DNA of 64,000 nt from Prorocentrum cordatum (taxonomy: Eukaryota; Sar; Dinophyceae; Prorocentrales; Prorocentraceae): NCBI GenBank assembly GCA_963575745.1, contig CAUYUJ010019104.1, positions 215,900 to 279,899 on the forward strand, given 5' to 3'. The notes under the pieces were generated by a model. That model ran no database searches. It saw only the letters and a program-made list of their open reading frames with translations, and was not told where the DNA came from. The position numbers and the translations under genes are program-made. Shown here piece by piece: positions 1-64,000 of the stretch; position 1 is the first letter of the stretch, and every line of letters starts with the position of its first letter.

Positions 1-235
1 AGGAGGAGAGGAGGAGGAGGAGGAGGAGGAGGAGGAGGAGGAGTATGAGGAGTAGGAGGAGGAGGAGGAGGAGGAGGAGGAGGAGGAGGAGGAGGAGGAG
101 GAAAAGGAGGAGGAAGAGGAGGAGGGGGAGAAGGAGCAGGAGGAGGAGGAGGATGGAGAGGGGGGGGAGGGAGGGGAGGGAACGAAGACGGGAGGACGGA
201 GGAGGGGGAGGGGGGAGGGGCAAGCTAGGTGCGCT
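1..235. repeat. (GGA)n microsatellite, left array
   Basis: Nearly pure GGA repeat to about 165, then G-rich with interruptions. Open frames across it encode only Arg/Gly/Glu runs and are not credible genes. Confidence 0.95.
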
Positions 236-280
236 CGCCTCATATCTGACGTCCTACCCGCTCCCTTCCCTTACCATAGC

Positions 281-424
281 GTAGATGTCCTTTCTATTCG
301 CACAATCGGATGTCGTAGCATGGCATAGCATTACGTGGCATAGCATGGTGTTGAAGATCAACGCGTAGCATGACATAGCTTGGCGTGGCGACGCCCCGAA
401 GTGGGGCTTCTGCGGCCCAAAAAG
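281..424. other. No gene; GCATAGCAT-rich stretch and 60-bp repeat copy 1
   Basis: Between about 300 and 385 the words GCATAGCAT, GCATGGC and GACATAGC recur imperfectly. The part 363-421 is a 60-bp repeat with a second copy at 725-785. Each copy holds the short inverted repeat GCCCC-gaagt-GGGGC (GCCCC-aaagt-GGGGC in the second). Confidence 0.6.
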
Positions 425-724
425 TCAACGAATCGACACCGAAGGTGTAATCACTTCCGATGTTTTTTTGTTTAGGGGGGGGCAGTTTCTAGATTTGGGG
501 GCTTATTTGGAAGGACCGAGAACCACGCCGTGGCATGGCGCTGGAAATGATGACGCCAGCGCTGAAGCGGGAGCACGATTCGGAACAAGCGGAAGCGCGG
601 AAATGAGGCCAGTGCTGCAGCGAAAGCACGATTCGGAACGAGCGGTAGACCGAGCATGACGCCAGCGCTTCAGCGAGAGCAGCATTTCGAACAAAAGCCC
701 AAGCGCGGACGCGCGGAAATGAGG
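425..724. repeat. Dispersed repeat R, left copy
   Basis: Begins AACGAATCGACACCGAAGGT, then a T-run, GCAGTTTCTAGATTT and CCACGCCGTGGCATGGCG. The same sequence recurs at 2688-2905. Its second half is three imperfect copies of a roughly 50-bp unit (about 558, 609 and 661) containing AAGCGCGGAAATGAGG. No gene is recognised. Confidence 0.8.
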
Positions 725-889
725 ACGCGTAGCCTGACATAGCTTGGCGCGGCGACGCCCCAAAGTGGGGCTTCTGCGGCCAAAATTAGCCTGGCGAAGG
801 ACCCAACCATATGCAGCTGCGAGTACCGCACGGATATGAGACGAAGGAGGGGGCACGCAAACTAGGCCCCTCTTCTCATAGGCACCGCG
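725..889. other. 60-bp repeat copy 2 and lead-in to the satellite
   Basis: Holds the second copy of the 363-421 repeat, then unique sequence leading into the 90-bp satellite. Nothing else is seen. Confidence 0.6.
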
Positions 890-2575
890 CCACTGGGGCC
901 TTCGGTGGAGCTCCCTATGGGGCCACGAAACGTGTGAGGGGTGTGCCGAAATGGGTGGTGTGGAGGCATGCGGACCCTGCCACTGGGGCCTTCGGTGGAG
1001 CTCCCTATGGGGCCACGAAACGTGTGAGGGGTGTGCCGAAATGGGTGGTGGGGAGGCATGCGAACGCAGCCACTGGGGCCTTCGGTGGAGCTCCCTATGG
1101 GGCCACGAAACGTGTGAGGGGTGTGCCGAAATGGGTGGTGGGGAGCCACTGGGGCCTTCGGTGGAGCTCCCTATGGGGCCACGAAACGTGTGAGGGGTGT
1201 GCCGACATGGGTGGTGGGGAGGCATGCGAACGCAGCCACTGGGGTCTTCGGTGGAGCTTCCTATGGGGCCACGAAACGTGTGAGGGGTGTGCCGAAATGG
1301 GTGGTGGGAAGCATGCGAACCCTGCCACTGGGGCCTTCGGTGGAGATGGGGCCACGAAACGTGTGAGGGGTGTGCCGAAATGGGTGGTGGGGAGGCATGC
1401 GAACCCTGCCACTGGGGCCTTCGGTGGAGCTCCCTATGGGGCCACGAAACGTGTGAGGGGTGTGCCGAAATGGGTGGTGGGGAGGCATGCGAACCCTGCC
1501 ACTGGGGCCTTCGGTGGAGCTCCCTATGGGGCCACGAAACGTGTGAGGGGTGTGCCGAAATGGTGGTGGGGAGGCATGCGAACCCTGCCACTGGGGCCTT
1601 CGGTGGAGCTCCCTATGGGGCCACGAAACGTGTGAGGGGTGTGCCGAAATGGGTGGTGGGGAGGCATGCGAACGCAGCCACTGGGGCCTTCGGTGGAGCT
1701 CCCTATGGGGCCACGAAACGTGTGAGGGGTGTGCCGAAATGGGTGGTGGGGAGGCATGCGAACGCAGCCACTGGGGCCTTCGGTGGAGCTCCCTATGGGG
1801 CCACGAACGTGTGAGGGGTGTGCCGAAATGGGTGGTGGGGAGGCATGCGAACGCAGCCACTGGGGCCTTCGGTGGAGCTCCCTATGGGGCCACGAAACGT
1901 GTGAGGGGTGTGCCGAAATGGGTGGTGGGGAGGCATGCGAACGCAGCCACTGGGGCCTTCGGTGGAGCTCCCTATGGGGCCACGAAACGTGTGAGGGGTG
2001 TGCCGAAATGGGTGGTGGGGAGGCATGCGAACCCTGCCACTGGGGCCTTCGGTGGAGCTCCCTATGGGGCCACGAAACGTGTGAGGGGTGTGCCGAAATG
2101 GGTGGTGGGGAGGCATGCGAACGCAGCCACTGGGGCCTTCGGTGGAGCTCCCTATGGGGCCACGAAACGTGTGAGGGGTGTGCCGAAATGGGTGGTGGGG
2201 AGGCATGCGAACGCAGCCACTGGGGCCTTCGGTGGAGCTCCCTATGGGGCCACGAAACGTGTGAGGGGTGTGCCGAAATGGGTGGTGGGGAGGCATGCGA
2301 ACGCAGCCACTGGGGCCTTCGCTGTGGCCACGAAACTGCCTTGGTGGAGGGGCCACGAAACTGCCGAAATGGGTGGTGGGGGCATGCGAACGCAGCCACT
2401 GGGGCCTTCGGTGGAGCTGCCTATGGGGCCACGAAACGTGTGAGGGGTGTGCCGAAATGGGTTGTGGGGAGGCATGCGAACGCAGCCACTGGGGCCTTCG
2501 GTGGAGCTGCCTATGGGGCCACGAAGCGTGTGAGGGGTGTGCCGAAATGGGTGGTGGGGAGGCATGCGAACGCAG
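890..2575. repeat. 90-bp satellite, about 19 units
   Basis: A tandem array starting CACTGGGGCCTTCGGTGGAG at 891, 981, 1071, 1147, 1237, 1326, 1410 and so on. The period is 90 bp, with a few shortened units, and one scrambled unit at 2320-2390. Two unit variants alternate: one ends in CGAACCCTGCC, the other in CGAACGCAGCC. Because 90 is a multiple of three, frames stay open on both strands, which produces many long but meaningless open frames. I see no codon-level sign of selection for one frame. Confidence 0.97.
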
Positions 2576-2640
2576 GAAGGAGGAGGGCGAGGAGAAGGAG
2601 GAGGAGGAGGAGGAGGAGGAGGAGGAGAAGGAGGAACGCG
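2576..2640. repeat. (GGA)n microsatellite
   Basis: Short GGA/GGAGAA array directly abutting the end of the 90-bp satellite. Confidence 0.9.
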
Positions 2641-2687
2641 GGGACCGTTTCTTCAAAACGAGGACCCAACACCACAGGATGGTTGGG

Positions 2688-2905
2688 AAAAATCAACGAA
2701 TCGACACCGAAGGTCACTTCCGATGGTTTTTTTGGGGGTGCAGTTTCTAGATTTTGGGGCATATTTGGAAGGGCCGAAAACCACGCCGTGGCATGGCGTT
2801 GGAAATGATAACGCCAGCGCTGCAGCGGGAGCACGAATCGGAACGAGCGGAAGCGCGGAAATGAGGCCAGCGCTGCAGCGAAAGCAGCATTTTGATAACA
2901 AAAAC
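2688..2905. repeat. Dispersed repeat R, right copy
   Basis: Direct copy of the left R repeat (about 425-640) in the same orientation, including the T-run, GCAGTTTCTAGATTT and CCACGCCGTGGCATGGCG. The two R copies bracket the 90-bp satellite. Confidence 0.85.
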
Positions 2906-2969
2906 CAGCGACAACCCGTTTCCCAGGAACCTTGTGTGTAAAAAACAGCATGCGGAGTGGGGCCGGCCA

Positions 2970-3275
2970 TTGAGGAGGAAGAGCAGGAGGAGGAGGAGGA
3001 GGAGGAGGAGGAGGAGAGGAACAGGAGAAGGAGAAGGAGGATGAGGAGAAGAGGAGGAGGAGGAGGAGGAGGAGGGGCAGGAGGAGGGGGCGGAAGAGGA
3101 GAAGAAATAGCAGGAGGAAAAGAGGAGGAAAAAGAGGAGAGGAGGAGAGGGGGAGCAGGAGGAGGGGGATTGAGGAGGAGGAGGAGGAGGAGGAGGAGGA
3201 GGAGGAGGAGGAGAGGAGGAGAGGAGGGAGAGGAGGGAGGAGGAGGAGGAGGAGGAGGAGGAGGAAGAGGCAGTG
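2970..3275. repeat. (GGA)n microsatellite, right array
   Basis: Imperfect GGA/GAG array of about 300 bp. Its open frames are low-complexity Glu/Arg/Gly or Ser/Pro runs. Confidence 0.93.
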
Positions 3276-5150
3276 CGACCTCTGCCGTGACTCCTTTTAT
3301 ATAAATCTCTCCACAAGCTGGCGAGTCCTGGAGCGGTGCCCCAGGAGTCGCCTGGCTCTAGTTTGATCCATCCATGCGGGGCCTCCTGCCCGTGGGGCCA
3401 GGGTGTCGGCGGTGCACTGCGACAGAGAGCCTTTCAAGGTGCACAGGTCCCCTTTCCGTGACTGTGCATCACACGGCGGGGTTCGGGGATGCGGGTCCGC
3501 TGGGGCACTCGTCGGTGGAATTGTTACAGCCAGCGCAATGTTAAGGGATGGGTGGGGATGGGCAGCATGTCAGATGTGGTGGGGGCGCACCTAACTTGTC
3601 TCGTATCTCTCCCCTCCCAATGCCCTCTCCCGCCCTCCTTCTCTCTCCGCACTTGTTTTCCTTCTTCCAGTCTGCTCCCTGTGATTGCCCCCCGCCGTCA
3701 GACCACCCATCCTCCTGATGTCCCCCTCCCCACTACGTTGCCGCATTCCTTTCCTCCGCGCCCTCAGCCCCTCTACAACCCACTTCCTGGTTAGATTATC
3801 ATATCCCTCCTCCCGCCTATTATATCCTCTCCATTGCCTCCTATGGCTTGCTTACTTATCTGCTCCCTGTTGCATCCTCCCGCCCCGCCCCGCCCTCCCT
3901 CCTTCCCTCCCTCTCTCAATGTCTCATTCCCTGTCTCTTGCCCTCTCCTCGGCGACGCGCGTCTGTGGCACTCTGTCTCCTCCACTTTCGCCCCCTCGTC
4001 CTCCTCGTTTTCCTCCCCTCCTGGCGGGAAACTTCCCCAGGTCATTAGTCCTGCACTCTGTGCCTATTCAGGTGGGCGCCAAGTTCTTGGCAGACGGCAT
4101 GAGCGTGTGCAAGAACTTGCGTTCGATATGCCTCACCATGAACAAGGTCGTACGCCATTGCTCCTCGCTCCAACCTTGCCTCCAGCTCGAGTTGCCATTC
4201 TCCTTGCTGCCCCTTCTCCTCCTCATCGCCGTCCTCGTCGTCCTTCTCCTGCTAACCCAGGGCCTCACCCTCGCCCCACTGTTCCCCGTCCTGCTCATCT
4301 CCTCCTCTCTCCTCGTCGTCCTTGTCCTCTTGCTCCTCAGGAACGTGAGGAAGCTCGAACTGATTGTCAGCGTAAAGCACGCTGATCGCTTGCTCCTTTG
4401 TGCAGCAGTGCTGTAAACTACGCCTTGCAGTGCACTTGAGCATGCTGTCCTAAGGCGTTGGTTTGAGCTTGGTGTACCAGCGAGACTCTACGTGGCCCCA
4501 CGGGGTGCTGCACTGCACATGATGGAGTACTGTTTGCTCTCTTTGGTTTCCCTCTCCATCCTTGCGCTTTTCTCCGCCTTCTGCCCTTGGGAATGGCCCT
4601 CCCCGTGCTTGGCCTGTGGAGGCACCCCTCACAGACGACGCCTTGACCTCAATGCCGTTGTGCCTTCACGAGCCGTGTCTCATGCACCACGACCTGCGGC
4701 ATTCGCCCCCACGCCGCACTCGCATATTCGGCGCGATGGCCGCGACTGGACCCAGCAGCTGCTACGACGCAGCGAGGCTCTTATGCCGCTCGCCCGTCTC
4801 CCACTTGAGGTGCCGCAAGAGCATGCGAAGCCACGGTGACGACAAACGATGTCAAACGGGTTTTGTGTAGAGCATCGGCGGCGCTGTCCAACGAGTTTCA
4901 TTCGGAATGCTGTTGTTCGGGCGGCGTTTGCTGAGAGCGGCAGGATTTGCACACATTGCCGTTGGGGCCAAAATGCAGGCCGTTATTAGTGGATTCGCCC
5001 GTGGGTAGCCTCCCCTTGTGTTGTCGGCATAGCCCTCTCGAACGGCAGAGTACGTCATAGTCTTGTTTGTTGTTTTATATGTCTTCTCTTCTTGGGTCGT
5101 CTTCTGCCTCTTGTCCGCTTTCCCCTCGCTGGCCAGTGTCGTTCCTCGTC
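3276..5150. other. Gene-poor, pyrimidine-rich unique region
   Basis: Long CT-rich tracts on the plus strand (3600-4060, 4180-4340, 5060-5150) separate short blocks of balanced composition. Several tracts end in CAG, for example near 3668, 4071 and 4341, as 3' splice sites do. A spliced host gene could lie here, but apart from one possible leucine-rich-repeat exon I recognise no protein. Confidence 0.4.
4072..4146 (+). CDS. Candidate single leucine-rich-repeat exon
   Basis: Frame 1 reads VGAKFLADGMSVCKNL followed by RSICLTMNK. This fits the ribonuclease-inhibitor type leucine-rich repeat (xGAxxLADGLxxNxxLxxLxLxxN). It is preceded by a pyrimidine tract ending TTCAG and followed by AAG-GTCGTA, so it could be one 75-nt exon. 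A single repeat is weak evidence, no neighbouring repeat was found, and chance similarity is possible. Confidence 0.25.
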
Positions 5151-5697
5151 GTCGTCGCCCTCCTCCTCCTCCTCCTCCTCCTCCATCCGCCTCGTCATCC
5201 TCGCCTTCCTCCCCTTCCCCACCTCCCCTGCCAATCCAGGTCCACCCTCTTCGTCCTTCTCTTCTCCCCTTTCACATGTTAAGTAGCCAGCGTGGGCCGC
5301 AAACAGTGCGTCGTTGCACTGTGCAGTCGGAAGCTGTCTGGTGTGAGCTACTTGTGGCGGAGGCCATGTCGTGTAAGCCACGGGGCAACGAGAGTGACGC
5401 TGCGCGGCAACGGGCGGCAACTGGCGGGAGCGTGGCGAATGCTCCTCCTCCTCCTCCTCCTCCTCCTCCTCCTCCTCCTCCTCCTCTCCTCCTCCCTCCT
5501 CCTCCCTCTCCTCCTCCTCCTCCTCCTCCTCCTCCTCCTCCTCCTCCTCCTCCTCCTCCTCCTCCTCCTCCTCCTCCTCCTCCTCCTCCCTCTCCTCCTC
5601 CCTCTCCTCCTCATCCTCCCTCTCCTCATCCTCTCTCTCCTCCTCCCTCTCCTCCTCCTCCTCCTCCTCCTCCTCCTCCTCCTCCTCCTCCTCCTTC
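5151..5697. repeat. (CTC)n microsatellite
   Basis: CTC/CTCC arrays at about 5158-5190 and 5438-5695, separated by unique sequence (5191-5437). The long frames through it (poly-Pro, poly-Leu, and poly-Glu on the other strand) are rejected as coding. Confidence 0.93.
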
Positions 5698-5825
5698 GGC
5701 AACGGGCTGGGCTGGAACGTGGCGAATCTCTGGGACATCTCCACAGACGAAAACTGGCGGCAACGGGGCGGCAACAAACCGGAACGCAGCGAATCCTCGG
5801 GGCACCGATCCAATTTTTTCGAAAC

Positions 5826-5914
5826 GTAAGTAAGGAATCTCCCTCTTTCTACTCGTGGGGAATCTCCCTCTTTCTACTCGTTTTCCTCCTTTCCCTCCCC
5901 CACTCTCCCCACAG
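5826..5914 (+). other. Candidate 89-nt GT-AG intron
   Basis: A strong 5' splice site (AAAC-GTAAGTAAGG) is followed by pyrimidine-rich sequence and a textbook 3' site (CTCTCCCCACAG). Inside, a 25-nt segment (GGAATCTCCCTCTTTCTACTCG) with one extra base is present twice in tandem. The flanking sequence after 5915 stays open to 6133 but has no recognisable domain, so the host gene is unknown. Confidence 0.35.
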
Positions 5915-6376
5915 CAGAGGGCGAAAGGGATTATGAGGAAGAGAGGCAGGAGGAACATGAGGAGAAGAAGGGATGAGGCAGGGAGGGAGGGGGAATTGAA
6001 TTGCGACCTGATTCGCCTCAGACAGCGGTCAGATGATGACGGCACTCAACTGGCTTCATACAAACGAGCATCCGAAAGCATTAAAGCACGGGCGCCAAGG
6101 AGAGTACATGCTCACGGCCCATCCACCCCATAAGTCCGCCCCCGACCAATCCCTCCCACTAGGTATGACAGGTTGGCGCCGTGTGTCGCTAAGGCACGAC
6201 CAGGCTCCGACCCCAAACGGGCGGAGTACAGGTCAAGTCTACTCCAATCCCCCCCAGCCACTGTCCCACCCCCGACAGCAACTCTTGCCGAAACAGGCGC
6301 AGCCATTAACGGTGCACGAGTGGGGGATGAGTGAAGGGGACATATAAGAGCAGGGGAGATAGCAGGGGAGAAGGAC

Positions 6377-7027
6377 ATCGCCTCTCAGCGAGTCCGCTGC
6401 GGGCACCATCGTGCCAGAAAGCATGGCGGGGCACGCTAGTCGCACTCTCGGCCAAGCCGCCAGCATGTGAGCACCAGCACGCGACACGCACCACAAAATG
6501 CAAAGAGACGGTCCTGACAAACGAACTCCACGATGTCCGCAAGCAGTGGGCGGGCAAAGCAGCGACAGCAAGAGGCAGCAACCCTTCCCTTCTACCCCAT
6601 CACTGCAGCAACCCGACCCTGCTACCCCTTATCTGCCGCTCGCCGCGCGCGTGGAAGGGTGCGGAGGTGGAGGCGGAAGGGGAATACATGAAAGTGACAC
6701 CCCATGGACCCGAGGGGATACACGCTCCTTCGCATTTAAGCCATCGTGGGCACCCGTATGGGCTCTACGGGTCTACCCCCTCGGGAAATAATATGCACTG
6801 ACGGGCGGCATGGCATTCGCCTCTCCGCTTGTCCCCCGCGGACACCACGTCTCCAGCTCAGCATGGCGGGGCACGCTATTCGCACTCTCGGCCCGCTGCC
6901 AGCTCGTGGGGTCAAGCATATTACATCATGAGGCAAAGTAGTCGCCCACCCTTCTACCCCATCACTGCTACGTGCAAGAAAGGGCATGCAATGCTGCAAC
7001 CCAGCTCTGCTACCCCATGACTGCTAC
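6377..7027. repeat. Imperfect direct duplication, offset about 435 bp
   Basis: The block 6377-6640 recurs in altered form at 6812-7027. Both contain CATGGCGGGGCACGCTA, TTCGCACTCTCGGCC (one base different in copy 1) and CTTCTACCCCATCACTGC. No gene is recognised in 5915-7130. Confidence 0.6.
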
Positions 7028-7139
7028 CCACAACACGCATGAAAAGGAGCAGGGCGATAATGGAAGGTAAAGGAGGGGGGAGGGGGGGGGACTTAGGCAT
7101 ACTGAACACTCCTGTCATCGACCTAGCCTCTTGCTGGGA

Positions 7140-7529
7140 CTAGTCGAACAGGTGGGATCTGAAATTTGGATCCGTGGTCCATGGTGCAACAACACGCAGC
7201 CTGGCCTCACGTTCAGCCTCTATCTTCGCCTTTCGCCGTCTACGGGCCTCTTGCCTATTCACCCTGATACGCTGCAGTTGACGCTCTGACAGTGTTGCAG
7301 TAGTCAGCGGTGCTGGCCCTCGGCTCTGCTCATCCAGAAACTCCCTCGCGACAACAGATTCCTCCTCACACCAGGCTGTCTGACCTCCCTCCTCCTCTGC
7401 CTTCGCTCCCTGAACCAGTGGGGACTGGAAAGCGACTGGTTCCGTCGTTGCTTCCTGTGGTGCAGGCGCGGGCAGGAACCTCTCCATTTCTGGGTCAGGA
7501 CGGGCGCGCTTTCGGGCTCTGGACACCAA
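7140..7529 (-). pseudogene. Basic C-terminal tail of the LINE polyprotein
   Basis: A 129-codon frame follows the methyltransferase-like region. It reads LSERQLQRIRVNRQEARRRR then KAKIEAERE, a basic helical segment, and ends at TAG near 7140. It is probably the end of the polyprotein. No function is claimed. Confidence 0.4.
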
Positions 7530-7559
7530 ATCTGGGGCCCACGACTCCTCTGTGCCCGC

Positions 7560-8617
7560 GTACGGATCCCAGGCAACCTAGAACTGTAGCAGCTCCTGGC
7601 GCGTCGCTTCCTCATCGCACATATCACACGGGAACTCGTCATCATGTGATCCCGATTCGTCGTCGAACATCGCACTGATAGTAGTGGCGATGCATTCCGC
7701 GATACATCGGCATAACCCAGTCGGATACGTCTTTTGCTGGGCCGTTCGCCAAGCTCGCGACTTCCGATCGTATCCTAGCAGGGCGATGTCCACCCCTCCC
7801 GTGCGAGCACCTTCCCCGCCCAGGCGTGTTGAGTAGTGCTGTGTAGCCCTGGCATCCTAAGGGTTAGTATACGTGTCGGGACACGTGAACTCTGTCCGTG
7901 CCCACATTGGTCGAAGTCCGTGGTAGTTACAGCGGGCGACGACTCCAGTGCGCGGAGAGGGTGCCAACTGAAAGAACTGACTGCGTGTAGCCCCCACCCG
8001 CAAGGCTGTGGATGCTCCATCCAGCAGGAGGTGCCCGCCGCTAAATGCACTGCAAACAGTTCCACCATGGCCTGGAGCAGTGCATTACCTACCCACAACT
8101 GTTCCATTTGCCGCGGTGTCACGTTGGCTTTTCCCCAGAAGGCGTCGCGTGCACGTAAAGGGGGTGGCCCAGGGCCGTCGGGCCATCGCGACGCAGACCA
8201 CGCCTCACATGGGGGGGGGGGCCTTCCAGACAAAACAACGCGCCGATCTCGAATCTGCCGCTTCCACGTCTCGAGGGCATTTCTCTTCATCATATCACCT
8301 AACGTCGCGTGGATCGCAATATCTACAGACCGCACGTGAATACAGTAGTTAGTCTCATGATGGGTCCAATCTAGATGTGCTTCAATATCTCCAGCCCTCC
8401 GACGCCCGCAATATACATTCAACGCAAAGTACTCAGTGCGCCGTGCATGTATGGGGGCGGACACTGCAGCAATCCCTGTGTACTGTTCTGTCAAGAACAA
8501 CCGACGCGGGTAGCGCTCTGTGCTGAACTGGACATCCGCGGCAGGTGGCGGCGGCGGAGCAGCAGCATCGGCGCCAAAACGTCTGATCGGCATCAGGGCG
8601 GCAGCCGCACCCTCAGA
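7560..8617 (-). pseudogene. Methyltransferase-like domain fused 3' of the LINE RT
   Basis: Downstream of the RT and in the same frame after the TAG, the reading continues from 8617 to 7775, then shifts frame near 7790 and runs to about 7560. Motifs counted from Met 8593: EYFALNVYCGRRRAGDIE (about 54-71, like the SAM-binding FSGxRxGD loop), SVDIA and LGDM (about 89-100, acidic residues after strands 2 and 3), PPPPCEAWSASR (about 125-136, like the PPC motif IV of cytosine-C5 methyltransferases), WMEHP (about 191-195, in the place of ENV) and FDQCGHG (about 227-233). The shifted part reads AWRTAQQKTYPTGLC. It is probably a SAM-dependent methyltransferase or a decayed derivative. The target base is not provable from sequence alone. 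Confidence 0.6.
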
Positions 8618-10948
8618 CTATACTGGGTCATATCCGAGCAATGCGACGCGGGCATCATCCTGACACATCTCACCATGCACCGTCGATGCATACTGCGGTA
8701 GCGGCCCCTCTGCACGCACCGTAGGGACTAGCACATGGCGTCTCCCAATAGGTATGCCTGGGACCCCCCCTATCGTAGGCGCCTCAAAGTCGGGGTAGTG
8801 GATATGGTAGCATGGCGCAGCACCCGTTACCGTCACGCACGGATCTGATATAGCACACGTGGGGTCACTGTACAAGATATACAAACATCTTGGTGAATCC
8901 GACGCCAAATGGTCCACCAGGTGCATGCGACTGTTGAATGTAGCAAGACACACACACACACAGCATTGGCCGTTTGGCGCCGCCCACACTTGTGCAAGCG
9001 CTGCCTGCTGTCTATGCTGTCGAACAATACGCGCCCGCCATGACGATTTCTTGCGAAAACCGGTTTGACACCACGGATACATGTGTTCATCACTTGTGGC
9101 GAGGGCGGTCGGGTCTGGGTGAGGGTCGACAAGCAACCCGTTGACGTCGGTATACACCCGCTCGGGGACGCCGATCGGTCGGACCAACTGAAAGAAACGG
9201 GATTCCACGTCCTCGGCTGTCGTAACTCGACGATGGGCCTGCGCAGTGGCCTTCAGGGCTGTCCGAATGATATACTTCCATCCTGAGAGACTCCGTCGCG
9301 CAAGATTCTCCCATGGACCCAAATCCTCACTGGGCGGCGGCAGCTCGGCACAGACGACAGCAGCAGCGCGAAGCCATTCGCAATCGTTCAACACGAGGCC
9401 GATCCACGACCTGGCGCGCGTGCCGCAATGTTCTCGCGCTGCCCATTCAGCACCCAAAAGTGCACATGCAAGCCTCTGTCCGCTGTGCAACAATGAGCCG
9501 AGTAGTCTCAGCCTGGCTGCTCGACGTAGCTCAGACGGCTCAGGACGACCTAAGATGGCTCGAACCTGCGCGTCGGACACGCACGAGTCTGTCTCCACGA
9601 AACGGACCCTGGCTGCTGCACGAAAAACCTTCATAGTTTCGGAATCGGCCAACTTGGCCTCGGCGGCCGTGAGGGCGGCCCACGCCCCCGCATTGTACAA
9701 CCGCCCTGACATGACCAAACTGTCGGCAAGAGTAAGACACGTGGGGTCCAGAATGTCCCTGGAAGTAAACACTTTGGTCCTGAGTACCCTATGTGACGCC
9801 ACCGCAGTGTGTGACCTATACCGTATTTCGGCAGCCATACCCCCCTGTGAGTCTATGACCGAACCCAAGTGCAGATAGTTTTTAACCGTTGGCATCCGTA
9901 TCCTCCCAAGAAGCCGTGTATCCGCCGCCACGTGACCACCGCACTCGTGCCATACATGCTGCCTTGCTTTCTTGGCCCCACGACCCCGCATTGATAGTGG
10001 TACGGCCGTTTTTGCAACACCAATGTTGAGCATATGCCCGCGGCTGGCAAACACATCGGCAACCACTTCCACATGTCGACACATGGCGGGATACAGCTCG
10101 TCTGCAGACATGATCATCATGATAGTACCATCGTCTGCAAACGCAATGTCTGACAATACTTCAGAGGTATCCGCTTCCTGCCCACGTAGTATGCTGCATA
10201 CGTTGCCGCAACCGTGCGCTGGTAGATGGATTGCAAGACCCTCGGCATCCAGTTGTCGTCGCACGTCTCCCATGCAGTCCCCCATCAATATCTCGTAAAG
10301 TACATCTGCCAAAAGCTGCCCAGGGAATACTGACCGCTGAGGCAAGGATACCTGTTGCGAGCCTTCACATACAAACCACGGCGTACGATAGCACTGTGCA
10401 ACCTGCGCCGCTGTGTGTGGTGGTAGCGTACCTTTGCCAACGTACTCATCAAAGAGCGGTGCGCTTTCGTGTAATCTTCGGGCAAGTTCATGCATGGCAT
10501 CTGGTGGCAACCCTGCTGCACGCACAATGCAAGCAATAGAGTCGTCGTCAAGCGGCGAGCTGAGCAGGGCCCCCCTCAGGGTGCGGTAGAAAGCCTGCAC
10601 CACATCAAGAAATAATGCTCCAAACGAACGTTTCTGTGCAGCTGCCACTGATTGTGCTAACCTGAGTACAGGCGACGCTTGCGCTGTTCCACGTCCAGGA
10701 ATGCTTCCAAGCTGTGTGGGGCCGGCTGCCTCTAATAGGGTAGGTGACAATCTATTTCGCAGACACCTGCGAGACGCCTTGCCAATCTGGGACGACACCA
10801 GGATCGACCGAGAACTTACACACTGGCTGGGGTCGGAGGTAGCTGATTTGAGTAGGTCCCGATAGTAACCTCCTTTCCACTTCAGGGGTTCCACCAAAGT
10901 AACAGAACTCTTCAACTGTACTGGGTAGTCGGAGGTTGGGGGGTGAGA
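8618..10948 (-). pseudogene. LINE reverse transcriptase core, thumb and zinc finger
   Basis: One open frame of 765 codons. From its first Met at 10915, RT motifs are LFLDVVQAFYR (about residues 101-111, catalytic Asp 104), the PG...AD motif FPGQLLADVLYEIL (about 197-210), FADDGT (about 259-264, the catalytic Asp pair) and YLHLGSVID with its following Gly. A C-terminal Cys/His finger, CVCLATFNSRMHLVDHL followed by ASDSPRC, lies near residue 660. The protein would copy LINE RNA onto nicked target DNA. The frame starts abruptly at the simple-repeat insertion and ends in TAG (8618-8620). That TAG is in frame with the methyltransferase-like region downstream. Confidence 0.85.
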
Positions 10949-11241
10949 TCGAAGTGGAACGGAGAGCCCCCCTACCGGAAAATCGATTTCGGTTTCGTGT
11001 TCGTGCGTGCCGTGCGGGCGAGGCGAAGCTGCGTGGGCGGGCGAGAGGAAAGTCTCCTGTGGCTGAGGCGCGGCCAGACCAAATGATTCTCCGCCGGGCG
11101 GCCGGTGGCGCGCGGTGTCCCGCCGGTGTCCCGCCGGTGTCCCGTGTGGCTGAGGCGCGGCCGGACCAAATGACTCCCTTCCGGGCGGCCGGTGGCCCGC
11201 GGTGTCCCGCCGGTGTCCCGCTGGTGTCCCGTCGGTGTCCC

Positions 11242-11282
<41 letters not shown>

Positions 11283-12560
11283 CGATGATGATGATGATCA
11301 TGATGACGATGGTGATGATGATGTTATGTTGATGATATGATGATGATGATGTCGATGATGTCGATGATGTCGCTGATGATGATGATGGTGGTGATGGTGG
11401 TGATGATGATGGTGCCCCGATGATGCTGATGGTGTTGACGATGTTGATGATGACGGTGATGATGATGGCCATGGTGGTGATAATGATGGTGTCCCGATGA
11501 TGGTGATATTGATGATGCTAATGTTCCTGATGATGATGATGGTGTCTCGATGATGATGATGATGATGATCCTGATGATGTTGATGCTGATGATGAGATGA
11601 TGATGCTGATGATGATGATGATGGTGTCCCGATGATGATGGTGATGATGAGGTTGATGATGATGCTGTTGATGATGATCATGATGATGATGATGGTGGTG
11701 ATGATGATGGTGTCCGGATGGTGATGATGATGATGTTGATGTTGATGATGATGACGATGATGGTGTCCCGATGATGATGGTGTTGATGATGAGGATGATG
11801 ATGAGGTGATGCTGACGATTTTGATAATGGTGGTCCGACGATGATGATGATGCTGATGTTGATGATGATGGTGTCTCGATGATGGTGTTGATGGTGGTGA
11901 TGATGATGGTGACGATGATGATGGTGTCCCGAGTACGATGTTGATGATGATGTTGTTGATGATGATGATGGTGGCCCGATGATGATGATGTTGATGACGT
12001 TGTTCATGATGATGAGAATGATCATTAGATGATGACGATGGTGTCCCGATGATGATGATGATGTTGATGATGATCGTGACGATGATGGTGTCCCGATGAT
12101 GATGAGGATGTTGATGATGATGATGTTGATGATGTTGTTGTTGTTGATGATGATGATGCTGATGATGGTGTCCCGATGATGATGATGATCATGATGATGA
12201 TGTTGATCACGTTGATGGCGATGATGTTGATGATGATGACGTTGATTGTGAGATCGATTGTGATACCGATAGTCAGATCGATAGTGAGACCGAATGTGAG
12301 ATCGATTGCAGGATCGATAGTGAGATCGATTGCGAGATGGATAGCCAGATCGATTGTGAGATCGGTCGAATGAAGTACATAGAGTGAGATCGATTGGGAG
12401 ATCGATCGAGTGAGATCGATCCAGCGAGACCGATCGTGAGATCGATAGTGAGATCGATAGTGAGACCAATCGAGTGGGACGTTGGTTTCTCCCCCCCCCC
12501 CCGAACCTCCTTATCACCCGAAGGGTGGTCGTATAGGTATAAGGCAGCCAGGTCTGTAGC
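10930..12560. repeat. 1.6-kb simple-repeat insertion inside the LINE RT
   Basis: Contents, left to right: a GC-rich segment with an 85-bp direct duplication (about 11057-11235, GTGGCTGAGGCGCGGCC); (GATGAT)n from 11238 to 12240 punctuated by GGTGTCCCGATGATG at irregular spacing; the 12-bp GATCGAT-type array; and a C-run near 12491. RT coding sequence stops on one side (DHPSGDKEV, about 12515) and resumes on the other (LKSSVTLVEPLKW, about 10925) with little missing, so this is an insertion or a repeat-filled intron. On the minus strand the 3' edge reads CTACCCAG-TACAG, a possible splice acceptor. Confidence 0.85.
12240..12478. repeat. GATCGATAGTGA minisatellite
   Basis: About 20 degenerate copies of a 12-bp unit, GATCGATNGTGA or near variants. 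The reverse-complement form of the same unit makes the array at 18831-19075. Confidence 0.9.
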
Positions 12561-12574
12561 AAATTCATGTACAA

Positions 12575-13622
12575 AAACCACCCGTGATCCCGTCACAACC
12601 ATGGGCTGCACGTTTGGATTGGCGGCAGGCTAACTGAAACTCCGACATCGAGGGCAGAGTGGACAGGGGGACGGGTTCGGAGGACATCCGATCGTACGCA
12701 ACCCTGCCGAAGTGCCTTTGCAGGACATTGACCTCCTGCAGGTCAAAGGTGGCCGCGAGCTCCAATGATCCAAAATGCTGCTGCCAGCGTCGTGCCACTG
12801 CCCTGGCCGAGGTCACGGGTGTGCCATGCGTGTCTCTAAGTATAGGTAGGCCGCGATGCATGCGTTTCCGTTTGGATCCTGCTCCAACCCGTCGCAGTGC
12901 CGCAAACGCGGTTGCAAACTGTTTGTGCAACCCCGCGTCCTGAATGTCTAGCACTATCGTGTCATAGTGTACAGCTGCGTCCACACTCACAGACTTGTTG
13001 ATGACGAACACAGTGGCACGGAGAAACACGTACGTGAAGGCCCACAGTAGCCTTTGCCATTTCCAGAACAAGGGGATAAAGGCCCTGGAGCACGTACAAA
13101 TCACGTGGGATTCCCACCAATGGCACGCCGTGACATACAAGGCTGAACCCTTGTGGTGTAGTTGGCATACGACATAGTCGCCACAGCGACGACATATGGT
13201 TAGATAGAAATGGCGGGAGTACTGTACGCCCCTTAGCACCCTGCAAAGGACTGGTGAAGTGCACAGCCGACTCCAACACAGACTGCCCTGCACTGACTAC
13301 AGCATTGCACGCGGCATGTCGGAGAGTATGCGAGGGACACTCACGTACTGACCACTGCCACTCACACCTCCTATAGTTGAACCACTCCTCCACCTTCTTC
13401 CCACCAGCAGCCCATGCACTGAAAACCGTAGCTAGCAGGAGCATGTTTAGCCTCTGTCGGAGCCAACGCAGGGCTTTACGACCATCTGCTCGATGATCCA
13501 TCATCGTCAACGATCTTTGTGAAACCCAAGACTGTCGAGGCAGCCGTTCCTGAGCTGACTGCTGGACAGGAAAATACTTTTTGACTGCTCTACTCACCTC
13601 TGCATGTAGCTGATGAGCATGG
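12575..13622 (-). pseudogene. LINE linker and N-terminal RT fingers
   Basis: Two minus-strand frames (to about 13000, then 12980-12575) carry the linker between endonuclease and RT. The second ends in a typical pre-RT segment: LRDTHGTPVTSARAVARRWQ, then HFGSLE, then SKRAAHGCDGITGGF (compare the KAxGxDGI block of LINE RTs). A frameshift in a T-run at about 12577 moves the reading to FATDLAALYLYDHPSGDKEV, after which simple repeat begins. Confidence 0.7.
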
Positions 13623-14700
13623 TCACCTGGGTGACATCCAAAACTGGGCTGTGGGATCTGTCGTAGTTCCTGAACGAACATCTGGGCACACTCGGGGTCC
13701 CGAAACTTGGCGGGGTCGTGTGGGATTTTGGTGCTCGACTGGGCCTCTGGACCCATCCTCTGCCGTATGCCAAGCATTTGCTGTGACCACAAGGTGGTCA
13801 TCCGCCCTCATAGACAGATCAACCGACGGATCGACCCCTTGACGAGAGACGACGCGGAGAGAGGCTTGAGGTACAGTGATGTAGTCTATCCTCCTGCGAG
13901 GGTCCTGAGGCGACGCGCCCGGTGGCAGCCATGTGCCATGTATCCCCGAGAAGGGCTGCACGAACGTTGACGCAGCAACCTGCCCAGTGTGCTTCAAAAA
14001 CTCGTGAAACAACGCACCCGTGTCGATCTCTGGTTCTGCGCCTATAGGCCCGACGTACTCCGATTGTACCGAGCCCACCGTTGCATTGGCATCCACAAGA
14101 CAGTACAGCTGCTCAGGATTTGGCCTATCACGCACAATCCGCTGCAACCGAGCCCACCATTCAACAACACTCGAAAATCCCGCACTCGAGCGCGCATGTG
14201 GTGCATGTGCTACCAGTATGTCTATCCGCAAGTGTGGCGCACGTACGGCTGCAAGTAGATGTCCAGCGTCATGCGACAGCACACGTACATGCCTGCGTTC
14301 AAGCGTGCACCCTGGACTGCATAACTGCGTTGATCCATCGGGCTACCCCATATGAACCTGAGGGCTCTGCAGACGACGTGATTACAAGGTAGTTCTGCGC
14401 GCTACGCCACGTGCTGTGTCTGAGACGCGTCTCAAGTGTACCCACAAATAGATACGCACACAACGAGAACTGATACGCCAGCGACAGCATCCGTCCAGGC
14501 ATGTCAATCCCCCCAGCGTCGCGGCATGCACATCGTAGTCGTGTACCTCCTTCCCTGCTGGGTCGTTTCCTCGGTCGAAGGGTGAGGACGTTGGCTACCG
14601 CAAACCATGGGAGACAGGCTCGAGCAACGGGGCCGTCAGCACGTCCACCTTCCGAGACTGCCGTAGGTGGCGGGGCGGGAGGGGCCAAAGGAGTCACAAG
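13623..14700 (-). pseudogene. AP-type endonuclease domain of the LINE
   Basis: The N-terminal part (about 14620-14340) reads FAVANVLTLRPRKR, then FVGTLETRLRHSTW and SGSYGVARWI, the usual opening of exonuclease-endonuclease-phosphatase LINE nucleases. In another frame (14282-13623) come LVAHAPHARSS, CLVDANATVG, STFVQPFSGIHGTW, RRRIDYITVP and ADDHLVV, which supply the Asp-x-Asn and Asp-His active-site motifs. Its role is target-DNA nicking. At least one frameshift (near 14300) separates the halves. Confidence 0.8.
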
Positions 14701-14889
14701 GGCTTCAAGAGGGGACACCTCGGGGCCAGCAATGTTCTCCAGGCTCGCGGGGGGCTCCCGCGGAAACTCCCGCGCGCCGTTGTCAATACAGGCGGACATC
14801 CACATCCATGGCACTTCCGCCGCTGCACTGTATAGCGGTTCCCATGGGACCCTCGTACCTGTATCTGGGCATACCTCCTTCATTGAAGC

Positions 14890-15449
14890 CAGTCGTGCCA
14901 GCGTATCTGCTAGCTCATTTAGGGGATGCGCTGAGTGTCCAGAGACGCGCGACCACGTAACATGCTGCCGCGCGCGCAATACCTTCACAAGTGCATCATG
15001 TACACAGGCAACTGCCCACACGACTCATACCTCACACCTCCCTTGGCCGTGTCAACCACCATCATGTTATCTGTGTGAACAACAAATGGCAGTCTACGAT
15101 ATATGTCGGGGGCCTGCAGCATCCAACACACAAACCATAGAGCAGCATGAAACTCCGCGGGACCAGAAGCACTAACATACTCCTCCTGAAGGCTGGGCGC
15201 AGTCCCTGCCAAGTACCCCTCGATCCGACAGCGGTGGTCCTGAGTGAAGCCACGCACCACAAAGGCCCACGATGGGGGTCCTCCATACTCCGCATGCTGT
15301 GAACCCCCAGATCCATCCGTGTACACATCCAGTCTCTGCAACTGCGAATCGTCGATCGATGCATGCTGGCAATCTGCAACACCATTCTGCAAGAAGCAGC
15401 GCGCGTGGAATAATGGAGACGATGCGAGAAAAGGCAAGGCAACTCGCAC
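14890..15449 (-). pseudogene. RNase H domain of the LINE
   Basis: Motifs in order are LDVYTDGSGGS (first Asp), EFHAALWFVCWML (Glu), VVHTDNMMVV (second Asp) and, after a frame change near 15020, VTWSRVSGHSAHPLNELAD (the His/Asn-Glu-x-Ala-Asp block). Together these are the catalytic D-E-D-(H)D set of RNase H. The enzyme would degrade the RNA strand of the RNA:DNA hybrid during reverse transcription. The frameshift near 15020 means it is not made whole from this copy. Confidence 0.8.
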
Positions 15450-15657
15450 TCTCCTGTGGATTCTGAGACAAAAAAATTCACAAGAGACAGTGCCGCGGCA
15501 GGCTCGGATAGCTCATCCACGAGCCTGCTGCAATCTGGAAATGGATTTTGCGGCAAGACAGAACTGTGCGATTGGTCCTGCCGCCCTTGCGGAGGTGACG
15601 CGCGCTGGGCCAAAAGCGGCCGATCCCCACTGGCGCTGTCCACCTCCGCAGGGAAAC

Positions 15658-17393
15658 TCACCCCTGTGAAAACAAGTCCTCCCCGCGCCCCTCATGGGAT
15701 CGTCTGGGGCTTCGATCCCTTTCCACTTCTGAACTGCGGGCTGCCTCATCGCGCCCCCTTGGCATCGGACGCTCGTCTCCAAGAACCACGCGCGGCTCCA
15801 CACTGCTTGACTTCGGTGACGGTGACGCCCCGCTGACCGCCGAGGCCATGGCCGCCACGATGGTTGGCTGCCCTGGGCCTGCGATGCCTCTTGCCCGCAT
15901 GGCGCGGCGCTCCTTCTCGGCAGCCTCGGCGCGGCGCACGGCAGCTGCCTTGGCGCGGGCCGATCGGGGAGCCTTCTTGGCCCCCCAATCGTTGGAAGCC
16001 ACGTCGTCATCAGCATCCTCTGGCACAGGCACACCATGTCCGCCATCGACATCTGCCTGTAGCTCTGCCGCGGCACGCGAATGGGCCTCTGTCAGGATGG
16101 GCACGCCCGACACCACCACGGGCGCGGTCGGGCCTGGCGACGCCGCCACCTCGGCCTCGCGCCTGCGCCGCGCCCGCTGCGAGCTGTCCCAGCGCCGCCT
16201 GCAGCCCGCCAAGCACCGACGACATCCCCGCCAACTGCTGCGCCATGTTCACCTGGCCCTGCTGGAGCTTGGCGATGGCGGCAACCGAGCCCGACGTCAT
16301 CGCGTCCGCTGGGCGGCCTACCCTCGGCGAAGCACCTGCTGGCGGCGTGGCTGTGCCGGTATCACCATCGGCGGCTGCCGTTGGAGACATCGTGGCATCG
16401 CTGCTCGGCTCTGGGTAGTGCGTCTCCAATTGGCGTAGCAGCAGCTGCGCCCGTGCCAGCTCACTGGAGCGCAGGGACAGGACGCCTGTCTTGTGCACGA
16501 GGGTAGCCTGTGCCTCGTCGACATCATCCTGTGCCCGTCTCATCCTTTTCTCGGCCCGCTCCACGAAGGCACGCTGGTGCTGGAGCCTGGCGGTCGGCGA
16601 TCTGCACACTATGATCATGGCCATGAGGACTGCACATTCCTGCGCCTGTCGTTGATCACGCTCTCAGGATGCCCAAGCTGCCGACTTGCACGCAACTTCT
16701 TGGCGGATGCGATGGCGAGGCGCCGCAAATGCCTCCTGTGCACCTGCACTGCTTCCTCATTGCGGGGCGGCTCCAGCCGGGAGGGGTGCGCCCTGGCCTC
16801 CTCAGCGAGCGCAGGCAGCACACCGAGTGGCTGGAGCGCCGCCGAGTCCTCCGTGTCCGTGCCCCCCTCGGCCTCACTCTCCTCGAACGTGACATCCGCC
16901 GACCTCGACCGACGCGAGGCTCTCGTCCGCCTGGGCCCAGACGTCGAGCGGCCTCTGCTAGCCTCAGGTTCGGGCGCAGCCTCAGCCTCGGGCTCAGGCG
17001 TCGGCGCCGGCGCCGCGGATGCGTGTCGCCCGCAGCCTCAGGCTCTGCACGTTCTCGCTGACTACGACCACGCCGTCTACGTCGATCGCGATCGGTACGT
17101 TCTCCGTGCTGACTTCGACCAGCCGCTCCACCCGACGATCTGGCGCGCCGATTTGCCTGCGGGGTAGGCGTCTGCCGTCTTCTGCCTGCCGTCTGCTGCA
17201 GTGGCCCGCCACTGGCCCACGGCGCCTGGGCAGGCATTGGGAAGCACACTCGGCACAATCTATCCTGCATCGTGTTGGGACCCCCGCGCTGCTCGCGCCA
17301 CCAAGCTGGCGGCGGGGGGGGGGCGGGCCCGACCTGCTTGCCCTTGCCCTTGCCCATGCCGCCACCTTTGCCTCCCCGATGTTGCCAGGACAT
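15658..17393 (-). pseudogene. LINE 5' gag-like region
   Basis: The likely start is the ATG at 17393, reading MSWQHRGGKGGGMGKGKGK, a Gly/Lys-rich basic head. A Cys pair (LCRVC) follows near 17270. After frame changes come HRRHLRRLAIASAKKLRASR (about 16750) and an Ala/Gln-rich probable coiled coil (about 16600-16200, QQGQVNMAQQLAGMSSVLGG). A charged region then runs to a TGA near 15658. At least two frameshifts break it. The role is inferred to be RNA binding and multimerisation, as for other LINE N-terminal regions; no family was positively identified. Confidence 0.5.
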
Positions 17394-17870
17394 CGAACTG
17401 TGGTGCTCTCGTAGCCGCTGCACTGCACTGACAACTCGCAGCAGCACGCGAGCACTGGCGCGGGCCTGCCGATCACGGCGGCGCCACGCTGGCTCGCCTC
17501 CGCGGCCGCTGGGCCGCTCGAGAGCCCGCGGCGAGCGGGAACCCCGCGGCGCGCCGCCAGCAGCAATCGCGGCCCAGGCCCAGGCCGCCGAGCCGCGCGG
17601 CGGCGGCGCGGGCCAGCGCGCCCGGCCGCCCGCCCCTCGCGAGAGGTTCGCTTCACCTGGTACAGCTCCCAAAACCTCTCGAGCAGGGGCGGCAGCTGAG
17701 GGAGGGGGGGGAGGGAGGGAGGGTGTGAGAGAGAGAGAGAGATGGAGAGAGCAAGAGGAACAGAGAATGAAAGAGAGAGAGAGAGAGGGAAATGTGTGCG
17801 CGTGTTTGCTTAAGCACACACACACACACGTGAATCCATGCATACATGCACATATACATATGTAAATGTA
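17394..17870. other. GC-rich leader and GA/CA microsatellites
   Basis: 17394-17690 is very GC-rich and would be the 5' flank or leader of the minus-strand LINE. From 17700 it becomes (GA)n (17726-17790) and (CA)n (17814-17830), then CATA-like words. No gene is seen. Confidence 0.6.
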
Positions 17871-18400
17871 CATCTAAAGAGGCCAAGAAGAGGAAATCCA
17901 TATGCATGGCGCTGCTCAAGAAGCTCGATGCGGTCTGGCTTCACAGTGATTGCCCTGAGCGATTCAAGTTACTTGTACTGTATGCAGTCATCCGCTCAAA
18001 ACTGTTATACGGATGAGAGTCTGCGCAACTTAACGCGTCAGTTGCTGACCCGCTGAACGCGTTTCAACTGAAAGGTCTGCGCAACATCCTACGCTTAGAT
18101 ACAACGTATGTCCATCGACCCAACAGTAACGCAAGGGTCTTGTAGCTTGCCAACGCACGTCACCAACCAGGCTGGGCAGGGCAGGATCCAGTTGTTTTCG
18201 GAAGTTTACAAGCACCGGATGATGATCTTACTCCAGCAAGCACTCGCAGCCAGCAGTGACGATCCCCGCAGACAGGCCACAGTCGAGGCCCATTCGGTTC
18301 GCCCCGAAGAATTTGGCAAGAAGAGGGCGCGACGACCGAGGCGCAGGTGGGCGAATGAGGCTTTGAGAATATTGGTCCCATATACACGCAACCTATACTA
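17871..18400 (+). pseudogene. 3' fragment of a different LINE RT
   Basis: Frame 2 reads CMALLKKLDAVWLHSDCPER, FKLLVLYAVIRSKLLYG, stop, ESAQLNASVADPLNAFQLKG, LRNILRLDTTYVHRPNSNA, RVL, stop. This is the post-catalytic thumb/connection segment of LINE RTs (RSKLLYGLES...FQxKGLRxIL...). Two in-frame stops (TGA near 18016, TAG near 18142) show decay. Upstream catalytic motifs are absent, so this is a 5'-truncated remnant. Confidence 0.75.
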
Positions 18401-18830
18401 AACCAGAGTTCGAGAGGAGGGGATCTCAACGTCGGTACCCCGCGGCATCCGGCCGCAGTCCTCAGTGCAGCACAGTGCGGGGCATGCCCGTGATGAAAGT
18501 TCGAACTCCTGGACCCTGCCCTTCCCCCTCCGTTTCCTCCTCCCCTTCCCCCCCCCTGCCTCCCCTCCCCGCCCCCTGCTTCGCCACCAGGCACGAGGTG
18601 TTACGATTTTGATTTTCCACGACGCTGCCGCTTCCGACGCGGCGGCTCCCGGGTGCCCAAGCGTGCTTCCGCGCGCTTGGCAGGAGCACGCAAATCAGAG
18701 CTTGAAGGATTTGGCGAGAGTGCCGGGCCGATTTTGGTACGCTGCCGGGTTCCGGTTTGGGCACGCGGCCAGGTTCCGGGCCAATTTCGGTGAGTGTCGG
18801 GGTTCCCGGGTTCCCAGGCTCCTGGTCGAT
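18401..18830. other. No gene seen
   Basis: Contains a CCCCTTCCCC-type tract (18520-18590) and a few GGGTTCCGG words (18740-18820). Nothing else is supported. Confidence 0.5.
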
Positions 18831-19075
18831 TTTCTTATCGATCGGTCTCACCATCGATCTCATTACCCACTTCTCTATCGATTTCATTATCGATGTCACA
18901 ATCGATCTCGCGATCGATCTCACCATCGATCTCACCATAGATCGCACGAGCGATCTCACGATAGATTTCACCATCGATCTCACTGATTCGGCTTCACTAT
19001 CGGTCTCACGGTCGACCCTACAATCGCCCTCGCTATCTACTCCACGATCGATCTCACAACCGATCTCAATCTCCA
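18831..19075. repeat. GATCGAT minisatellite, opposite orientation
   Basis: Degenerate 12-bp units such as TCACCATCGATC and TCACGATCGATC. This is the reverse complement of the array at 12240-12478. Confidence 0.9.
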
Positions 19076-19127
19076 TAGCACATTTTTCATATCATCCACT
19101 TATTGGGCTTTCTCTGGTGTAATATCT

Positions 19128-19290
19128 ATATAGCATACATACATACAGACTGACATACATACATACATATATGCATGCATGCACGCATGCATGCTTACAT
19201 ACACTTACATGTTTACATACATACATGCATGCATGCATGCATGCATACATACATACATATGTACACATATGTGCGTGCGTGCGTGTAGCA
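19128..19290. repeat. (CATA)n/(CATG)n microsatellite
   Basis: Runs of CATACATACATG and GCATGCATGCATG. Confidence 0.9.
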
Positions 19291-20295
19291 GAGGAACAAC
19301 GGGCTGGGCGGGACTGGTGCCACTGGTACGCACGGGGACTCCAGCGGCTCCTGGACGGCCCAATACGTTCAGTGGACCGTGCCAAGACCGCCCCCTCATG
19401 CATCTTGGGCGCTTGGGCGCCCTCTTTCGCCATCCAGGGCGCCCGGGATCGGCTCGGCGTTGCCCCGAGACGGCTCAATATGGCTTCTGGACGCTCTCAG
19501 AGGGCTCCATTGACCCCCATCAGAGGGCGCCAACATCTACACTTCAATGACTGTTCATCGGTCTTTCGTGCCTTCTCCCTTGGTTCGTCTGTCTTCTCTC
19601 CCAGGCGACCCTGGAGGCCCCAAGTATCGCCCCGAGGCGACCCCACAAGGCTCCCCAGGGCGCCCCGAGACCAGACAAGAGGGTCCCGACAGGGCCCCAG
19701 AGACCCTGCGCGAGGGCTCAAGATGGCCCCAGGGAGTCCCCAAGAGGGGCCCCAAGGGCGCAGCGGCACCGCCACCGGACCCTAAGAGGCCGCAGGGAGG
19801 TCCCAAGAGGGGCCCCAAGAGGCCGCAGGGAGGATCGCAGGACGGTTCCCAGGCGGTCCAAGAGCCACCCCAGGGAGGGGCCCACGGAGGCCCCGAAAAA
19901 ACTTCCAGCAGGCTCGCAGGAGGCCTCCCAAGCGGCCCCAAGAAGCCTCCGAAACGTTTCGCGTCCATGTCGTCGCGATGTTCCGGGACAGGCTTCTGGG
20001 AGCATGTCTTCGGATGTCTCCCACGCCGCCAGGCAACTCCCATGACGTTCCCAGAGAGGTTTCTGGAAACATCGGTTCGAACATACCGATCGATGTTTTG
20101 CGAGGCCCTCCAGGGAACATTCGAGTTCATGTTCCCGGAAGGCTCTGCCCGACAGGCCGGCCACCTCCATCGCCACCGCGCGCGGCCTGTGCCAATTGCT
20201 CGTCCGCGGGGAGGGCTGCCGCACCGTGTGCAGCTGCGTTTTCTCAAGCCCGAGAGGCGCCCGAGTTCTCACCGTACTTCACAGTTTTCCGCTAC
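19291..20295. other. GC-rich imperfect repeats, no recognised gene
   Basis: From 19590 to 19935 the sequence is a degenerate array of GGCCCCAAGAGG-like words giving Pro-Gln-Gly-Gly-Pro-Lys open frames. Those frames are treated as repeat artefacts. The rest (19291-19590, 19936-20295) shows nothing recognisable. Confidence 0.5.
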
Positions 20296-20844
20296 ATGCA
20301 ATTTCTGCTGCTGTCGGTTCTGTTTGTTTCACCCTGCCTCAGGGCAAGCGCTCTCGCATCAGCAACACAGCGTCATGGTGAGCTTGTGCAAATAAAATAT
20401 GGTCAAGGGCATGTTGATGTATTTGGGTTCAAGTTTGCCAACGTCCACAAAACAAGAATCGAGATCGCATCAGCGGATGAATGGCAACCTCTTGGGTTGA
20501 ATTTGTGCGAGGCACTGTCGGAACTTGAATGTTCAGATATACAAGTATCTAATTCACAGACGCATCCAGAGAAAATGCGGCAAGGGACGCGAATGTCCAG
20601 ACAATCTTTCCATGCGACTCTTCCAAAACTTCTTCAGCAGGTGCATGTGGATATCGAGGGCGCCTACGGCGAACCATCGCCGCCCCCTGCCTTTTGGAAG
20701 CGCCCATGCGGCCAAACGTTGGGCCAAAGGTCGGGCAAGCGATTGGAAGATTGCTCCCCCAGCCGATGTGCAGCACCTTGGGGGAGCAACTGCATGGGAA
20801 AGCGAAACAAGGATGAAGAGGAGGAGGAGGAGGAGGAGGAGTAA
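20296..20844 (+). CDS. Uncharacterised ORF with possible signal peptide
   Basis: From the ATG at 20296 the protein (182 codons) opens with MQFLLLSVLFVSPCLRASAL, a plausible secretory signal with a small-residue cleavage region. It continues through KYGQGHVDVFGFKFANVHKT and WQPLGLNLCEALSELE. Composition at 20380-20640 is more AT-rich and protein-like than the surrounding GC repeats. The frame ends in a (GAG)n run, so the real gene, if any, may splice out earlier. No family is recognised. Confidence 0.3.
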   Translation: MQFLLLSVLFVSPCLRASALASATQRHGELVQIKYGQGHVDVFGFKFANVHKTRIEIASADEWQPLGLNLCEALSELECSDIQVSNSQTHPEKMRQGTRMSRQSFHATLPKLLQQVHVDIEGAYGEPSPPPAFWKRPCGQTLGQRSGKRLEDCSPSRCAAPWGSNCMGKRNKDEEEEEEEEE

Positions 20845-20859
20845 CAGGAAAAGGAGGCC

Positions 20860-21430
20860 CCTTGAGGGACTCATGTGGCTTTCTGGAGCCTTTTTCCGGG
20901 AGCCGCATGGGGGCCTCTGAGGGTTTCGTGGGGGCCTCGTGGGGGCCTCTGTGAGTTCTCCTGGTGGCTTTGGAGGCCGTTTCGGGGGCCTCTTTGGACA
21001 ACCATGGGTTTTTTTCTTTGGGCGGTTTAGGGCCGTCTTGGAGGTTTATGAGGCCGTCTGGGGGGCCCTTTTGGGGCCTCTCGCGGGTCCTCTTGTGCCT
21101 CGCGGGGGGCTCTAAGGTTGTTTTTGGGGCAACCTTGGGAGCTGATGGGGCCGTAATGGAGCGTCGGAAGACCGAAAAGGCGACAACGCTAGAACAAGTG
21201 AAACACCAAGACACTCATTGATATTGGCCTCGTGGGCGTCCTCTTGGAGCCTTGTTGGGGCGTCTCGGGGGGCCTCTTGGGCCGTGTGAGGGGCATACTG
21301 GGCCGCTTGAAGGGCATCATGGCCGTCGCCTGACATCTTGACACACTTTGGGTTCCAATGGGCGACTTCGGCGATTTATTGGGCCATCTCGGGTCGTTGT
21401 GGGCTCCAGGAGACATTCTGGGTTCCATGA
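20860..21430. repeat. GGGGCCTC-type degenerate repeat
   Basis: Irregular repeats of GGGGCCTCTT and CTCGTGGGGGCC. The composition mirrors, on the opposite strand, the 19590-19935 array. No gene is recognised. Confidence 0.6.
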
Positions 21431-21566
21431 TTGGGTCATCTTGCTTGTCTTGGAGCTGATTTAAGAGGCAACGGCCAAGCTATGCTGCGGGCCTCTTTCG
21501 GTGGCTGGCGGCAGCGGTCCATAATTACCCTTCTGGGGACCTTTTTCGCACGGCAGATACCCTCTT

Positions 21567-21676
21567 GATGCCCCCTCCTCCTCCTCCTCTTCCTGCTCGT
21601 CCTCCTCCTCCTCTCCTCCTCCTCCTCCTCCTCCTCCTCCTCCTCCTCCTCCTCCTCCTCCTCCTCCTCCTCCTCG
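21567..21676. repeat. (CTC)n microsatellite
   Basis: CTC array ending immediately at the spliced-leader relic. Confidence 0.95.
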
Positions 21677-21720
21677 TCCGTAGCCATTTCGGTTCAAGTC
21701 CGTAGCATGTCGTTCAGGAC
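21677..21720 (+). other. Spliced-leader relic, probably tandem
   Basis: 21677-21698 reads TCCGTAGCC-ATTTCGG-TTCAAG. It is exactly 22 nt and matches the dinoflagellate spliced leader except at two positions. It is followed directly by TCCGTAGC-ATGTCG-TTCAGG (21699-21718), a more diverged possible second copy. Tandem relics are expected when a trans-spliced mRNA is reverse transcribed, re-expressed and trans-spliced again. Confidence 0.75.
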
Positions 21721-21879
21721 TTGGCATTCTGGCAGCAGGGATCCACGGCCCTAACCGCCCCCGCGCCTCCCCAGCAGCCTGCCCAGGCTGGATGCGCCGC
21801 TTTTCACAGCCACCCACATCGTGAGTCGATATTGCACTGCGATTGCCTCACTTATATGCGCATTTTTTACTGCAGGCTT

Positions 21880-22483
21880 ATGGCATATGGCGACTCTTCT
21901 CCTCGTTGGGGCAATGCCCCGCCGTGGGCAGACAAGTCAGGAGCAAAGAAGTCAGCAGTCGCTCGCCGCCGCAAGCTTAAACATCGGTTTCGTTCAGCAG
22001 TTCGGAAGTGTTTGCAATGTGGATGGTCTCGCAAGCAGCAGACATGGCGGTGGTGCAAGCACTGCCGCGCCACAAGGCCCGGAAGCAGGCCGGGCGTGGC
22101 CGAAGGCGTGGGGTGCTGCCATGGTCCCGTGTTTTGCTGGCGCTCTCCCTGCTCCTGGTCTGCGCACTATGCCCCTGGCTAGCACCGCGCTCGACGGTTT
22201 CACCGAGGCCGATCTCGTCGGCTTGCAAGATGTCGTTGAGAAGACAGGAGAACAGCCTGGCAGGCAGGGTGCGCGCCAAGCGGCAGGCACTCGCCTAGGC
22301 TGTAATCCAAGCACCAGCTGACTCTTGGAACAGCAGCTGGTGAGGTCTCGAGCGGAGCAAGATCGACTTCTCCAGAAGTTGGGCAAGGAGCTCGACAAGT
22401 ACGACAAGTGGCAGCAGCAGGTCCTTCAGCACGCCATGTACATTCACCAGCAACGCGTCGAGTTGGCTGAGAAAATGAAGTGA
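21880..22483 (+). pseudogene. LINE ORF1: zinc ribbon and coiled coil
   Basis: From the ATG at 21880: MAYGDSSPRWGNAPPWADK, a basic stretch, then KCLQCGWSRKQQTWRWCKHC. The last is a C-x2-C-x11-C-x2-C zinc ribbon typical of a nucleic-acid-binding gag-like protein. In another frame (22324-22483) comes LEQQLVRSRAEQDRLLQKLG followed by KELDKYDKW and a Gln-rich helix ending in TGA, a likely coiled coil. A frameshift lies between them. Confidence 0.6.
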
Positions 22484-22493
22484 ATGCTAAATT

Positions 22494-23162
22494 GTGGCCG
22501 ACCGACTTGTCCACGAGGCCCAACCTGCGCCTGGCAAGGCCAAGGCCATTCCAGAAGTGCGCTTGGGGCACCTGGTCGAAGGCAAGGCTGACGCGTTCGA
22601 GTTCGCCCTCGGGTTGCCGGACGAATTGCCCGAGGGTGTCGACGCGGATGAGGGCCGCCAGGAGGTGCACAACAGGGCCAAGGAGTTGCGCGCGAGGCTT
22701 TCCGAAAGCGCCAAGCAGCTCTTCGCTGGGGCCATGGCCGACGCCAAGAAGGCCACTGAAGAGCGCGAGGCCTGGCGCGTGCGACTGGTGGCCAAGAAGC
22801 GCAAGAGAGGCGCAGAAAGCGACGCCGCAGCCTCGGCACCAGGTGGCGACGCACACGACAATGTTGATGCACCACCTACTCCAGGAGTTTCGAGGTCAGG
22901 CGCCAGCCGACTGGCATCGGCAGCTGAGCAGCAACATCAGTTTCGAGACACGTGCGACCACCTGGGCACCTTCACCAAGGGTCCAGGCAAGGGCAAAGCA
23001 GGAGGGCGCTCGGAACCGCAGGAGAAGCCCCCTTCGCGAGCGGTTGGATCAAGGCATCAGGGCACTGATCGAGCGCGCGCCGTCCTTTCAATGCTGGCCA
23101 GGAACCGACATTCCATATGGCGACGCGCAACGCTTCCAGTCAAGCACGTGATCTTTGTTTAG
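22494..23162 (+). CDS. Uncharacterised helical ORF within the LINE
   Basis: A 222-codon open frame, MADRLVHEAQPAPGKAKAIP onward. It is Ala/Glu/Arg-rich and probably helical (RLSESAKQLFAGAMADAKKA) with a basic KKRKRG patch, then a Gly/Lys tail. It lies between ORF1 and the endonuclease and is probably part of the LINE polyprotein. No family is identified. Confidence 0.4.
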   Translation: MADRLVHEAQPAPGKAKAIPEVRLGHLVEGKADAFEFALGLPDELPEGVDADEGRQEVHNRAKELRARLSESAKQLFAGAMADAKKATEEREAWRVRLVAKKRKRGAESDAAASAPGGDAHDNVDAPPTPGVSRSGASRLASAAEQQHQFRDTCDHLGTFTKGPGKGKAGGRSEPQEKPPSRAVGSRHQGTDRARAVLSMLARNRHSIWRRATLPVKHVIFV

Positions 23163-24330
23163 AAGTCAGAGCTGCGCAGTTTGATATTGAATGTGGCAGC
23201 GACGTCCCAGCTGGGGACACGGGGGCCCCGCGCCCTCGGCCCTGGTCAGCACCCCGGGGCCGCCAGCCCAGTCGCGCTGGCGGGGGGGGGGGGGGGAGAG
23301 GCGATTCCGACCGACACGAGCGCCGCCCCGCCCCCGAGCGGGGAGATGGAGGCCCCACGCCCTCGGCCCAGGGTCACAGCCTGCGGCCGTCTACCAAGCA
23401 GCGCTGACGAGAGGGGGGGCGCGACGCCATCGGCAGGGGCTTCACGCCCTAGGCCCGGGGACCCACCTGGCGGCACCCGGCGCGGCAGCGCGGGCGAGGC
23501 GGGAGGCGCGACGCTGCCGCCCGCGGCCCGCGCGGCGCCCGCGACCCCTGCGCCGCGCACAGGAAGGCCCAGTCCTGAGAAAGCTGGGAAGCGACCGCGC
23601 GGGGGGTCGCCGCCCCGCCCCGCGCTGGCCGCCGGGGCCAGCACAGGCGCGCGACCAGATCGGCGCGCGCTGCGCGGGAGCGAATCGGCTGGAGGCGAGC
23701 GGCCGCCAGAGTCAGGACAGCAGAGCTCGGGGAGGCGTTGGCGCGGGAACGTCTAGTCCAATTTCGATGGCCCCGTGGCTGAATTTGACGCGGACCCACA
23801 ACTCAACGAGGAGATTCACGACTCACCTACTGCGAATGCAATCGCTATCCTGACTTGGACCCTCAGGTTGAACTCGACGCAGGTATGGAGGCGCCAGCAG
23901 CTCGAATCAAGGGCCAGAGGGGCACCCGCACCCCGTCGTCAGGCGTCGGCGCAAAGCTCGGGCAGCCACGCGCCGCCGCGGGGCTGGTCGGCCCGAGGGC
24001 GGCCCGCCAGCAGCGCGGCGCATCGGATTGCTTGCAACCTTCCTGTGCGCAAGACGTCGCGGAATGGGGCCCGCAGGCTCGACATTTTCCCCATCGACCA
24101 CTCGCGCGCCCGCCCGTTGGCCGGGCGCGTTGGGGCCCATCAGCCAGGGGGCACATGCGACCATTGGACGCGCGAATTACGCGAGGACGGTTGGCATCTC
24201 TCTTACGCGGGCGCTCAGAGACCAGAATCTCTGCAGGGGGCAGGTTCTTATCTCGCAGTCATCGTACCACCGCGCCTTTTGACGGGGCGCGCCAGCAGGC
24301 TGCGCCCGATGCTCGCCAGAGCCCGCCCGA
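23163..24330 (+). other. GC-rich linker of the LINE
   Basis: Extremely GC-rich sequence with Pro/Ala/Arg frames on both strands and G-runs (23280-23296, 23413-23419). It is probably a disordered linker or decayed coding sequence. No domain is recognised. Confidence 0.4.
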
Positions 24331-24640
24331 GGGTTTCGCAGCCGCCACCCGGCACCTCAAGACAGGCAACGTCGTCTGCATCGCGGCCAACTTGTCGCCA
24401 TCCCCTGGGCTCAGGCGATGTGACCTTGACATCGTGACAGCCTGGGCAGCCTTTGCCAAGGCGTTAGCAGACCCATGGGTTATCATGGTCGACTGGAACT
24501 GCGAGTCCCGGGAGCTGCAGGCAGGACGAGGGCTGGATCGCCACGCATTAGGGCCTTTCGATCAAAACGCCAGCCCAGACTACCTGCGACAATGGTCAAC
24601 GGCGCGTCTACGACTATGGAAAAATTGCCAGATCCTCGCG
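24331..24640 (+). pseudogene. LINE endonuclease fragment
   Basis: Within a longer open frame (23855-25360) the stretch at about 24353-24560 reads LKTGNVVCIAANLSPSPGLR, then FAKALADPWVIMVDWNCESR and ELQAGRGLDR. This fits the middle of LINE AP-endonucleases (YL-x-PG... PWIxxGDxNxxPxxL). Here GD is replaced by VD, and the flanking active-site blocks were not found, so the domain is partial. Confidence 0.6.
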
Positions 24641-25924
24641 CGCGCGAGTTGCCCCAGGTGCCATCGCAGCTACGCCGTGGAAGACGCATTGCGCCGCCGC
24701 TGTCGACATCCCGGGCGGCAAGAAGAATTGGTGGCATCGAGCTTTCGAGATGTCCGAGCCCCTGCCTACAGTAGGCAGGCCTGCAGCCAAACCTCCCCCG
24801 ACCAGCAAGCGCACCCTTCGCGCGCTGCGCGGCCCTGGAGCGCGCAGGCACAGCGCGAAGAGATGCCGGAGGCGTTCGACGACCTCGCTGACGTCGCGGA
24901 GTCTGCGCCCACCCCGACGCCCAGTTTTCACCTTGGCGACGCCGCGTGGAACGGCATCTACGCAAGCCTCCCACCACCGCCTGCGCCACGCCAAGCACGA
25001 GATCACACGACTGGAGGGCCGCTTGTGTTCAGGAGCCCCAAGGAATGCTCTGCGCTCGACGATCGCCACGGCCGCTGGGCCACGACACTGGGCCAGGCCA
25101 TCGCGCAGATCAGCCCCGAGGAAGACAGCGAAAGCGTCAGCGGGCGAGCAGCTGGCTATACGATCGGAAGGCAACGCATGAAGCCTGCGCCTGGCAGAGC
25201 CCACACGAAGGACCCCATGTCCGAGCGGCGGGGGGCGCGCCCCACCGCCCTCGCTACAGGCCCCGCTCTGACGCGTTCAGGCCGCCCCCCCCCCCCCGCC
25301 GCAGGCGCAGAAATATTTGAATGCGTGCGCCGGCCAAATCGCGAGAATCGAGGTCTCTAGCTACCCTGGCGACTTCGGCAGGGAGGCCTTGACATCGGAA
25401 GCCGACGCCTGGAACGAAGAAGCCAAATGCCTACTCGATAGCGAGCTGCAGCTCCTGCAGGACTACACGGAACAGCTCTCCTGTGGGCCGACAGAGCCCA
25501 GGGGCGAGCTTTGGTCAGACCACGCCAAGTTTTCATGGATTGGGCCAGGGCGATATGGAGGACCATGCTAGGAGCTTCATACCGACATGCCAAGCCACCT
25601 CCACCTGACCCTCAGGCGCGCGCAATCCTATACCAAGGATCGACCACGGCTGGCCCTACCATCGCGGCCTCGGTGAAGAAGGATGAGTGGAGGGATATCT
25701 GGCGGACACGGTTGACTTACAGGAAGATGGTCTTCGCGCCTTAGTAGTGGGAGTTAGGCGAGCCAGAAGGAGCCACCAGGCCAGCTCCACGAAGGCGCCA
25801 CTACCCCCGAAAACAGGCGACCAACAGAGCACGAGGTGCGGATGGAATTCGGACCAGTGCACTTACGAATCGCACCACCTACTCGACCCACGGAACTCAC
25901 GAGCATGCGGAACCAGATCGAAGC
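24641..25924 (+). other. LINE endonuclease-RT linker, decayed
   Basis: Frames contain SELQLLQDYTEQLSCG and WRDIWRTRLTYRKMVF, plausible pre-RT linker, but no diagnostic motif. A C-run lies at 25285-25299. Confidence 0.4.
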
Positions 25925-26770
25925 GGACCTCGCGCGGCCGTCCGTCTTTCTGGCCACCGCACTCGCCGTCGCCCCCAAGCCTGCGGGGGGCGCGAGGGCG
26001 TTGGGCAAGCTGCCCCAAGCACGCAAGACCTGGAGCCAGGCACGCGGCACCACGGCTTCGGAATGGCGCGAACAAGTGGACGCACATTCTTCGTTCGTCT
26101 TGCGGGCACATGCTGCCATGGACCTCGCTTCCCCACCCGCGGTTGCCCACCTCGAGTCCATCTTGTTTGTTGCCCCGCGTGTGCTGAAGGGGGAGCGGCC
26201 ATCAGCGGGCCGCTCGCCCCTAGCAGGTCTTCGGTTGCAGGCTCCGCTCATGAAGTCTCGGTAGGCAAGGTTTTTCTCCACTCTGCATGAGACGCAGCGC
26301 GCCGAAGAGCCCCGCGAGCTTCATTGTGGACTTTCGTCGGCGACGCCGTCGGCAGATCGGAAGGCGCCGCGGGCGCCGCCAAGCGCGACGCGGGCGACGT
26401 GGCCGCGAGTTCCAGCGAGATTCTTTATTCGGAAGAGATTGATCGTGTCGGGGACCAAAAATTCGGGTCTCGATTTTGGCCTAGACGCTGCAGCGGTTAT
26501 TTTCGGGCTCCGAAGAGGATGAAACAGAGGCGTCAGAAGGACAGATCGTTTCGGCCACTTGGCGAAGACGCGCAGACTTGCCGCCCTCCGCAATGTGGCC
26601 CGGAGGGCCCGGCGCACGGGAGCCCTTCCGCAGGCGACGCACGGCCACCAGTGCGCGGGGGCGCCACCTAGCCAGCTCCCGAAACCTCGACGCCCCCTGC
26701 GTTGCAGGCGGCGCATGGCCGTGCCGACCGAGGGCTGGAGATTGGTCGGCAGTTCGCTGATTCGTGGCAA
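25925..26770 (+). pseudogene. LINE RT, palm deleted
   Basis: 25950-26130 reads ALAVAPKPAGGARALGKLPQ then SQARGTTASEWREQ, the first RT blocks (xLxPKPxGGxRPIGLLP). Then, with frame changes, comes RRLAALRNVARRARRTGALP, QATHGHQCAGAPPSQL at about 26565-26680, which is typical of the post-catalytic thumb. The catalytic D...ADD blocks between them are missing, so about 26180-26400 marks an internal deletion. Confidence 0.65.
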
Positions 26771-27395
26771 GGTATTTGGGGGCGCCCCCCCCATGCGCAG
26801 CCCCGTGCCAGGCTTGCCCGGGGCCAGGCTCGCGCTGGATGTGAGAGAGGCCAGGTGGCAAGATGCATTGGTCCAGGGTCCGAGGGCCGATCAGGGCTGC
26901 CCAGGCTTCGTTCATCCAGGCAGCGCGGGCGCCGCAGGAGCCCGGCCTTTGGGGCAGGCCATCACAGGCCCAGGGGCCCGGCAGTTTCCCCCGGGGTAGG
27001 AGACCCCGATTTTGATGCAGTACAAGTCTCAGATCACATTGGGCTCCTGGAGGGTGCTGTTTCAGGCCTCGAGCTCCAGCTGTGGCGAGGAGCGTCGGCG
27101 CGCCATGCCGTCGATAAGCTCGGAGAAGGAGCTGACTTCCATCTGTTGCACCGCGAGCAACAGCGCTGCGAGAGCAGAGGGAGGTCGACAATTTGAGTTC
27201 AAAGTTGCGCGTAGCATCTGCTGGGCAGCGGCCGAGGCCGCGGCGCATTGACGCAGGATGCGTTGTAGATGCCGCGCGACACCGCTGCAAGCGTAGCCCG
27301 CAAATTGTGTGTTCATAGGATTTGGGAGCGTGAATGCAACGCTGGCCATGCTGATTCTGAATCACTGAGCCCCTCATCCCGCAACCGACCAGCCA
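26771..27395 (+). other. LINE RT-RNase H connection, decayed
   Basis: No motif is recognised. Open frames occur on both strands, including a minus-strand frame of 298 codons that I treat as a shadow of the LINE. Confidence 0.4.
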
Positions 27396-28030
27396 GTGGA
27401 GAGCAACCCGTCTCTGTGGCTTCGGGGGGTGCCAGATGCGCCGCTAACCGCCCCCACTTTCGTCGAGCCTCTCTCGTCGCCTCAGCATTGGCACTATGAC
27501 GCTTCCAGACCCGGCGATTCTTGCGCGCCGGCCACTCTTACCTTTGGGGACGGGTCCAGAGGCCGATTTATTAGGGGATTCTCGCCACCGGAGATACGGC
27601 TCTGCGACAGCCCTGTTGCAGAAGCACGCAGGCAGATGGGTCCCAGCCCGCGGCGTCTTTGCCCCCCTCCTTGGCAGGCGTCAGAGGGCACCGAGAGCGG
27701 GGATAATCGCGGTCGCGCTTACGCTCGAGGAGACCCAGGGGCCGATCACGCAGGGCACGGATGCGAGCCCGTCCTAGATCGACGGAGAGCTGGCCGCGCG
27801 CGCGGCGCTCCCGGCCCAAACCAGGACCTCAGGCACACTGCCACGCTCGCTCATAGGCACACGGGCCCAGGGGACGTCCACGTCATATGGACAGTTGCGC
27901 ATGTAGAGGACTCCCCAGGGCATTTGTCTCCATGGCAGCTGTTCCTCACGCGTGGCAACATTCGTGCGGATCGTTGGGCGGCGGTCGAGGCGGCGGAGAG
28001 ATATTTTTTGGGGGGTGTAGCTACACCAGT
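27396..28030 (+). pseudogene. LINE RNase H, decayed
   Basis: Starting NPSLWLRGV (27402), then TFGDGSRGRFIRG (about 27540; the catalytic Asp appears as GDGS). In another frame come HRRYGSATALLQKHAGRWVP, FAPLLGRRQRAPRAGIIAVA and LTLEETQGPI, where the usual Glu of PRAELxA is Gly. After another shift: HVIWTVAHVED and RGNIRADRWAAVEAAE (the GNxxADxxA block). Order and spacing match LINE RNase H. Multiple frameshifts and the lost Glu make it inactive. Confidence 0.65.
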
Positions 28031-28724
28031 CCCCCATACAAAGTGTACGACTGTCTGTCACCAGTGATCTGTCGGACAGCGAGGCGCGCCTCTGCTGACA
28101 CTTTGCAGGTGGAACCGCGGCAGGCTTCGCGAGAAGGCGCGGTCAGATACCCTCCTCAGCCCAGCAGGCATCAGCGCGCCATCTTTGCCTCGGCACACGC
28201 GCTGTCCAGATGCGGTTCAGGCTGGCGCTGCTCGATTTGCTCACAGGCATGCTCGCGCTCTGCTCTGATTCGGTGCTGTCCGTCTGAATGGCCAGGTGCT
28301 CACATCGACGAGTTTTGGTCTAGCTGTCGAAAAGGTCCGTGGGAAGCTCAGCATCGGCGCCAGACCGCTTGCCACCCGCCCTCCAAGAAGGGAGTAGAGA
28401 ATCTCCAGAGACTCCCTAAAGGCCTGAACCCCTCCCGCCGCATGCCCTCCACAGCCGCCCAAGCATCGCCCCGGCGAGTGGCGCAGGAGGCCGCAGAGGC
28501 GATGGGAGGGGCCGAGGAGGAGGGAGGGGGGAAGAGGGCGAGGAGTCGGCGTCGAGGGGCAGGGAGGAGGGAGAGCGCAGAGGAGGAGCGGGCGCAGCGC
28601 AAGGCGCCCCCGCACCCTCCCCCGCCGACGTCAGCGATTCCCTCCCGACCGTGTCCGTCCTTCAGGACCAACCCGCGCGCGCCTCACGCGCGCTGCGGGA
28701 AGCGCGTCGGCTTGAATTGTTTGT
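28031..28724. other. No gene recognised between LINE and YR element A
   Basis: GC-rich, with Glu/Arg-rich frames at 28490-28600. It could be LINE 3' sequence. Nothing diagnostic is seen. Confidence 0.4.
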
Positions 28725-29170
28725 CGGTTTGCGGGGCAGGAAAATCGCGGGGCAGGCCTTCCTGGGGCCTCTTGGCTTCTCCGCTTCCTGGCACCACAGG
28801 GGAATTCTCACGGCTCGGGCGCTGCTGGACGGCAGGCGGTTCTCCTCTCTTCGTCCTTGGCTGGGGCATTCTCACGGCCTGGGCGCCGCTGCGCGGCAGG
28901 TGGTCCTCTCCTCCTCGTCCTCGCTGCTTAGGTGGCTGGGGGTTGGTTGTTGGTTGGCGGCCTCTCGGCCATGCTCATGGGAGCTTGGCGTAGCGCCGGA
29001 TGGCGCTCAGCTTGCTCGGCCGCTCGGCGGGCGTGCCGTGGTTGCTTCGCTTGGCTGGTTGGGTTTGGTTGGTTGGTTGCTGCCTGGCGTCTGCGGACGT
29101 CTGCGAGGCTTCTGCGAGGCGTCTGCAAGGCGTATCCGAGGCGCCCGCGAGGCTTCTGCGATGCTTCTGC
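28725..29170 (+). repeat. A1 terminal repeat of YR element A
   Basis: Begins with GGTTTGCGGGGCAGGAAAATC, the right half of the junction palindrome seen in the other elements. Then come TCTCACGGC...CGGCAGGCGGTTCTCCTC and GGTTGGTTGTTGGTTGG, which match the A2 repeat of element F read on its own strand. It also contains a degenerate GAGGCTTCTGC array (29098-29175). Confidence 0.6.
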
Positions 29171-29184
29171 GATGCTTCTGCGCA

Positions 29185-29325
29185 GGGCTGTCTGGGGGGG
29201 CGCGGTCGCTGTCCCCGGTGGCGCCGCCGCGCTCGCGCAGCCCGTGGCCCCGCAGGCAGGGCGGCTGGGGCCAGCAGGACGGCTGGCAACAGCGCGGCGG
29301 CTGGACGCAGTCCAAAAAGAAGTGA
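29185..29325 (+). pseudogene. gag C-terminus of YR element A
   Basis: Frame 1 ends SRSPWPRRQGGWGQQDGWQQ, RGGWTQSKKK, then TGA (29323-29325). The tail matches the gag of element H (SRSPRKQQGGWQGGWQ). The rest of gag is absent, and A1 repeat joins it directly. The TGA is followed in the same frame, without another stop, by pol. Confidence 0.7.
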
Positions 29326-31496
29326 GCGGAGCAGCGCCGCAGCAGCAGCCCTTGCGGCTCTAGTTCGGAGGTATCCCGCTTTGTTGGGGAATCCGAGCTC
29401 TCTCACGTCCTCGGCGGCCAGCCTTGCCAGGCGGCGCCAGGCTTAAATGGAGAATTCCATGTTGAATACCCCGGCTGTGCTGGGCTGTCCCGGCTGCGGG
29501 GCATTGTAGATAGTTTCTTGCTCAGTGCAGGCGTGGACGATTTAAGCCCTTTGGAGCATCTAGAGTGGGCACTTGCTTTGCGCCCGTGCGAGGATGCACC
29601 CGCGCCGCCGTCTGACGCGGCGAAGTGGCTCGAGAGAGAGCTGGCGCTCGGCGGCGCTTCTCTGGCGCAGGCACGTTTTGACAGCTTGCAGCACTGGCGC
29701 GATCGTAAGCGAGTGCTGGACTCGCTTTGGGCGCGCGAACTGGCGTCCTTGCCAGAGCACGTCCAAAGTGTTCTTGGTCCTAAGAAGAATCTGCTTGTGC
29801 TCGAAGAGATGCTGCAAGCCATAGGTTGGCCTGACCAGCGCTTGGTGGTCGATTTAAAGCAAGGGTTCCCGCGGATCGGCGCACTTCCGCGAAGCGGGGC
29901 GCTGCCCAGCATTCCTTTCAAGGAGTGCTCGGAGAGCGCAGCTAGTTTAAGAGCGCAAGCTCAAGCGATAAACCAAGCCACCCTCTACCGCGCCCAGCGT
30001 CCAGTCGAGCTGGACCCCGCGGTCAGCCAGATTTTCGAGGCGAAATGCGAACGGGAAATTGCCGAAGGGCATGCCCGTTGGCGTTCTCTCCAGGACAGCT
30101 GCGTCCTGAGCGCCCGGTTCCCTGCGGACGAAGGTTGGAAAGAGCGTGCGGGGACCTGGTCGCGCAGCGCGCGTTGTATAGGCGATTTTTCTGCGTCCAA
30201 AGTTAACGAGGCTGTCTCTCCTGGCGAGACGGTGCAGCACGGCGCTCTCGAGGAGTTTTTGGCTGTATTGCGCCAGGTCATGCTGGCCAGTGTCGGCGGA
30301 GCCGCGCTGCGCAAGGAGGATTTTGTCAATGTGTTTAAAACGCTGCCACTCGCAAGCTCGCACTTGCAATTTGCAGTTGTCACTTGGGCCTCTGCCGCAG
30401 CCCGTGGGCAATGCCTGCAGCTTTTCGCCTGCCCGTGTGGGGCCGCGGCGTCAGTTTACAGCTGGGAGCGCTTTGGCGCTGCCATTCGTGCTATCCTGGC
30501 GGAACTCTTCTGGGTAATTGTTCCGCTACGTGGACGATTTGTTCGGAGCGGACCGTGCCTTGGCAGATGCCCCGTACCTAGCGACGCCTGCTGGCGCAAC
30601 GGACGTCGCGCGGGCAGTTCTGACTGATTTGTTCGGCTGGGAATTGGACAGTGGAAAAAGGGTGTCGGAGGCATCCCCGGCGTCAACGTGGAGCTCGACC
30701 AAGTGGCCAAGGAGCTCCATTTGACAATCCCTGCGGCAAAAGTCGAGCAGTGGTCAAGGCAAATTCGGCATTTTCTGTCCTGGGTGCCATTTTGCCGAGT
30801 GAGGCGAGGAAACTCGCAGGCAAGCTCAGCTGGGGCGCAGCGGCCGCTCACGGTCGAGCAGCACGGGTGAATTTGGCCCCTCTGTTCCGCCATGCGTCGG
30901 AGCGGAATTAAAAGATGCCAGGGCGCGTCGAGCGTGCTCTTTGCTGGTGGCTTCGCTTTCTCAGCTGCGTGCCCCTGCGAGTGGTGCGTTGCGCACAGCC
31001 GTCTGCCCGGACCCGCTGCGTCGTCTACTCAGACGCAACCGGGTATGGAGACGTGGCGTGGGCCATCTGTCTGCCGGGGCGACGTTGTTGGGCTGCTTCC
31101 GTAGTTCCCGGTGCTGTGCGGCGCTGGGCGTCGCACAGGAAGACCCAGATAGCCACGTGGGAGCTGCTCGCCGCGATATGCGCGTTACAGTGGCTCCTGG
31201 ATCTAGGCCTTGGCGATCTCGAGGTGCTTCTGTTCGTTGACAACAAGACAGCCCTGGGCACCCTCATTCGAGGGTCGTCCAGGCAAGCAGACTGGAATGC
31301 ACTTATCGGCGATCTTTGGCTCCGCGTCGCCAGCTCGGCAACACTTCTCTCTTGCTTTTACGTCCCCAGTCATTTGAATCTTGCAGATGCGCCGACTGGG
31401 CCGCGAGAGAAGGCTGCAGCGCTGGAGGCGATGCAGGCCCAGGGGTTTTCCCGCGCGCCGTGGAACACACCGCCAGACGCACCGTGGCCACAGTGA
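29326..31496 (+). pseudogene. pol (RT-RNase H) of YR element A
   Basis: Open from the TGA at 29325 to about 30513. RT motifs are LRKEDFVNVFKTLPL (motif A), FACPCGAAASVYSWERFG (motif B) and, after a frameshift, FRYVDDLFGAD (catalytic Asp pair). The connection VAKELHLTIPAAKVEQW and LAGKLSWGAAAAHG follow in two further frames. RNase H reads CVVYSDATGYGDVAW, TWELLAAICAL, LLFVDNKTALG and VPSHLNLADAPT. There are three frameshifts and one TAA (30909). The protein would convert element RNA to DNA. Confidence 0.85.
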
Positions 31497-31724
31497 ACCA
31501 GAGAAGCTGGCATGGCAGGGAGGACAAGGAAAAGAGCGCAGGAAAATGCTGTCTGCATCGATCGTCGCAGTCATTCTCTGCTCTCCCATCGTTTGGAGGA
31601 ACGTGCCAGCGCCATGCGCCTCGATGCGCGTTCTGGGTGCCTGTGCGAAACTGGGCAAGATCAGCGCAATCGCGCCCGGATGAGCAATCTGGGCACAGAG
31701 ACACGTGCGCCCCAGAAGCCCGGT

Positions 31725-31745
31725 TCCGTAGCCGCTTTGGCCCAG
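31725..31745 (+). other. SL-like motif before a YR-type start, element A
   Basis: TCCGTAGCC-GCTTTGG-CCCAG, immediately followed by ATG (31746). It matches the spliced leader at 17 of 22 positions, counting the A of the ATG as position 22. It is the same arrangement as in B, C, D, E and H. Confidence 0.6.
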
Positions 31746-32690
31746 ATGCTTGATCTGATCGCAGAGAGCCGCCGGGCGCGGAAAGGGCGGCCCTTGCTCG
31801 CGCTGCCCTTGGGGCGCCCCTCGGGCGACCGCGGGCGCCCGTCGCCGCCCTTGTCGTTCTTCGCGCCCTTGCCGCCGGAGCTCGCGCTGGAGGGCCCCAC
31901 GCCTCGGACGTCCGGACCACCTTTGGCATATCTTTTGAGCGAACCCTTCTGCGTTCCGCCAGCCGGGCTCCACGAGTTTCCTCCAGAGGCTTTGCCGTCA
32001 GAGGAGCTCGCGGGCAAGTGGGAGGCGGCCGGCCGCGCCGCTGCCGACCGGGACAGGCACTTCGTGGGCAGCGCCGATGTCGACGACCTCCAAGCAGCCC
32101 ACCGACCTCAGTGGAGCCGCACCCCAGGGATCGACGTCGTCGCTGCAGGAGGCACCTGGGAGGATCGGATGCGCGCGTCTCGTGAGATGCGCCCCGCGCG
32201 GACGCTCGAGGATCGGGTACACTACGTTGGCTTCGCGACGTTCCTGGGCCACGTCATGACGTGGGGGCTCAAGATCTGCATCATGAAGGTTTGTCCTGTC
32301 TCCGATGTGCTGGGTTACGTGTTCCTGCTTACGCGGGTTGCCGAGGAGTTCGGGGGCGTGCACACCGCCTATTTCTACGATTGGCTGGTGCGGCGTGAGA
32401 TGGCGCGTTCCTTGGAGAGGGGCGAGCAGATTGCGCACTTTTTCCAGAGGTTGGACCGCGAGATCGTCCGGGACGCTCGGGACAAGGCCCAGACGGCGAT
32501 CGGCCGCGCGGGGAAGGCCGCAGGCAAAGGTCCAGCGCAGCCGGCGCAGGCAAAGGGCAGCTCTGGCAAGGGTAGTGGCAAGTGTGCTGGTGGGCCCAAG
32601 GGAGCGCGCCCTGCACCTGCGTCGCCAGTCCTGCGGCGCAGATCACGCAGCCGCGCCCAGGCAGACCGCAACAAAAAAGAGAGACAGTAG
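31746..32690 (+). CDS. gag-like ORF of element B fused to a YR-type start
   Basis: ATG at 31746 begins MLDLIAESRR, homologous to the YR starts MLRFLDESR (H) and MLSFVNESR (E). After a Pro-rich stretch the protein becomes gag: EELAGKWEAAGRAAADRDRH and FVGSADVDDLQ, then WGLKICIMK...RVAEEFGG...REMARSLERG. This is collinear with the gag of element H (ENLAVFEAAGRVARDRGRLY and so on). It has a Gly/Lys and Arg/Ser tail (RRRSRSRAQADR), as expected of an RNA-binding capsid-like protein. It ends at TAG 32688-32690. The homologous gag-end position is a TGA 48 nt downstream (32736-32738). The fusion looks like a junction between element A and element B. Confidence 0.75.
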   Translation: MLDLIAESRRARKGRPLLALPLGRPSGDRGRPSPPLSFFAPLPPELALEGPTPRTSGPPLAYLLSEPFCVPPAGLHEFPPEALPSEELAGKWEAAGRAAADRDRHFVGSADVDDLQAAHRPQWSRTPGIDVVAAGGTWEDRMRASREMRPARTLEDRVHYVGFATFLGHVMTWGLKICIMKVCPVSDVLGYVFLLTRVAEEFGGVHTAYFYDWLVRREMARSLERGEQIAHFFQRLDREIVRDARDKAQTAIGRAGKAAGKGPAQPAQAKGSSGKGSGKCAGGPKGARPAPASPVLRRRSRSRAQADRNKKERQ

Positions 32691-32738
32691 AGCAAAGGCC
32701 AGAGCTGGCAGCATGGCAAGAGCTGGTCGAGCCGGTGA

Positions 32739-34872
32739 AGCCAGGCGTCCGAAGATGCGTCCGCCAGTGATGCCGATAGTACCCCTACAAGTGCTTTAAA
32801 GGACCAGGAGTCCCTGGAGCATTCGCTCGGCGGGTTTGCTGCCTTGAGCGAATCCGTGGACTCCTTGCTAGCCAATCCTGTTTTGCTAGGCTCCATGGAC
32901 CCTTGGAGTCACCTGGAATGGGCTCTTTCTTTGCCTGCACACGAAGGGCTCCTGCCAGTGCCAACAGTAATAGCTGAGGCACTGAGGGGGGCGGAGTCCT
33001 TGTCAGATTCCGAGCTTCACGCGCACCGCGCGGCGAGGCTCCAGCACTGGGCCGCGCGAAAGCGCGAAACATATTCAGCCTGGAGATGTGCGATGTGCGT
33101 TTGCGTTTTTGCCCGAGCATTGTCAGCTTGTCCTCGGGCCTGAGAAGAATGTCATTCTTCTTGCGGAAATGATTGACGCAATTGGCTGGCCAGACTGCCG
33201 CCTGGTAGAAGATCTCAAACGAGGCTTTCCCTTGCTTGGCCAGTTGCCTCGGAGCGGCATTTTGCCGCCCGTCGCGTACTCTGCAGTGTCAGAACCTGCA
33301 GAATCTCTCGCCGAGCGTTGTTTGGAGAACAACGCCAACACTTTAGAGCGAGTGCGCCGACCGTCGGCCGCGCAGCCTGCAGTCTGGAACGAATTTGAGG
33401 CGAAATGCGTGCAGGAGGTAGCCGAAAAGAAGGCATGGTGGACAGAGCTGCGTCCCGCCGCCTCCGTGATCTCTGCCCGATTCCCTGCCCTGGAAGGGTG
33501 GAAGGAAGCAGGCGGCGAGTTCATCCCCAAGGTTCGCTTGATAGATGATTTCTCAGGGTCTCTCGTCAATTCAGCAACGGCAATTGGGGAACCCATGCGG
33601 GTCGACATTTTGGACACTCTGCTCGCTGTTGCACGGTCTGTCGCTGGCGATGCGCCGCGCGACTGCGCTGTGCGCTTCCGGAAGGAGGATTTTAAAAGTG
33701 CCTTCGAATCCCTGCCGCTGCGGGCGGAACACCTGCCTTTCGCTGTCATTTCCTGGCGCACTGCAGCCGAGCAGGCCAAAGGTCTGCAGCTGATTTGCTG
33801 CCCTTTTGGGTCGAGCGCTTTCTGTCCACAGCTGGCAAAGGCTTGGTTCGTTTTTCCAGGCGTTGCTTGCGCGAGATCTGTTTGTGGCATATCCCCGGTT
33901 CGTGGACGATCTGTTCTCTGCCGATAGGTGCCTGGACGCGGCAAGCGCGCTGACAGGACCAGTAGAGACAGCGCATTGCGCAGAGCAACTGCTGCGCTTG
34001 ACAGGCTGGGTGCTTGAGCCTTCGAAGCGCGCGAGAGGCGCCACGAGCACCACCGTCCTGGGAGTCGACGTTTCTGCGCGCTCAAGCGAAATCATCTTCC
34101 AGATTGGGCCAGCTAAACAGCAGAAGTGGCTTGAGACCATTCAGGAGGCTCTCCAGAGTGACGCCCTCCGTCCAGCCGAAGCGAAGCGGTTGGCCGGCCG
34201 CCTGAATTCGGTTGGCAGCGCTGTTTTCGGAAAGGGAGCCAGGGCGTATCTCGCAGCGCTTCGCTGGCAAGCGAATCGCCGCACTGCTGGTTTGACGGCG
34301 CGCGTCTGGACGGCGCTCCGCCGGTGGTCCGCGTTTTTAGCCGAGGCGCCGACAAGGCGGATTCAGCTTGCGCAGCGCGCCGTTGAGCGGTGCATTGCGT
34401 ATACAGATGCTGCGGGAGATGGAGGAATAGCATTCGCACTGGTGCACCCGAGTTTCCGATTGTGGAGCGCCGCCTCGGTGCCGCAGGAGGCTTGGCAGTG
34501 GGCGCGTCCACGGCGCACCCAGATTGTGCTGTGGGAGCTGCTTGCCGCGGCGTGCGCAGTCCGATGTTTAATCGAGCGTGGACTGGCTGACTGCGAAATA
34601 TTTTTTTCGTGGATTGCAATCCGGCGTTGCACGTGCTTGTGCGCGGAGCGAGCAGACAAACGGATCTCAATATTTTGGTCACTGATTTCTGGTTCCAGGT
34701 CGCCAGGGCCGGCATCTCTTTGCACGCGTTCCGTGTTCTAAGTAAGCTGAACCTCGCCGATGGGCCCACCAGGTGGGGAACCTGGGACGCAGCTGTGGCC
34801 GCATTTGGCGCCCAGAGCTTTGAGAGGATTGCCTGGTTATGGCCGGCAGCACTGCCTTGGGACGCGGAGTGA
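32739..34872 (+). pseudogene. pol (RT-RNase H) of YR element B
   Basis: Follows the gag-end TGA in frame. It reads ESVDSLLANPVLLGSMDPWS, then in later frames ILLAEMIDAIGWPDCRLVED, FRKEDFKSAFESLPLRAEHL (motif A), ICCPFGSSA (motif B), YPRFVDDLFSAD (catalytic pair), AAEAKRLAGRLN-like connection, CIAYTDAAGDGGIAF, WELLAAACAVRC and SKLNLADGPTRW (RNase H). Compared with element C, lesions are a 7-bp tandem duplication (GATGTGC twice, about 33087-33100), one extra T near 33821 and one missing base near 34605. It is otherwise a close relative of C. Confidence 0.88.
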
Positions 34873-35189
34873 CTGTACCCGACCGTGGAAAAAGAACTTT
34901 CGCTGTCAGGTGTGGCGTCGTTACATCGCGCGGCACAAACCCTCATCTCTGCGTGCCACTTTGACAGGTCTCTTGTCGGAACGCCGTTTCCTGTTTGTTT
35001 TGGCGCCCTGGGCGCTTCTTTCGGATCGATGAGGTTCGGCCTGGTTGGCCGAGGTTGTTTCCGCAGGGCCTCGGAGTCCGAAAATTGTTCTGTGTGCCCG
35101 TCAGCTGGTCCGTGGCCAATGTGCGCTCGCGAGGCTGTGGTCAGTGTTACGCCTGTTCGGTGTCATTCGTCGTCCAGTGCGCGCTTCCG

Positions 35190-35209
35190 TCCGTAGCCGA
35201 TTGGAGCAA
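35190..35209 (+). other. SL-like motif before the YR start, element B
   Basis: TCCGTAGCC-GATTGGAGCAA directly followed by ATG (35210). The TCCGTAGCC core is identical to the spliced leader; the rest is diverged. Confidence 0.5.
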
Positions 35210-36726
35210 ATGTTGCATTTCATTGGCCAGAGTAGGGCACGGCAGGACGAGCTGGCTCGAGATGATGGTCGTTTGGTCCGTCCCAGGCTGAGCGACGCGC
35301 GTGGCCACGTGGAACCGGCCGGCAGTTCCTGCGAAGAGCGGCGAGCATTTCAGGTCTCACAGTCGACGTGCGAAGAATTCAATCGGATCTGGCCGTCGAG
35401 GGAGCAGTAGATCATTCGGATTTCCTTGGCATTTCGGCGGCAGAGGAGCAGGACATCTGGTCTGCGCGTAGAGGGGTACCTTTGCCGTTCGCAGAGGCGC
35501 TGACGGAGCTGTGCGCGTCAGCAAGTGCTTCTGCAGAACCTGAGCGCGCAGCGCGCGGTGCTGTGGCCCCGATACTCCCCGAGGCCCCGATCCCCGAATC
35601 GCCTGTGCTTGCCCATGCGTCAGGGGCAAATTCTCGGGCAATGGCAGCGCGCGCGGCTCTCAAGCTCTGCGCTGTGGCCCGCGCGTCTGGGGAAATGCCA
35701 GGTCCTGCAACACTCGCAGATGCCATCTTGGTTTTGGCCAAAATTGACGGGGATGTATTTCCGCTGCCCTCTTCTTCGCCAAGGCAAGAGCTGACTCGCA
35801 GCCGCCGTGTTGTCGACTTGGAGGCCATGAATGAGCAGGCTGCGCGGTTCGAATTTTGCGGGTGGCGCGCCAGTGCGCGAGGCTACTCTTCTGCACTGCG
35901 GTTGTACGGCCAGGTGGCCTTGCACTCGGCATCTGCACCTTGGCCGCCGACGACGCCCGTGGTTGACGCATATATCAGCTTATTTCGGAGTGCAGGGACC
36001 TTGGCGCGATATTTGTCCCACCTCCGCACTGTGCTGCATTGGATGCGTTTCCCTTTGGGCGCCCTGGCAGATACGGCCCGGGTCGTCCGTGGCGCTGAGA
36101 AGGCAGGCCGGTCGTTCAGACGGCCTTGCGTTCGTGCCACCGCTGCTGAGACCCAAGCGCTGTCCACGTGGTGCTCGGCGCTCGGCCTGCCCGACGTTGA
36201 AGAGTCCTGGGTCGTGGCGCGTCAATTCTGTTTACGATATGGCGAGGTTTCCCAGATTGGATCGGCGACAGCGCCAGTCTGCCTCGCCGTCGCGGCTGGT
36301 ACGCGCAAGGAGGTCTCCATCACTTTCACCAACAGGAAATGCTACACCGAGCCCGTGCAAGTGGTTCGGAGGTGCATATGCGCCCTCCAGGGTAAAGCGG
36401 TTTGTGGAGTATGTGTGCTTGTTTCTCGCCACAGTTGTCATTTCGGAGCGCTGTTTCCTGGCCTGACATATTCGGAAAGCCTTGCCACGCTGAAGGTGGC
36501 GGCTCAGGCGTGCGGCATAGAAAACGCCATGTTCTGGGGAACGCATGCTTTTCGCCGGGGTTGGGCGACGGATTGTTTGCAGGCGAACGGCCCCACTGCC
36601 TTGTTTTATGCTGGTGGGTGGCGCGGGCTCACCGTGTTCGCGCACGCCTCAGCCAGGGCGCGGGAGAACGTGGCGGCAGCAGAGTTCTTAGTTGAACACT
36701 CAGATTCGTCGGACGCTGCTGGGTAA
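35210..36726 (+). pseudogene. Tyrosine recombinase of YR element B
   Basis: Starts MLHFIGQSRARQDELARDDG. A 16-nt deletion near 35328, judged against element C, breaks the frame. From 35368 onward it is open to TAA at 36726. YR motifs are VVARQFCLRYGEV (first catalytic Arg), NRKCY (candidate Lys), GTHAFRRGWATD (HxxR) and AGGWRGLTVF. The position of the nucleophilic Tyr, which is FGY in D, E and H, is FAH here (His codon 36643-36645). The enzyme would integrate a circular DNA intermediate, but this copy lacks the nucleophile unless another Tyr substitutes. Confidence 0.85.
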
Positions 36727-36807
36727 AAATGCTCCTGCTTGCATGGGGGGGCACAGGTACCAGTAGCAAACCGCTCCGCGCAGCTGTCCGGACTCACCTG
36801 GGCGCAG

Positions 36808-37446
36808 TGGCTGCCCTGGAGGCTTCCCAGGGCGGCCCCAGCCAGCTGCACGTGCGTGTGTTGCCCATTGCACGCGTGGGAACGCGTGAATGTACATGCG
36901 AGGAATAATGTTAGTCGCCCCTAAATCACGAGGCACGAGTGGTTTGGGGGGCAGTGAAATTTGAGGAGTGGGATTCTTGTCCACTCTTAGCCTTTTGGCC
37001 TCCTGGCCTCCTAGCTTCGTGCGTCTGGCTCATGGCCGGTAGCTTCCCGCGGAGGCTGCGGAGTTGGAGGGGGAGTTCTTGCTCGCGCCTGGCCCTTTCA
37101 GGGTGCGGTTTCCCTTTCTGCCCGTCTGTCCGCGTGCGTCCGTCCGTGTCCGTCTGTCGTTGGTCGTCGCGCGCGCCAGGGGCCTTGTGGAGCCTGCGTC
37201 AGCACGCAGACGCAGCAGGGCCTGCGGGGCCAGGGGTGCGCGTGCGCATCGCTTCTCGTGGGGCTGCCGCTGCCGCGGTGCAGGCTGCTCTCGGGTTGGG
37301 TTGCTTTCCCCGCCCACCCGCTCCCTCGCGTTCCGCTGGTTGGGTGCCCTGGAGGCTTCCCAGGGCGGCCCCAGCCAGCTGCACGCATGTGCGTTGCCCA
37401 TTGCACGCGTGGGAACGCGTGAATGTACATGCGGGAATAATTTTAT
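36808..37446 (+). repeat. Split direct repeats B1-A2-B2, element B
   Basis: B1 36808-36914 and B2 37341-37446 share GCCCTGGAGGCTTCCCAGGG through GAATGTACATGCG and AATAAT. Between them A2 (36915-37340) starts TCGCCCCTAAATCACGAGG and matches the A1/A2 of element C. No A1 is found upstream, so the copy is 5'-truncated or rearranged. Confidence 0.85.
36905..36964. promoter_or_regulatory. Junction palindrome (candidate YR crossover), element B
   Basis: At the B1-A2 boundary, CCCCTAAATC pairs with GGTTTGGGG across a loop. The outer arms ATAATGTT/GAAATTTG are only weakly matched here. Subfamilies E, F, G and H have better outer arms. Confidence 0.5.
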
Positions 37447-37690
37447 AACTCCGAATTCTGGGAAACGCAATGTCTGTTGAAAAACCGCATTCAAATCGAG
37501 GTCCAGATTTCGGGAAACGCGGCTTCCCAGAATTCGAATTCCGAGTTATGAGAACCGCAATTTCCCGTGAAAAAGCCGCACTTGATTCGCCGGAATCGCG
37601 TTTCCCATAATTCCGAATTATTGGGGAATTGCAATTTCCCATGAACAATCGAATTCGATGGGCTGGAATTGTTTTTTTGGTTCAAACAGG
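37447..37690. other. AT-richer degenerate repeats
   Basis: Imperfect copies of a roughly 75-bp unit with TTCCCATAATTCCGAATT and GCAATTTCCCGTGAA words. No gene. Confidence 0.5.
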
Positions 37691-37821
37691 TTTACAGAAT
37701 GTGATTCGGTCGTTTAAACTTCTGCACTTCTTCAGAGAGAAACCACAGATATAAAGATTTCTGCATTGGTTTAAAGCCATGGAAAGATTTGGTGAGGTTT
37801 AAAGAACCGCTCGTGTAGAGT

Positions 37822-38126
37822 ACCGGGTGTGTTCCGGCGGTCCTCCAGGTGTGTTCCGGGATTATTCCGGGACTTTCCGGGCGCGTTCCGGGACTTTTCC
37901 AGGTGTGTTCCGGCACTCTTCTGGGTGTGTTCCGGACCGGGTGTGTTCCGGGACTCTTCCAGGCGCGTTCCGGGACTTTTCCAGGTGTGTTCCGGCACTC
38001 TTCCGGGTGTGTTCCGGGACTCTTCCAGGTGTGTTCCGGGACTCTTCCAGGTGGGTTCATGGACCGTTCCAGGTGTGCTTCGGGGTTTCTTCCAGGTGTG
38101 TTGGGTGGCTCTTCCGGATGCGTTCG
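37822..38126. repeat. 22-bp minisatellite
   Basis: About 13 copies of GTGTGTTCCGGGACTCTTCC plus AG, with minor variants. It produces open frames in all plus-strand phases. Confidence 0.92.
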
Positions 38127-38198
38127 CGTTGCACAATTGGCTCAGGTCAAGCGCAATTCTGGTGCAGTTGATTGAAAGGCTCCCGTCACACACTTCAG

Positions 38199-38381
38199 AT
38201 GACAGGCTTGTCCGAGTGCCCTTTCTGTGGCTTGCCTGTGCCTGATGCTTTTCTGATGCTGCACCTTAGCCAAGCACACCCAGGATATCTTGAAAGATTT
38301 AGTGGCAGCGCTTCCTCTTCGTCTCAACCGTTGCCCATTTTGGGCGGGTCGCCAGTCCGAGCTCGGAGCTCTGTCCTTTGA
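38199..38381 (+). CDS. Small C2H2 zinc-finger-like ORF
   Basis: ATG at 38199 gives 60 codons: MTGLSECPFCGLPVPDAFLM, LHLSQAHPGY, then a Ser/Pro tail. C-x2-C-x12-H-x4-H fits a C2H2 finger. No partner gene is visible; it may be a fragment of a larger gene or a chance ORF. Confidence 0.3.
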   Translation: MTGLSECPFCGLPVPDAFLMLHLSQAHPGYLERFSGSASSSSQPLPILGGSPVRARSSVL

Positions 38382-38537
38382 GTCCTGATTCTAGATCAAT
38401 GGCGTCCCCACTCGCAATAGCAGCGCCCCCGTCTGCTTCAGCTATCGTCCCTGCTCCAGTATCTCATTCCTCTGTTGGATTTCAAAGCTGTGTCGATATG
38501 GACTTGACGAATTTGTTGGTATGGAAAATCTACTTGC

Positions 38538-39096
38538 CCGCCTCCTGGTGGAGTGGGCGCGCCTGCAGTGGGCCAGGAATCTGGACGCTGCCGGCGCGAC
38601 AGGCGAGTGAGAGCCCCCAAAGAAGCGCCCCGCCACGCGCCGGCCCCGCACTCCCCAGAAGCCACACCAAGCCATAAGGGCGGGCGGGCGGGCAACGACG
38701 AAGGCGATGACAAACAACACCACGGGCGCTGTGAACAGCACCTGGCCCACCTTGTGGACCAGTGCGAGCCTGCAAAGACCCCCCGGTGGAGCGAGTGCAC
38801 CCCGCAGGGCGCTTGCTCCGCGGCGGCCGTGGTGCCGGGAACTTGCTATCCCGCCCCCGAGCCGGGCGGTGCCCCGATCGGCCTCCGGAGTTGTCGAAGA
38901 CCACCGCTGCTCCGAGTTGGAGCCAACCAGGCCTTGGAAGAAATCCGCCGCTCCGTCGGGGGCCAAGCCGTGACTGCCCGCGAGTTTACGTACACGGTTA
39001 AAGCCATCAACTGATGAATCTACCAACCGTTTTACGTCAGGCGGGGCCTTAGATTTTCCTCCCCATCGAAACCTTTGGTTTAGGGGGTATGAAAAT
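38538..39096 (-). repeat. D-family terminal unit, inverted copy
   Basis: Read on the minus strand it starts ACCCCCTAAACC-AAA-GGTTTCGATGGGG and ends GGCGGGCAAGTAGATTTTC. It is the longest uninterrupted copy (about 560 bp) of a unit also found at 56797-57183, 59172-59290 and 63589-64000. Its palindromic end abuts the B2 repeat of element F. Confidence 0.8.
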
Positions 39097-39803
39097 TTTC
39101 TGCGTTCGGCCATGCGACCGCGAAGTTGGGCGTCGCCTCCGCGCTAATAATTGGCGAGCGGAAATATTTGGCGCCGCCAGGTTGGCCCAGACTGGACATC
39201 TGCCAGGGCCGCAACCTGACCAAGGCGCCGCCCAACAAACGCGCAGCCACAAGGGCGGGAATGGGTGGGATGCGAGCCCAATGGGCGTGCCTGCGCCGCA
39301 CGGCCTGGGAACGACGGAAGGCGCCGGCCCCCGCGCAGCCTTCGCTGCGACGCCGCCGCCACCTGCCAGCCCAGGAACAGCGGAGCGCGGCCCACGGCAC
39401 GCCAATCAACCAACCAACCAACCAACGGCAGGAGAAGGAGGAGGAACCGCCTGCTGCTACGCAGCGCGCGGCCGTGAGAACCACCTGCTGCAATGCAGCG
39501 CACGGCCGCGAGCATCTGCCTGCTGCGCTGCGCGAAAAGCTGTGAGATACCACTCCGCTGCACCTCAGCGGTGCCTAGGCTGTGAGAAGGAAGGAAGCCC
39601 AGAGGCACAGAAGCCAAGAAGCCTACAAAGGCCTCCCTGAAGATTTTCCTGCCCCCCAAACCGCTACGCGATTCTGGGGCTGTGAAAATCTTCTGCGTTC
39701 GGCCATGCGACCGTGAAGTTGGGCGTCGCCTCCGCGCTAACAATTGGCGGGCGGGAGTATTTGGCGCCGCCAGGTTGGCCCAGACTGGACATCCGCCAGG
39801 GCC
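39091..39803 (-). repeat. Split direct repeats B2-A2-B1, element F
   Basis: B2 39091-39210 and B1 39684-39803 share TCTGCGTTCGGCCATGCGAC and GGCGCCGCCAGGTTGGCCC. A2 (39211-39683) lies between them and carries CCAATCAACCAACCAACCAA. The order is as expected for a minus-strand YR element. Confidence 0.88.
39640..39692. promoter_or_regulatory. Junction palindrome, element F
   Basis: AAGATTTTC (39640-39648) pairs perfectly with GAAAATCTT (39684-39692). The inner GCCCC pairs with GGGGC, and AAACCGC with GCGATTC (two mismatches). Confidence 0.75.
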
Positions 39804-39957
39804 CAACGCATGCAGTCTGGGCCAAATGGCTACCCTGCCCGAAACGATAGCTTGCGCGGACAACCGCCAGGCGCAGGGCGAACGTTGCCTCGGACGATGG
39901 AGGATATTTGTTTTGGTTTCCCCGCCCAATGCATGCGAAGACGCTCTCTCGTCTTCG

Positions 39958-40631
39958 TCACCGCTCGATTCCGAGTGTTCGGTGAGCCAGTGCGCAGCTG
40001 CAAATTACCCTCGAGATCGGGCAGTGGCAGCCGAAAGCGGCCACGCCCTTCCACACTCCAGACCAGAAGAGGGCTGACAGACCACCTGCCTGGAGAGCGT
40101 CGCTGGCGAAACCCCACTGGAACGCGCGCGTGCCCCAGTGCTCACTCTCGGGCAAAGCTATAGAAGCAGCACCTGCTTTCAGAAATCCCAGAGCTTCCGC
40201 ATAAGTGATGTGTGCGAAAGGCAGAGGATAACCATGCGCAGCTTCGCGCAGGCCACACACGCCACAAAGATCACTTCGCGTGTCTTCGCATAAACACTTG
40301 CGAACTACTTCGACAGGCGTGCTGTAGCATTTTCTGCGGGTGAACGTCACAACTGCCTCTGTGCCTCCGCCGTTGAAACTGAAAAGTGCCGAAAGCGAGC
40401 CCAAAGGAAGCACCTCGGAACCGTGCCGCAGACAAAAAAATGCCGAGCCACCACGTATGACTGGGCCAAGTTGCCCACTGTGCCAAATCCCGCGCTTGCG
40501 CCTTGGATGCCCATGTACGTGGGCGCACTCGACTGGCTGCTGCCTTCTGAGCGCTTCTTACTAGCCGCGTCGCATCGCTCAATTCCCCAGCAGGAACGCG
40601 CAGAAGAGACAACAACCGACCAGATAAGAGA
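39958..40631 (-). pseudogene. Tyrosine recombinase fragment of YR element F
   Basis: Minus-strand frames give LLSLLRVPAGELSDATRLVR, then FLRHGSEVLPLG (Arg kept), TFTRRKCYSTPVEVVRKCLC, HWGTRAFQWGFASDALQ and WKGVAAFGCHC. The HxxR motif has become RAFQ and the Tyr position is Cys, so it is catalytically dead. Several frameshifts are present. The N-terminal part is cut off at 40631 by the end of element G. Confidence 0.8.
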
Positions 40632-41311
40632 GAAATTTACCATCGCAGAGCATGAAGCTGCCCGCGTTCCCGCACGCACTGGGCGGAACGGATCGCGCAG
40701 CTGGCGGGCCATGACCTGGGAGGTCCAGAGCGGCCCAAAGCCAGCGGAACGCGGACAGCACAAAGGTGGCCCCCCCCCAGTTGCGCGCGCGAGCAGAGCA
40801 CACAGCGCAGGGTGGAGTGGGTGGGCAATGAGACAGCGCTGCGCACCAGGCACGCGCCCAGACCCACGCCGAGCGGCCACGCGCGGCTGACACGCACGAG
40901 AGTGCGCCAATCAACCAACCAACCAGCCAGGACGAGGGAGGAGGATGACGCGGCGTGGCATCCCCACGCCGACTTCCACCGGCCGCACCGCAGCCCAAGG
41001 CGCGGAGCACAGGAAGCACCCGACAGAGACCAGCAGGGCGCCAGGGAGGGCCGCCCCCGAATCCGCAGCCCCGCTTTGGGAGCGCCCACGGGCGTGACAG
41101 CAAGAAGGCCAGAAGGCAATGTGGCAACAAGTGGCAAATGCACAACTTCCCCGCTCCTCAAATTTCCCTGCCCCCCAAATTGCTGCGCAATCTAGGGGCG
41201 ACGGAAATTTACCGTCGCAGAGCATGAAGCTGCCCGCGTTCCCGCACGCACTGAGGGCGGAACGGATCGCGCAGCTGGCGGGCCATGACCTGGGAGGTCC
41301 AGAGCGGCCCA
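40632..41311 (-). repeat. Split direct repeats B2-A2-B1, element G
   Basis: B2 40632-40737 and B1 41203-41311 share GAAATTTACC...TCGCAGAGCATGAAGCTGCC. A2 (40738-41202) contains GCCAATCAACCAACCAACCA. B2 ends inside the YR coding sequence of element F. Confidence 0.88.
41160..41210. promoter_or_regulatory. Junction palindrome, element G
   Basis: AAATTTCC (41160-41167) pairs perfectly with GGAAATTT (41203-41210). The inner GCCCC/GGGGC and AAATTG/CAATCT arms sit about the same centre (41185). Confidence 0.75.
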
Positions 41312-41365
41312 GTGCACCCAGGCAGGGACAGGCAGCTGCGCGAAGCGACTGCAAGCAGGCGCTTT

Positions 41366-41700
41366 TCACTCGCCAGCTTCTGACGAGTCAGAGTGGTCAA
41401 CCAGAAACTCTGCAGCTGCTATGGCTCCTCTGGCGCGAGCAGAAGCGCATGCAAAGGCAGTCGATCCGCGCCAGCTTCCCGAGTAAAACAGAGCAGTCGG
41501 GCCACCTGCCTGCAGGCACTCTGTAGCCCAGCCCCGCCGAAAAGCGTGGGTGCCCCAGGACGCGGCGTTGGCAAAGCCGCACGCGCCGGCGGCAATTTTT
41601 AGCATCCCCAAGCTTTCAGCATAAGTAATGCCTGAGAAAATGTTGGGCACCTGGACGTCGTCACGCAGCCGGACCACAACACAAACACCACAAAGGGCAG
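41366..41700 (-). pseudogene. Tyrosine recombinase C-terminus of YR element G
   Basis: Reads TALCGVCVVVRLRDD, FSGITYAESLGMLKIAAGAC, SWGTHAFRRGWATE, YSGSWRGSTAFACASARARG. HxxR is intact; the Tyr position is Cys (codon 41449-41447). Upstream coding sequence is lost at about 41700, where A/C-rich and decamer repeats begin. Confidence 0.85.
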
Positions 41701-41807
41701 TTTGCAGATGCAGGTTCGCGTGACCTCCACAGGGGACCCCCCCCCAACCAACGAAAACAAAAAAAACAACGAAAACCACCGAAACCAACGAAAACCCAAA
41801 CGAAAGC

Positions 41808-42042
41808 GGTGTTGTGCAGTGTTGTGCGGTGTTGTGCGGTGCTGTACGGTGTTGCGCGGTGTTGTGCAGTGCTTTGGAGTGCTGTGTGGTGCTGTGCGGT
41901 GCTGTGCGGTGCGGTGCTGTGCGGTGCTGTGCGGTGTTGTGCGGTGCTGTGCGGTGTTGTGCGGTGTTGTGCGGTGCTTTGGAGTGCGGTGCTGTGCGGT
42001 GCTGTGCGGTGCCTGTGCCGTGCCTGTGCGGTGCTGTGCGGT
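41808..42042. repeat. Decamer array (GGTGTTGTGC)n
   Basis: About 22 imperfect 10-bp units, GGTGTTGTGC or GGTGCTGTGC, preceded by AACGAAAACC-like A/C-rich decamers at 41745-41805. It gives Cys/Val-rich open frames that are rejected. Confidence 0.93.
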
Positions 42043-42669
42043 GCAGTTGGTTTTGCTCTTCTTTGTGCTATGCCATTTGATGGCGCACGCGTGCAGCAAA
42101 GTGTTGTTTTTCCGTAGCCTTCCTGGATCAGCTCATGCTTTTGCGCTCGTGCTGATTATTACTGTATTGCGCACGTGTGGCAAGATGCTGTCTTGGCTAA
42201 ACGCTACCAGACAGCCCGACAGAAGTGAGCGAGACGAAGGATTTCTACAGCAATGGCTCATTTCGCACAACTGCTCGAGGGATACATTCAATCGGATTCG
42301 CTTGGAAGTTGCCGAGGAGGCCCGCGTCCGAGGCAGCACGCCAAAGGATGCGTGTGGGCGGGCGGTTTCACTCGACCACGCCACAAAACACAAACTCCGA
42401 ACCCAATGCGGATGCAACAAGAGGCAGAGGACGACGCTTTACAAGCAAATGCACCACCACGTATACCTGCACCTGCTCCGCCAGCATCCCCTGAAGAGGA
42501 CGAAGAGGAAGAGAAGCCGCAACCACGGAACCCCCCCCAAAAAAAAAGGGTCCTGAGAAGCCCATCGCCGCAACAAGATCCGCCCGAACAGGCTCCAGCC
42601 CCCGATCTTGCTGCTTCTCCCCCGAGCCCCCAAGCCGAAACAGAAGCACGGGCGCCGCAGGTCAGACCA
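42043..42669. other. Unassigned; isolated SL-like motif
   Basis: 42111-42132 reads TCCGTAGCC-TTCCTGG-ATCAGC, two bases before ATGCTTTTGCGC (then stop). It resembles the spliced leader and the YR start context, but no YR protein follows. 42480-42660 has Glu/Pro-rich frames. No gene is assigned. Confidence 0.35.
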
Positions 42670-43408
42670 GAAAATCCCGTTGAACCGCGCCCGGAGCAAT
42701 GCTTATGGTCGGCGCCCCCGCGCCACCGTTGGGCGCGTGGGACAAGAGGCGCCGCCAGGTTGGCCCAATCTGGACTTCTCCAATGGCCCGCCTGGCTGGC
42801 AGGGGCGCCGACGCTAACCTGCGCGCAGCGCCACAAGGAGGACGAGGGCGGGCAACGGGAGACAAGCGCGAGCTGTGCCAACCCCCAACCCGTGGCAACG
42901 AGAGCACGGGCAGGGCTCAGAGTGGCGACGAGAGCACCAGCGACACGCAACCGCACCAGTCGAACCATGGGGTGGCCAGCGCTGAGGCGTTTGAACGGTA
43001 CCACAGGTGCTACCCGAGCACTCGGGGCAGTCTGGGACGAGAAGCCTGCCAATCAATCACCAACCAGCCGCCAGCAACAGAAGCGGAGGACAAGCGGAAG
43101 GAGGCAGGGCACCGCCAAATCCGCCGGCCAGCGGCCACCGACTGTGAGAAAGGTCCGCCGCGCCGCCAGGGCACTGCCAAGCAGTGAGAGCGAGCATAGA
43201 AGGCCGCAGAGGCCCCGAGGGGAAGAGGCCACCAAGGGGCCCGCTCCCAGGATTTTCCTGCCCCCCAAATCGCTGCGAGATTTTGGGGCGATGAAAATCC
43301 TGTTGAACCGCGCCCGGAGCAATGCTAGTGGTCGGCGCCCCCGCGCCACCGTTGGGCACGTGGGACGGCGCCGCCAGGTTGGCCCAATTTGGACTTCTCC
43401 AATGGCCC
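42670..43408 (-). repeat. Split direct repeats B2-A2-B1, element H
   Basis: B2 42670-42789 and B1 43293-43408 share GAAAATCC/CGTTGAACCGCGCCCGGAG and GGCGCCGCCAGGTTGGCCCA. A2 (42790-43292) contains GCCAATCAATCACCAACCAG. Confidence 0.88.
43249..43301. promoter_or_regulatory. Junction palindrome, element H
   Basis: AGGATTTTC (43249-43257) pairs perfectly with GAAAATCCT (43293-43301). Inside, TGCCCC pairs with GGGGCG/A and AAATC with GATTT. Total 53 bp, centre 43275. Confidence 0.8.
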
Positions 43409-43539
43409 AATGCAACCAGAGTGGGGCTGCCAAGGGCGGCGGATCTGCCGACGAGGCCGACAAGGACCGATGCACTTCGGACGTACTTTTCCAGCGCCCA
43501 ATGCATCCGAACGGATCTGGTCACTGGCGCCTTGCGGTT

Positions 43540-44928
43540 TAGGCAGCGCCCTGGCCTTCGCCCCCACTGGTCTCGGAAAACTCCGCAAGCCACTCGGCGG
43601 CTGCCAGCTCCCCGCGAGACTGGGCCGTGGCGTACCCAAATGCCGCCACGCCACGCCAGCCCCTGACCAGAACAACGCCGAGGGGCCACAAGCACGCAAC
43701 GCGTCGTTTGCGAAGCTTCTCCTGAAGGCGTGCGTGCCCCAATGCTGCACATCTAGTAGTTGCGGGGCCGCAGCCTTCAGAAAAGCCAGTGCTTCCGGGT
43801 ACGTGATGTGCGCGAAGGGAGCGCCAGCGGCCTCGGCTGCCTCGCGCAACGCGCACACTCCGCACGACAGCCGCGTTCCCCCAGCACACAGGCACTTCCG
43901 CACGACATCCACAGGCATTTTGTAGCACTTCCGCCTCCTGAAGGTAAGGATCGCACTTGCATCGCCGCCCTCGCCGTTGAAGCGAAAGGGGGCGAGCTCT
44001 GAGCCCAGCGACAATGTTTCAGAATACCTGAGGCAAAAATGGCGCGAGACCACCGAGGATCTGGCCAAATCAAAACGCCCTTCGTTGTTAGCCCATTCTG
44101 CCAGCAGTTTCGTTTGGGCTGCTGACGCCCACACCTTCGGACGCACATGCGATGCAAATGCCTTGTCTGCTCCCCGTACAATTCTCACCGTGTCAGCAAG
44201 TTCCCCAAGAGGGAAGCGCAGCAAAGCCACCACTGAACGAATATGAGACAAGTACCGTCCCAAAGAAGCGCTGCTGCGGAATAGGCTTGCAAATACCGAC
44301 AGGGATGGATGACCCGCTGGCCAGGGGGGCTCTCTCGCAAGCGCAGCAGCTTCACCCTAAACGGACTTTCCGGCAACCGGCTCATGTCGCGGATGGCTTG
44401 CGTCAGCACGGCCGGGGGCAACGGTTCTGACCGACCCCTGGCCTCCGCCACCAGCGCCAAAGCTGCCTGCCCCCGTTGGACGTGGCCCGCAGGCTCGGTC
44501 TCTGCACCTAAGGCTGGGTGATTTGGGACGACAGGAGCTGGCGGTGGCTCGGCACGGCGGCTGGCTGGCTGCGACGACGCAGGGCGGCCGTCGGAACGCG
44601 CAGACTCCATCTCGCACAGCTCTACCAGCCGTACCACAAATGGCGGCGAGCACGAGGACAGCGACGGCCAAACCCGCTGAGCCTCCTGACATGCCAGCCC
44701 GCAAAAATCCAATGCATCTGTGGCCCCAGCCCATGCGAGATCCGAGCAAAGAGCTGCGATATCACGCCCTGGAGGATGTGCGCTCGCCGCCTGTCTGACC
44801 AGGGTTAATAGCACATTTGGCAAGGCCAGTTCCTGCGACGCCTCACCTGAGCTCCCAGCTCCCACAGCAAGCTGCCGCCCCGGCTGGGCCGCAGCGCTCG
44901 CGCGACTCTCATCGAGAAAACGAAGCAT
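43540..44928 (-). pseudogene. Tyrosine recombinase of YR element H
   Basis: Starts MLRFLDESRASAAAQPGRQ from the ATG at 44928. The N-terminal part is open to about 44265, then comes a frame change. The YR core reads YLSHIRSVVALLRFPLGELA, SVVSRHFCLRYSETLSLG (first Arg), TFRRRKCYK, HWGTHAFRRSFANDAL (HxxR) and, after another shift near 43650, GWRGVAAFGYATAQSRG with the nucleophilic Tyr at 43634-43632. All catalytic residues are present but spread over three frames. Confidence 0.87.
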
Positions 44929-44930
44929 CA

Positions 44931-44951
44931 CGCTGAGCCAAACGCTACGGA
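44931..44951 (-). other. SL-like motif before the YR start, element H
   Basis: On the minus strand TCCGTAGC-GTTT-GGCTCAGCG, two bases before the YR ATG. Both ends of the spliced leader (TCCGTAGC and GGCTCA) are exact; the middle is two bases shorter. Confidence 0.65.
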
Positions 44952-45056
44952 TGGCATGCTGACGACACAACTTGACTGCACTGGAATCCGACAAGAGGAG
45001 CAGCAGGGGCATATTTTCCGAAGCCGACCAGTGCAAACAGCCCTCCAGGTATTACT

Positions 45057-47196
45057 CTAGCGCTGCCATGGGGCGTCCGGAGGATCTTCCCACGACACGC
45101 GCGAAAAACCTGCCTCGACCATCCGCTGCAAATCTGCTTCCTTGTGCTGCTGCCTCGTGGGCGCATCCGCGAGATTTAAATTGCTGGGCACATAGAACGC
45201 ATACAGAAGGGTGCCCGTCCTGGCGACGCGCAGCCATAAATCCCCGAGGAGATCATTCCAGTCTGGCTGTCGCGACGACCCGCGGAGCAAAGTGCCGAGA
45301 GCCGTCTGGCTATCTACAAACAAGACAACCTCAAGCTCGCCAAAGCTCTGGTTTTGAAGCCAGTGCAGCGCGCAAATCGCGGCCAACAGCTCCCAGGTGG
45401 CAACTTGTGTTTTTCTATAGCAAGCCCAGCGCCAGACAGCACTGGAAACTCGTGCCGAGGACCAGACGCGCGCGTTGGGCGCACAAACCACCCAGGCGAG
45501 GTCACCACTGCCAGTGGCGTCAGAGTAAACTATGCACTTGGTCCTGGCTGTGGGCTGCAAACAAAATACGCGCCGTTGCGGCACGCAGTCTAGAAAACGC
45601 AGCCACCACTGAAGCGCCCGCTCCAGGCGCCCGGTCCAACGCCCAGACTCCCCGGTAGAGTGGCGGAACAGGGGTGCCAAATGCACACGCGCTGCTCGGC
45701 CGAAAACCGCTGAGGTTCCCCAACTGAGTTTGCCGGCCAACTTCTTGGCTTCTGCTGGGGAAATCGCCTGCCGCGCAAGAATGTCCTGAATCTGGCGCTT
45801 CCAACGCGAGAGCTTGTCAGGGCCAACCGACAATCGCACAGCGCAGGCCTCGCGCTCGACCGCGCAGTCAACTCCAGGGATCGGAGCCGCTGCTGACGCC
45901 GAAACGCGCTTGGAAGCGTCGAGCTCCCACTCTAGCAATTCAGATACCACCTCTGCGGCAACTGCGCTGGCCCCAGCTGGCGTTGCCGTCCAGCCCAAAA
46001 AGGTCGTCCACGAACCGGAGGAAAACAACATGGAACTGCTTGGCCAAAATTGCCCGGGCGGCAGCGCCAAAGCGTTCCCAATTGCACACAGACGCGACAG
46101 CGCCGGAGGGACAAGCGAGAAGCTGCAGGCCCAGTCCGCGGGCCTCCGCCGAACCCCACGTCACCGCCGCAAATTGCAGGTGGGAGCTCGCGAGGGGAAG
46201 GGTCTTGAACGCACCCACGAAATCCTCCTTGCGAAGCGCGGCTCCGCCAGCGCCCGCGCGGACAACCTTGCGCGCCACGGCAGCGAAATGGTCCAGCGTG
46301 TCGTGCTGGATGGCTTCACCTACTGAAACAGCCGCATTCACACGGGACGCCGTGAAATCGTCGAAGCAGCGCACCTTCCGTGAATCCCCTCTCCAGCCCT
46401 CGTCGGCTGGAAACCTGGCTGTGAGCACGCATGTGTCACGCAACGGGCGCCACCTTGCGTGGCCATCGCTGGCCTCTTTGATGCATTTCAGCTCAAACGC
46501 ATCGCGAACGGACTGCTCCACAGCCCGAGGCCGCCTCGCACGGCGACGCGTGACAGAGTTCAAAACTGGCGCCTGCGCGCGCAAAGAAACCGCATTTTCA
46601 GCGGGAGCAGAGAAAGAGATGCATGGCAGAACCCCGCTGCGCGGAATTTCGCCGATCAGAGGGAAACCACTTTGCAGGTCGCGCACCAGCCGGTCGTCGG
46701 GCCAGCTGATCGCCTCGAGCATCTCCGACAGAACAAGCAAATTTTTCTTCGGACCAAGAACACTGCGGACGTGCGCAGGCAAACCCGCGAATTTGCCCGC
46801 CCACAGTGGGTCCAGCACACGCTTGCGCTGCCGCCAGTGCTCGAGGCTCGCAGCGCGGGACTCGGCCAACGCATGCCCGTCGAAGGCAAGCACCTGGCAC
46901 AGCGAGTCTGCCACAGCTGCAGGGATCTCGGGAAGCTCGTCACCGGACGGAAGACCCAGAGCCCAGTTCAAATGATTGAGCGGCGTGCAATCACGCACTG
47001 CAGGATCGTTCAGGAAGCTATGTACAGCCCTCCGCGCCGCAGCGACACGAGGACAATCGAGGCATGCAAACTGAAAAGGAAGCTCCGCCTCCCCCCGCGG
47101 GGCAGAACGGAGCGGAGACGCACCAACAGCACGGCCGGCGACAAAAGTGGCCGAAGCGTCGCTGGCAGCACTGCTGTTTCCGCTAACGGAAGCCGC
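45057..47196 (-). pseudogene. pol (RT-RNase H) of YR element H
   Basis: Starts directly after the gag TGA and is open to about 45980: FACLDCPRVAAARRAVHSFL, LNWALGLP, KKNLLVLSEMLEAISWPDDR, LRKEDFVGAFKTLPLASSHL (motif A), LACPSGAVASVCNWERFG (motif B), FLRFVDDLFGLD (catalytic pair). One frameshift follows. The rest is open to TAG at 45057: LAGKLSWGTSAVFG, CIVYSDATGSGDLAW, TWELLAAICAL, VLFVDSQTALG, VPSNLNLADAPT (RNase H). It is the least damaged pol in the window. Confidence 0.9.
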
Positions 47197-48054
47197 TCAC
47201 TTCCTCCACGCTTTGGCGCCGCGGTCCTGGCTTTGCCAGCCGCCCTGCCAGCCGCCCTGCTGCTTGCGCGGGCTGCGCGAGCGCGGCGGCACCAACGGAG
47301 ACCTGGGCGCAGGGGACTGCGCCGCCGAGCTGGCGGCAGAGCCGTGACCGGAACCGCCCTTCTGAGCGGCGCCGTCGGCTTTCCCCTTGCCCTTGCCCTT
47401 GGTGTGGGCGAACTTCGCAGCATCAGAAGCCCTGGCTGTCACCTTGTCCCTGGCCTCCTTGGCCAGGTCCCCGTCGATCCTGGAGAACATCACTTTCCAG
47501 TCGGCGTTGCCCTTCTCTAGGCTCTTGGCCATCGCTTTCCGCGCCAAGGTGTCGCACTGGTACGCGGCGCGGGCGCCGCCGTGCTCTTCCGCCACCTTTG
47601 CCAGCAGGAAGCTGCACCCCAGGATGTCAAGGGGGGCGGCGGTTTTCATGAGGATCAGCTTGACTCCCCAATCAAGCAAATGGGCCTGGAAAGTGGCGTG
47701 GCCGGGGAAGTCGACCTCCGTAGCGGCGCGAGCGCGCTTCAGCTCGGCCATCTGCCGCTGGCGGTCGGGCACCGACCCTTCCCCAACAGGGACCTCGACG
47801 GCCGGCACGCGCGACCATGAAAGGCGAAAGTTCCTTTGCAGGTCCTCGCCTTCTGCGCTGCCGACGTACAGGCGGCCTCTGTCACGTGCGACGCGGCCTG
47901 CCGCCTCGAAAACAGCCAAGTTCTCTTCCGATGGCAGCAGATCCTCCGGGAAGGTGGCCATGCCAAGCTCAGCAACCCGCTCAGACAGCTTAAAAGAAAG
48001 CGCCTTGGTTGACCGCTTGTGGGTGGCCGCCTGGGCCTCCAAGTACTCCCGCAT
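47197..48054 (-). CDS. gag-like protein of YR element H
   Basis: ATG at 48054 gives 285 codons: MREYLEAQAATHKRSTKALS. The conserved core reads ENLAVFEAAGRVARDRGRLY, VGSAEGEDLQ, then HATFQAHLLDWGVKLILMK and KVAEEHGGARAAYQCDTLAR. It is helical and matches the gag of element B over its length. The tail is Gly/Lys-rich then Arg/Ser-rich (PPRSRSPRKQQGGWQGGWQ). It would form the nucleoprotein particle. The frame extends upstream of the ATG without a stop to 48303, so the start could be earlier. The stop TGA (47199-47197) is followed in frame by pol. Confidence 0.8.
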   Translation of the reverse strand: MREYLEAQAATHKRSTKALSFKLSERVAELGMATFPEDLLPSEENLAVFEAAGRVARDRGRLYVGSAEGEDLQRNFRLSWSRVPAVEVPVGEGSVPDRQRQMAELKRARAATEVDFPGHATFQAHLLDWGVKLILMKTAAPLDILGCSFLLAKVAEEHGGARAAYQCDTLARKAMAKSLEKGNADWKVMFSRIDGDLAKEARDKVTARASDAAKFAHTKGKGKGKADGAAQKGGSGHGSAASSAAQSPAPRSPLVPPRSRSPRKQQGGWQGGWQSQDRGAKAWRK

Positions 48055-48780
48055 CGTGGAAGCCAAGGTGGCCTCGGGAGTTGGAGGAGGCGGCTCTGCG
48101 GCCCCGCACTTCCTCTGAACGCGGAGTGCGAAGGCGATCTGGGCTGGCTGCACTGCCCACGCACGGAACACGGGGCTCTCACCATGCAAGCCAGGTGTGC
48201 CGGGCCGTCGCAGCCAGTGCTGCTGCGCGTCGTCCTGCCCCTGGAGAGGCAGCGTTTTCGGGCCCAGGGGCGCTCGCTCGTTGCCAGCCCCGATGTGCTG
48301 CACATGACTTCAGTGCTTGGTGGGCTCCGTCGGCCCTGTGCCGGCCTGTCTGTGCCGCACGGGAACCTCTTCGGGCTCAGGTGTGCTCTGTCGGGGCTGT
48401 GCCAGCCATCGTTTCTGGCCAGGTGCGCAGTTTCTGCGGGCCCACGTGGGCTCGGCCTGCGGTGTGCTACCCCTGGTGTGCTGCGCGGCACTTCTGCCCC
48501 GGGTGTGGCGGTGTCTTCGGGACCAGGTCTGCCGTATCGGCCCAGCCCCAGTGTGCTGCGCATTGGCTGCGCCCCAGGTTGGCAATGTGCACAAGCCCAC
48601 GTTGTGTGGGTGCTGCTAAGCGCTCGTGCATTGAACGTGGAGACGTTTCGGGCCCAGGCGTGTCCGGGGGCAAGGCGCCGTTCCAGGCATGTATTGGCCG
48701 CTGTGCGCAGTCACTTGGGCTCAAGCTGCCTGCCGCCCAGTTTGCGCCCCCTACGCTGGCGTCTTTTGCCATCACAAAAT
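48055..48780. repeat. Degenerate roughly 60-bp repeats upstream of element H
   Basis: Words such as GTGTGCTGCGC, TTCTGCCCCGGGTGTGGC and TCGGGCCCAGG recur at irregular spacing from about 48170 to 48680. This may be the decayed A1 or leader of element H. No palindromic terminus could be identified. Confidence 0.5.
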
Positions 48781-49760
48781 AGCTTTCGCGCACCAGGATG
48801 TGCTTGCCTTCGTTGCCGGGTTGCCTCAGGGTGCCCTGGGAGGCGCGGCGCAACAGGACATGGTGGAATGGTGCTCGTTCCTGCTTGACGTTGATCCGTC
48901 GCCGAAGGCGAAGCACGACCTCTTCTGGCACCTGTCCGTCGGGCGCCTGCTGGGGGAGACGATGGGCTCCATCTCAAGCAAAATGCAAAGTGAAGTACCA
49001 TCTTGTACCAATTGATGATGATACTTACCACGTTTTAAAGAATGCTGTAGAGCATACTGGGGGACACCGACCAGCGCGCACTCCACAGAATCCGAGAGAC
49101 GACGTACCATCCATCAAAAGAGCAGCTGCAGGAGATTGATAAGATTATGGCACAGCACGGACCGCGCGGTTCACGATCGCATGTCTAGTGCTGCGCCAGG
49201 AGACGCCTTCCAAAGAGCAGTGCACAAACGCCGGAACCGAGATGGAAGCAAAAAATCGTTCAAAGTGGAAGGATTGCAGGCTTGGTGCGCGGAGCGTTTT
49301 TCTGAATCGATTCGGAACCCACGCCACCAGCAAACAGATTGAGTTTGATTGTATTCAAAACTGCCGATGGGAATTGCCCAAGCATTTCACCACAGCACGC
49401 AAACTTCATTTTATCAATGGAAGAGGAGGCTACGTATTACAGCACCATGCTCGACGTAGCAATTAAAGCTCTTATTGTGGAATTTCGGCAGCAGGGCAAA
49501 GCAATCCCAACTCCGCTATTCGCTCAATTCCATTCGGATTTCGCCAAGAGCAGTCGCAAGGCTATCAAAGATATGCTACCGAATACGCAGCATGTCAACG
49601 ATCTGGAGCACTTGGAGCGGGCGCTGCTGGACCACCAAAAAAGAGGAGAACCAAATTCGGGCGGAAAAGTGTTGCAGAAGATGGCGGTCGTTTGAACCTT
49701 TGCGCCTCTCTACGGAGGAGTCACATGCATTTAATTCTCTTGCACAGGGTGTCTAGAGCT
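48781..49760 (+). other. AT-richer unique stretch, no recognised gene
   Basis: Composition shifts toward A/T and codon-like texture appears (for example DVLAFVAGLPQGALGG at about 48800 and KYHLVPIDDDTYHVLKNAVE at about 48990), but frames change often. It may be a decayed retrocopy or host exons. No domain is identified. Confidence 0.35.
49417..49695 (+). CDS. Uncharacterised short ORF
   Basis: ATG at 49417 gives 92 codons starting MEEEATYYSTMLDVAIKALI, mostly helical, with HVNDLEHLERALLDHQKRGE near the end. The frame is also open upstream. It could be an exon or a pseudogene piece; family unknown. Confidence 0.25.
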   Translation: MEEEATYYSTMLDVAIKALIVEFRQQGKAIPTPLFAQFHSDFAKSSRKAIKDMLPNTQHVNDLEHLERALLDHQKRGEPNSGGKVLQKMAVV

Positions 49761-49794
49761 CCGACCGCTTTATTTCGGCACCGCACCCCCCCCC

Positions 49795-49795
49795 C

Positions 49796-49828
<33 letters not shown>

Positions 49829-49910
49829 GTCATCATCATCACCATCATCCTCACCATCATCATCATCATAATCACCATCCTCATCATCATCCACATCATC
49901 ATCATCATGC
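49795..49910. repeat. (CAT)n microsatellite
   Basis: CATCATCAT run with CACCAT interruptions. Confidence 0.95.
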
Positions 49911-51850
49911 GCCGCCTCCGTCTCAGCGCCCTCCCGCGGCTCCAGCGCCCGCCCAGTGCCCCTTCCGCCCCGACCACTTCATTTCGGCACCGCACCCCCC
50001 CCCGCTCCGCCCCCTCCCCCGCACCATCTCAGCGCCCCCCCGCGGCTCCAGCGCCCGCCCAGTGCCACCTCCGCTTCGACCACTTTATTTCGGCACCGCC
50101 CCCCCCTCCCGCTCCGCCCCCTCCCCCGCGCCGTCTCAGCGCCCCCCCGCGGCTCCAGCGCCCGCCCAGTGCCTCCTCCGCCCCGACCACTTTATTTCGG
50201 CACCGCACCCCCCTCCCCGCTCCGCCCCCTCCCCCGCGCCGTCTCAGCGCCCCCGCGCGGCTCCAGCGCCCGCCCAGTGCCCCCTCCGCCACGACCACTT
50301 TATTTCGGCACCCCCCCCCCGCTCCGCGCGCCGTCTCAGCGCCCGCGGCTCCAGCGCCCGCCCCCCCTCCGCCCCGACCACTTTATTTCGGCACCGCCCC
50401 CCCCCCCGCTCCGCCCCCTCCCCCGCGCCGTCTCAGCGCCCCCCCGCGGCTCCAGCGCCCGCCCAGTGCCCCCTCCGCCCGACCACTTTATTTCGGCACC
50501 GCACCCCCCCCCGCTCCGCCCCCCCCCCGCGCCGCCTCAGCGCCCCCCGCGGCTCCAGCGCCCGCCCAGTGCCCCCTCCGCTTCGACCACTTTATTTCGG
50601 CACCGCACCCCCCCCCCGCTCCGCCCCCTCCCGCGCCGTCTCAGCGCCCCCCCCCGGCTCCAGCGCCCGCCCAGTGCCTCCTCCGCCCCGACCGCTTTAT
50701 GTCGGCACCGCATCCCCGCGCCGTCGCCCCCTCCCCGCATCCCGCCCCCCCCCCGCTCCGCCCCCTCCCCCGCGCCGTCTCAGCGCCCCCCCCGCGGCTC
50801 CAGCGCCCGCCCAGTGCCCCCTCCGCCCCGACCACTTTATTTCGGCACCGCACCCCCCCCCCGCTCCGCCCCCTCCCCCGCGCCGTCTCAGCGCCCCCCC
50901 GCGGCTCCAGCGCCCGCCCAGTGCCCCCTCCGCCCCGACCACTTTATTTCGGCACCGCACCCCCCCCGCTCCGCCCCCTCCCCCGCGCCGTCTCAGCGCC
51001 CCCCCGCGGCTCCAGCGCCCGCCCAGTGCCCCTCCGCCCCGACCACTTTATTTCGGCACCGCACCCCCCCTCCCCGCTCCGCCCCCTCCCCCGCGCCGTC
51101 TCGGCTCCAGCGCCCCCCAGTGCCCCCTCCGCCCCGACCCTTCAGTCGGCTCCAGCCCACGCCGCCCAGCGCCGCCGGCGCCCACCACCCCTCCGCCCGA
51201 CCACTTTATTTCGGCACCGCACCCGCGCCGTCTCAGCGCCCCCCGCGGCTCCAGCGCCCGCCCAGCGCCCCCTCCGCGACCACTTTATTTCGGCACCGCA
51301 CCCCCCCCCGCTCCGCCCCCTCCCCCGCGCCGTCTCAGCGCCCCCCGCGGCTCCAGCGCCCGCCCAGTGCCTCCTCCGCCCCGACCACTTTATTTCGGCA
51401 CCGCACCCCCCCCCCGCTCCGCCCCCTCCCCCGCGCCGTCTCAGCGCCCCCGCGCGGCTCCAGCGCCCGCCCAGTGCCCCCTCCGCCACGACCACTTTAT
51501 TTCGGCACCGCACCCCCCTCCCCGCTCCGCCCCCTCCCCCGCGCCGTCTCAGCGCCCCCGCGCGGCTCCAGCGCCCGCCCAGTGCCCCCTCCGCCCCGAC
51601 CACTTTATTTCGGCACCGCACCCCCCCCCCGCTCCGCCCCTTCCCCCGCGCCGTCTCAGCGCCCACCTCCCCCGCGCCGTCTCAGCGCCCCCGCGCGGCT
51701 CCAGCGCCCGCCCAGTGCCCCCTCCGCCCCGACCATTTTATTTCGGTACCGCACCCCCCCTCCCCGCTCCGCCCCCTCCCCCGCGCCGTCTCAGCGCCCC
51801 CGCGCGGCTCCAGCGCCCGCCCAGCGCCCCCTCCGCCCCGACCATTTTAT
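49911..51850. repeat. 107-bp satellite, about 17 units
   Basis: Tandem units each containing CTTTATTTCGGCACCGCACC, CCGCTCCGCCCCCTCCCCCG, GCCGTCTCAGCGCCCCC and GCGGCTCCAGCGCCCGCCCAG. CTTTATTTCGG-type words (some variant) recur at about 49978, 50084, 50192, 50301 and so on, with period about 107 and a few short units. Long Pro/Ala/Ser frames up to 681 codons run across it in all phases and are rejected. Confidence 0.97.
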
Positions 51851-51894
51851 TCTCTTGCACAGCTGTGTTCTAGAGCTCGGACCTCTTTATTTTC

Positions 51895-52270
51895 GCCGCC
51901 CCTAAATCACGAGGCACGAGTGGTTTGGGGGGCAGTGAAATTTGAGGAGTAGGATTCTTGTCCACTCTTGGCCTTTTGGCCTCCTGGCTTCCTAGCTTCG
52001 TGCGTCTGGCTCATGGCCGGTAGCTTCCTATGGAGGCTGCGGAGTTGGAGGGGGAGTTCTTGCTCGCGCCTGGCCCGTTCAGGGTGCGGTTTCCCTGTCT
52101 GCCCGTCTGTCCGTGTCCGCCCGTCCGTGTCCGTCTGTCGTTGGTCGTCGCGCGCACCAGGGGCCTCGTGGACCTTGCGTCAGCGCGCGGACGCAGCAGG
52201 GCCTGCGGGGTCAGGGGGTGCGCGTGCGCATCGCTTCTCGTGGGGCTGCCGCTGCCGGGTGCAGGCTGCT
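51895..52270 (+). repeat. A1 terminal repeat of YR element C
   Basis: Starts GCCCCTAAATCACGAGGCAC and continues almost base for base with A2 of element C (56319-56689) and of element B (36915-37340). It joins pol at CTAGGCTCCAT (about 52273), deleting gag and the start of pol. Confidence 0.88.
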
Positions 52271-54250
52271 CTCTAGGCTCCATCGGCCCTTGGAGTCACC
52301 TGTAATGGGCTCTTTCTTTGCCTGCACACGAAGGGCTCCCGCCAGTGCCAGCAGTCATAGCTGAGGCACTGAGGGGGGCGGAATCCCTGTCAGATTCCGA
52401 GCTTCACGCGCACCGCGCGGCGAGGCTCCAGCACTGGGCCGCGCGAAAGCGCGGAACAGATTCAGCCTGGAGATGTGCGTTTGCGCTTTTGCCCGAGCAT
52501 TGCCAGCTTGTCCTCGCGCCTGAGAAGAATCTCATTCTTCTTGCGGAAATGATTGAGGCAATTGGCTGGCCAGACTGCCGCCTGGTGGAAGATCTCAAAC
52601 GAGGCTTTCCCTTGCTTGGCCAGTTGCCTCGGAGCGGCATTTTGCCGCCCGTCGCGTACCCTGCAGTGTCAGAAACTGCAGAATCTCTCGCCGAGCGTTG
52701 TTTGGAGAACAACGCCAACACTTTAAAGCGAGTGCGCCGACCGTCGGCCGCGCAGCCTGCAGTCTGGAACGCATGTGTGGCGAAATGCGTGCAAGAGGTA
52801 GCCGAAAAGAAGGCATGGTGGACAGAGCTGCGTCCCGCCGCCTCCGCGATCTCTGCCCGATTCCCTGCCCTGGAAGGGTGGAAGGAAGCAGGCGGCGAGT
52901 TCATCCCCAAGGTCCGCTTGATTGATGATTTCTCAGGGTCACTCGTCAATTCAGCAACGGCAATTGGGGAACCCATGCCGGTCGACACTTTGGACACTCT
53001 GCTCGCTGTTGCGCGGTCTGTCGCTGGCGATGCGCCGCGCGACTGCTGTGTGCTTCCGGAAGGAGGATTTTAAAGGTGCCTTCAAATCCCTGCCGCTGCG
53101 GGCGGAACACCTGCCTTTCGCCGTCATTTCCTGGCGCGCTGCAGACGAGCAGGCCAAAGGTCTGCAGTTGATTTGCTGCCCTTTTGGGTCGAGCGCTTCT
53201 GTCCACAGCTGGCATAGGCTTGGTTCGTTATTCCAGGCGTTGCTTGCGCGAGATCTGTTTGTGGCATATCCCCGGTTCGTGGACGATCTGTTCTCTGCCG
53301 ATAGGTGCCTGGACGCAGCAAGCGCGCTGACAGGGCCAGTAGGGACAGCGCATTGCGCAGAGCAACTGCTGGACTTGACAGGCTGGGTGCTTGAGCCTTC
53401 GAAGCGCGTGAGAGGCGCCGCGAGCACCACCATTTTGGGAGTGGGCGTTTCTGCGCGCTCAGGCGAAATCGTCTTCCAGATTGGGCCAGCTAAACAGCAG
53501 AAGTGGCTTGCGACCATTCAGGAGGCTCTCCAGAGTGACGCCCTCCGTCCAGCCGAAGCGAAGCGGTTGGCCGGCCGCCTGAATTGGGCTGGCAGCGCTG
53601 TTTTTGGAAAGGGAGCCAGGGCGTATCTCGCAGCGCTTCACTGGCAAGCGAATCGCCGCACTGCTCGTTTGACGGCGCGCGTCCGGACGGCGCTCCGCTG
53701 GTGGTCCGCGTTTCTGGCCGAGGCGCCGACAAGGCGAATTCAGCTTGCGCCGCGCGCCGTTGAGCGGTGCATTGTGTATACAGATGCTGCGGGAGATGGA
53801 GGAATAGCATTCGCACTGGTGCACCCGAGTTTCCGATTGTGGAGCGCCGCCTCGGTGCCGCAGGAGGCTTGGCAGTGGGCGCATCCACGGCGCACCCGGA
53901 TTGCGCTGCGGGAGCTGCTTGCCGCAGCGCGCGCAGTCCGATGTTTAATCGAGCGCGGACTGGCTAACTGCGAAATACTTCTTTTCGTGGATTGCAATCC
54001 GGCGTTGCACGTGCTTGTGCGCGGAGCGAGCAGACAAACGGATCTCAATGCTTTGGTCACTGGTTCCTGGTTCCAGGTCGCCAGGGCCGGCATCTCTTTG
54101 CACGCGTTCCGTGTTCCAAGTAAGCTGAACCTCGCCGATGGGCCCACCAGGTGGGACACCTGGGACGCAGCTGTGGCCGCATTTGGCGCCCGGAGCTTTG
54201 AGCGGATTGCCTGGTTATGGCCGGCAGCACTGCCTTGGGGCGCGGAGTGA
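52271..54250 (+). pseudogene. pol (RT-RNase H) of YR element C
   Basis: A close relative of the pol of element B. An early TAA (CTG-TAA where B has CTG-GAA, near 52303) and a 2-nt deletion near 53047 break the frame. Motifs are LIDDFSGSLVNSATAIGEPM, then RKEDFKGAFKSLPL (A), ICCPFGSSASVHSWHRLG (B), YPRFVDDLFSAD (C), LAGRLNWAGSAVFGKGARAY, CIVYTDAAGDGGIAF, ELLAAARAVRC, LLFVDCNPALH, PSKLNLADGPTRW. The second part (52922-54250) is one open frame. Confidence 0.88.
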
Positions 54251-54582
54251 CTGCACCCGACCGTGGAAAAAGAACTTTCGCTGTCAGGTGTGGCGTCGTC
54301 ACCATCGTGCGGCACAAACCCTCATCTCTGCGTGCCACTTTGACAGGTCTCTTGTCGGAACGCCGTTTCCTGCTTGTTTTTGGCGCCCTGGGCGCCTCCA
54401 TTCGGATCCATGAGGTTCGGCCCTGGTTCCTGCAGTTTGTGGCCGAGGTTGTTTCCGCGGGCCTCGGACTCCAAAAATTGTTCTGTGTGCCCGTCAGCTG
54501 GTCCGTCGCCAGTGTGTGCTCGCGAGGCTGTGGTCAGTGTTGCGCCTGTTCGGCGTCATTCGTCGTCCAGTGCGCGCTTCCG

Positions 54583-54602
54583 TCCGTAGCCGATTGGAGC
54601 AT
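54583..54602 (+). other. SL-like motif before the YR start, element C
   Basis: TCCGTAGCC-GATTGGAGCAT directly followed by ATG (54603). Same as element B except the last base. Confidence 0.5.
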
Positions 54603-56130
54603 ATGTTGCATTGCATTGGCCAGAGTAGGGCGCGGCAGGACGAGCTGGCTCGAAATGATGGTCGTTTGGTCCGTCCCAGGCTGAGCGATGCGCGTGACCA
54701 CGTGGAACCGGCTGGCAGTTCCACGCTCGGCGTTTCGCTGCGAAGAGCAGCGAGCATTTCAGGTCCCACAGTCGACGTGCGGAGAATTGAGTCGGATCTG
54801 GCCGTCGAGGGAGCAGTAGATCATTCGGATTTCCTTGGCATTTCGGCGGCAGAGGCGCAGGACATCTGGTCTGCGCTCAGAGGCGTACCTTTGCCGTTCG
54901 CGGAGGCGCTGACGGAGCTGTGCGCGTCAGCATGTGCTTCTGCAGAACCTGAGGGCGCAGTGCGCGGCGCTGTGGCCCCGCCCGACGCCCCGATACTCCC
55001 CGAACCGCCTGTGCTTGCCCTTGCGTCAGGGACAAACTCTCGGGCAATGGCAGCGCGCGCGGCTCTCAAGCTTTGCGCTGTGGCCCGCGCGTCTGGGGAA
55101 ATGCCAGGTCCTGCAACACTCGCAGATGCCATCTTGGTTTTGGCCAAAATTGACGGGGATGTGTTTCCGCTGCCCTCTTCTTCGCCAAGGCAAGAGCTGA
55201 CTCGCAGCCGCCATGTTGTCGACTTGGAGGCCATGAGTGAGCAGGCTGCGTGGCTCGAATTTTGCGGGTGGCGCGCCAGTGCGCGAGGCTACTCTTCTGC
55301 AGTGCGGTTGTACGGCCAGGTGGCTTTGCAGTCGGCATCTGCACCTTGGCCGCCGACGACGCCCGTGGTTGACGCATATATCAGCTTATTTCGGAGTGCA
55401 GGGACCTTGGCGCGATATTTGTCCCACCTCCGCACTGTGCTGCATTGGATGCGTTTCCCTTTGGGCGCCCTGGCAGATGCGGCCCGGGTCGTCCGTGGCG
55501 CTGAGAAGGCAGGCCGGTCGTTCAGAAGGCCTCGCGTTCGTGCCACCGCTGCTGAGACCAAAGCGCTGTCCACGTGGTGCTTGGCGTTCGGCCTGCCCGA
55601 CGTTGGGGCGTCCTGGGTCGTGGCGCGTCATTTCTGTCTACGGTATGGCGAGGTTCTACAGATTGGATCGGTGACAGCGCCAGTCTCCCTCGCCGCGGCG
55701 GCTGGTACGCGCAAGGAGGTGTCCATCACTTTCACCAACAGGAAATGCTACACCGAGCCCGCGCAAGTGGTTCGGAGGTGCATATGCGCCCTCCAGGGTA
55801 AAGCGCTTTGTGGAGTATGTGCTTGTTTCTCGCCACGGCTGTCATCCCGGACCGCTGTTTCCTGGCCTGACATATTCGGAAAGCCGTGCCACGCTGAAGG
55901 TGGCGGCTCAGGCGTGCGGCATAGAAAACGCCATGTTCTGGGGAACGCATGCTTTTCGCCGAGGTTGGGCGACGGATTGTTTGCAGGCGAACGGCCCCAC
56001 TGCCCTGTTTTATTCTGGTGGGTGGCGCGGGCTCACCGCGTTCGCGCACGCCTCAGCCAGGGCGCGGGGGAACGTGGCGGCAGCAGAGTTCTTAGTTGAA
56101 CACTCAGATTCGCCGGACGCTGCTGAGTAA
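54603..56130 (+). pseudogene. Tyrosine recombinase of YR element C
   Basis: MLHCIGQSRARQDELARNDG, open to about 55820. There a 2-nt deletion relative to element B (GTATGTGCTT against GTATGTGTGCTT) shifts frame; the rest runs to TAA at 56130. Motifs are VVARHFCLRYGEVLQIG, FTNRKCYTEP, GTHAFRRGWATD, SGGWRGLTAF. The Tyr position is His (FAHASARARG, codon 56047-56049), as in element B. Confidence 0.87.
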
Positions 56131-56211
56131 AAATGCTCCTGCTTGCATGGGGGAGCACAGGTACCAGTAGCAAACCGCTTCGCGCAGCTGTCCGGACCCA
56201 CCTGGGCGCAG

Positions 56212-56796
56212 TGGGTGCCCTGGAGGCTTCCCAGGGCGGCCCCAGCCAGCTGCACGTACGTGCGTTGCCCATTGCACGTGTGGGAACGCGTGAATGTACA
56301 TGCGAGGAATAATTTTAGTCGCCCCTACATCACGAGGCACGAGTGGTTTGGGGGGCAGTGAAATTTGATGAGTAGGATTATTGTCCACTCTTGGCCTTTT
56401 GGCCTCCTGGCTTCCTAGCTTCGTGCGTCTGGCTCATGGCCGGAAGCTTCCTATGGAGGCTGCGGAGTTGGAGGGGAAGTTCTTGCTCACGCCTGGCCCG
56501 TCTGTCGTTGGTCGTCGCGCGCACCAGGGGCCTTGTGGACCTTGCGTCAGCGCGCGGACGCAGCAGGGCCTGCGGGGTCAGGGGGTGCGCGTGCGCATCG
56601 CTTCTCGTGGGGCTGCCGCTGCCGCGGTGCAGGCTGCTCTCGGGTTGGCTTGCTTTCCCCGCCCACCCGCTCCCTCGCGTTCCGCTGGTTGGGTGCCCTG
56701 GAGGCTTCCCAGGGCGGCCCCAGCCAGCTGCACGTATGTGTGTTGCCCATTGCACGTGTGGGAACGCGTGAATGTACATGCGAGGAATAATTTTAG
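56212..56796 (+). repeat. Split direct repeats B1-A2-B2, element C
   Basis: B1 56212-56318 and B2 56690-56796 are both 107 bp (TGGGTGCCCTGGAGGCTTCC ... AGGAATAATTTTAG). A2 56319-56689 matches A1 at 51895. Together with A1 this gives the complete A1-genes-B1-A2-B2 plan of PAT/Ngaro-type YR elements. Confidence 0.92.
56309..56371. promoter_or_regulatory. Junction palindrome, element C
   Basis: CCCCTACATC and GGTTTGGGG form the inner arms around a 12-nt loop. The outer arms are AATAATTTTAG and TGAAATTTGAT, imperfect. Confidence 0.5.
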
Positions 56797-57183
56797 CATA
56801 CCCCCTAAACCAAAGGTTTCGATGGGGAGGAAAATCTAAAGCCCCGCCTGACGCGAAACGGTTGGTAGATTCATCGGTTGATGGCTTTAGACGTGTACGT
56901 AAACTCGTGGGCAGTCACGGCTTGGGCCCCCGACGGAGCGGCGGATTTCTTCCAAAGCCTGGTTGGCTCCAACTCGGAGCAGCGGTTGTCTTCGACAACT
57001 CCGGAGGCCGATCGGGGCACCGCCCGGCTCGGGGGCGGGGTAGCAAGTTCCCGGCACCGCGGCCGCCGCGGAGCAAGCGCCCTGCGGGGTGCACTCGCTC
57101 CACCGGGGGGTCTTCGCAGGCTCCCAGTGGTCCACAAGGTGGGCCAGGTGCTGTTCACAGCGCCCGTGGTGTTGTTTGTCGTC
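56797..57183 (+). repeat. D-family terminal unit, first part
   Basis: Starts CATACCCCCTAAACC-AAA-GGTTTCGATGGGGAGG immediately after the B2 of element C and matches 39096-38700 (reverse) and 63595-64000. At 57184 it switches to RNase H/YR coding sequence. The remainder of the unit resumes at 59172. Confidence 0.82.
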
Positions 57184-57186
57184 TTG

Positions 57187-57345
57187 TGCCCCTTCCGTGC
57201 GCCGTCTGCTCAGAACCTTGCAGACGCCCCGTCCAGAGCCCATGAAGAGCCAGACAAATTGCGCATTCTGCTCGAGCAAGGGTTCGAGGAGGTGCACTGG
57301 CGCTGGCCGGAAGCAAGCGTTTGGGACGAGCTCTGGCGAGGACAG
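57187..57345 (+). pseudogene. RNase H tail of YR element D
   Basis: APSAQNLADAPSRAHEEPDK, LRILLEQGFEEVHWRWPEAS: the last RNase H motif (compare VPSHLNLADAPT) and the conserved pol C-terminus. No RT remains upstream. Confidence 0.7.
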
Positions 57346-57446
57346 ACGCGAGCGCAGGAGGGAAAAAAATTGCACGCAACAGTTGACCGTCGTGGCCTTT
57401 TCTTCTGGCTTCGCGGCCGCCTGCCTGTCGCAGCCTGCGCCCTCAT

Positions 57447-57468
57447 TCCGTAGCCGGTTGGGCACAAG
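57447..57468 (+). other. SL-like motif before the YR start, element D
   Basis: TCCGTAGCC-GGTTGG-GCACAAG, exactly 22 nt and identical to the spliced leader at 18 of 22 positions, 9 nt upstream of ATG 57478. Its TAG also ends the upstream frame. Confidence 0.65.
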
Positions 57469-57477
57469 CGCTTCTTG

Positions 57478-59004
57478 ATGGCCTTCCAGTTTATCGATGC
57501 TTCCCGGCGGCGCCATCTGGAGGCCGCCCGGGGCGCGCAGGTGCCGCAGCAGACTCCTGTGCCAACGGAGCTGAAGGCATGGTTCCAGAGTGTGCTGGCC
57601 CGAACGCCAGCTTCGTGCCATCCGGCATCGCCTGACGCAGTCTTGCAGGCGCTGGCCGATTCTGGTGCTGTTCATGGCGGCGACCTCCAAGGCCTCTCAG
57701 CAGCAGAGTTGCGAGAGGTGTGGCCGCCTCTCAGAACGCTGTCCGATGACTTCCTGCGTTCCGTGTCGTGGCAGACGGGCGCGCGCGGCTCAAGCACCGT
57801 CGTGCCTAAGCTGAAAAGACACAAGCCAGAACGCTTTTGTGAGCAAGAACTACCTCCCGGGAGGCCGGCTGCCAGGGCGGCGGCCGACGAGTTTTCAGCA
57901 GCAGTGGAAGTTTTGGTGCAAGCCAGAGCTCAAAGATGTGCGCCTCCCGCTGATGTCCTGGCGCAATCAATTTCTGTCATATGCAGAGCGCCAGCTCCGG
58001 GACTGCATGACGGTGCCGCGGCCTCACCTCTGCCATCGGCGAGAGCGCGGTGGCTGGCGCAAATTCCGGCGGAGCGTCGCGATGATGTGCTCCGCGGCCG
58101 CTTGCTGCTCCAGGAAATGGAAAACTGGCGACAGAGTGGACAAGGCTACGCATCAGCTGTGCGATTGTGGGGCAAGCTGGCAGCGGCAACTGGCGTACCA
58201 GAGTGGCCGCCTGATCAGGTGGTGCTCGCAGCACTTGTATTTGCAGTCCCACGGGCGTCCACGCTCTCCCGGTACTGTTCCCATTTGCGGTCCATTCTCA
58301 GGCTTATACAGGCGCCTTTGGGGTCGCTGGCTGACACGAGTATGCTAGTCAAAGGCGCCCAGAAGAGCTGCACTTCTGCGCCGCGCTTCAAGGCCACTGC
58401 GTCTGCGAGGCAGACCCGCGAACTCGCGGGCTACGCCCGGGACGTGTTGCAAGACGCGGAGCTCGCAGACAGTTGGGTCGTGGCCAGACATTTCACATTG
58501 AGGTATAGCTGCGAAGTACTTAAACTTGGTGCCGACCCGTCCCACTCTGAAGTGCGGTGCCACGTCCGTGACAATGTGTCTGAGGTTACCGTCGTTTTGC
58601 ACAGAAGGAAAATGCAAGACAAATCTGTGCATGTGGCGCGGCAGTGCATTTGCAAGTCCGCATCGCCAGACTTGTGCGGGGTCTGCGTCTTGCGTCGACG
58701 TTGCGGCCAGGGAGCACTATTTCCAGTCCTCCAGTACGACAGGGCTTTAGCAGCATTGAAAACTGCAGCACTCGCACTTGGTTCCCCGAGAGGAGCAGAA
58801 TGGGGCACCCACTGCTTCCGCCGCGGTTGGGCCAATGACGCCCTGCGCCATGGGGGAGTGCCAGCCTTGTTTTATTCAGGCGGCTGGCGTGGCTTAGCTG
58901 CGTTCGGCTACGCCGCGGCGCAGACGAAGGGGGAAGTTCTGGCTGCTAAGTGGGCAGCAGAGTTTTCCGACTCGTCAGGCGATGGATCAGGCGTAGAGAG
59001 TTGA
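57478..59004 (+). CDS. Tyrosine recombinase of YR element D, intact
   Basis: The only unbroken YR gene here, 508 codons from ATG 57478 to TGA 59002-59004. The N-terminal half is variable (MAFQFIDASRRRHLEAARG). The SAM-like DNA-binding region includes YASAVRLWGKLAAATGVPEW and YCSHLRSILRLIQAPLGSLA. Catalytic residues: Arg in VVARHFTLRYSCEV, a Lys in the HRRKMQDK hairpin, His445 and Arg448 in THCFRRGWANDAL, Trp470 in SGGWRGLAAF, and Tyr478 in FGYAAAQTKG. There is one extra codon (Cys) after LRYS relative to the other copies. It would integrate the circular double-stranded DNA intermediate. Its own gag and RT are missing, so it could only act in trans. Confidence 0.92.
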   Translation: MAFQFIDASRRRHLEAARGAQVPQQTPVPTELKAWFQSVLARTPASCHPASPDAVLQALADSGAVHGGDLQGLSAAELREVWPPLRTLSDDFLRSVSWQTGARGSSTVVPKLKRHKPERFCEQELPPGRPAARAAADEFSAAVEVLVQARAQRCAPPADVLAQSISVICRAPAPGLHDGAAASPLPSARARWLAQIPAERRDDVLRGRLLLQEMENWRQSGQGYASAVRLWGKLAAATGVPEWPPDQVVLAALVFAVPRASTLSRYCSHLRSILRLIQAPLGSLADTSMLVKGAQKSCTSAPRFKATASARQTRELAGYARDVLQDAELADSWVVARHFTLRYSCEVLKLGADPSHSEVRCHVRDNVSEVTVVLHRRKMQDKSVHVARQCICKSASPDLCGVCVLRRRCGQGALFPVLQYDRALAALKTAALALGSPRGAEWGTHCFRRGWANDALRHGGVPALFYSGGWRGLAAFGYAAAQTKGEVLAAKWAAEFSDSSGDGSGVES

Positions 59005-59290
59005 GGAATACAACGGCAACATGCTATCGGGCTGGCGCTATTCCGCGCGAGCCCTGCTTATCCCAAGTCCAGGAGGTCCGGGATTTACAAGCGGAGCGAT
59101 GCTCCAGAACTCACGCGGGGATCCGGGCCCGAGTCGCCTACATTGGGAGTGTTATGGACAGGGCGAGTCGAGCCCTCACCATTGGGGCGCTTCTCTCGGG
59201 GCTCTTGCTCGCCTGTCGCGCCGGCAGCGCCCAGATTCCTGGCCCACTTCAGGCGCGCCCACTCCACCAGAAGGCGGGCAAGTAGATTTT
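59005..59290 (+). repeat. Spacer and second part of the D unit
   Basis: 59005-59171 is unassigned. 59172-59290 (GGGGCGCTTCTCTCGGGGCT ... GGCGGGCAAGTAGATTTTC) matches the far end of the D unit at 38640-38538. It joins RT coding sequence of element E exactly at GATTTTC. Confidence 0.65.
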
Positions 59291-60790
59291 CGTGCAAGGT
59301 TGGAAGACCGTAGGCTGGGAAACGTTCCCCAAAGTTAGATGCATCGATGATTTTTCTGCGTCGCGTATCAATGAAGGCACGCAAGTATCCGAGAATATGC
59401 TTCCCGACACGCTAGACTCACTTGTAGCGCTGGTGTTGAAGATCACAAAATCAAGAACATGCGCATTCGTTGGCGCAAAGATGATTTTGTGCAAGCCTTC
59501 ACGACACTACCAATATGCAGCTCTCACCTTCCATTGGCAGTTGTCGTGTGGCAGGAGGCGTTGGCTAAAGACCAGTGTCTCCAGCTCCTGGCAATGCCCT
59601 TTGGCTCTTCCGCCTCCGTGTCCGCCTGGGAGCGGTTCGGTTTGGCAATTCAGGGCGTGCTTGCGCAGATTTTCCTAGTGCTGTACCTTCGCTTCGTCGA
59701 CGATTTGTTTTCGGGCGACGCGATGGTAGAGCAAATAGATGTTGGCGGAGACCCTCTGACAGGCCCTGCTGGCACGGCCAAGCTGGCCAGGTACGTAATT
59801 TCAGATCTTCTCGGCTGGGATTTGGATGCCGCCAAGGCTGTCACAGAACAGCCATCGGCCACCATTCTCGGCGTCGGCGTTCGTTTTGATGACGCCCGGC
59901 AAGAGATAGTTTTGGACGTGGGTCCGGAGAAGCTCGAGTTGTGGAGCTCCCATATCGTCAGGGCCCTCAAAGCGGGCGCGTTGCCGCCGGCAGAAGCGCA
60001 GAAGCTGGCCTTGCGTTTGAGTTGGGGTGCCAGCTCAGTTTTTGGCAAGGGGGCGCGTGCTCCGCTGGCAGCTTTGTTCTTTCATGGCGCAGGCCGCACC
60101 AGCCGTCTCACTGCGAGGACGAGGCTCGCGCTCACATGGTGGCATAAGTTTTTGCAATCGCCACCCTCGCGGCGTGCACCGCTGCAACTCCGCGAGCGCC
60201 AGCGGTGCATTTTGTACAGCGACGCAACCGGCACTGGCATGATGGCGCGGGTGCTGCACGCTCCATTCGCCAAAGTCTGGGCCGCCACTAGTGTGCCCGA
60301 CAGCGCTCGCCAATGGGCACACTGGCGAAAGAACCAGATCGGCACCTGGGAGCTGATGGCAGCGATCTGCGCATTGAAATGGATTTTAAGCATTGGCCAA
60401 GCAGATCTCGAGATCATCTGCTTCGTCGATAACAAAAGCGCATTGGGTGCGCTTGTGCGAGGTTGCTCGCGGAAGTCCGATTGGAATTGTCTGATTGGCA
60501 ATCTGTGGCTTCTCGTCGCCGACAAGGCGCATTTCCTGCATCTTTGGCATGTGCCTTCGCATTTGAATCTCGCAGATGCCCCCACGAGGCCGTCTGAGAA
60601 GGCAGAGCAAATTGCCGAGCTGCAGGCGCGAAATTTTCAGCGCGTTGAGTGGCTGTTTCCGCCGGAGCACCCTGGGGCGGCTGAAGAAAAAAGTGAAACA
60701 ATAACATGTGCACAGGTTCTGATTGGAGGAGGGATACCATGCGCCGGTCTTGCCTTCTCCGTAGTATCGGCTCAATGCTTAGTTTTGTAA
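59291..60790 (+). pseudogene. pol (RT-RNase H) of YR element E, 5' truncated
   Basis: Begins inside RT: GWKTVGWETFPKVRCIDDFS ASRINEG. A frame change near 59465 follows, then one open frame to TAA 60790: WRKDDFVQAFTTLPICSSHL (motif A), LLAMPFGSSASVSAWERFG (B), YLRFVDDLFSGD (C), LALRLSWGASSVFGKGA, CILYSDATGTGMMARV, TWELMAAICALKW, ICFVDNKSALGALVRG, VPSHLNLADAPTRPSEK. gag and the N-terminus of pol are missing. The 3' end overlaps the YR gene by 16 nt. Confidence 0.88.
60758..60774 (+). other. SL-like motif before the YR start, element E
   Basis: TCCGTAG-TATC-GGCTCA followed directly by ATG (60775). Both ends of the spliced leader are exact; the middle is shorter. Confidence 0.6.
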
Positions 60791-62286
60791 ACGAGAGCCG
60801 AAGCAAGCGTCTGCGTGCTGAAGGTGCCCCGCCCGGGCAGGCGAGCGATGTGAACTCGGTTTTCGCTCGCGTGCTGCAGGGCGCGGCTGGCGTGAATATG
60901 GTTGATATCTCTGGTCTTTGTGAAGCTCTGGAGAACGGTGGCTTCCAGCATTTGTCTGTCTGATTTGGGCGGTTTGGAAGCAAATGAATTGGTAGATCTC
61001 GTCCCTGCGTTTTCTGGACAGAACGTTGCGCTCGTCAAAGCCTTCTTGGCGCAGTGTCAGCGCCAGGCCGACCGGGAGTTAGCGGCCGCGGCGTGCCGAC
61101 AGGCAACGCGCACCGAGGCTGCCTCGTCCTCTTCAGGGGCTTGGGCAGAGGCACAAACCCGAGTTGCGAGCCAAAGCGATCCACGTGAGGCAGCCAACGA
61201 CGAGCAAGGTCGTGCTGGCTTGTTCTTGCTTGGTGAATCGCGCCGTGCTCGCGTTGTTCCCGAACCTCCTGTGCTAGCAGCCGCGCTGGCGGCCGCCGCC
61301 CGCTGCAATTGCTATCCAGGGGCGGAGCCAATTGGCAGGCCCCGTGAAGAAGTCAAACGTGCACGTCGCGATGTTCCTGGCGGAGATCATCTCCATCTTC
61401 ACACTCTGTGGGTCGAGTTCGCTGCCTGGCGAAAAAGTGCTCCACAATGCGCTTCCGCCGTCCGCTTGTGGGGCGAAGCTGCCAGGGCCATTTCGGCGCC
61501 CAGCTGGCCACCGTCCGAATCTGTTCTCAATGCCTTTGTGGGGTTATTCCGTAATGGGAACAGTCTGCAGAAATATGTTTCTCATGTTCGCAGCGTGCTC
61601 TACCTATTGCAGGCCCCTCTCGGTGTTCTCGACGACACAGAAAGGCTGGCAGAGGCGCCGAGAAAATTACCCGAGACGTATTCAGGAGAGTGAAGATCCG
61701 GGCGACGGCGGAAGAAACCAAACTCATCCGCAAGTGGTGCGCTGAAGCTGGATATCCGCTGTTGGCGGCGTCGTGGGTGGTCGCTCGCCAATTTTGTTTG
61801 CGTTACTCTGAGTTGCTGCTCCTCGGGTCAAATGCTGTGACATTCCGCTTCAGCGGCGATGAACGCAAAACCTGTGTCATTCGTTTCGCGCAGCGCAAAT
61901 GTCACAACGAACCGTGTGAGACAACCGGACGTTGTATTTGTCAGCTGCAAGGGCGCTCCTTGTGTGGTGTCTGCGAATTATTCTCTGTAGGAGCAGCAGT
62001 GTCGGTCCCCTTCGCGAGCGTGCAATATGCCGACGCTCTTGCTGTTCTCAAACTTGCAGCAGCCGCCCTGCAGTTGCGGAGTGCTGCGGCCTGGGGCACG
62101 CACGCTTTCAGGCGAGGCTTTGCCGACGAGGCGCTCCAACAAGGAGGGCCCGCAGCTTTGTTTTTTAGTGGTGGTTGGAAGGGCGTGGCGGCTTTCGGTT
62201 ACGTCAGCGCCCAAAGTCGCGGTGCTTTGTCGGCGGCCGAATGGCTAGTTGACCACTCCGACTCAAGTGACGGCGAGCATGCCTGA
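60775..62286 (+). pseudogene. Tyrosine recombinase of YR element E
   Basis: MLSFVNESRSKRLRAEGAPP, with frame changes near 60958 and 61670. Motifs are YVSHVRSVLYLLQAPLGVLD, VVARQFCLRYSELLLLG (Arg), FAQRKCHNEP (Lys candidate), GTHAFRRGFADEAL (HxxR), SGGWKGVAAFGYVSAQSRG (Tyr codon 62200-62202). It ends TGA 62286. All catalytic residues remain, split over three frames. Confidence 0.88.
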
Positions 62287-62508
62287 CTGTGGCATCGTGT
62301 GCGTGGGGTTGTAAAACCAATAGGAACAGGAAACGGTCTTCACGATGTGCCCCTGTCAGGCGCTGCCGCGCAGTCCGTCGCCTTCTGGTGCATTGGGAGC
62401 CCAGAGGCGGGTTCCCAGAAGGCTCCTGCCAGCCAGGCAGCGCCGTTCACACGCCCTATGCTGGCGCAAGGACGCCGGCCATTCTACAGTGGGCCTGGCT
62501 ACCGCAAT

Positions 62509-62550
62509 GGTTTTCATGATTCATAAACTCGTTTATGCTGCAGGAAAACC
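62509..62550. promoter_or_regulatory. Junction palindrome, element E
   Basis: GGTTTTC-6 nt-CATAAAC-tc-GTTTATG-6 nt-GAAAACC: both arm pairs are perfect and centred on 62529/62530. It lies exactly on the B1-A2 boundary. Confidence 0.82.
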
Positions 62551-62816
62551 GTGAGGAGCAGCCCCACGTGTGTTCGCCTCCACTCCTCAATTCCTGCACG
62601 CCCAATGCCTGCGCAGCGGGCTGCGGTGTCGGCGGCCGGCGGTTTCTGCGCGAAGCGGCGGAAGTATGCTCACCTTGCTCTGTTCGTGTGTACTCTGGTG
62701 CGGTCTCGCACGGCGGTTCGCCCGCGCTGCTCGGGTCTCGTCTGCTGGGCCGATCGTGTCTCGCAGTTCTTCTGTTGCTGCTCCCGCGCGCTGGCTCCTT
62801 GAAGCCAGATCGAGAA

Positions 62817-63345
62817 TGCTCCCTGATAAGAGCAGCGGAGAAAAAACTCGCTGACAGGGGCTGCACAAACAAGACAGGCTCCCTGATAGGAGCGGCGCCT
62901 CCGAAGCTCCCTGAAAGGAGCTGCGCCTGCGTGCTCCCTGATAGGAGCCAGCGGTGCCCAGCGCTCCCTGAAAGGAGCTGCGCCTGCGTTCTCCCCGACA
63001 GGAGCGGCGCCCTAAAGCTCCCTTTCGCGTGTCCCCTGACAGGAACAGCGGCCGAAAACTCCTTGACAGGAGCGGCGCCTCAAAGCTCCCTGACAGGAGC
63101 GGCGCTTCAAAGCTCCCTGACAGGAGCGGCCCCCCAGAACAGAAGTTCGCCGAAGGGGGCGGCGCCCAATGCCCCCTGAAAGGAGCTGCGCCTGCGCACT
63201 CCTCGACAGGAGCGCTGCCCACCAGAGCTCCTTCCTGTGCTCCCTGACAGGAGCAGCGCCCCCAGGCTCCCTGAAAGGAGCTGCGCTTGTGTGCTCCCAG
63301 ACAGGAGCGGCGCCCCCGAAGCTCTGTAGCAGGAGTCGCGCCCGC
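62817..63345. repeat. Array of short hairpins inside A2 of element E
   Basis: About 17 units of GCTCC-ctgaca-GGAGC followed by GGCGCC or TGCGCC, spaced about 25-30 bp. Each unit is itself an inverted repeat. Confidence 0.85.
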
Positions 63346-63588
63346 GCGCCTCCTGGGGCGGCTCCGTGGCGCTGCGCCGGCGCGCTCCCCAGCAACAGCC
63401 TGGCGGCTGTCTGCCAACTTTCTGCCCGCCCTCATGCCGCCCTATGGCCCGCGCCGGCGTCCTGCCCTGGCTGGGAGCCCAGAGGCGGGTTCCCAGAAGG
63501 CTCTTGCCAGCCAGGCAGCGCCGTTCACACGCCCTATGCTGGCGCAAGGACGCCGGCCATTCTACAGCGGGCCTGGCTACCGCAATGG

Positions 63589-64000
63589 TTTTCATACCCC
63601 CTAAACCAAAGGTTTCGATGGGGAGGAAAATATAAAGCCCCGCCTGACGCAAAACGGTTGGTAGATTCATCGGTCGATGGCTTTAACCGTGTACGTAAAC
63701 TCGTGGGCAGTCACGGCTTGGGCTCCCGACGGAGCGGCGGATTTCTTCCAAAGCCTGGTTGGCTCCAACTCGGAGCAGCGGTTGTCTTCGACAACTCTGG
63801 AGGCCGATCGGGGCACCGCCCGGCTCGGGGGCGGGATAGCAAGTTCCCGGCACCACGGCCGCCGCGGAGCAAGCGCCCTGCGGGGTGCACTCGCTCCACC
63901 GGGCGGTCTTTGCAGGCTCCCAGTGGTCCACAAGGTCGGCCAGGTGCTGTTCGCAGCGCCCGTGGTGTCGTTTGTCATCGCCTTCGTCGTTGCCCGCCCG
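63589..64000 (+). repeat. D-family terminal unit, running off the window
   Basis: Starts in the shared TTTTCAT of the B2 of element E, then ACCCCCTAAACC-AAA-GGTTTCGATGGGGAGGAAAA (palindrome 63589-63630), matching 56797 onward and, reversed, 39096 down. It continues past the window end. Confidence 0.85.

Follow-up and report, generated by a model that had tools for sequence, protein, structure and literature searches.

Relics of the dinoflagellate spliced leader (SL), known as DinoRL, have been described from dinoflagellate retrogenes (Slamovits and Keeling 2008, via PMC3229502; PMC12014239), and when such a retrogene is spliced again, the old leader is cut after its nucleotide 7 and the incoming one attached at that point (PMC3229502, PMC12014239). 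The other described systems of interest are retrotransposons with a tyrosine recombinase (YR). The elements considered below share gag, pol and YR genes, A1-B1-A2-B2 repeats and the predicted YR fold with Ngaro- and PAT-like members of the DIRS order. In trypanosomatids, a host gene can obtain its acceptor site from SIRE. The VIPER/SIRE system, as described in PMC6681497, consists of a YR retrotransposon with split direct repeats in hosts that use polycistronic transcription and SL trans-splicing, and SymbioDIRS-Dnmt3 of Symbiodinium belongs among the Ngaro-/PAT-like comparison systems (PMC5890265).

Here we analyze a 64,000-nt stretch of Prorocentrum cordatum DNA (the window), in which leader-like motifs stand directly before YR genes. 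The observation in the window is confirmed, and the motif occurs more widely than first described. The motif, a relic of the 22-nt SL, appears to be a retained part of gag-pol-YR retrotransposons, and sits at the 3' end of the spacer between pol and YR.

Motifs and elements in the window

The initial annotation placed six motifs beginning with TCCGTAG in the window, A to E on the plus strand and H on the minus strand, and all six are present. Motif A (31725..31745) abuts the ATG at 31746, and motifs B (35190..35209) and C (54583..54602), both of subfamily C1, abut those at 35210 and 54603. Motif D (57447..57468) matches the leader at 18 of 22 nt and is followed 9 nt on by the ATG at 57478; motif E (60758..60774) is shortened and abuts the ATG at 60775; on the minus strand, motif H (44933..44951) has its ATG 4 nt on, at 44928. 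Every motif ends 0-9 nt before a YR-type ATG that opens a similar N-terminal peptide, and the count of five subfamilies is correct, with B and C forming one. The genes behind these starts are preserved to different degrees, with frameshifts or stops in B, E, H and the C-terminal part of C: element A has the YR N-terminus only, the frames of B (35210..36726, plus strand) and E (60775..62286, plus strand) are broken, H retains an N-terminal part (44185..44928, minus strand) and is broken thereafter, C (54603..56099, plus strand) is frame-shifted in its C-terminal part, and D has an intact open reading frame (ORF) of 508 aa (57478..59004, plus strand) with the catalytic residues R, K, HxxR, W and Y.

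Besides gag, pol and YR genes, the elements have split direct repeats, and a long pol ORF lies between gag and YR. Searches of Pfam and the PDB with the YR sequences returned no match; the identification came from a fold search, in which a structural model of the YR matches Cre and lambda integrase, so that a predicted tyrosine recombinase fold is found together with the catalytic residues. For pol, a single piece matched Pfam RVT_1, with an E-value of 0.063, too weak to pass the cut-off, and the sequence contains what we take to be reverse transcriptase and RNase H motifs. Related named proteins of P. cordatum exist, including a 45% identical one called 'Tyr recombinase domain-containing' (P0023); another related entry (P0040) also bears the name Polarella glacialis. 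One scan of viral contigs gave no relatives.

The full order A1-ORFs-B1-A2-B2 can be read in element C, with A1 at 51889..52273, B1 at 56212..56318, A2 at 56312..56641 and B2 at 56690..56796, all on the plus strand. The set is partial in B (B1 at 36808..36913 and B2 at 37341..37445, plus strand), D and D3, and no split direct repeats were found in the D2 stretches examined. In a D copy outside the window (L012), B1 (3207-3314) and B2 (3766-3873) show 100% identity, as expected if the insertion was recent. A GC-rich tandem array of ~107-nt units (49885-51836) lies left of element C. At the right end of element C, the last base of B2 (56796) is followed at 56797 by the exact start of a repeat that also occurs in D-type pol sequence, marking a nested or abutting insertion. 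An ORF at 31512-32690 reads in frame from the YR N-terminus of element A into the middle part of gag of element B, and is the junction of two truncated elements. In two further copies, gag and pol are in the same frame with a single stop between them (TGA in D2 copy L060, 3992-3994; TAA in D3 copy L061, 4339-4341), so that stop read-through is possible in these two copies.

To place the motifs against their surroundings, the SL score was calculated in the 60 nt upstream of each window ATG on either strand that has that much upstream sequence (1745 ATGs). A score of at least 12 occurs upstream of nine, five of them behind motifs A, D and H. For motifs B and C the value is 10; motif E scores 9, a value shared among 15 window ATGs. 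The four other ATGs scoring at least 12 are at 21707, 39811, 39792 and 42135 and are not behind YR motifs. Directly before the first of these (21678-21706) is a near-canonical leader relic and then a second TCCGTAG, preceded by a long (TCC)n tract; it looks like a host-type retrogene relic. Upstream of the last, positions 42112-42134 read TCCGTAGCCTTCCTGGATCAG, perhaps another leader relic, with no YR after it. A minus-strand tandem array of ~90-nt units (960-2556) gives repeated weak matches in the leader scan. A 19-nt piece of the leader, allowing up to two mismatches, matches the 4.13 Gb assembly at 18,440 + 18,487 (36,927) places, compared with 14 + 11 for the reversed pattern, which marks the host as a dinoflagellate.

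Occurrence and leader ancestry of the motif

Further copies were collected by whole-genome protein searches with the D, C, E and H YRs, and the best 85 of 4221, 104 of 5348, 150 of 2326 and 150 of 8653 candidates, respectively, were scored; because the best candidates alone were scored, more distant subfamilies lie outside the sample. Subfamily names are working labels, assigned without a tree. Among the matches listed, SL-like sequence precedes the YR start in 22 working subfamilies, and 86 of the 87 copies with a located YR start (including 26 D, 10 D2 and 10 D3) score at least 8 in the 60 nt before the ATG. Outside this tally are L098 (start not found), L090, L091 and L096 (start pattern missed) and the D matches that lack an N-terminus; by eye, the relic is present in L091 and L096, and L090 has a deletion.

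Other sets agree. A 200-nt scan of 20 further loci gave a score of at least 8 in 17, with L113 scoring 7 and the start not located in L115 and L116. For matches to the H YR N-terminus, 20 starts were picked by hand from the listing; the motif is present in all, at 11 or more in 19 and at 7 in L141. The six C6-type copies all score 8-9. Four of the five E-type copies (L154 to L157) score 9-10, and the fifth (L158) scores 7 and has TCCGGAG in place of TCCGTAG. The pattern GTAG, 9-16 nt and a C-type YR start occurs at 96 places in the genome, one apparently spurious, versus none for the reversed control. The most leader-like of the copies examined (L148 and L149) are near-canonical, at 19 of 22 nt, and two patterns for C-type and similar starts found no intact canonical leader at a YR start.

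Leader-like peptides also occur in protein entries. In three ENA-sourced YR proteins with an upstream start, the residues leading into the usual start are SVAIVAQM, SVVGLAQM or TVAVFAQM and resemble SVAILAQ, which is what the leader itself encodes; these entries may come from the same species. The extension of the E-type P0050 is RSIGSM, and the extended proteins P0036 and P0037 contain no leader-like peptide. At the gag start, readable in D2 copy L060 only, the best nearby SL match scores 11 and lies 90 nt upstream of the ATG, and elsewhere in that stretch a further match reaches 12.

The similarity to the leader is beyond chance. The local SL scores of 22 subfamily representatives sum to 264, compared with 127.8 +/- 5.3 for shuffled sequences that preserve dinucleotides approximately (maximum 147 of 300 shuffles) and with a maximum of 181 for 1000 permuted leaders; a run with 11 representatives gave 133 versus 63.9 +/- 4.0. 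Taken individually, C6, C6b and D2 are within the shuffle range (21, 18 and 14 of 300). The result does not depend on TCCGTAG: across 13 subfamilies the 16-nt tail after TAG sums to 93, whereas shuffles give 47.6 +/- 3.3 and all 2000 permuted tails fall short of the observed value. Positions -7 to -5 are 0.83 identical between subfamilies, compared with 0.25 for -10 to -8 (positions -4 to -1 were left uncounted, being largely fixed by the anchoring), and the first YR codons are 0.40 identical across 13 subfamilies. Thus, the edge of conservation coincides with SL nucleotide 1. Many subfamilies depart from the leader in the same way, with 8 of 13 having a G three bases after TAG. With the tail alone above permuted tails and the block beginning at SL nucleotide 1, SL ancestry of the motif is well supported by sequence comparison.

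The motif lies outside the YR codons, and in most subfamilies with readable pol it lies outside the pol codons as well. From TAG to the YR ATG there are 10-44 nt, with all three reading frames represented. The distance between the pol stop and the last base of TAG is 99-382 nt in D, D2, D3, C3, C4, C5, A and H copies: 113 in D (L059), 382 in D2 (L060), 100 in D3 (L061), 99-101 in C3 (L072, L074), 339 in C4 (L082), 221-222 in C5, 235 in A and 112 in H. In the window, the pol C-terminal ORF of element A (30912..31496, plus strand) stops 249 nt upstream of the ATG, and that of element H (45057..46070, minus strand) 128 nt upstream of the YR ATG. Pol was not recognized in the C1, C2b and C3b stretches examined.

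Pol or YR codons, or chance, might still be thought to produce the motif, since the pol frame of window element D ends at its TAG, that of window element E overruns the YR start, and in the C2a copy L067 (G000:C13248:294222) pol and YR form one open frame of 1264 aa. The pol frame also extends to 64 nt before the ATG in C4 copy L085 and continues toward the YR start in C3 copy L078. Window element D has lost its own pol stop, however, and so its pol ends at the motif's TAG by chance; element E has lost its stop too. Pol ends 106 nt before the motif in D copy L059 and upstream of it in E copies L154 and L155, and the shuffles never came near the summed score. Because all three frames occur relative to YR and pol usually ends upstream, codons do not explain the TCCGTAG block, which is conserved in the larger alignment. 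We regard this explanation as extremely improbable and reject it as far as sequence allows.

Possible acceptor use, re-entry and other readings

We consider it reasonably probable that the relic is kept as an internal trans-splice acceptor that releases a separate YR mRNA. The conserved TCCGTAG would supply the AG acceptor for a new leader from the host, at the point known from re-spliced dinoflagellate retrogenes, and use of this site would free a monocistronic YR mRNA with a short leader from the gag-pol-YR transcript. GTAG is retained in 82 of the 87 copies, the conserved AG expected of a trans-splice acceptor; the AG is lost in single copies (L025, L033 and L078 in this set, L140 and L141 in the H-type set). 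Other features also tell against this use. The pyrimidine tract is weak, with a modest excess ahead of the AG in 9 of 13 subfamilies (p = 0.013). Extra ATGs between TAG and the YR start, absent from the 87-copy set, occur in H2 (two in L137-L139 and one in L141) and in E2 (one each in L156 and L157).

The AG is kept while the TTT(G) box is not, and this bears on the possibility that the leader's TTT(G) box acts as an internal promoter for YR, as hypothesized for retrogenes (PMC6050394 and PMC12014239, in the portions consulted). By eye, TTTG/TTTT is absent in C1, C2b, C4, D, D2, D3 and E, and we find this promoter very unlikely. Likeness to the SL also continues downstream of the AG, where an acceptor need not resemble it. 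This conservation beyond acceptor needs, near the start codon, would suit a different RNA or DNA element that resembles the SL, such as a re-initiation site for YR translation or a strand-transfer site in reverse transcription; the sharp edge at SL nucleotide 1, the similarity across the whole leader and the variable TAG-ATG distance (10 to 44 nt) make such an element unlikely.

One subfamily has a tandem relic. In C5 copies (L089, L091-L095, L097), TTCCGTAGCGTCTGGCTCGAAG is followed by CCGGTTTGGCTTAGC, joined exactly at nucleotide 7; L095 differs by one base in TTCCGTAGCGTCTGGCTCGAAG, and L094 has CTCAGC for CCGGTTTGGCTTAGC. Pol is still upstream where it was read (L089, L094). Against shuffles, the second piece stands out significantly in L094 (8 of 5000) and less so in L089 (231 of 5000). 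The 7-nt truncation would be the mark of trans-splicing after TCCGTAG plus reverse transcription. Tandem relics were also suspected in H2, H3 and H5 and were unsupported by the shuffle test.

The relic would have originated through re-entry: a YR RNA that carried the SL would have been copied into cDNA and this copy would have returned to an element. Such re-entry would have renewed the relic at least once, in C5. Re-entry alone, with no function for the motif, is the main rival: YR cDNA would re-enter occasionally, and a passive relic would decay between re-entries. Similarity that is weak in some copies (score 8) and near-canonical in others (L148 and L149, at 19 of 22 nt) fits this history, and so does the C5 tandem. 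Each re-entry should, however, leave a 15-nt truncated older relic, and C5 alone is clear; H2, H3 and H5, the other tested subfamilies with a long TAG-ATG distance, show none. In addition, the G that 8 of 13 subfamilies share three bases after TAG suggests descent rather than renewed acquisition, and TCC and AG persist while the bases outside are random. We judge the passive relic improbable, yet the most serious of the alternatives to a retained acceptor.

Processed YR copies were looked for directly. A generic tandem-relic pattern matches 1631 + 1614 places in the genome, dominated by relics of other genes, and none of the six zero-mismatch places listed has a YR start. The leader's last 7 nt joined to C1-, C2b- or C3-type YR starts occur at 0 and 0 places, and a wider pattern at two, both in another gene; these patterns gave little or no coverage of D-, E- and H-type starts. 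Processed YR copies were thus not seen in these searches, though host SL relics are abundant, and this counts against acceptor use.

Two interpretations had been offered with the first description, and they are partly supported. The proposal that the motif aids expression of YR from its own mRNA accounts best for the observations, on the basis of anatomy, conservation and one tandem relic. Capture of the YR gene from a trans-spliced transcript calls for revision: given that the elements follow the gag-pol-YR layout usual for YR retrotransposons, capture of a foreign gene is less likely than re-entry of a YR mRNA that the element itself produced and that carried the SL. Acceptor use, the YR mRNA itself and the re-entry route are what we infer from these features.

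Comparison with known systems

The motif shares with DinoRL the 22-nt leader, the 7-nt truncation point in the tandem copy and the site just upstream of a start codon. The present relic differs in being inside a mobile element, between two genes, and in being kept across diverged subfamilies, whereas host relics are described as decaying (PMC3229502, in the portions consulted). For VIPER/SIRE, the consulted portions of PMC6681497 describe no leader relic before YR, and in the paper on SymbioDIRS-Dnmt3 (PMC5890265) the words 'spliced' and 'leader' are absent from the main text. No earlier report of an SL relic in YR retrotransposons was found in the literature outside subscription papers and most preprints. 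Each of the two, leader relic and YR retrotransposon, is familiar by itself; what is new is their union as a conserved intercistronic part.

The comparison touches two open questions: how YR is expressed separately in YR retrotransposons, and what roles dinoflagellate SL trans-splicing has beyond capping. If the acceptor reading is true, an SL relic at one position in 22 working subfamilies offers a direct handle with exact predicted 5' ends. Counts of SL relics as marks of retrogenes will take in genes of mobile elements. More broadly, we give somewhat less than an even chance to the idea that a polycistronic element incorporated the host SL, that the relic became the acceptor of its last gene and was renewed by the element's own SL-bearing YR cDNA, and that the end of a processed mRNA was in this way inherited as a regulatory site. 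A mark of mRNA processing would then have passed into a selfish element and been kept there, a feedback between retroposition and gene expression.
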